Shown: in pieces, positions 1-33,459 of the stretch
Position numbering within the stretch: the stretch's first letter is position 1
How the letters are laid out: each line of letters begins with the position of its first letter
NCBI GenBank assembly: GCA_003990745.1
Contig: RBNI01000326.1
Location: 1-33,459, forward strand
Length of the DNA stretch: 33,459 nucleotides
From: Jimgerdemannia flammicorona
Taxonomy: Eukaryota > Mucoromycota > Endogonomycetes > Endogonales > Endogonaceae
Direction: 5' to 3'
Position numbers and translations under genes: made by a program
Notes under the pieces: generated by a model
What the model saw: the letters and a program-made list of their open reading frames with translations, nothing else
Database searches by the model: none
Told to the model about the DNA's origin: nothing

Positions 1-42
<42 letters not shown>
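1..42. repeat. Poly-A run at window edge
   Basis: Forty-two consecutive A open the window. G1 on the minus strand runs up to this point without reaching a recognisable integrase or 3' LTR. The run may be the tail of a retroposed element inserted into G1, or an assembly edge. It cannot be resolved from inside the window. Confidence 0.9.
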
Positions 43-45
<3 letters not shown>

Positions 46-840
46 ATGATATTCCAACTCATATTCTTGCCACATCCAGAGATATTTAGTGATGGCAGAG
101 ATTCTTATTTCCATTTTATAGTAGTTGAGGGTATAGTGGTATGAGTTTCTGGTAAAGATATTCAAGCTTGGAGTCCTTCTTATATGCATTCTTATAGCTC
201 TTTTAATATTAGAGAATATCTAATATTAGACTGATAGATCTTAGTGGTTCCTTGACCTTGCTGTTTGGCAGATAGCAGGCATTTTATTTTGTAGTAAGTT
301 TCTTATTTATGGATAATATCTTATACTCCTTTTTGACACTTCTTTTATATCTTAAGAGTCTTCTTCTTTGGTCCAGAGAGTAGGGTTATCTGATTTGGAG
401 TAGTATACTACTAAGATCACTATGAGTTACAATAAGTTCAGATGCAGATCATCTTCTGGTGAAGATGAGTCACAGTTGAGTCATAATTTGTAACCAGAGA
501 CTTATAAAGTCTGAGCAGTCTCCTGACTTCTGATGTCATTAGTTTCAAAGATATTGTTATACTAACTATAAGTATATTATATAATTCTTATAGGATTTAT
601 AGATAGATAAGAGTATCAGAAACTCAAATCTTTATATTGTCAAGGTATATGTATCTATTTTGAATAGAAATATTCTTATATACTTTCTTCATAATATTGC
701 TTAAATTTTTTATATATTGGTATCCTTGGATATTCTTTTTTAACTTCTTTAAATATATAGACTAGTAGTAATATTACTAATCACTATAAAGTCATTCTTT
801 AGAATACTTCAGGAAAGTATATTAGCTACTTTATTTTTGA
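43..840 (-). other. G1 region 3' of RNase H, unassigned
   Basis: In a Gypsy element the integrase should follow RNase H here. I could not find the HHCC, DDE or GPF/Y signatures in any minus-strand frame. Short coherent stretches occur but are not diagnostic. The stretch is AT-rich and full of TAA and TAG. It is either a very eroded integrase N-terminus or a deletion or insertion junction. Confidence 0.35.
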
Positions 841-1270
841 TACCAGTAATGTACTTGATTTCAATATTAAAGGATATAAGGATCTACATTCATTGTGCTT
901 GTCTCTTCATAAAAATTAATTATATCTGAATCTTAATAGTCTGTCTATAAGTTAAATTTCTTACTGAGAAGGAAATATCTTTATGATTACAGAGATTAGA
1001 TAATAGTAAGAAGTTTCTTGTCTTGTATTGTATAGTTCTTTTTATGCTCATTCAGCTTCTGGAACAGATATATGACTGGGTATTCATACTGGCTCAATAC
1101 AGCTCTAATTATAATATTTGAAATATCTGTAGTAATAATAAAGAGTCCTATAGAGTCTGAGCTGATCAGAATTGGTATATTAGTCAGCATTCTCTTGAGG
1201 ATATTTATTGCTATGGTGTATTTTTCTGTCTATTCTTTTTTGATATTAGTTCTCTTCTTGCAAAGACTTA
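840..1270 (-). pseudogene. G1 RNase H domain (decayed)
   Basis: This is the RNase H-like domain that follows the Gypsy reverse transcriptase and degrades the RNA strand of the RNA:DNA hybrid. An open stretch at 996-1,190 reads ...ITTDISNIIIRAVLSQ... then ...LNEHKKNYTIQDKKLLTII, matching the family pattern of a T-D-A-S start, a G-A-V-L-S-Q strand and an N-Y-x-x-x-D/E-K-E-L-L-A helix. Further along, at about 860-890, the end of the domain reads IEIKYITGIKNKVANILS, the usual Y-I-P-G-K-x-N-x-x-A-D-A-L-S exit. Changes such as A to I or V and D to N fit C-to-T / G-to-A decay. A poly-T run at 1,470-1,486 lies just upstream. Confidence 0.8.
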
Positions 1271-1479
1271 TAAGTAAAGAGACAATTGCTGAGAATTCTT
1301 AAATAAATCTTTAGTAGTATCTAGCTAATTTATTGAATCCTTGTAAGGACTTAAGAGTCTTCAGAATGGGCTAATTATAGATTGCTTCAGTCTTTTTGGA
1401 GTTGACAGTAATACTATTTACTAAGACAATATATCATAAATATTTAATTTTCTTCTTAAAAAAGTAGTATTTTTTTTTT

Positions 1480-2030
1480 TTTTTTTCTGAGAGCTTATAT
1501 TCTTGGAGTATATCAAAAACTATCTGTAGAGATTATTGGTAAACAGTACTGCTTGTGCTATATATTAGGATATCATCTAAATATACTAGTATAAATACTC
1601 TAAGATATTTTCAAAATATATCATTCATCAGTATCTAGAAGATTATTAATGCATTAGTGAGTCTAAAAAGTATTACACAGAATTTATAATATCTAAATAT
1701 TGTTTGAAATACTGTATTTGAGCTATTTTCTTCTTTTATATGAATTTGGTGATATCTAGATATAAGATCAATAAATGAAAAGATCTTGACATTATATACT
1801 TTATTTAGTAGTTTATTGATTTATGAGAGTATATATCAGTTCTTAACAGATATCTAATTGAGTACTTAGTAATCAATATATATGTAGAGGCTTCTATCTT
1901 TCTTGTAGATAAAAGGATTAGTATACTATATAGTAATTTTGATAGATATATGTATGAGGCCTTTATTTGATAGATCTGCTAGCTATTTCTTGAGATTTTC
2001 TAGTTCATACTGAGCTAGTTAATAGATTTT
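1480..2030 (-). pseudogene. G1 reverse transcriptase (decayed)
   Basis: RNA-dependent DNA polymerase domain of the Gypsy Pol. The minus strand gives the palm motifs in order: a basic segment with YKKDRSLYIYIDY at about 1,900, then FSFIDLISRYHQIHIKEE, then FRLTNA in place of the usual F-G-L-T-N-A-P, and finally the catalytic loop VYLDDILIY at about 1,563-1,590. The YLDD box is intact although in-frame stops lie on both sides of it. Proline to leucine or isoleucine and glycine to arginine changes match transition decay. A 17-base poly-T (1,470-1,486) sits between this domain and RNase H and may be slippage or the tail of a tiny insertion. Confidence 0.85.
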
Positions 2031-2329
2031 ATAGTAGAGAGAGTCTACTCCTAGAGTGGTTTTAATGCTATATTTTACTGCTTGAGTAGATAGTAGTTCT
2101 TAAAGTTCTTGAAAGACATCTTCATAGTCTTTGAGTAGTTCCTAGAGGCTTTTTTCTTTATTATCTTTATTCTTCAATATTTCAGAATATCATCATTATC
2201 ATCTTCTACTGATACCTCCTTAATAATATATATATAGATATGCTGCTCTGATTTTCAGATTAGCTTCTTTATTTAAATAGTAGAGATGATATTATACTTG
2301 AGTTTTACTTTTTTCATAATCTGTTCTAG

Positions 2330-2655
2330 CTGTAACTTTATGTATCTTAGAGAAATTGTATTGGTTTATTAGTTAATATATAGATTTTCTTAAGTGAGTC
2401 AGAATTTTCCAAAGATAAGATTGTGTCTTAGAAGATATGTGATATAGAATATCTGCTTTATAGTATGGTCTCCTAGTTATAGAAGTATATTCTTATAGAT
2501 TTTAGAGAGTTTCTGAGTTATTCTATTTCTAAATATAGTAATGTTTCCTTCTGAGTTTCTTTGTATCTTGAGTCTGAACTTATTGACAGTCTCTTTGTTA
2601 AGATAGTACTTACTTATACCACTGTTGATGAGAATTTCAATAGGGATTTCTTTGA
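2330..2655 (-). pseudogene. G1 retropepsin-like aspartic protease (decayed)
   Basis: Protease that would cleave the Gag-Pol precursor. On the minus strand the active-site strand reads PIEILINSGISKYYLNKE at about 2,600-2,645, where the family has D-S/T-G-A. The catalytic Asp codon is now AAC (Asn), a G-to-A change, so this copy is inactive at the active site. The following text (KFRLKIQRN, then ITQKLSKIYK, then LRHNLIFGK) fits the flap and the second G-x-x-x-L/I-G strand of Gypsy proteases. It lies about 350 bases downstream of the dUTPase motif-V position. Confidence 0.75.
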
Positions 2656-2997
2656 TTTTCTCTTATAGATATATGTATTCAGAGTTGTCTTCTTATCAGA
2701 CAGCAATTGTTTCTAGAGAGACTTCTTCTTCCCAATTTTGTACATCTTTATCTTCATTATTAATATTCTTGATTTCTTTATCTTATTGTTTTAAGATGGC
2801 TGGCTTATACTTCTTAAATTGAGGATACATATAATATATTCTCTTATATATTTAAAATAGTATATATTAACTCTATGAGAATATCATTCTGTAGAGATAT
2901 ATTTATTGATAATATACTGGTACTATTTCTGGTCTCAGTCTTGAGGTTCTTTAATACAAACAATCTTCTATATCTTGGTTTTTTCCTTGGCCTTGTC

Positions 2998-3380
2998 AGG
3001 GTGTTTTTCTGTTAATATAAAAGCTATTTCTCCTCTATCAGAGAGTGAGAATTCATTGGTTTCTTTAACTTTAAGATCATTTTATATTACCTTGACAATG
3101 GCTTGGGCAATTTATTTTCTATATATGATTTTGACTATCTTCTATCTAGTATTATATAGTAGGACCTTAATTTTACCTCTGAATCCTTAATCTATAACTC
3201 CTCTAGCTATAAGGAGTCTTTCTTCCTTAGCTAGGCTATTTCTTTATATAAGACAGATGTAGGTTAATTTGAGAACTTCCATTCTAAATCTATACTAATG
3301 ATTACTTACTTGTCTGGTTTAATGGTTATTTCTATACTAGAGTAGGGATCATAGCCAGTATTAGCTTTATATACTTTATA
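2998..3380 (-). pseudogene. G1 dUTPase domain (decayed)
   Basis: dUTPases hydrolyse dUTP to dUMP and pyrophosphate and act as trimers. Minus-strand motifs in order: motif I TGYDPYSS at 3,339-3,356, motif II RNSLA preceded by a stop at 3,229-3,246, motif III GVID-stop-GFRG followed by KIKVLLYN at 3,175-3,201, and motif IV IAQAI at 3,097-3,111. A weak candidate for the glycine-rich motif V is RGEIAFILTEKHP at 2,998-3,036. One frameshift lies between motifs I and II. The spacing and order match the single-domain homotrimeric family. It sits between the Gag zinc knuckle and the protease, as in G3 and G4. The motif III Asp survives, but stops in motifs II, III and IV make it a pseudogene. Confidence 0.85.
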
Positions 3381-3507
3381 TGGAATTTTTGCAATAATGT
3401 AGAATCTCTTATATAATCTTGATTTTTTCAGAGATTCCTTTAGAGTTATCTCCTATTATAGTGATAGTATATGAGGAGAATGGGGTTTTTTTTTATGTTG
3501 GTCTTCT

Positions 3508-5150
3508 TATCAGAGTATTTGTAAGATATATATCTTCTCTTTTTATAGTAGAAATATGTTTCTTTCTTTATAAGTTCTTTTAATTCCTTATCAGACAATT
3601 TCTTGAATATTTTTTGTAATTTTAGAGAGTCATTTCAAGGTTCATATTTCTTCTCAATTTGATATCACTTGTCTCTTTTATTGTTATTTCTATTGTCTCT
3701 TAGTTTTTGAGCTACTAAGATAGTATATATTCTGATAATAACTTATCATAAGAACTATTGCTCATGTGGGTAATTATATAGTCATTCTTGCTCTTAGATT
3801 TTTTCTGATAATTATCCAGAAAAAGTATTAAAGATGTATACTACTCTAGTTTCATTTACAGTTTATTCTCATTAGCTATATTCTATTCTTATAATATTTA
3901 GAAGAGTTTTTAATCTTATTACAAATACTTCTAAGTCTTCTTTTTCATCATTATATAATCAGAGGTTCTTGAGCTTAGTTCTGGCTTTAACAATATGGGC
4001 AGAGCTGCAGAACTATTAAATAATCAGCTCTTTTAGACCCATAATAGCTGGGTAGACTTTATGGTTAGGATAATTATCATCTTCTTCACTTGTATCAATT
4101 TTGATAAAGATTTCCCAGATAAGAGAGTATACTAGAAGATTGTATCACTACTAGATAGCTATATCTATAAAATGAGTGATAATGTTTTCTACTTATAAGT
4201 CTGCAGTTATATAGAGATCTTCAATTTCTTAGTATTTATTATTATTGAGAGTACTCTCTGAGTTCTGATTATCATTCCATTTATTAGTATGATAATTAGT
4301 ATCAACTTGTTCAATAAATATTATTACTTAGTCTACTTTATTTTTGAATAGTATAAGTCAAAGGTCTTCTGTAAGTTTGTTTGTTTTGATACTAAGATAG
4401 AGTTATCTACCAATATTATTCTACTATTCTCATCACTTATATAGTAAGATAGTAGTAGTCTTCTTTCAGATACTGTTATCTTAGAGGTAGTATAATGTAT
4501 AGTTATTTCTTCTATAATATTATCAAAGTGGGTGAGCTTGGTGACTAGTCTATAAGCTTATAGTTTTGACAAAGTTATTATTTGGTCTTCTGTAGTGATT
4601 TTTGGTAGACTTGATGTTCTTAGTAGTAGGTCTATAGCAGTACTGAGGTTACTGGTATTGGGTTCAGGTTTTTTTCAACTATTTTTCTAAATCAGAATAA
4701 TATAATAGAGGCTTCACTGAGTCTAGCAGTTTGTAATTCTCACTATTGGATTATCTTTGCTTATATATAGAGGACTCAGTGATAAAGGTGGGATTTCCTT
4801 TAATTAGTATAATATCTCTTATAGTTTAGAAAGATCTTGGCTTTATAGTAATAATTATTAGAGAGAAGATTTAGGAAATATTTACTTATAGCTTCAAAGA
4901 ATTCTCTTATATATTTCTTATAAAAGTGACTACTGATTAATTTTTCAAATTCCTTGAGTGTGGGCAACTTCTTTATTAAGTATGATGAATGTGTTGAATA
5001 CTTTTTAAATGGTTTTATTATTGAGTTTATTAAATTTCTCTTGGCTAGTATAGGTCTTAGTCTATTTAATGATGATTCTATTGACTTCTTTGACTTATCT
5101 AAAGAGTAGTCAGAGTGAAGGTATTCTTTAGCTATCACTAATGATTTTAG
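3508..5150 (-). pseudogene. G1 gag with CCHC zinc knuckle (decayed)
   Basis: Structural Gag of the element. The N-terminal part is a 112-residue lysine-rich open stretch at 4,800-5,138 that I cannot match to a domain. At about 3,880-4,150 the reading KARTKLKNL-stop-LYNDEKEDLEVF resembles the late part of Gypsy Gag (K-L-x-x-L-K-Q, then D/E...F..R/K-L). The zinc knuckle at 3,508-3,583 reads TYFYYKKRRYISYKYSDKK, a CX2CX4HX4C frame in which all three Cys and the His are now Tyr. Those are the products expected from TG-to-TA and CA-to-TA transitions. Several stops interrupt the frame. Confidence 0.7.
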
Positions 5151-5222
5151 TAATATTGACTGAGTTGTCTATATTTGTGGTAGGTTCTTTGAGAGAAGTT
5201 TACTCATAGGTAGAAGTAACTT

Positions 5223-5235
5223 CTACTATTACCAA
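5223..5235 (-). promoter_or_regulatory. G1 primer-binding site
   Basis: The minus strand reads TTGGTAATAGTAG two bases after the LTR end (TTACA). The opening TTGGTA is typical of tRNA-primed Gypsy elements. The same site in G3 reads TTGGTAACAGTAG, differing by one C/T transition. Confidence 0.7.
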
Positions 5236-5534
5236 ATTGTAATAAAACTATATGTTGATAGAATTAATATATTATGAATAATTAAGATAACTATTAGTCC
5301 TAAGTTCTGAGTTCTAGTGAAGAAGTGCTGAGTTCTAATTATCTATTATAGTGGTATAGTCTAAGTATTACTTTTGGATTCTTATACTGATAAAAGTATC
5401 ATTTTTATATCTCAAGTTAATTAGGCTCAGAATTATTAATAAGTCAGATCTGAGAATTCTGTAATAAGAATACTACTTTATTCTTATATTTGAAAAATGT
5501 AGAGCTGAGATTGCAATATACTCTATATAGAGGA

Positions 5535-5542
5535 TATTTATA
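5535..5542 (-). promoter_or_regulatory. TATA box in G1 LTR
   Basis: TATAAATA on the minus strand, in the context TGTATAAATATCC. The identical 13-base context occurs in the G3 LTR at 9,828-9,840, which supports a conserved promoter core. Confidence 0.65.
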
Positions 5543-5562
5543 CAGATTTGAAGCTATGACTA

Positions 5563-5605
5563 AATATAGTATATTGGATATATTTATATATAGTTATACT
5601 ATATT
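5563..5605. repeat. Inverted repeat in G1 U3
   Basis: An 11-base perfect inverted repeat: 5,563-5,573 (AATATAGTATA) pairs with 5,595-5,605 (TATACTATATT), leaving a 21-base AT loop. A second imperfect palindrome (TAGAAATTTCCA against TTGGAATTTCTA) follows at 5,649-5,672. They may be protein-binding sites in U3 or a by-product of low-complexity AT sequence. Confidence 0.6.
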
Positions 5606-6299
5606 CAATATCTATAACTACTAGTTGGAAATTTTATAGAAATTTTGGTAGAAATTTCCATTGGAATTTCTATCAGAAATTCTAGTAATAATTTATTACA
5701 CTATGCTATAAAATGTGATAACAGAATGAGTGACTGAAGAAACTCATAGCTATCAAATTGAAAAAGTGAAACACACTTTGTTGAAGACTTTGAGAAAAGT
5801 AATAGTGAAGATTAGAGTAATCTAGACCTATATCTAACTAAGATTATTTCTAAAAAAAACAGTCTATCTTAAAAAAAAAGAGAAAAAGACCAGTAGGAAG
5901 GCTATTCAGAAGAGTAGGCAGAAGAACTATCTAGAAAGAAGATGAAAAAGAGAAAGAAGAATAGATTGAAATATCTTCCCAGTCTCTCTCACCTTTTGTT
6001 CTAAAACCTATAACTTATAAAAGAAGTCATCTATCTGAAGATAAAGAAATAAAGCTAGAAGAATAAGAGCTCATTACTCTGAAGTCTAAGAAAAGTATAT
6101 CCTAAAGACTATATTCTGAAATATCTATAATAAAGTTTGGTAAAGTTCAAGAAGCTAAGATAGAAGTCTCTCTTCTGTAGTTCTTATAACTGATATCTAC
6201 TGAAGTCTAAAATATATTATTGAGAACCACTAGATCAAGTACTGGCTAAGTCCCAATTCTATAATAAGATCCTATACTAGCTACTAACTAGATAGCTGA

Positions 6300-6800
6300 A
6301 TAATATATCAGTATATACTTGTATAGAGATATTGGAGAACAAAAGGTAAAAATCCTCATTGATATAGGAGTAGCTATCTGTATTATTGCTAAAAGATTCT
6401 TAGACACCCTTTAGTGACCCATTGATAGATCATCCAATCTCAGTATTATAGTAGCAGATAAAGCCTGAATCCAACCTCTTAGAGAAGTATAAAATATCAC
6501 TATTACTCTTAAACACATTCAGTTCTCTATTCTAAAAGCTATTGTTACTAAAGCTATTATCTATAATATAATTTTTAATATTAACTGGATGAAGAAAATG
6601 AATATAGTCATTAACATTAGTCAACAGGTGCTCAAATTCAACTACAGAGAAAAGAAATACCAAATCAAGATGACCAGCTATAAGCAATCCAAGAAGATGA
6701 ATAATATTACTATTCAGAAAGAATATATTAGTAATGAAGAATCTGCTATAGAGAAAGAGAAAGAATCTGAAGATAAAAATGACCCAAGGCTTTATCAATA
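6300..6800 (+). pseudogene. G2 aspartic protease (decayed)
   Basis: The active-site strand reads KVKILIDIGVAICIIAKRF at about 6,343-6,402. The catalytic Asp is present, but the usual D-T/S-G reads DIG, an ACA-to-ATA type change. Further on, at about 6,560-6,690, IIYNIIFNINWMKKMNIVIN fits the G-x-D/N-W-L strand that closes the fold in Gypsy proteases, followed by a lysine-rich open stretch ending at 6,801. Stops at about 6,412-6,415 and in front of the region show that it is not functional. Confidence 0.65.
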
Positions 6801-8050
6801 AATCAATCTAGTAGTTGACAGGCTAGAAGATAATATATTAGCACAAGATACTATTTCTATTTCAATCAGAGCTATCACAGGATAAGCCAAAGGATGTCCT
6901 ACTTGTCTTAAGAGATATAAGTACTCTGAATACTCTTTCAAGATAATTGAAATAAGAAACTCATCTAGTATAGTCTGTCTCAAATGTTAGAGAAGAAAGA
7001 AGAAATATAATTACTCACAGAAGACATCTGATTCTACAACTGAAGCTATAGAAGTATAAGCAATCTAGAGATAAGAAGTAGCTAAGAAAGAGATCTCCAA
7101 ACCAAAAGAACTCTCTGAACTGATCTTCTAAGATAACTCTCACTAGACACTCTAGAAGATAATGATCCTTAGAATACTAAAGAAGAACTAAGTATAGTTA
7201 TCATTATTTCAAGATAAGAAACAAATCAGAAAAGAGCCCTTTTGGTAAGAAGATATTAGCATCAAATGGTCTTTCACTCTCTTCAAGAATACTACTACAT
7301 ATCAGTATTATATATTGGATTAGTAAGAAAGACAGAGATACTCTGAACCAATATCTCTCATCTAAAGAAACATACATTCAACTGACTTCAAGATCTGAAC
7401 TTACAAAACAAGAAATCACTACAGAAGAAGAAATAATAGACCCTGGATATATAGACAAATTTCTGAAAAATAGCTTTAAATAGATTTAATTCTATAGATG
7501 AGAGAAAATTTCCCAAGCAGTCTTTATAAAGATCAAGACACCCCAACTTTAGAAAGTTTTTGAACTAACTCAAGGTATAAGACAGATCAAAGAATTTAGA
7601 ACTCAGACAAAAAGAAGGTACATTCCCTTTAAGTCAATTACTTTAAGAAGAATATACTCTATTACTAACTAGTCAAACTTCAAAAATCTCATCCTACAAT
7701 CTAGAGAGCAGACTATCTTTGAAATATTTCATCACTAGACTTCAGAAATCTCTTCTTCAAATCAAATAAAGATCTCAGAAATCTTAATAGAGAAGGATAT
7801 ATATTTCCAGATAAGATGAACTCTGTAAATTTCTGAGCAATCAACCAAAGCTGGGACAGTCTTATTCTGTTAAAAGGAGTTATTATAGGCTATCTGATAC
7901 TATATTTCAACCAGATATATAGAGAAATCTATGAACTGAACCTATTAGTAAATGGCAAAAGATCTCAAAAGAAAGGAAAGACCTCTCTACAATATAGGAG
8001 AAAGTAAAGTCTTCTACCAATATTAGAGAAGAACTAATATCTCAGCAATA
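6800..8050 (+). other. G2 protease-RT spacer, unassigned
   Basis: About 1.25 kb of plus-strand text with recurrent coherent stretches and many stops. It holds CPTCLK and CLKC pairs at about 6,896 and 6,980, but no pattern I can name. It shows no dUTPase, chromodomain or integrase motif. It is longer than the usual distance between protease and reverse transcriptase, so it may hold an extra domain or an old insertion. Confidence 0.4.
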
Positions 8051-8059
8051 GTAGCAACT

Positions 8060-8760
8060 AGTAGAACTCTTTATAAATATCAAGATATCTTTACTACAGA
8101 TTATAATAACCTGTTATACAACTCATCATATCACTATAGTATAAATATAGAAAATACAACACCCACCCAATAGAAGCCTTATAGAATACCCTACTATCTA
8201 AAGATATTTGAGAAAGAATATATTTAGGAACTCTTAGACAATAGAGTCATCTGATTCTCTATTAGTCTCTGGGTCAGCCCTATACTTATTATACTAAAGA
8301 AAGGAGATAGAGACTTTATATATATTATAGAAAACTCAACTCAGTAATAGAAAAAGATACTTATCTCTAGCTCTAAATTGATGATCTCTTAGACTAACTA
8401 TAGAATATCAGAACTTCAGCAGTATGAATCTTTTTGCAGAATTCTATAAGATCTCAAGGATATTTAAAAGACAGTCTTATCTTAGAAAAATGGTTTGAAT
8501 ATCTCTAAATATCCTTTAGACTCTATAATATACCCCCAACCTTCTAGAGAATGATAAATACAGTCTATACCCCTCTGAGCCATTACTGTCTATTTGTCTA
8601 TATAGATGACTTCAATATTTATTCAACAAAATTCAAAAAACATTTACCTATAGAAATTCTTTCAGCTTACCTTAAAGAACTATCTGAGGCTTAATATTCA
8701 AAAGTACTACTTTTGAAAATAGAAACTTAAATTTCTTAAATTTATAGTCTTTAAGGAAGT
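8060..8760 (+). pseudogene. G2 reverse transcriptase (decayed)
   Basis: The plus strand gives the Gypsy RT motifs in order: FEKEYI at about 8,206, then VI-stop-FSISLWVSPILIILKK at about 8,246-8,305 (normally R-P-S-x-S-P-x-A-S-P), GDRDF, a degenerate I-D-Y-R position, and IDDLLD at about 8,378 between two stops at Gln positions. FRLYNIPPTF follows at about 8,518-8,547, and the catalytic box FVYIDDFNIYS at 8,593-8,625. The YIDD box (8,599-8,610) is intact. CAA-to-TAA, CCN-to-CTN and CGA-to-TGA changes are all visible within 150 bases, which makes this a good place to measure the mutation spectrum. Confidence 0.85.
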
Positions 8761-9029
8761 TATTCATATAGATCTAAAGAAAACTGAGAAGATTAATAAA
8801 TAGTCAATACTCAAGAGTCTGAAAGAAATACTATTATTCTTGATACTAGTATCTTATTACAAAAGATTTATTAAAAATTTTATTTAAATTACTATATCAA
8901 TTCAAACTCTTCTCAAGAAAGAAATACCATATAAATAGAAGAAACCATAAGAATTAAGCTTCAAAGAACTCAAGCACTATATAACTATAGTACTAGTCCT
9001 TATATGATCCAATCTATAGAAGTAATTTA

Positions 9030-9410
9030 TCTTATATATATATAGATACTTCTTAAGATAGCCTCAGAGCAGTCTTAGCCCAAGAGAGACCTGATCAGTA
9101 GCACTATATAATAGCTTATACTAGCTGAGCTATTAGTAAGCAACAAGTCAACTATAGTGGCTCCAAACTGGAATACCTTATAGTTATATAGACAATCACT
9201 CTGTTCAAGCACTACTTTATTTAAAAAAGAATTACTCTAATAACTAACTATACTGCTCTCAAATGACTATTCAACTATAAAAAACCTATTAGAATTCTTG
9301 CCCACTAGATTCTGATTCAAGAGAATAACAAAATTACTATCATCTTTAAGATAGAAAAGGTCTATAATAATGTTGATATGTTTTCTCACTAATCTCAATA
9401 AACCTGAAGA
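9030..9410 (+). pseudogene. G2 RNase H domain (decayed)
   Basis: Reads IDTS-stop-DSLRAVLAQERPDQ from about 9,041, then HYIIAYTS and ISKQQVNYSGSKLEYLIVI, then the L-T-N-Y-T-A-L-K strand (9,238-9,262) and VYNNVDMFS at about 9,361. This is the ordered set of RNase H-like motifs seen after Gypsy RT, ending in the N-x-A-D-x-L/F-S exit. Integrase should follow but the sequence changes to LTR-like text by about 9,541, so G2 is truncated here. Confidence 0.8.
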
Positions 9411-9540
9411 AGAATATACTCAGAAATATATTCTAAAGAAAGTTTTTATAACTACCACAAAAAAACCTTATCTGATAAGAACACCAGAAAGACTATCAAG
9501 AATAGATAAATATAGAAGAGAAATTATAACAATATTATAG

Positions 9541-9982
9541 TTGTATTTTAGTCTTAGTACTTTTTCATATCTTTTCTCTAATCTTTTCTTATCTTTTCTT
9601 GAATATTTTACTATATTCCAGTACCTTCTGAATGTCAAGAAATCTTCTCTTGGTACTAAGATATTACTAGAACACTTTTGTCTTTTCTCAGTACCAAGTA
9701 TATTATCTTAGCTAGTCATAGAACCTTTTGGAACATTGTAGAATTCTATTAGTCAACTTTGCTAAGAATCTATTTCTTGACCTTTCTCTTCTTTTCTAAG
9801 ATTCTTTCAGATCTTTCTTTCAGATCTTGTATAAATATCCATATTCTCTGCTTAAATAAAGCTCAGAATATTTTTCTTCCAGAATTCTTTTAAGAACACT
9901 TGAACCTATAAGTATCTCTTTAGATTTACTAAAACTACTAGATTTAGCTACTTTCTCTTAAAGAAACTAGAACCATTATACT
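9541..9982 (+). repeat. G3 5' LTR (limits approximate)
   Basis: A T-rich stretch ending just before the primer-binding site. It has a TATA box in the context TGTATAAATATCC (9,828-9,840) and an AATAAA signal at 9,855-9,860, giving U3-R-U5 order. The TATA context is identical to that of the G1 LTR. The left end is set near TGTATTTTAG but no second LTR is available to confirm it. Confidence 0.6.
9830..9860 (+). promoter_or_regulatory. TATA box and polyadenylation signal in G3 LTR
   Basis: TATAAATA at 9,830-9,837 is followed by AATAAA at 9,855-9,860. Such close spacing means the R region would be very short, as in compact fungal LTRs. Confidence 0.55.
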
Positions 9983-9995
9983 TGGTAACAGTAGT
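9983..9995 (+). promoter_or_regulatory. G3 primer-binding site
   Basis: TTGGTAACAGTAG starts directly after the LTR. It differs from the G1 site at one C/T position. The TTGGTA start suggests a tRNA 3'-end primer. I do not assign the tRNA. Confidence 0.6.
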
Positions 9996-10049
9996 ATAAT
10001 TATATAAGAAACCTTACATGAATTCAGAAACCAGTTTCGACTAGTTACA

Positions 10050-10970
10050 TAAGTCTAAAATGAATTACAAAGAACCAGCTTATCATCCAGACTTCTTTAT
10101 TATAAAAGAAGTAGATAACACAGAACTACAAGTCAACCTAGAGAAAATGATTATCTCTATGGATTATCAGATTTAACTACTTTAAGTATAAGTAGAGTAC
10201 TAGAAAACAAGAACTACAGCTACATCACAACCTGCTGCTACACTAGTTAGCTTCAAGTTACTTAAGCCAGATATCTTTGATGGTCACTAAGGAGAACTAA
10301 CCACAAATGTATAGACCTTTCAGTTAGATCAATACTTTGAACTTACAAGAATGAAAAAAGATATATAAGTCCAATTTGCTACTATACTTCTCTAAGAAAA
10401 TACAGCCATTTGATGGTACAATTATATCATAACTATTACTATCTACTTGAATACAAGAATTCAAGATTGGAAATCCTTAAGGAGGGCCTTCACTAGCAGT
10501 TTAAGTCTGCTAATACTACTAAGCTAGTCAGAGATAAGCTAGCAAACATCAAGCAACTTAAGTCTGTACAAAGTTATAATGAATAATTTCTGTTAATTCT
10601 ACTTAAACTATTAGTGATATCTGAAGATGAAAAGATAGACTGCTATATCTGAGGCCTAAAAGAAAGAAAATACATAAGTCAAGATTAAGCTAGAAGAGTT
10701 ACAGACTCTCAATAAAGCTATGAGAATTGCTGAGAGGTTTGATATTATTACCTTTAGCAATTACTTTGAGCCAGAATACTATAAGAAGAACTATTTTAAG
10801 AACTATTATAAGAATTAATCCAAAGCAGTTGGCCTAGTACCAATGAATCTGGATATTATAAATAAGAAAAATACCAAGCTTATCCTAGAAGAAAAAGACT
10901 GCCTGAAGAAAGCTGGAGCTTGTTTCTTCTATTACCAAATAGGATACATTGTAACCAAATATCCTAAGAA
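10050..10970 (+). pseudogene. G3 gag with CCHC zinc knuckle (decayed)
   Basis: Capsid and nucleocapsid protein. From 10,261 the frame reads LKPDIFDGH-stop-GELTTN, then LDQYFELTRMKKDI, then TAI-stop-WYN, which is the retrotransposon Gag core (P-x-x-F-D-G ... W-x ... A-x-x-W). It continues KLVRDKLANIKQLKSVQSYNE after a frame change near 10,500 and returns to the first frame by 10,720 with MRIAERFD. The zinc knuckle at 10,921-10,962 reads CFFYYQIGYIVTKY, a CX2CX4HX4C frame in which only the first Cys survives and the other three ligands are Tyr. The open stretch 10,843-11,160 carries the knuckle straight into the dUTPase. Confidence 0.8.
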
Positions 10971-11079
10971 GATCAGCAAATCCTCAAGATCAGTCACTGT
11001 ATTGTCCAAAGACATACCTATCAATTTCACTATTAGTCAATCTAAACTCAAGATTAAGAAGTTTCATCTGAAGACCCAG

Positions 11080-11460
11080 ATCTCTCAATATCAATCAGAA
11101 GAAGTCATTGGTCTTGACCTATACTCTATCAAGCAAGTCACCATTCTAGCTAAAGGCTAAACTCTGATATCTACTGAAATTGCAGTCCAATGTCCTGAAG
11201 GATATTATACCAGAATTATACTACAGTCAGGACTCAGTATCAAATATTATTTAGATATTAGTACTGATGTTATTGATCCAGACTATAGAGGACAAGTTCA
11301 AGTCTTACTTGTCAACCAGAAGGATCAAGACTACACAGTTAAGAAAGGAGACCAAGTCATGCAAATAATTCTAGAAAAAGCCAGTTAACTCAAGATTACA
11401 GAAGTCTAAGAACTATCTGAAACTAAGTAAGACCAGAAAGATTTTGATGGTACTGATCAA
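11080..11460 (+). pseudogene. G3 dUTPase domain (decayed, in frame with gag)
   Basis: All five dUTPase motif positions can be followed in one frame: motif I GLDLYS (11,110-11,127), motif II as YYTRIILQSGLS (11,203-11,238; the family has R-S-G/S-L-A), motif III DVIDPDYRGQVQVLL (11,266-11,310), motif IV KKGDQVMQIIL (11,341-11,373), and a degraded glycine-rich motif V, DFDGT (11,440-11,454). The motif III Asp and Tyr and the DYRG turn are intact. Motif II has lost its Arg (CAG, Gln). Four TAA stops interrupt the domain. In the family this enzyme keeps dUTP low and supplies dUMP. Here it would travel with Gag and so could protect element cDNA from uracil (inference). Confidence 0.92.
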
Positions 11461-11760
11461 GCAGTAAGTTTTACTAAAAATCAAATATAAGCTATACTCA
11501 TTTTTAAAGATCTAGTCAAAGGAAAAGAAGTTCAAGTACTCATAGATAGTAGAGCTACAGAAAACTTCATCAACCAGAATTTTATTAAAAATCTCAAGAT
11601 TCTCACCAAGTCTATAAGAAAGTACTTTGTTAAAATACTATTACATAGTTCTGAAAGGGGTTTCAGAAAGTTCTGGATATTCTGAAAGACCATTTTCTTA
11701 AAGTCAAGATCAATTTTGTATAGAGTATGTTCTCTATACTTATTGATTTCAAGATTAGGT
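11461..11760 (+). pseudogene. G3 aspartic protease (decayed)
   Basis: Same frame as the dUTPase. The active-site strand reads GKEVQVLIDSRATENFINQN (11,521-11,580), the Gypsy D-S-G-A-T-x-x-F-I pattern with the catalytic Asp kept and Gly changed to Arg (GGA to AGA). One stop (11,488-11,490) separates it from motif V of the dUTPase. The frame becomes unreadable after about 11,640, and the second half of the domain is not clear. Confidence 0.8.
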
Positions 11761-12050
11761 TAATATCTCAACCAAAGTTCTTTTTTAGACTTATTCTGAA
11801 TGTTCAGGATTTTTCTTAATTTAGAATGTTCAAGAAACTAAGACCAGCTTAGTTGAATCAGCATATCACTGTAGATAATATCTAATTAGAAGATTTCTGT
11901 TTCTAACTAGAAGTGGGACCTAATATAAATTTACTTAAGTGTGATTTGTAAATTATTAAATAGATTTATTTACTATTTATGATTTGCTATTAGCTAATAC
12001 TAGAAATAGTGTGTGAAGGAATATTTGTATAGAGAAGTATTCTTGGTAGT
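11760..12050. other. Junction region between G3 and the unknown minus-strand ORF
   Basis: AT-rich text with no domain in any frame. G3 coding signal (plus) fades here and coherent minus-strand text starts at about 12,050. The breakpoint of whatever truncated G3 should lie in this interval. No target-site duplication or terminal repeat is evident. Confidence 0.45.
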
Positions 12051-13900
12051 ATTCTTATCTATTTATATCTAGGTTTCTGAGATCTGGAGGAGGAGGCATT
12101 TATACTAATGGGAAGCTATCTGGATACTCTTTGATGAGGTTACCATCAATGATATTATCTCTAATGAAGTAGTTATCTAGAAAGAGTGGATCTTGGGTTA
12201 CATTTCTCTATTCATTCATGTAGTAATATATTGGAATCAAGTCACTGTCCCACAGTATGGTATCATCTATCTCATATGCTAGATATGATGTTAGTGGGTA
12301 GAAAAGAGATCTATCATCTTCACTTTCATCAGATTCACTGTCAGCATATCTTTAGTAGATTATGATACTATGAATTGTAGAGTTGTAATAAGCTAGAAGT
12401 TATTCCTCATATTACTTATACTTAGAAGGTGAGGTTATTGGTTCTATATTCAGAGTTATCTGGAGGTATAGGTTGTGTTCTTCTATTTCTTCATTATAGT
12501 TGAAATAATCAGGCATAAATATAGATTGATACTCATGCCAGTAGTCATTATCTCAATAGATCTCATAGGTAATTATAAACTATTATAAGTTCATCAGTAA
12601 GATTGATAGGATGATCAGAGTTGGCAAAGATTCTTGGCTAGAGATCATATTTATGTCAGAGAGATTATTGTCTTCTACTTCATCATTATCAAACTAGATT
12701 ATATTATAGATATCCTTTATAGTATATCCAACTTAGGGTATTTGTAAGATATGGTCATCTGGATATAGAAAGGATCTGTCAGTAGTTTGGGTATACTCAA
12801 TATATTTGTAGTTGAGTTCTTATACCATGTCATTGATTTGGCCATCAGTCAGAGTAGCAACCATTTCAGTGATAGTAACTCAGAGGTAGAGAATAAAGAT
12901 ATCAGCTCCTTTCTCTGCTATCTTACTGGTTACAAGATTTGATAGACAACCTTCTGAGTCTCCTTTCTCCTATTGTTACTCCCTCTACCTCAGGTTGATT
13001 TGCTGTGCCTGTGAGGGCATGGTAGAAGGAGAGCAATGGTGATGAGTTGCCCTTTTATTGATGGTAGATTGATATTTTCTCTACTTTTTTGTAGTTTCTG
13101 GTACCTTTAGCTGTATCTGGGGTATACCTGTTTTGGTGTAGCACCTTCTTCCTTTTGCTATTACCAACAAGGAGTCATCTTGGTGTATTATGGGTTACAT
13201 AGGGAGTCAGCTGACCTTGGGCATCAAGTACCTAGTATAGGTTACCTGCAGGTCCTCAGTGTATGTGGTGGGGCCCTCTGGCATTAGTGAGCTTTCTGGC
13301 AAGCATGGTTCTGGCATAGGTGACTGCTTTTCAGATGATATTGGATAGGAGGGGAGATGGCCATTATAGATAGGAGAAAGGGTGATTATGGTAAACCAGT
13401 AGAGTACTAGGCTGGAGACAGTTGTCAGGGCTGGGGTAGGTACTGCTTCAGTGGGGTCTTTTGATTAGTACAGAGTAGTTAGGTGGTAGGTGTCACTCAC
13501 AGCTTCTTTTGGCAATTTGGCAGGTTGGGCTCCAGTCATTGGGAAGAATTGGGGGGTCTGAGGCTATCTATTTCAGGTGTCTTGGCTACACTCAACTAGA
13601 ACTAGGAGCTGATATAGTAATGTGATCAAGGTCTGCAGGCTTGAGTAGTGGGGTATTGGAGGTCTTCTCCTGCCTCATGTATAACTCCTCTACTCATCTC
13701 ATCTGAGAGAACCAGGTCCTATCCACTATGATATACTTTGATAAGAGTTTTTTCTTTATCTATCATTCTCTTTGAGGTGGCAGGAGCTATTCTATTTGGC
13801 TCGGGCATGGTCTTATACATTCATTGGGGTTTTGAACATGTGCTTTTGGTTGTTAGCATATGGCTGAGTTCTCCCTAGTAGTAGGGAGAGCATATTGTAT
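12050..13900 (-). pseudogene. Unrecognised decayed coding region
   Basis: I do not recognise this protein. The minus strand gives long coherent stretches in shifting frames. The first part (about 13,700-13,000) is proline-, serine- and arginine-rich and looks disordered. A middle part at about 12,930-12,680 includes KIAEKGADIFILYL, VATLTDGQINDMV and ELNYKYIEYTQTTDRSF. An acidic part at about 12,350 reads DSESDESEDDRSLF, and the end at about 12,150-12,060 reads IDGNLIKEYPDSFPL, MPPPPDLRNLDINR. Stops sit mostly where a Gln or Trp is plausible. The plus strand is more interrupted, though in the G-rich part (13,000-13,900) both strands are partly open. GC is higher in 12,950-14,070 than around it, yet CpG is nearly absent. 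It could be a captured host gene, an extra element ORF, or an unknown Gag. Confidence 0.4.
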
Positions 13901-14057
13901 AGAATGAGATACAGGCTAACATAGGCCCTGCTGTGCCTGATATAGTCAAGCTGCTAGACAATAGTTAGCCTAGATTAATAGGGGGGCAGTGCTTGATGGG
14001 TGGTGGGGGAGGGTTTTGGCCTATATAGTCTAGGTTCTTTTCTAATAAAAATCTGCA

Positions 14058-14090
14058 GGACTTTGAGTCCAAAAAAAAAAAAAAAAAAAA
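14058..14090 (+). repeat. Stem-loop followed by 20-base poly-A
   Basis: GGACT-TTG-AGTCC (14,058-14,070) forms a 5-bp stem, directly followed by A20 (14,071-14,090). An AATAAA lies 24 bases upstream at 14,043. This looks like the 3' end of a plus-strand retroposed RNA (LINE, SINE or processed transcript) inserted in the tail of G4. I found no matching target-site duplication on the left, so the 5' end is unknown. Confidence 0.6.
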
Positions 14091-15030
14091 TAGAGAATAA
14101 AGGTGTTATACTTATAAAAGAGTTCTCAGTATTTACAGATGATGAGTTTCTGGTATTGAGATATTTTGGTAATATCTGTATCATAGTGGTAGTTAACTAT
14201 ATCTTCTAGAAGGTAGCTAAACTCATAGTAGCTTGAAATTTATCTGATCTGGTAGATCTTACTAAGTATATTCTGAGTATTCCAAATAGGCTTCTATAAA
14301 GTAAAGGGGTGCTAAGCTATGGATATTCATGAGAGGCAAGGGTGCTGTAGCTCAGTTGATAATAGTATTCCAAATGTCAATGCAGATATAGTTGTAGACT
14401 TCAGTAGTCATATCTGAGTATATATTTAAGAGATATGATTATTGTTTTGATTTATGTAGTTCTCTATTTTAATATGCTATATATTTGGTATATATACTTT
14501 TGGTTCTGATTAGTAAGGTTCCATTTTCATATATATTGTATTTCATAACTTTGACTTCATAATCTGTGACTTTAGTTTGACTCAGCTTTATGATCTTGTA
14601 TATGATTTCCATATTTATTTTGAGAGTGATGTGTAATTTTGGTAGCTTGGAGGTTGTGTACTTACAACTCTCTCCTTCTTAGTTTTCAACATCCTTGTCA
14701 AGGTCTTCTAATTTGGTCTAGTATTGTTATACTATTTGGATGATCAAAAGTCTAGTAATGTCTTTTTTTCTCAGAAAGTAGCATACTTATATTATGTATT
14801 AAATTCATATATTAAAGGATTATATATTTGATGCTATATATTAGAAGTGATTCTGATATCATTTACTGCTGAAGAATTTTCTCCAAGGAATCTACTTAAA
14901 TGTCTATATCTTGTTTCCCACCAGTAGTATAGAGAGAATAGCCCAACTTTCAGTTTTGCTATTTTTCTAAAAAGTCATTATTTCTTTTGTCTTACTTTGC
15001 TAAGATATGGCTGAGTGAATCTTAATAGTA
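14091..15030 (-). other. G4 tail downstream of integrase, unassigned
   Basis: About 0.9 kb that should hold the C-terminal end of Pol and the 3' LTR. Coherent minus-strand text includes WWETRYRHLSRFLGEN at about 14,900-14,950 and MEIIYKIIKLSQTKVTDYEV at about 14,560-14,620. The second lies where a chromodomain would be expected, but the aromatic cage cannot be verified, so I do not call one. No LTR end was found. Confidence 0.4.
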
Positions 15031-15039
15031 TCTGATAGT

Positions 15040-16150
15040 ACCAATTTGTAGAATATTAGAGAAACTTGTGTAATAACTTCAAATGGTCCAATGAACTTAC
15101 TCTTCAGCTTTGTAGAGAGTTTATGTTTAAGATTATTAACTTAGTAACCTTGGATATCTAGTAGAATCTTTTTACTGATATCAAAAGTTCTTCTCAGTAG
15201 TGCTAGTTGATATACTATGATTATTGCTTTTGAGCTTGAGATAAATTCTCAATTGTAATCTAGCTTAAGTTGTATATTTAGAGTAGGAATTCTTCAATAG
15301 CTTTAACAGTAGAGAGTTCATTAGTAGTTCTGATAAGGATCAGGAGAGTGTTTGGATTTCATCCTATATTGATAAAGAACAGAGTCATTCTAAGAGAAGC
15401 TTGTTTGCTATTATTGTAAATAAGCTCAACTATAGTAAGATATTTATACCAATCATCTTATCTATAGAAAACATAGTTCCTTAGCATTTGCTCAAGAGTT
15501 TGATTCATTCATTCAGTTTGTCTATTAGTTTTTGGGTGAAAAACTGTAGATAGTACTAGTTTTGTTCTAAGGTATAAGTGTAGAGCTTTCCAAAAATAGC
15601 TGGTGAATTTCAGATCTCAATTACTAATAATGAACTTAGAAAGACCATGATAGTAGAAGATATTATCAAATTAGAGTATAGCAATTTCAGATACTATTGT
15701 AGTTATAGTAGTAAGAACAAAGTGGGCTTATTTACTAAGATAGTCTATAAAGACAATAATTGTATCTTTTCCATTCTTGGTTCAGAGTAGTTGTATAATG
15801 AAGTCTATAGAGGTTTGTTTTCAATTAGCAGATAGTATTAGAATAGGGTAGAGTAGTCTCAGTTTTGCTAGAGTTAAGAACTTATTGTATTAAAAGACAT
15901 TACAAAAAGTAATATAGATCTTTAACTAGTCTATTATATGGGGCCAATAGAAGTTTTAGAAAATAACTTTATAGTATTTATCAAATCTTAAATATCTGAC
16001 TGTAGAGGCATTATGATATTCAAACAGAATAGTTATTTAGAGGTCTTAATTATTAGGAATATATAATCTATTCTAAAAATAGATAGCATTTTCCTTCAAT
16101 TAGTATTGATGATACTGAGAGTACTTATCAATATCATTACTGCTCAGGAT
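15040..16150 (-). pseudogene. G4 integrase (decayed)
   Basis: The enzyme that inserts element cDNA. On the minus strand the core reads VDFIIQLL at about 15,800, then TKNGKDTIIVFIDYLSK and AHFVLTT, then FDNIFYYHGLSKFIISN with the usual S-D-R-D now SN-stop-D (second catalytic Asp to Asn). FHPKTNRQTE follows at about 15,508-15,540 and keeps the catalytic Glu. The C-terminal GPF/Y module reads KFIGPFEVITQVSLIFYKL at about 15,040-15,100. The N-terminal zinc finger should lie at about 15,860-16,100 but is too eroded to read. Several stops are present, so the enzyme is dead. Confidence 0.85.
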
Positions 16151-16209
16151 TTCTCAGAGCACTTGAGCTTCTTTATCATTGACATATGCTGCAATAATTT
16201 GTTCTATAA

Positions 16210-16588
16210 TAGAGTTGGTAACTAAGGTAATAGTTTATATAACTTCTTTAATTAGTAGTCTAGAGATTGCATCAGTGATAATATTTTTCTTACCAGGGTG
16301 GTATTGGATTTTATAGTTGAAATTGATGAGAACTTTCATCCATCTGACTTGCTTTCTAGAAAGAGTAGTCTGGGTCTTGATATTGATTAATACTTTATAG
16401 TCTATCAATATAGTAAAGTATACTCCTTTAAGATATAAGTACTATTTGATCAGGATGTTCACAATAGCTAATATTTCCTTCTTATAGATAATATAGTTAA
16501 TTTTGGTATCATTAAACTTATGAGAATGATAGACTATAGAATATCCTTCTTACATAAGTATTGCTTGAAGGACTAGATTAGAGACATT
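16210..16588 (-). pseudogene. G4 RNase H, 3' part (interrupted by L1)
   Basis: From the L1 junction the minus strand reads NVSNLVLQAILM-stop-EGYSIVYHS, HKFNDTKINYIIYKKEILAI and further strands, the Gypsy RNase H pattern (D-A-S-x-x-A-x-G-A-V-L-x-Q, then N-Y-x-x-x-D/E-K-E-L-L-A-I). The 5' piece of the same domain lies beyond L1 at 22,371-22,500. Confidence 0.85.
16573..16588. repeat. L1 target-site duplication, left copy
   Basis: CTAGATTAGAGACATT. It matches 22,371-22,386 (CTAGGTCAGAGACATT) at 14 of 16 positions, and both differences are transitions (A/G, T/C). Confidence 0.88.
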
Positions 16589-16940
16589 TTTTTTTTTTTT
16601 ATAGTCACTTGGACACCTTTATTTCAAAACCAGTTTAAACAATTTACAAGTTCTATTAACCACTCACAACTACACCCAAAGAGGCCCACCAAACTCTATA
16701 GGATCTATTAACTCACCCCAATTTTTCACTACACCCCACCCTCACCCAGTACTAAATGACTCCAACTCTTGAAGACAATATCTTGCACCTTCTTCACAGT
16801 CCCCAACTTCTGCCACCTCTTCTAGTACTATCACCTCTATACTATCTCTCTTATAAGTCAATACTAATACTCCACCAAGTCCCCAACTCTCATCTAGCAT
16901 TTACCTTCAAAGACCCATTGCTAGTCTGATACCATTAAGA
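16589..16940 (-). other. L1 3' untranslated region
   Basis: About 350 bases between the end of readable ORF2 and the poly-A. It contains AATAAAGGTG about 20 bases before the tail on the minus strand, a plausible polyadenylation signal. No repeat or domain was seen in it. Confidence 0.55.
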
Positions 16941-19900
16941 CCTATACTCCTAAGATCTGTCCAACATCACTCCAAATATCACCAATATCAGTCTCCTCTG
17001 GGTGACTATACTGACAGAGGTCCCTGGCCACCCTTGCTCAGAACTCTAATATTCCTCCAAGGTCTGCCAATAATCTTTCACCCCAGGACAGGCCACCAAG
17101 ATATGCTCTGAAGTCTGAACTACCTCTCTAGAGATTTCAGCATACTATTCACAATCTTGGTACCCATTGACTATCATTCAGTCTGTTTAGTAATTCAATA
17201 TCACATTCTTTCTCAAGAACCACCACTATACTAACCAATACCTAGGGGATACTACCTTATTCAATATAGCTACCTAACTCCAAACTCAACTTCATTCTCA
17301 AACCTCCCCAATTCCAGCTATCTGCCATCCAACTGACCATCTCCCAAATGGACCTGTCCTAGCCCATTCTATAGCCTCTACTAGAGAATAGTCCTTCAAC
17401 ACCCTACCCTCTACTCTGGACAACTCTAGTCACTAACATTATTGCTTCAGGTCAACATCCTCCTCTACTATCTCCATCTCAGGCCCTATTAGTCTCATAG
17501 CTAGTTAGGCCTCTACAATACTCTACCAGAACCCTTTATACTATATTCTGCCAACTTTTCCAATCTGAAGTAACTCTTTTATATTCTTCTACTCTTCATC
17601 TCAAGGGCAGAACCTGACCTCCCAATTGTCTATCACCAGTCTGCTCCAACTTCCTTCTCTTAGCTCTATAAGGCAGCAACTCCACCAGTCCTTAAGAGCC
17701 TTTAGCCACTATCAGAAATCCACCAGCCCCAGACTCTCATCAGCAATCAGTAGCACCAATGTCTCCTATCTAATCTGCAGCTACCTTCTCTTCCAGAGCT
17801 ACCCTTCAATAGCCTTCTTTAGCTACTGCACCACTCACCCTGGGAAGTCCAAGTAGTAACCCAAGTACCACAACTTCATCAACTAGTATATATTTAAAAC
17901 CACTACTCTTCCCATCAGGGAGAAGTTAAAACCAGCCCAACCCATCAGTATACCTTCTCATTTCTGCACCATTGCACTCCACCACTCTTGACAAAACTGT
18001 TCTGAAAATCAAAAACCAAATGTCCAAATACTGAACAACCTCTCTATTAGGTACAACTTATCCAAACCCTCCCTTAGCCCCCATATATATACTAAGCTCC
18101 AAAGTCTCACATTTCTTCCAATTCAACTTTATATCTACTAATCTCTCATATTATTCAATTCTCTCTCATAAAGTATCCACATCTGCTGTACTACTTAGCC
18201 CAACTACTATATTATCTGCAAAAGCCCCAAGCTTCCAGACTATCTCTTCCATCCTCAGTCTAGTCAGCCATCTCTTCAGCTAGGCCAATACTGGCTCCAA
18301 TGAGAGAATATAAAGGAAGAGTGAGAGGGGGTCTCTCTGTGGAACTCCCCTATTCAAAGCAAACTCTAGACTATACCAACCATTCATCAGAACTGCCCCT
18401 CTATAGTCACACACTAGTCTTATCAGCCTTCCAACCTCTTCTTCTCCAAATCCAACTTTTTGTAACACAGCCTCCATATAGCACTACTGCACCCTATCAT
18501 ATGTCTTCTTCTGATTCAAGAAGACCATCTTCTCATTGACCTAATGGCTCCTATAGCCCTCCAAGACATTTTACACCCAAGCAGTACTATCTCTGATCTG
18601 CCATCTCTTCACAAAACCCCTCTGCTTCTTCTCTACCAGTCTACTAATCCACTACTACAATCTCTCTACCAAGACCTTCAAAACCAACTTCCTATCTACA
18701 TTTAATAACATTATTGACCTCCAGTTACACCATACCCTCCTGTCATCTTTCTCTTTGTACAATAGAGAGACCAACCCTAAGTTACTATTACTAATCCACC
18801 AACCCTCTTCTAATACATAGTTAACTATCTCTATAAGCCAAGCCCCAAACTCAGCCTGGAACTTCTTCCAAAATTCCCAAGAGAGCCTATTCTTATCAGG
18901 TGATGAGCCACCAGACATCTTCTGCAGAACCCCCAATACCTCTTCCAAAGATACTCTGCCTATTACAGAAGCCCCCATCTCTGGCAGTAGTACTATTGGC
19001 CAGTTTCACACTAATGGCACATCTATAATATCTAGTATACCATCTCTCCCTCCCCTACCCTCATCACTCCAGAGGGCCTGCTATTGCCCAGAGACCTCCT
19101 TTAGTATATCTACCATACTAGAGACTTCAAACTTTATCCTTTTATAATACTGAAGCCCAGCTGTACTATACCTTTCTAGCTTTTAAGACACCAGATAGAT
19201 ATTTTGTTAGTTACTCACCCTCTTCTAGTTGCCAAGCCCTCAGGTATATCAGAAGACTATCTATCACTCTATTTTCAGCCTATCTCATATCTGACTACAG
19301 ATCTATCACCTCTCTAGTCAGTCAGTACTGCTCTTCTCCCTACCAGCATCCTGTCTTCCAATAACTTCAGTCACTACCTCAAACCCCTCTCAACTCTCCT
19401 TTCCTTGTCCTTCTGCTCCTTTCCAGCTACCTCTCTAATGTCCTGCCAATATGTATCTGCTAAGTATTTAAATCTGCCCCACCATTCAGCAATAGACAAA
19501 CTACTATTCACCCACCTCTCCACTTCCTGTCTGGCTAAGAAAATAAATTGCTTCCTTTCCACCAGTTACCAGAGCAAGACCATATTAAGATATCAATGCC
19601 CTTCTCTACCACTAACTGCCTGAAACCTTCCACATACTTCAACTCTCCAATGGTCAGACCATAGGCACCACTGTACTTCTACAATATCCAACACATTACC
19701 TCAATGTTCTGCTACCAGCATCCAATCAATCTATATTCCCACTATTCTATTACTCACCAGATGCTATCTAGTAAAGGGCCCTGACTTATCACCAGTCCTC
19801 AGCCACATACTATCTACTAGTCTCATTCCTTTTTCTACCTAAAGCCACTGAGACAGTTCCTGAGAGATGGCTACACCAGCCCCACTATCAGATTAATCCA

Positions 19901-20330
19901 GTACATGATCCCATACCATATTGAAGTCTCCCCCCAGAATGTTCAATCCCAGGGCTACTCAATCCTCCCAAGCCAACCACTCCTCCACCCATTGCTTTCA
20001 CTCTCTACCAACTACTGGCAGATATACAGAGCCCATCAAAGTTCATCTCCAGTACCTCCCTTCAGCCTTCTCCACACCAGATGACTACCAAAACATCAAC
20101 TAGCTTGCTCTTTCTTATATCAACTAGAATACCAACTTACCTATTTCAACCAATACCTCTAAACTATTCCTTACTCCACAACTCATAGTCCTATACATCA
20201 TAAGTCCAAACATCCTGAAGAAATACTACATCATACCTCTGGACCTTTAGCTATTGAAAAAGATACCACTGCTTAACTCCATTACATAGACCATTGATAT
20301 TGATTAATAAAATTTATAGATTATTCTTCA
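16940..20330 (-). pseudogene. L1 ORF2: endonuclease-reverse transcriptase (decayed)
   Basis: The minus strand starts near 20,330 with ININGL. AP-endonuclease motifs follow: VVFLQDVW (20,212-20,220 for LQD; the family norm is LQE), GGDFNMVW (GDFN at 19,920-19,931), IDWMLVAEH and WSDHWRV (about 19,640-19,661). The RT follows: a domain-0 open stretch at 18,655-18,978 with SGGSSPDKNRLSWEFWKKF and RSIMLLNVDRKLVLKVLVER, motif A FLNQKKTYDRVQ (Asp to Asn), motif B RGVPQRDPLSLFLY (about 18,330-18,360) and motif C FADN (18,211-18,222). A C-terminal finger at about 17,060-17,160 reads DCE-stop-YAEI...QTSEHILVACPGV. Many TAG/TAA/TGA stops. Confidence 0.9.
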
Positions 20331-20339
20331 TCATGAATA

Positions 20340-22190
20340 GCAAGTTTAGATATCAGCTACTACTGCCACCACCTTCTCAGCCCTATTCTTGATGATGTCC
20401 TGATACTTCTCATAGACTGCCCTCCAAATTGACTCTCTATTGATACTGCCACAGAAGAAGTTCACTTATTCTGATACCACCTTTCTGATATCTGCCATCC
20501 AGGCTTCATCTACCTCATACCCTTTATCCTCTAGGAGGGCTGCTACCATGGCAGTCACTAACTTCAGTCCTTGCAATGCCATATTAAGAAATCCTTCCCA
20601 TATCTCTAGAGAACTCTGAAATACATCTACTTTCTTAATGTCTTCCTCTGCAAGCTCCTCAAGGACAGCCTAGAACCAACTATCTATCACTATCACCAGT
20701 GGCCCCAGAGTAGCAGGCCTAGAGATTCTGCATAACTTCTAAAGTAATTCTCTATCTGTAGATACATCAGAAGCAATCTCTACCAGATCATCCTTCTCCA
20801 AGACTTTGTTCAGCCACACTACCTCTCTAGCCTCAGGACATTTTCAGTGTACATTCACAGATCTGGCCATTGTTATGTCCTCTATCTGAGTCTCTGGGAC
20901 CACCTCAACATCCTTCTTAAAACCTGCTCTCCTCTCTTCCTCACCATCAGCCCACTTCTCCTTCACAGATACATACACCAAGTCTCTCACTCTCTCTAGC
21001 TGCAAGAAGGATACTTCAGCTACCTTTACCCCTTCTATTTAATTCCTGTCAGTCATGGCCCTCTCAGCCTCCTCCTCAGCAGACCCTTGCAATACTACCT
21101 GCAACTGCTCCCAATTCTTCTTATACTATTACCTCCTCTTCCCATCTGCCTCAATCCAGATTCAATCCTTGGCAAACTCCTCCCACTTTCTCTTTCATAG
21201 AGCCTTTGCTTCATTGCATTCCTTTAGTGCAATCAGCAACTCTTTCTCTTCCTGCTCAGAGCCTTTCCTCCTCCAAACCTAATACTTCTGTCCCCCAACA
21301 TAAATGATCTCAGGCCAGTTCTGCCCCAACCCAGTTGCTGCCTTCTCTTCCAACTATACCATTGCCTCATAATTACTATTCCTCAACTTTGTATCCTCTC
21401 AAAACATAAACCTGAAATCTACTATCTCATCAAAACCTTCCAGAGCTTTGGCTATCACCATCTTAGTCTCCTGTCTGCTCAGTATTGGCAATCTTTCAAC
21501 CACCAGCTATATTGCATGTGGGTCCCACCTTAGATACCTTGCCATCTCCACCTTGATGTTCTTGACCATCAGTCTCTTCTCCAGGCCTTCACTATGGCTT
21601 TCTCCTCAATAAAGCCAATCTCCACTACCTCTATCAAAGGAATAAATCTCAGTAGCTCTATCTCTATAACCTCCTTATCCACCAATCACAGAACCTTCTT
21701 GACAGATAGACCAAGACCCAAGAAGTTGGTAAAGACTATCTATGTCAACACTAACTTGTAAAAGAATAGACACACTACTAGCTCACCAGTCTTCACAGCT
21801 AGGGTTGTCTTACTCTAGCTCCTAAAAATAACAGCCACTATCTCTTCAAGAGTTATTGTGCCACTAGCAGTCACACCCCCAGCCACCATTCCAGCCCCAG
21901 GAAAGTCAGTCCCAGCAGTACCCCAGACCCTTACTAGGCACCTGACCAGTTAGCTGACTGGTCACCTAACTCCCACTCCTATCAACACTACATCTCTCCT
22001 ACCCTTCTACTGTAGGCCTAGAGGTAGCCCTCTTACTCTCTACCACTATATACCAACTGTCTACTCCAGTCATCTGCTCCTGACCACTAGTCTGCCTCCC
22101 TACTCTACTAGCCCCAGCAGCTACTGCAAAACTCTTAAGAAGATCCAGGCCAGGCCTCCTCTTCTCCAAGTGCTCAGAGCTTGATAAATC
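20340..22190 (-). pseudogene. L1 ORF1: RRM-like nucleic-acid-binding protein (decayed)
   Basis: ORF1 proteins of LINEs bind the element RNA. The minus strand gives RWDPHAIQLVVERLPIL then ETKMVIAKALEGFDEIVDFR at about 21,450-21,530, a strand-helix-strand unit like an RRM. The same unit is clear in L2 ORF1. Later parts also align with L2: RKGSEQEEKELLIALKEC at about 21,210-21,290 and MVAALLEDKGYEVDEAW at about 20,500-20,560. The N-terminal end lies in the open stretch 21,999-22,319. Stops and frame changes make it a pseudogene. Confidence 0.8.
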
Positions 22191-22370
22191 TTGATTTATT
22201 ATTATATGAAAATTTGACAGATTTTGATAAAACTTATTGAGTATTATTGCCAGACTCCTGCACCAGTATAGGTAAAGTAAAAACTTAAAAATAAATGGCT
22301 TTTTGCAAAAGATATCCATGTGACTTAGCTTGCTCTGAGTGGTTTGAATAAAAGAAGTCCTTGTATATAG
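22191..22370 (-). other. L1 5' leader
   Basis: AT-rich sequence between the ORF1 start and the duplicated target site. Its base composition differs from the G-rich sense strand of ORF1, so it could also include a small older insertion. No motif recognised. Confidence 0.4.
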
Positions 22371-22386
22371 CTAGGTCAGAGACATT
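22371..22386. repeat. L1 target-site duplication, right copy
   Basis: CTAGGTCAGAGACATT, the 5'-side copy of the L1 target. On the minus strand both copies encode N-V-S-D/N-L of the G4 RNase H, so the duplication is confirmed by reading-frame continuity. Confidence 0.88.
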
Positions 22387-22500
22387 AGTAGTAACTTTAT
22401 ATAGTAGGGCAGTTTGTTACTAGAAATACTGAAGTGGTTATTAGGGTATTTTTCAAGACTTTGAAGGCTATATCATATTCCAATCTCTATTTAACAAGAT
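22371..22500 (-). pseudogene. G4 RNase H, 5' part
   Basis: The minus strand reads LYKVTTNVSDL up to the L1 junction. This is the first strand of the RNase H domain (normally F-x-V-x-T-D-A-S-D). The catalytic Asp has become Asn in both copies of the duplicated segment. The domain resumes at 16,588. Confidence 0.75.
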
Positions 22501-22599
22501 TGTTGAAGTCTTTTTCTTACTTTGTGATCCAGAGTTATCCTTTCTTTTTACCATACTTGATCAGTTGGGTAAGAGTGGTTACAATTTTGGTAAAGTTTG

Positions 22600-23300
22600 T
22601 AATAAATTACCTATAATAGTTTACTAATCCTAGGAATAACTAAAGGTCTTTCAGCTTCTTGGATCTGGACCATTTCTTGATTGTAGAGATTTTGCTAGAG
22701 TTTACTTTAATTTCTTAGGAGTAACAATATGTCCAAGGAATTGAATTTCCTTCAGAAAAAATTTATATTTACTAAGTTTTACAAAGAGTTGGTTTTCTCA
22801 GAGCTTCAGTAGTACTAGTTCAAGATGTTCAAGATGTTTCTCCAGAGTTTTACTAAAGACCAGAATGTTATTAATATAGATAATAACAAACTTATCTAGG
22901 TATAGGTATAGGATAGTATTCATCAAAGTCTGGAAGGTAGTAGAAGTATTAGTTAGACCAAAGGACATAACTGAGAACTCAAAATATCCATAGTAAGTTC
23001 AGAAAACAGTTTTGTAGATATCTTCTTCTTTCATAGCAATTTGCCAGTAGCTATTCTGTAGATTAAAGAGCTTATGAACTATGGATTGGTAAGCCTATCA
23101 AAGATCTCATCAATTTGGAGTAGTGGGCAATAGTTCTTAATGGTCTATTTATTGAGGTCTCAGTAATCAATATATATTTAAAGATCTTCTCCTTTCTTGA
23201 TGACAAAAAGAACTAGTATACTATATAGTAATATACTAGATCTAATGAATCCTTATTCTAAGCAATCATTAATCCTCATCTTGAGTGTATCAATTTCTCT
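22600..23300 (-). pseudogene. G4 reverse transcriptase (decayed)
   Basis: The minus strand reads FVIKKGEDL-stop-IYID, CPLLQIDEIFDRL, FSVMSFGLTNTSTTFQTLMN and the catalytic loop IIYINNILVFSKTL. The Y-x-D-D box at 22,868-22,879 now reads YINN, with both catalytic Asp changed to Asn by G-to-A transitions. F-G-L-T-N is intact. Stops lie in the N-terminal half. The family is clearly Gypsy RT; the copy is catalytically dead. Confidence 0.88.
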
Positions 23301-23850
23301 AAGAGTTATGTAATAGATTGACTTGAAGGCTGGCTTAGCATCTAATATAGTTTTAATTACATAGTCAACTACTCATTTAAGTGATAGACCTTTTGGAAGT
23401 TTCTTTAGAAATATATCTTAAAATTTCTAGAGTAATGGTCTGACATAACTGTCAACTTTGAAAAAGTCTTCTTCAAGGTTCTCTGGTTCTTCTTTTAATG
23501 GACATATAGAGATAGCAAAGAGAGGGCACTTCTTCACTAATTTCTTAAGTTGTAATTTATTAATGTGAGTGATCTTTGGACCAGAGTTACTAGTATTGAG
23601 TGAGTCTCTTTTACCTTACAGTTTGAAGTTATGGCATCTTTTCTTAATAATCAGAGAATAGTTCACCCAATCTATCATGAGGTTCTCTTGTTTAACCATA
23701 GTGCTAAGGATGATCTCATTGTCAGGAAGTGGTATAATTTGCAAAGTAATATGTACTCAGTAGTCACTAATTCTGAAGGATAGGTTGTGAACTTTCTTAC
23801 TAATGATATATGAGATTCCATCAACTATAGCAACTACTTGGGGTTGTTAT
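23300..23850 (-). other. G4 protease-RT linker
   Basis: Minus-strand text of the Pol linker between protease and RT, with stops and short coherent stretches. No extra domain recognised. Confidence 0.4.
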
Positions 23851-23940
23851 ACTTGAGAGGTCAGAACTTTAAGTCTGTTGGCTATTTTCTTATTGATTAA
23901 ATTGCCTGAGGTACCACTATCTATCATAATCTTAATAGGT
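23850..23940 (-). pseudogene. G4 aspartic protease active-site region (decayed)
   Basis: The minus strand reads IKIMIDSGTSGNLINKKIAN at about 23,880-23,935, followed by RLKVLTSQV. The D-S-G triad (23,913-23,921) is intact and the pattern D-S-G-x-S-x-N-x-I is that of Gypsy retropepsins. It lies about 250 bases downstream of motif V of the dUTPase. The second half of the protease continues into the linker and is not well readable. Confidence 0.8.
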
Positions 23941-24185
23941 GATTAATTAAAAAAAACTTATAGGATAAGCAGTTTGTCTAATTTAATAGTGGTAATTTTA
24001 GTTATAGAGAGCTTTCTTCTGTTAGCTCTTCATTAGGCTAACTCATTGATATATGAGAAGCAATTATCAATTATTCAGAATAAGTATATTCCAATACCAT
24101 AAGAGCATTGACCACTCAGTACAAATCTATCTTCAATTTTTCTATAGAATTGTTTCTCCTTATTCACTATAGGTTAAGCTGGAGT

Positions 24186-24545
24186 CTTATTTGATGAGCC
24201 AAATCCCTTGGATCCTCAGATGGTTAGTAGTAGTTCAGAAACTTTCTTAACTATCAGAATTGATTCAATTTTCTTAAATAGGATCTGGGCAATACAAAAT
24301 CTGCTAGAGATCTTAAATAGTATTCAACTATGGTTTCAGATAAGGATAATGATTTCTTCTATATAATCTTCATCAATAACTCCTTCTACTGAGAGTCCTT
24401 TTAATGCTAGGCTGCTGTAATAACATATTCTTCCAATATATCCTTCAGGAATTTGAATACTGATTTCTGTATAGATCTGCTTAACTTCTCAGTTGGAAAT
24501 AATAGCTTCTTCAGCTATATATAGGTTATATCTAGCTGCTTTTTG
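24186..24545 (-). pseudogene. G4 dUTPase domain (decayed)
   Basis: All five motif positions can be read on the minus strand: motif I AARYNLYIAEEAII (24,519-24,539 for the core; Gly to Arg), motif II GYIGRICYYSSLALKG (24,396-24,443), motif III GVIDEDYIEEI (24,354-24,383), motif IV FCIAQILFKKI at about 24,280-24,310, and motif V SKGFGSSN (24,186-24,215), which is very well kept. Motifs II to V lie in one frame with three TGA stops; a further stop lies between I and II. The motif III Asp is present. It follows the Gag zinc knuckle by about 130 bases and precedes the protease, the same order as in G1 and G3. Residues between motifs differ strongly from the other two copies. Confidence 0.92.
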
Positions 24546-24677
24546 GCTTTCTTTAGTTAGAGTTATTGCTATTGTCCTTAACTTGATAAAGTCTAGTATC
24601 TTGGTAGTCAGATTGTTAAGGTGATGTAGAGTAGTACATAACAGTTGCTCATATTATAGTTCAGGGTTTTGATTAAG

Positions 24678-25640
24678 ACAGGCACTGGCTATATGTCCTG
24701 TTTTTTGGCAATAGAAGTATGCTCTACTTCTTTTGAGTTCATTTTTTTCTCTTTCTATAAGTTTCTTAAAGATACTTAACTAGATAGGTTTGGAACTTCT
24801 GGGTATCTAAGAGATAGATATAGATAGAGCTTAGGATGATTTATGCTTGAGTTCTTCTTTTTTAGTCTATGATTTTTCCTTATTATAGAATTGTTTTAAG
24901 ATAGAATTGGTCCAGCTGTTAGAATTTGCTTGACCATAGTCTTGATTCTTACTAGGTACCATTGTTGGTAATTACAACTAACTAAGCATTCTTGTTCTCA
25001 GATCTTTCTTATGAGTCATTCTGATAGTGAATCAAATAAATAGTCTACTCTTATACTATTTTGTGCTTCATCATTGGTAATATATCCTAGACTAACAGTG
25101 TTCAGGAGTGACTTGAGTTTTGTATAGAAGATTTCAAATTTCTCCTTATTACATCTATTAAATTTAAGGTTGTGGAGTTTGACTCAGGATTCTGTAATTA
25201 GAGTTTCACTATAATATTGAGCAATTATGAGTTATTTGAGCCCAGGGGCTATAGGGTGATCTTCAGATATAGGGGCATTATTTACTGTATTTTTAGTAAT
25301 AACAATAGGTCAGATATTCTATATAAGGGGTTTTTCTAGAAGAGTTCACTACTATTCTTCAGCAGATCCTCAGAAGAATATAACAACTCAGCAAACATAA
25401 GCTATAGTAGTAGCAAAGAGTTGTTTGATAGTATAGTCTTGGTTCATCAGAAAGCAGTCAGCCACTCACTCATTGGTCTATTGATTGTCTTTGAAAATAG
25501 TATCTACTATACTAATAAAGCTTTGGACTTCTTATATAGTACTATTAAAGATAAGTAGACTTAGGCTTTTTGTTGGCCAGATCTGTTTAGCTAAAGTAGT
25601 AATAGTTGCTACCATTATAGCTATTTAGACTATGAGATCT
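24678..25640 (-). pseudogene. G4 gag with CCHC zinc knuckle (decayed)
   Basis: The minus strand reads MSEWLTAF at about 25,470, then DYTIKQLFATTIAYVC, ESWVKLHNLKFNR and KEKFEIFYTKLKSLLNTVSL at about 25,080-25,190, matching the retrotransposon Gag core (W ... L-x-x-L ... F-x-x-x-L-x-x-L). The zinc knuckle at 24,678-24,719 reads YFYCQKTGHIASAC, a CX2CX4HX4C frame in which only the first Cys has become Tyr. Stops separate these segments. Confidence 0.8.
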
Positions 25641-25849
25641 AAGATTTATTAGTTTGCTATATTGTTTATAGAAGACAGTTGTACTACTGGTAATGAGGTT
25701 ACTTGTATAACTTGAGATACTAGTATAGAGTGTAATAGTGTTCTTGAGTTTGTATGAGTTACTAAAGTAACTATTGTAGATCTGATATAAGGGCTTAATA
25801 GCTAACTGTCCATTGTGCTGTAGGTGTATTTTGTCCTAAGGTAGGTGTG

Positions 25850-26430
25850 TCTTCTTTAGCAGTATATCTGGGATCAAATTTAGTGAGATACTCCTCTTCT
25901 TCTTCACTTTGGTCCTTATGTAGTTGGGTTTATTCAGTTTCAAAGCAGATGATATCAGTTGTATATCAGATTTCCAATGAGCTTAAATCAAAAGTTGGTT
26001 CTAATTCTGTTTTGAGTTCAGATAGAGTTTAAGCTAGGCCTGCTTCTGACTCAGAGTCTGGTTATTGATGAAGGGTTTCTCTAGCTTCTTCTTTAAAAAC
26101 ATAGCAGGTCTTATAATTATAAAAATAGTAGTATAGGGCAGTCTTGGTCCTAGTGCAGTAATAATCAGTAGAGTTGAGCCACTTGGTTATGGAGGCTTGG
26201 ACTTTGTGAGAAACTAAGACTAAAAAGATAGTTGCTGGTTATCCTAGGTTACATAGATTTTTAAAGCTTATAAAACTCTTATTAAGAAGAGTAAAAAAGG
26301 CTTCTATAAGATCTTTTTCATCTTGACTTGCTGGGTGTAGAGCAAGGAGTTCAGTGAATAGGATATTATCTATCTGCTGGTTTAATTGAAGTACTTCTTT
26401 GTATATATGAAGTTTGTCCCACTTGTTGCA
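25850..26430 (-). pseudogene. Unrecognised ORF upstream of G4 gag (decayed)
   Basis: I do not recognise this protein. The minus strand has a largely coherent frame: LLALHPASQDEKDLIEAFF (about 26,290-26,350), SFISFKNL, VSHKVQASITKWLNSTDYYC (about 26,160-26,220), KTALYYYFYNYKTCYVFKEE (about 26,090-26,150), then an acidic stretch EARETLHQ-stop-PDSESEAGLA. Only one or two stops fall in about 150 codons, fewer than in the neighbouring gag. It could be the N-terminal part of G4 Gag, a separate ORF in front of gag, or a remnant of another insertion. The Copia element starts about 150 bases further out. Confidence 0.45.
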
Positions 26431-26581
26431 GATGTGAAGATCTAATTGTCCTTATACATTAGGTTAAATTTGCTCCAGATTATTAGATAATTCAGAATAA
26501 ATTTCAGTTCAGTAGTTGGACTTTATACTAACTTATAGGAATTTCTATAGAGAGTTATAGCTAAGTGAGAATATTGAAATA

Positions 26582-26724
26582 TGTAGGTTACAACTCGATA
26601 TATAGTGGCACAGCCTTCCTTGACTATGTCATCATGTAAACATCACTAATTACGATGCATAAAAGTGCATGAGGATTAGCAATAAACTATGTTTTTCTCC
26701 CTCTATTCCAAGTATTCCACAACA
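26582..26724 (+). repeat. C1 5' LTR (limits inferred)
   Basis: Begins TGTAGG where CpG-containing sequence starts and ends CCACAACA just before the primer site, giving about 143 bases with TG...CA ends. An AATAAA lies at 26,681-26,686. The small stem ATGCA-TAAAAG-TGCAT (26,655-26,669) contains a TATA-like core. No second LTR is available for confirmation. Confidence 0.5.
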
Positions 26725-26727
26725 AAA

Positions 26728-26739
26728 GGTTATGAGCCC
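26728..26739 (+). promoter_or_regulatory. C1 primer-binding site for half tRNA-iMet
   Basis: GGTTATGAGCCC is the exact complement of GGGCUCAUAACC, the anticodon stem-loop of eukaryotic initiator tRNA-Met (anticodon CAU). Copia of Drosophila and yeast Ty5 are known to prime from an internally cleaved iMet tRNA at this position. The site lies three bases after the inferred LTR end. Confidence 0.8.
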
Positions 26740-26790
26740 CATTTAGCAGCTATACACCCCTCTTATACCTATGCTACACTACACTATACA

Positions 26791-27897
26791 ATGGCTACTA
26801 GTTCAAGCAGTGCTAGCAGCATGCCACCAAGTTCTGGTAACATGAACACAAACACAGCCGGAACAGGTTTTGCTTCTATGACAACGAACATTCTGGCAGT
26901 GGCGCCAATGTCAACAGTAAAGAGGATGATTCCTGTCTTTGATGGTAAGGACTATGCCATATGGGTATACCATATGAAGAATCTCCTAGAAGAATGTGGT
27001 TTGGAGGACTACTGGAAGCCACAGGCACAAGTAATGACATATGATACCGCGAAAGATCGCAAAGCGCTAAGGGAGATTATGTTCACCCTTTTGAATATGC
27101 AAATGAAGCTGGTAATCAACGCTACGACAGTGAATGAAGCCTGGGAGATTTTATACAATCACCATCAACAGGCATCCACGTCAAACAGATTCCACTTAAA
27201 GGCACAACTATTTAATCTTTGAATTAAGTCCAAGGAGAGCATCTGGAACTATGCCAATCAAGTCGACGAGCTGGCAAATCAAGTGAATTCCCTTACATCT
27301 ATGCTGGCGGACACCATCAAGAATGAAGACAAGGTCCTGGCTCTTATACGAGACCTTCCCGAAGTATACAACATAGTTGTCGCTGCTATGAGGGAATCCG
27401 GCAGATTATCAGATTATAAGCATGTCATCACAAGCCTTTTAAATAAGGAAATAAGGCTAGGCAGCAACAATGCCAATGAGGAATATGACGAGAAAGCATT
27501 CTATGGTGGAGCTCGTGGACGAGGTAAAGGCAAGCCAAACAAAGGTCGAGGCCAGCAATGTGAGAAATTCAATGGTAAATGCTTTTACTGTAATAAGTGT
27601 GGACATTGTGAGCAGGACTGCAACCACAAGAAGAAGGAAAAGGATGGCCAACAGCAAGGACAATGGCAGGCAAACATGGTGGATGCCAACAATGAAAACA
27701 GTGGTGGCGGAGGTCTATTCTTTGCAGAAGCAGCGACCTATCCATATGCAGAAACCATTAAAATAGGAGGAAATTCGGAACCAACTGCCAGTTCCACCAA
27801 CATCAGTTGTAGATACAATTCCACCAGTTCGACATCTACAAATTCTGGTCAACAAAACACTTTTCGAGAAGACCTTTCACCTGTACCATTCGGGTGA
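26791..27897 (+). pseudogene. C1 Copia gag (one premature stop)
   Basis: The start codon at 26,791 opens a Ser/Thr-rich N-terminus. The Gag core follows: VFDGKDYAIWVYHMKNLLEE (about 26,935-26,995), NEAWEILYNHHQQAS, HLKAQLFNL. A TGA at 27,220-27,222, probably from CGA or TGG, breaks the frame, which continues at once as IKSKESIWNYANQVDELANQ and MLADTIKNEDKVLALIRDLP, the standard Copia Gag order. The zinc knuckle reads CFYCNKCGHCEQDC at about 27,580-27,622, a complete CX2CX4HX4C with an extra Cys on each side of the His. A basic GRGKGKPNKGRG stretch precedes it. Total about 369 residues. With a single stop it is the best preserved frame in the window. Confidence 0.88.
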
Positions 27898-27951
27898 CAC
27901 AAGACTCTAACAACACTTTCAGTGACATCTTCAAGTATTGGTGCTTATAAG

Positions 27952-29838
27952 ATGGCAAGCAACTTGCATTCTGGTGAGCATACTGGGCAGGGGGGCCCCA
28001 GTGCCTTTGACTGGCAACATGTGGGGGGGGGTCGGGGTGCTGGTCTTGGCATGCCAAGTGCTTTGGTGAGAGGACGCGGGGCTGGAGGGGGTGGCAGAGG
28101 AGGTGCGAGGCCACTTGGGGGAGGGAGGATGACCTTCACGGATAAGGTCAGGATGGGGAAGCAGGCGATGGGACTGGATGGCTGGCTGGAGCTGGGGAAG
28201 GCAGCTGCTTCCTCGAGTGGCAAGGAGGCCTCTCTACTGGGGAGTCAGCGTAGTGGGGCTGGAGGAGTAGTGGCTGAGGCAGTGACTGTTGATGGCGGGG
28301 TGATGGGCAATCTGGAAAAAAATCCAGATATGATGGCTGATGGGGGACCTGGACAGGGGAGCGGCACGGGATCTGGGGACCTGGCAGATGGTGTGATGGG
28401 CCTCATGGTGGCCCCATTACTCAAGAAGTCACAATCGGAATTCACCATCACACTGTGCTTCCAAGACTTGGTGGTGATAGCAAAGATGGTGCTGGGGCTG
28501 TTGGCGAGTGAGGTGAAGGGTGCCGCCTCAGTTAAGTTTTTGAAGAAGCTAGAGGCAGTCGAGGTGGGGTTTGAAGAGGAGGATTTGCTACTGGAGGCGG
28601 TGGAGAAGAGTGTGGTGGTTGGAGGGATTTCGGTGCCAATGGCTAGGTATATGCATTGGGATCCCCATGTGGTTCACCTGGTGATTGCAGACTTGCCGAT
28701 GGTGAAGAAGGAGGAGGTGAGGAGGCTGGTCATGGATGTGGTGAAGGAGTATAGCGAAGTGGTCGACATTGGATTCAGGGTGTGGGAAGGGACGGAGCTC
28801 AGGACAGGAGATGTAGATGTCTGGTTGAGGTTGTTTGGAATAGAGAATACTAAGAAGACTAGGGACTGGCCAGTGGCATTGAAGTGGGGCCCAGTGGAGT
28901 ACAAGGTTTTGAGGGTGAAGGGGTCAGAGGAAGAGGAGGAGGACCTGCTGGAGGCGCTTGAGGACTTGGTTGGGGTGGTGGAGAGGCGACAAAGGGCTTG
29001 GAGGGCTTATGAGGCTAGGACAGTAGTGGAGGTGATTGAGGGCAAGAAGGTGCAAATGGATAAGGTGCTCTGGGAGAAGGCAAAGGGGAGACAGCTGCAG
29101 AAGGATTTGTTGGCAAGTTTGGATGGGGGCCACAGGGCAGGGGTTATGGAGGAGGGCACTGGAGCGAGTGCTAGCATCTGGGCAGAGGGGGGGCAGCAAG
29201 GGGGGAAGACGAAGGAGAGTGGGGGCCGGGGGCCAGAGGAGGCTGGAGTGGACATAGCGATGGCGGAAGATATTCCAATCCAGTATGGTGTGCCCGAGGT
29301 GGGAGAGGGGGAATTGGAGGATGTGTTGGAGGATGGGTGAGATGAGTCAGTATGAACTAAGGAGAGGAAGGAAGGAGAGGCAGATTTGGAGCAGGCAGCC
29401 GAGGTAGTTGGAGGGGAGAAGTGGCTATTGAGGGCACTGCGAAATGTGGCAGCCAAGGAACTGGGCGAGATTGACTTCCGGGTGATCAGTGAGGAATTCT
29501 GGGGGCAAGTGCTGTGAGGGGAGGAGGTAGTGAGGAAGTTGAGAGATGAGATGATGGCAGCTCTTCTGGAGGCAGAGGAGTATGAGGTCACTGAGGCAAG
29601 GGAGACAACGCTCTTGGGTATAGCTAATGAAAGGGCAGCCTACCTGTGGGGGCCGCGGAAGGGACTGGAGAAGTGGCAGGTGGTGTGCGAGGAGTACAGG
29701 GCATCAATGGAGATGGTGGATGGTGAGGACTGTGCAGAACTATTGGCAGCTCTGGATGAACAGCAGAATGTGGAAGATGAGATTGCGGCAGAAAGGAACC
29801 TGGATCTGGCTGGAGAGGAAGTGAGCATGGAATTATAG
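27952..29838 (+). pseudogene. L2 ORF1: RGG-box and RRM-like nucleic-acid-binding protein
   Basis: Open from 27,922 to a TGA at 29,338, then continuing in the same frame through two more TGA to TAG at 29,836-29,838, about 628 residues. The first Met inside L2 is uncertain; 27,952 is one choice. The N-terminus is a Gly/Arg box (about 28,020-28,125, GGGRGAGLG, RGRGAGGGGRGGARP) expected to bind RNA. The middle has a strand-helix-strand unit WDPHVVHLVIADLPMVKKEE (about 28,655-28,715) and VVDIGFRVWEG, then DVDVWLRLFG, an RRM-like fold shared with L1. An acidic helical stretch (EEEEEDLLEALEDLVGVVE) and a C-terminal helix-rich region (MMAALLEAEEYEV) also match L1. The role would be RNA binding in the retrotransposition particle. 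Confidence 0.82.
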
Positions 29839-32800
29839 AGGTGGAGATATCAATGCTTTCAAATATTTCGCTATGAATAGTACAACTAACATTTTTTCTT
29901 TGAACATAAATGGGCTTAGAGGGACTGAGAGGTGACGTATGATTTTTGGATAGCTGAAGAAACTGGAGGCAGATCTCTTTTTACTTCAAGATGTGCAATG
30001 TGAGGGGGAGGACAATATACTGGAATGGACAAAAGAGTGGGGTGGGGCGACAGTTTGGCAGGGTAAAGTAGGAATCTTGATTAGAAAGGGAAAAGGGGAC
30101 ATTGCAGACACTGGACATTGGGGTAGTAGATTAGTGTAGGGGATGTGGCGGAGGCCTGAATGGAACTTAATTGTGGTGGGACCTTGTTACTGTCCGGCTG
30201 AGAGAGGGACCTGAGTGGCATGGATTGGGGATCTGCGGGATTCTGGGCGCTTGGTTGAGGCTGGGGTGGATTGTCTAGGGGGAGACTTCAATATGGTATG
30301 GAAGGGTAGACTGGACCGTACTGATGGGGGACAGGGTGTGGCAGGAAGGAGTGGGGGATTGGAGGAATGGGAGGAGGTGGAGAGACTCAGTGTACTGGTG
30401 GATGCCATGTGACTTCAGGATAGTGACCAATGTCTATACACTCACTGGGTGGGAGGACTTGGAACTAGGATTGATTGGGTATTGACTGCTGAGTATTGGG
30501 GCAATACAGTTTGGGAGATGATGGAGGTAGAGTGGTGCCCTTGGTCAGACCACTGGGGTATTAGGGGGGGTGGGAGGTTTGGAGAGAGCAGAGAGGGGCC
30601 AGGACATTGGTGCCTGAACTCTTCACTACTGGATGAGATGGACTTGTGGAATGTGTGGGTGGTAGAGGTGCGATCCAAGGTTAATAATTGGAGGCAAGCA
30701 GGGATGAGGATTGGAGATAGGTGGCGTAGACTGAAATCTGAAGCTCAAAGGTTCTGGGGGGAGGTGGGGAGGGAGAGGGGTGCTCAGTGGAGGAGACAAG
30801 TCCGATGGGCATCTAGGAGACTGGAAAGGCTACTTCTGAACTGGGCTGGAGTACTGGAGGAGGAGGAGGTATTGGATTGGAAGGCTAAGCAGGCTCGGCT
30901 AGAAGTGGTGGAACTGCAGGATTTGTTGAGGAAGGAGGAAGCAATGCAGGCTCAGACTATGGCAGCCAGGCTACGGTGGCAGGGATTGGAAGAAGGAGAA
31001 AGGCCCACTAGGTTTTTGTCCCATCTCCTTCATGCGAGGGGAGCAAGGCACTGGTGGGAAGGGGTTCTTAATGATGAGGGAGAGATGGTATTAGGTGTGC
31101 AGGGGATCTTTGGCCAGTTGAGCGCTCGTTGGAGTAACCTCTGGAGTGAAGAGGAAGGAGGGGAGGTGGAGCAGGACATTGAGTGGCATCTGGAGGAGTG
31201 GCACCCAAATCCTGCTGCAGGGTTGGGGGAGCTTGGTCAACCGGTTTTGGGAGAGGAGATCCTTCGAGTTCTGGCATCAACAACCCTAGGAACTGCACTG
31301 GAGGAGGATAGTTTGTCTTGGAACTTTTGGAATCATATGGCTTCCGTAGAGGAGATTCTGGAGGAGATGTCACTGATGTGTAATGCCATCATCAGTTCTA
31401 GGGAATGGATTGGAGGGCAGCAGTTGGGGCTGGTATTACTGCTGTACAAGGACAAAGGGCGTAGGGAGGACTGGAAGAATCAGAGGCCGATCATGCTGCT
31501 GGACATGGACCACAAGCTGGTCACCAAAATTCTGGTGGCAAGGTTGCAGGGTGTGGCCCAACAGGTGCTGGGGAAGGAGCAGTGTGGCTTTGTTGGGGGC
31601 TGACTGATCTGAGATGGCATGGCATGGGTTCACAGAGTTATTGAAGGTGCTAGGGCTGCAGGGGTAGATGGCCACTTGGTCTTCCTGGACCAGGAGAAGG
31701 CCTATGATAGGGTTCGGAGAGTGTGGCTGGAGAAAGTACTGAAGCGCATTGGGGTACCAGGGGACATGTATCGGTCACTTATTGGATTACTGGAAGGGAG
31801 TAGGGCTGCGATTCTGGCTAATGGACACAGGGGGGCCTCCTTCCCCTTGGGGAGGGGGGTGCCGCAGGGGGATCCACTGTCACCCATCCTTTACACCTTC
31901 GCCTTGGAGCTGCTGTTGGATAGGATCTGGTGCAGAGTTGGTGGATTGAATATCCTGGGCATCAATTGGAAGGTGGGGGCCTTTGCAGATAATATGGTGG
32001 TTGGGTTGGGTTTCGTGGCAGATGTGGCTAGGCTCAAGGAAATAGTTGAGTGGTATGAGAGGTATTCTGGAGTGAAACTCAACTGGCACAAGTGTGAGAC
32101 AATGGTTCTTGGGGAAGGAGTCATAGGGGGGGACGTCATTGGAACAATTGTCCCAGTGGGAGGAGTGATTCGGTACTTGGGTATTTATTTCTCGGTATAT
32201 GGCTCTTTGCTTTCCAAGGAGTGGTGGGAGTGCAAGCTGGTAGAATGGGGGAAAGTACTGACGAGTTGGGGTGGTAGACAGGTGTTGCTAGCAGGGAGGG
32301 TAACTGTTCTTAATGTGTACTGGATGCCGAAGCTTTGGTATTTGGGCTACTATTTGGACTTCCTGAAGTGGGTGGTTAAAAGGCTTCTGAAGATGGCCCG
32401 CTCTTGGCTCTGGGCTGGACACCAGAGTCAGATTGGTTGGGAGGTACTCGCACTACCTATGGATCATGGAGGACTTGGCCTGGTGGACTTTTCCAAGAAG
32501 CTACTCTGCTTGAGGGCGTGGTGGATGAAGAGGGCCAGTGAGTTGAGGGGAGGAGAATGGGTGCCCCTTATGCAGCGTTTGTGGGAGGTGAGGGTGTCGC
32601 TGCGGGGTGGCTCAGGGGATCTACTGTCCTTGGTGGCCTTGGATAGTAGCCAGAGGATGTAGTACAAAGGATTCTGGTGGGGAGTGGTAGATGGGGCCCA
32701 TCACATTGGAATCTGGTGACAAGGTGCTGAAGGAGATGAGGACTGGGGTCCGGAGATATAGAGGTGGGACTGGCTCTTGTTGGGAGGGAATCTGGTTGAG

Positions 32801-33459
32801 GACTTCCGATTAGAGGAGGGCATGGAGTGCCTTCGGGGTCTGGGACAGGACCTTTGGCTGGAGACCTGGCAAGGGGTTGGAATTGGAGAAGGATGGGACT
32901 GGGCAGGCATCTGGTCTTGGATCAAGGGGGTGTCGAGGTGGCTACCACCAAAAATCTGGGTAGCTTGGTGGTGGCTGTTGCCATGAAATGTAATGTTAAA
33001 CTTTAGAGCTAGCCATCTGGTAGAGGGCGGGGTTTTTGATTGTGAGGAGTGTCATAACATAGGGCAGGAGGGAGGGGTGGTGCAGACCCCTGAACATTGG
33101 CTGGGAGAGTGCGAGAGTATGGGGAATTTTTGAAAGGTAGTTGGGGGGAGATTGGGAGTGCCAGTGCCTGACCCTGAGGTGGGTGGGTGTTGGGTGGCGC
33201 TACAGTTGAGGTTGGTGGGGGGGGTGGGGAATGAGTGACTGATGGTTGGTTGGGCCATTGCAATATGGGTGGGGCTCGCAGAACATTGGTGGAGCATATT
33301 TGAGGAGGGTCCTTGGAGGCCTGTGAACCTGAGGGTAGTAAGGTGGGAGGAGCTGATGCTCGAGCTCTTCAAGGTTTGGTGGATTGGTTGGGGCCCCAAG
33401 GGGGGGAGACATAGGGGGCTAGTGAGGAGGATTGTAGAGAAGAGTGGGGGTAGGGTTGT
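27960..33459 (+). mobile_element. L2: young Tad-like LINE, 5' end to window edge
   Basis: A plus-strand non-LTR element inserted in C1. It has ORF1 (about 27,952-29,838), a 34-base gap, then ORF2 in a single frame from 29,873 to at least 33,120. Unlike L1 it keeps CpG, is strongly G-rich on the sense strand and has about 16 stops in 5 kb, nearly all TGA or TAG. The 3' end and tail lie outside the window. The 5' boundary is between 27,960 and 28,030, where the Copia text changes to G-rich text. Confidence 0.9.
29873..33459 (+). pseudogene. L2 ORF2: endonuclease-reverse transcriptase, about 12 stops, partial
   Basis: Starts MNSTTNIFSLNINGLRG 34 bases after ORF1. AP-endonuclease: LFLLQDVQ (LQD at 29,984-29,992 in place of LQE), GGDFNMVW (about 30,280), RIDWVLTAEYW (about 30,467), WSDHW (about 30,542). 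RT: domain 0 with DWKNQRPIMLLDMDHKLVTK (about 31,470-31,530), motif A VFLDQEKAYDRVRR (about 31,680-31,722), motif B GRGVPQGDPLSPILY (about 31,851-31,895), motif C AFADNMVV with FADN at 31,982-31,993, then HKCETMVLGEG and RYLGIYF. A C-terminal finger at about 33,037-33,117 reads CEEC...QTPEHWLGEC. All segments share one frame and no frameshift was found. The open pieces are 30,449-31,603 and 31,619-32,662. It would nick target DNA and prime reverse transcription on it. Confidence 0.92.

What the first reader, a model, noticed from the sequence alone, without database searches (positions are those of the whole stretch)
2998..24545. Three distinct Gypsy elements carry a dUTPase between Gag zinc knuckle and protease
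G1 (2,998-3,380, minus), G3 (11,080-11,460, plus) and G4 (24,186-24,545, minus) each show ordered dUTPase motifs directly after a CX2CX4HX4C knuckle and before the retropepsin. The residues between motifs differ strongly, so these are separate families that share an architecture. Betaretroviruses have the same order, nucleocapsid-dUTPase-protease; lentiviral dUTPases sit elsewhere in Pol. Either a fungal Gypsy lineage acquired dUTPase on its own at the same place or the arrangement is old. A dUTPase packaged with Gag could protect cDNA from uracil in dormant hyphae (inference).
Basis: partly seen in the sequence, partly recalled or inferred. Interest (0 to 1): 0.9.

Follow-up and report, generated by a model that had tools for sequence, protein, structure and literature searches.

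The report
Fungal Gypsy retrotransposons carrying dUTPase
Decayed Gypsy retrotransposons in a fungal genome carry a built-in dUTPase, an enzyme that keeps uracil out of DNA, placed between the RNA-binding end of Gag and the protease; dUTPase in fungal Gypsy elements has been in print since 2008, and the part worth following is that families in this one genome carry it on opposite sides of the protease.

Summary
The three dUTPases are real. Pfam PF00692 matches at 1.1e-8 (G1), 1.3e-24 (G3) and 3e-22 (G4). G1 is frameshifted and its protease is barely recognisable; none of the three zinc knuckles is intact. Better-preserved relatives in the same genome confirm the order knuckle, dUTPase, protease (families A=G3, B=G4, D=G1). 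Of elements sampled by their protease, 20 of 20 have it. A fourth element, G2, not in the finding, keeps a faint dUTPase at 7,382-7,633 between protease and RT, as in an open family C. In the copies seen, B, C and D share a small Cys/His-rich module lying between dUTPase and protease: dUTPase-module-protease in B and D, protease-module-dUTPase in C. Protease-sampled copies show fewer amino-acid changes than a context-matched null. dUTPase in fungal Gypsy elements, also at the N-terminus of Pol, is already published (PMC2864245). Trees favour at least two dUTPase lineages here, but a single origin within this genome is not rejected (p 0.12, 0.14); one origin for all DUT-PR elements tested is rejected (p 0.0018). 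Verdict: new member of a known kind.

The parts
3455..4378 (-). G1 Gag remnant
   Evidence: tblastn of family B Gag, 27%, E 2e-27
3511..3566 (-). G1 zinc-knuckle remnant, broken frame, no intact ligand set
   Evidence: position located; identified by eye against relative L028
3019..3410 (-). G1 dUTPase remnant (motif 1 at 3336-3410 in a different frame from motifs 2-5)
   Evidence: Pfam PF00692 1.1e-8 over 3028-3261; motifs located; 40 of 183 candidate DNA copies scored, 79-100% identity, the window itself included
2827..2922 (-). G1 Cys/His module remnant between dUTPase and protease
   Evidence: alignment to the B, C and D modules, 0 of 2000 shuffles as good
2350..2650 (-). G1 protease candidate (DSG-like motif at 2609-2629); bounds approximate, weak
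   Evidence: read by eye; Pfam 0.14, below cut-off; no tblastn match to A, B, D proteases
936..2138 (-). G1 reverse transcriptase/RNase H
   Evidence: tblastn of P0028, E 2e-57
6355..6684 (+). G2 protease, C type
   Evidence: tblastn of family C, 30%, E 5e-14
7382..7633 (+). G2 dUTPase remnant between protease and RT (not in the finding)
   Evidence: tblastn of family C, E 1.7e-4, colinear; Pfam 0.049, below cut-off
8063..9263 (+). G2 reverse transcriptase/RNase H
   Evidence: tblastn
10240..10800 (+). G3 Gag
   Evidence: tblastn of family A Gag, 47-64% in pieces
10921..10962 (+). G3 zinc-knuckle remnant, 1 of 4 ligands left
11047..11460 (+). G3 dUTPase, motifs 1-5 in one frame with stops
   Evidence: Pfam 1.3e-24 over 11077-11445; motifs located; 53% to family A
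11473..11622 (+). G3 protease start; homology ends here
   Evidence: tblastn of family A protease, 58%, E 8e-13
24678..24719 (-). G4 zinc knuckle, 3 of 4 ligands
   Evidence: Pfam zf-CCHC 0.076, below cut-off
24192..24563 (-). G4 dUTPase, motifs 1-5
   Evidence: Pfam 3e-22; 75% to family B
24039..24152 (-). G4 Cys/His module between dUTPase and protease
23667..23996 (-). G4 protease
   Evidence: tblastn of family B protease, 67%, E 1e-43
22336..23840 (-). G4 reverse transcriptase, overlapping the protease C-terminus
   Evidence: tblastn of family B, mostly 59-71%
24896..26508 (-). G4 Gag
   Evidence: tblastn of family B Gag, 62-64%
15188..16603 (-). G4 RNase H and integrase, cut off from RT by an inserted stretch
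   Evidence: tblastn of family B, 63-64%

Best explanation
G1, G3 and G4 are decayed copies of three Ty3/Gypsy families (chromodomain shown in relatives of G3 and G4) whose single Gag-Pol frame encodes a trimer-type dUTPase between the nucleocapsid knuckle and the protease. Shown: domain identity, order in relatives, single frame, constancy across sampled copies, retained motifs in open copies, and fewer amino-acid changes than a context-matched null. Inferred: after particle assembly the protease frees a nucleocapsid-dUTPase or dUTPase product that hydrolyses dUTP inside or near the particle, so that reverse transcription makes cDNA low in uracil when the host's own dUTPase is scarce. Also inferred: dUTPase and protease behave as movable modules, since in family C, and in the remnant G2, they are in the opposite order.
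For: Pfam matches against a shuffle control. Open frames: A dUTPase 135-261, protease 269-386, RT 521-681; D knuckle 202-218, dUTPase 255-383, protease 496-586; B knuckle 600-616 (19.8 bits, just under cut-off 20.8), dUTPase 650-776, protease and RT further on in the same frame (protease names precomputed for the near-identical P0001); C protease 187-291 before dUTPase 430-558; chromodomain in A and B. Same frame from Gag to RT apart from 1 to 9 stops per stretch. 20 of 20 protease-sampled copies with knuckle then dUTPase. N/(N+S) observed against null: A 0.47 vs 0.61 (p 0.026), B 0.42 vs 0.61 (p 0.0005), D 0.50 vs 0.68 (0 of 2000). A database relative, P0028, has the same order in one 1,111-residue protein. 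Model of relative P0029: the 50 Foldseek rows listed are all dUTPases, best E 1.1e-11.
Against: The window copies are dead (stops, frameshifts, lost ligands) and G1's protease is hardly recognisable. Knuckles of B and D score under Pfam's cut-off. The P0029 model is weak overall (mean pLDDT 53; dUTPase part mostly 60-90). No enzyme, particle or processing data. Family B lacks the usual GDR of motif 4 (recalled). The selection test uses few copies (A 4, B 7, D 5 usable, one of them as reference), changes are not polarised, and stop-making changes are not rarer than the null in A and B (4 vs 4.5, 4 vs 4.8; D 3 vs 5.6), which fits neutral decay of the copies themselves. The link to host dUTPase supply is borrowed from retroviruses.
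Confidence: 0.85

Rival explanations
1. One old acquisition: an ancestral fungal Gypsy element took up dUTPase once between Gag and protease, and A, B and D inherited it, with C moving it later.
For: AU tests do not reject A+B+D (p 0.124; 0.139) or A+B+C+D (p 0.134; 0.0746); for RT, A+B+D+P0028 as one clade is not rejected either (p 0.0696). B and D share Gag (39%, E 4e-89) and the module.
Against: Starred branches split A with P0028 and P0037 from B, C and D. A's Gag matches D only around the knuckle (E 0.007) and no module was found in A copies by a pattern scan. The free RT tree does not group A, B and D.
Confidence: 0.35
2. Two or more independent captures or swaps: A's dUTPase and that of B, C and D come from different sources, and the site between Gag and protease is a repeatedly used landing site.
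For: dUTPase trees; one origin of all DUT-PR elements tested, with database proteins P0044, P0047, P0085 and P0091 included, is rejected (p 0.00177); many positions in database proteins.
Against: Within this genome alone the test is not significant; A with those four database proteins alone is not rejected (p 0.285); short domain, long branches; RT tree weak.
Confidence: 0.6
3. The dUTPase-like domain is no longer an enzyme but a structural or dUTP-sensing part of the polyprotein.
For: Motif 4 is altered in family B and motif 3 in family D (sequences).
Against: Residues that I recall as catalytic in motifs 1-3 and 5, and the motif 4 Gln, are kept in the open copies of all four families listed.
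Confidence: 0.12
4. Chance or nested gene: the segment is not part of the elements.
For: None found.
Against: E-values, shuffle control, one frame with Gag and RT in relatives, 20 of 20 sampled copies.
Confidence: 0.01

Closest known systems
dUTPase-containing fungal Ty3/Gypsy chromoviruses (Phanerochaete elements, Tuber Tmt1, Postia PosPlaTy3-3/-4/-5)
   Same: Fungal Gypsy elements with dUTPase in Pol; PosPlaTy3-3 has it at the N-terminus of Pol, which fits the A, B and D position; PosPlaTy3-5 has it between PR and RT, which fits C (PMC2864245, passages read; the 2008 papers are known only through that text).
   Different: Four families and two positions in one genome, a shared Cys/His module between dUTPase and protease, unnamed host. 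Sequences of the named elements could not be compared here.
Betaretroviruses (MMTV, MPMV), nucleocapsid-dUTPase fusion
   Same: Order nucleocapsid, dUTPase, protease.
   Different: There the dUTPase is a trans-frame Gag/Pro product (PMC4531489, passages); here one frame. No betaretroviral sequence was in my trees.
Bdelloid rotifer Juno, Vesta and TelKA elements
   Same: LTR retrotransposons with dUTPase.
   Different: dUTPase between PR and RT, like family C (PMC5408684, passages).
Database protein P0028 (source code 'src'; origin not named by the tool)
   Same: Gag, knuckle, dUTPase, PR, RT, RH in the same order; 43% over 97% of the 301-residue family A query region.
   Different: Its RT is closer to family D (66%) than to A (54%), while Gag, dUTPase and PR are closer to A.

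Membership tests
Trimer-type dUTPase (PF00692) | HMM match above curated cut-off | tested here: met
   G1 35.3, G3 86.9, G4 79.2 bits against cut-off 22. G2 not met: 13.9 bits.
Trimer-type dUTPase (PF00692) | Five ordered motifs | tested here: met
   G3 and G4 by position; open copies of A-D; G1 only across two frames. Motif names are recalled.
Trimer-type dUTPase (PF00692) | dUTPase fold | tested here: inconclusive
   Relative P0029 only: mean pLDDT 53, Foldseek to dUTPases, best E 1.1e-11.
Trimer-type dUTPase (PF00692) | dUTP hydrolysis | not testable with these tools
   Needs an assay.
dUTPase-containing fungal Gypsy chromoviruses | Gypsy-type RT, RNase H, integrase, chromodomain | tested here: met
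   Family B by Pfam; family A RT and chromodomain by Pfam, integrase by tblastn of P0028. Chromodomain of C and D not tested; no G1 or G3 integrase was matched in the window.
dUTPase-containing fungal Gypsy chromoviruses | dUTPase at N-terminus of Pol | tested here: met
   A, B and D; C differs (PR before dUTPase).
dUTPase-containing fungal Gypsy chromoviruses | Sequence kinship to the named Phanerochaete, Tuber or Postia elements | not tested
   I had no sequences of them.
Betaretroviral NC-dUTPase | dUTPase between NC and PR | tested here: met
   G1's protease weak
Betaretroviral NC-dUTPase | dUTPase is a trans-frame Gag/Pro product | tested here: not met
   Gag to RT in one frame in relatives; P0028 is one 1,111-residue protein.
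Betaretroviral NC-dUTPase | Common dUTPase ancestry | not tested
   No betaretroviral row in the trees.

The most novel reading that the evidence does not exclude
dUTPase and protease have traded sides around a conserved Cys/His module (C-P-H-x5-C-x6-C-x2-C in C and D): dUTPase-module-protease in families B and D (and G4, G1), protease-module-dUTPase in family C. With dUTPases that fall on the same side of the tree but very different RTs, this would mean that a dUTPase-module cassette moved between Gypsy lineages living in one genome and was re-seated on the other side of the protease, so polyprotein domain order in Gypsy elements is reshuffled by recombination. The module had no Pfam match in the C and D frames scanned and could be a processing or RNA-binding element.
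Probability: 0.4. Interest if true: 0.55.

Novelty: new member of a known kind. Interest (0 to 1): 0.36.

Why it matters
dUTPase has been gained several times by retroviruses and retrotransposons. One fungal genome with four dUTPase families in two positions gives a natural comparison of where the enzyme can sit and whether it must be tied to Gag. It also bears on how often retroelement polyproteins are rebuilt by domain exchange. The basic fact, dUTPase in fungal Gypsy elements, is not new.

Tried and rejected
Host's own dUTPase: searches with yeast Dut1 and its 64-residue core listed no better match than 46% and 56% identity, at the level of element copies. Each call scored 150 of 4,952 and 4,381 candidates and a gene split by introns would be missed, so absence from the host is not claimed.

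Host: EF-1 alpha exon, best named record Racocetra fulgida 92% (only proteins of 0.55-1.75 times the query length were candidates, 120 of 7,851 listed); an EF-1 alpha tree of 19 rows groups it weakly with Racocetra and three unnamed rows of source jgi (82/86). A fungus, perhaps near Glomeromycotina; not settled. SSU search gave no answer.

Mosaic origin of P0028 (dUTPase with A, RT with D): suggestive, but the AU test against A+P0028 in RT is p 0.063. dN/dS from all fetched copies (0.13-0.24) set aside: most copies were picked by dUTPase similarity and changes are mainly transitions; replaced by the context null. In one search the family C result (0.41 vs 0.60) is not used, since those 20 copies were picked by dUTPase similarity; only gap-free full-length copies entered (A 4 of 7, B 7 of 7, D 5 of 6; all 5 D copies, the reference too, hold a stop). 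One search left out six rows: both window copies, two G1 relatives, P0007 and P0124. Structure prediction of the module was not tried. In my tree labels 'soil' for P0028 and P0037, 'algal' for P0009 and P0020 and 'Copia' for P0002 are guesses, not from a call.
Full report
What was checked. The window lies in a 134.8 Mb, 7,754-contig assembly (G000:C326). Pfam PF00692 matches the three intervals with stops read as X: G1 1.1e-8, G3 1.3e-24, G4 3e-22. tblastn with dUTPases of the four families found in this genome gives up to 60.5, 129 and 144 bits for G1, G3 and G4; the best of 100 dinucleotide-shuffled windows gives 26.6. The calls are therefore not chance. Protease after the dUTPase: G4 142 bits, G3 55.5 bits (first part only), best of 100 shuffles 23.9; for G1 only a retropepsin-like reading by eye, Pfam 0.14 and below cut-off. 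The window copies are dead: many stops, G1 frameshifted between motif 1 and motif 2, and none of the three knuckles intact. G4's RT and RNase H are parted by an inserted stretch, and G3 loses homology just after the start of its protease.

Relatives. The genome search with PF00692 had 5,391 first-look candidates; 150 of 150 scored are above the cut-off. Open or nearly open copies that I looked at fall into four families; there may be more. A (like G3): dUTPase 135-261, protease 269-386, RT 521-681 in one 693-residue frame. B (like G4): knuckle 600-616 and dUTPase 650-776 in an 803-residue frame, with protease, RT and RNase H further on in the same frame after two stops. D (like G1): knuckle 202-218, dUTPase 255-383, protease 496-586. 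C: protease 187-291, then dUTPase 430-558, then RT. A and B have chromodomains. Between Gag and RT the frame is the same, apart from 1 to 9 stops in the five stretches checked.

Is the domain constant? To avoid picking copies by their dUTPase, I took roughly every 20th of the 150 best protease hits in each of families A, B and D (ranks counted by hand; one B rank was shifted by one because its upstream side was cut by the contig end) and fetched the DNA upstream. 20 of 20 (7 A, 7 B, 6 D) have the knuckle region and then the dUTPase. In one the dUTPase match covers 105 of 132 residues, in one the knuckle match is cut by the contig end, and in several a few end residues are missing. These are among the better-preserved copies, so the result says nothing about the most decayed ones. 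Family C was not sampled this way.

Selection. In those protease-sampled copies, changes against one reference copy are less often amino-acid changing than when each change is moved to a random site with the same trinucleotide: A 0.47 vs 0.61 (p 0.026), B 0.42 vs 0.61 (p 0.0005), D 0.50 vs 0.68 (0 of 2000), odds ratios 0.57, 0.47 and 0.47. Copies usable: 4, 7 and 5. Stop-making changes are about as common as the null in A and B (4 vs 4.5, 4 vs 4.8) and somewhat fewer in D (3 vs 5.6). This fits a domain kept by selection in the source elements and decay after insertion.

A fourth element. G2, plus strand, not listed in the finding, aligns colinearly with family C: protease 6,355-6,684, dUTPase 7,382-7,633, RT 8,063-8,305 (E 5e-14, 1.7e-4, 6e-5). 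The dUTPase piece alone is 28.9 bits against 26.6 for the best shuffle and 13.9 bits in Pfam, below cut-off; I accept it mainly because of its place. If so, all four Gypsy elements that I recognised in the window had dUTPase, in two positions.

The module. Between dUTPase and protease, B, C and D have a related 40-45 residue stretch with C-P-H, further Cys and a final C-x2-C; 18 to 27 identical positions in pairs of B, C and D, 0 of 2000 shuffles as good (the typed B, C and D stretches may blend copies). It is present in G4 (24,039-24,152) and, decayed, in G1 (2,827-2,922): G1 against B, C and D 0 of 2000 shuffles, against G4 11 of 2000. No Pfam family at E 0.01 covers it in the C and D frames scanned (the B frames scanned break off in it). 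A pattern scan found it in 52 sources, the window among them, in none of the loci that hold only family A, and in 1 of 247 database proteins, P0001, a near-identical B protein; the pattern also misses some B, C and G1-type copies. The order is dUTPase-module-protease in B and D but protease-module-dUTPase in C.

Trees. dUTPase tree, 48 rows: A groups with database proteins P0028 and P0037 (98/96 starred) and is separated from B, C and D by starred branches; the same without decayed rows, 42 rows. AU tests, with P0028 and P0037 counted in A: A+B+D as one clade p 0.124 and 0.139; A+B+C+D p 0.134 and 0.0746; B+D p 0.287 and 0.587; B+C+D p 0.258; A+B p 0.114; A plus the database DUT-PR set p 0.285; all DUT-PR elements together, with the database set P0044, P0047, P0085, P0091, p 0.00177. 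RT tree, 34 rows, is weak: C stands far from A, B and D; A+P0028 p 0.063, D+P0028 p 0.376, A+B+D+P0028 p 0.070, the last two groups and the first not rejected at 0.05. So the position was probably reached more than once among all elements, and two lineages within this genome are likely but not proven. No betaretroviral row was included, so the link to betaretroviruses is untested.

Database proteins. Of 127 proteins (7; 120 listed of 182), my domain scan finds 3 with knuckle-dUTPase-protease (P0028, P0029, P0034), 10 with dUTPase before protease and no knuckle in the piece (P0001 is family B itself), 59 with protease before dUTPase, 5 with dUTPase beside RNase H and/or integrase and 1 in a Copia-type protein. 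The other 49: 12 dUTPase alone, 21 dUTPase repeats, 12 dUTPase with RT and no protease in the piece, 3 knuckle and dUTPase without a detected protease, and P0036 with no dUTPase. P0028 is 43% identical over 97% of the family A query region.

Mechanism. The order and retained motifs suggest that the protease releases a nucleocapsid-dUTPase or free dUTPase, which lowers dUTP during reverse transcription. In non-primate lentiviruses dUTPase is reported to matter mostly in non-dividing cells (PMC4531489, passages; the same idea is cited for fungal elements in PMC2864245, passages). For these elements this is inference.

What is known. PMC2864245 (passages) reports dUTPase in Gypsy elements of Postia placenta at the N-terminus of Pol, between PR and RT, or at the C-terminus, and cites earlier finds in Phanerochaete chrysosporium and Tuber melanosporum, with independent gains suspected. 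PMC2774666 (passages) likens betaretroviral dUTPase to that of fungal chromoviruses. PMC5408684 (passages) describes PR-dUTPase-RT in bdelloid elements. PMC11105155 (passage) reports a dUTPase Pfam excess in Entomophthora muscae. PMC1224870 (passages) counts three gains in retroviruses. In the passages and listings that I saw, no paper showed the module or the mirrored order; searches: an open-licence library only, none of them aimed at the module itself.

Verdict. The kind of thing is known; the mirrored arrangement around a shared module is the part worth following.

Noticed in passing
7382-7633 (+), element 5.9-9.5 kb: Fourth Gypsy element (G2) with a remnant dUTPase between protease and RT, like family C.
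   Followed up: yes
about 16612-22300: A stretch inserted into G4 between RT and RNase H, GC about 42%; 71-72% inverted similarity in three pieces to the RT-bearing stretch at 30-32 kb, so probably a LINE, minus strand; Pfam on one frame of it found nothing.
   Followed up: partly
26686-33459: A Copia-type Gag (Retrotran_gag_2, 4e-7 and 3e-7) followed by a GC-rich (about 53%) stretch with RVT_1 (2e-16), LINE-like by eye; far less decayed than the Gypsy copies.
   Followed up: partly
1-16500 and 22500-26600: AT-rich (27-37% GC) Gypsy copies with TpA/ApT ratio about 1.0-1.3 and, by eye, Gln codons turned into stops, as after repeat-directed C-to-T change; loci L001-L008 of better-preserved copies are 42-46% GC.
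   Followed up: partly
G000: No host dUTPase exon surfaced above element copies; searches capped at 150 scored candidates, so undecided.
   Followed up: partly
P0040, P0093, P0066, P0080, P0098: Gypsy-like proteins with dUTPase next to RNase H and/or integrase, an order like that of non-primate lentiviruses (recalled).
   Followed up: no
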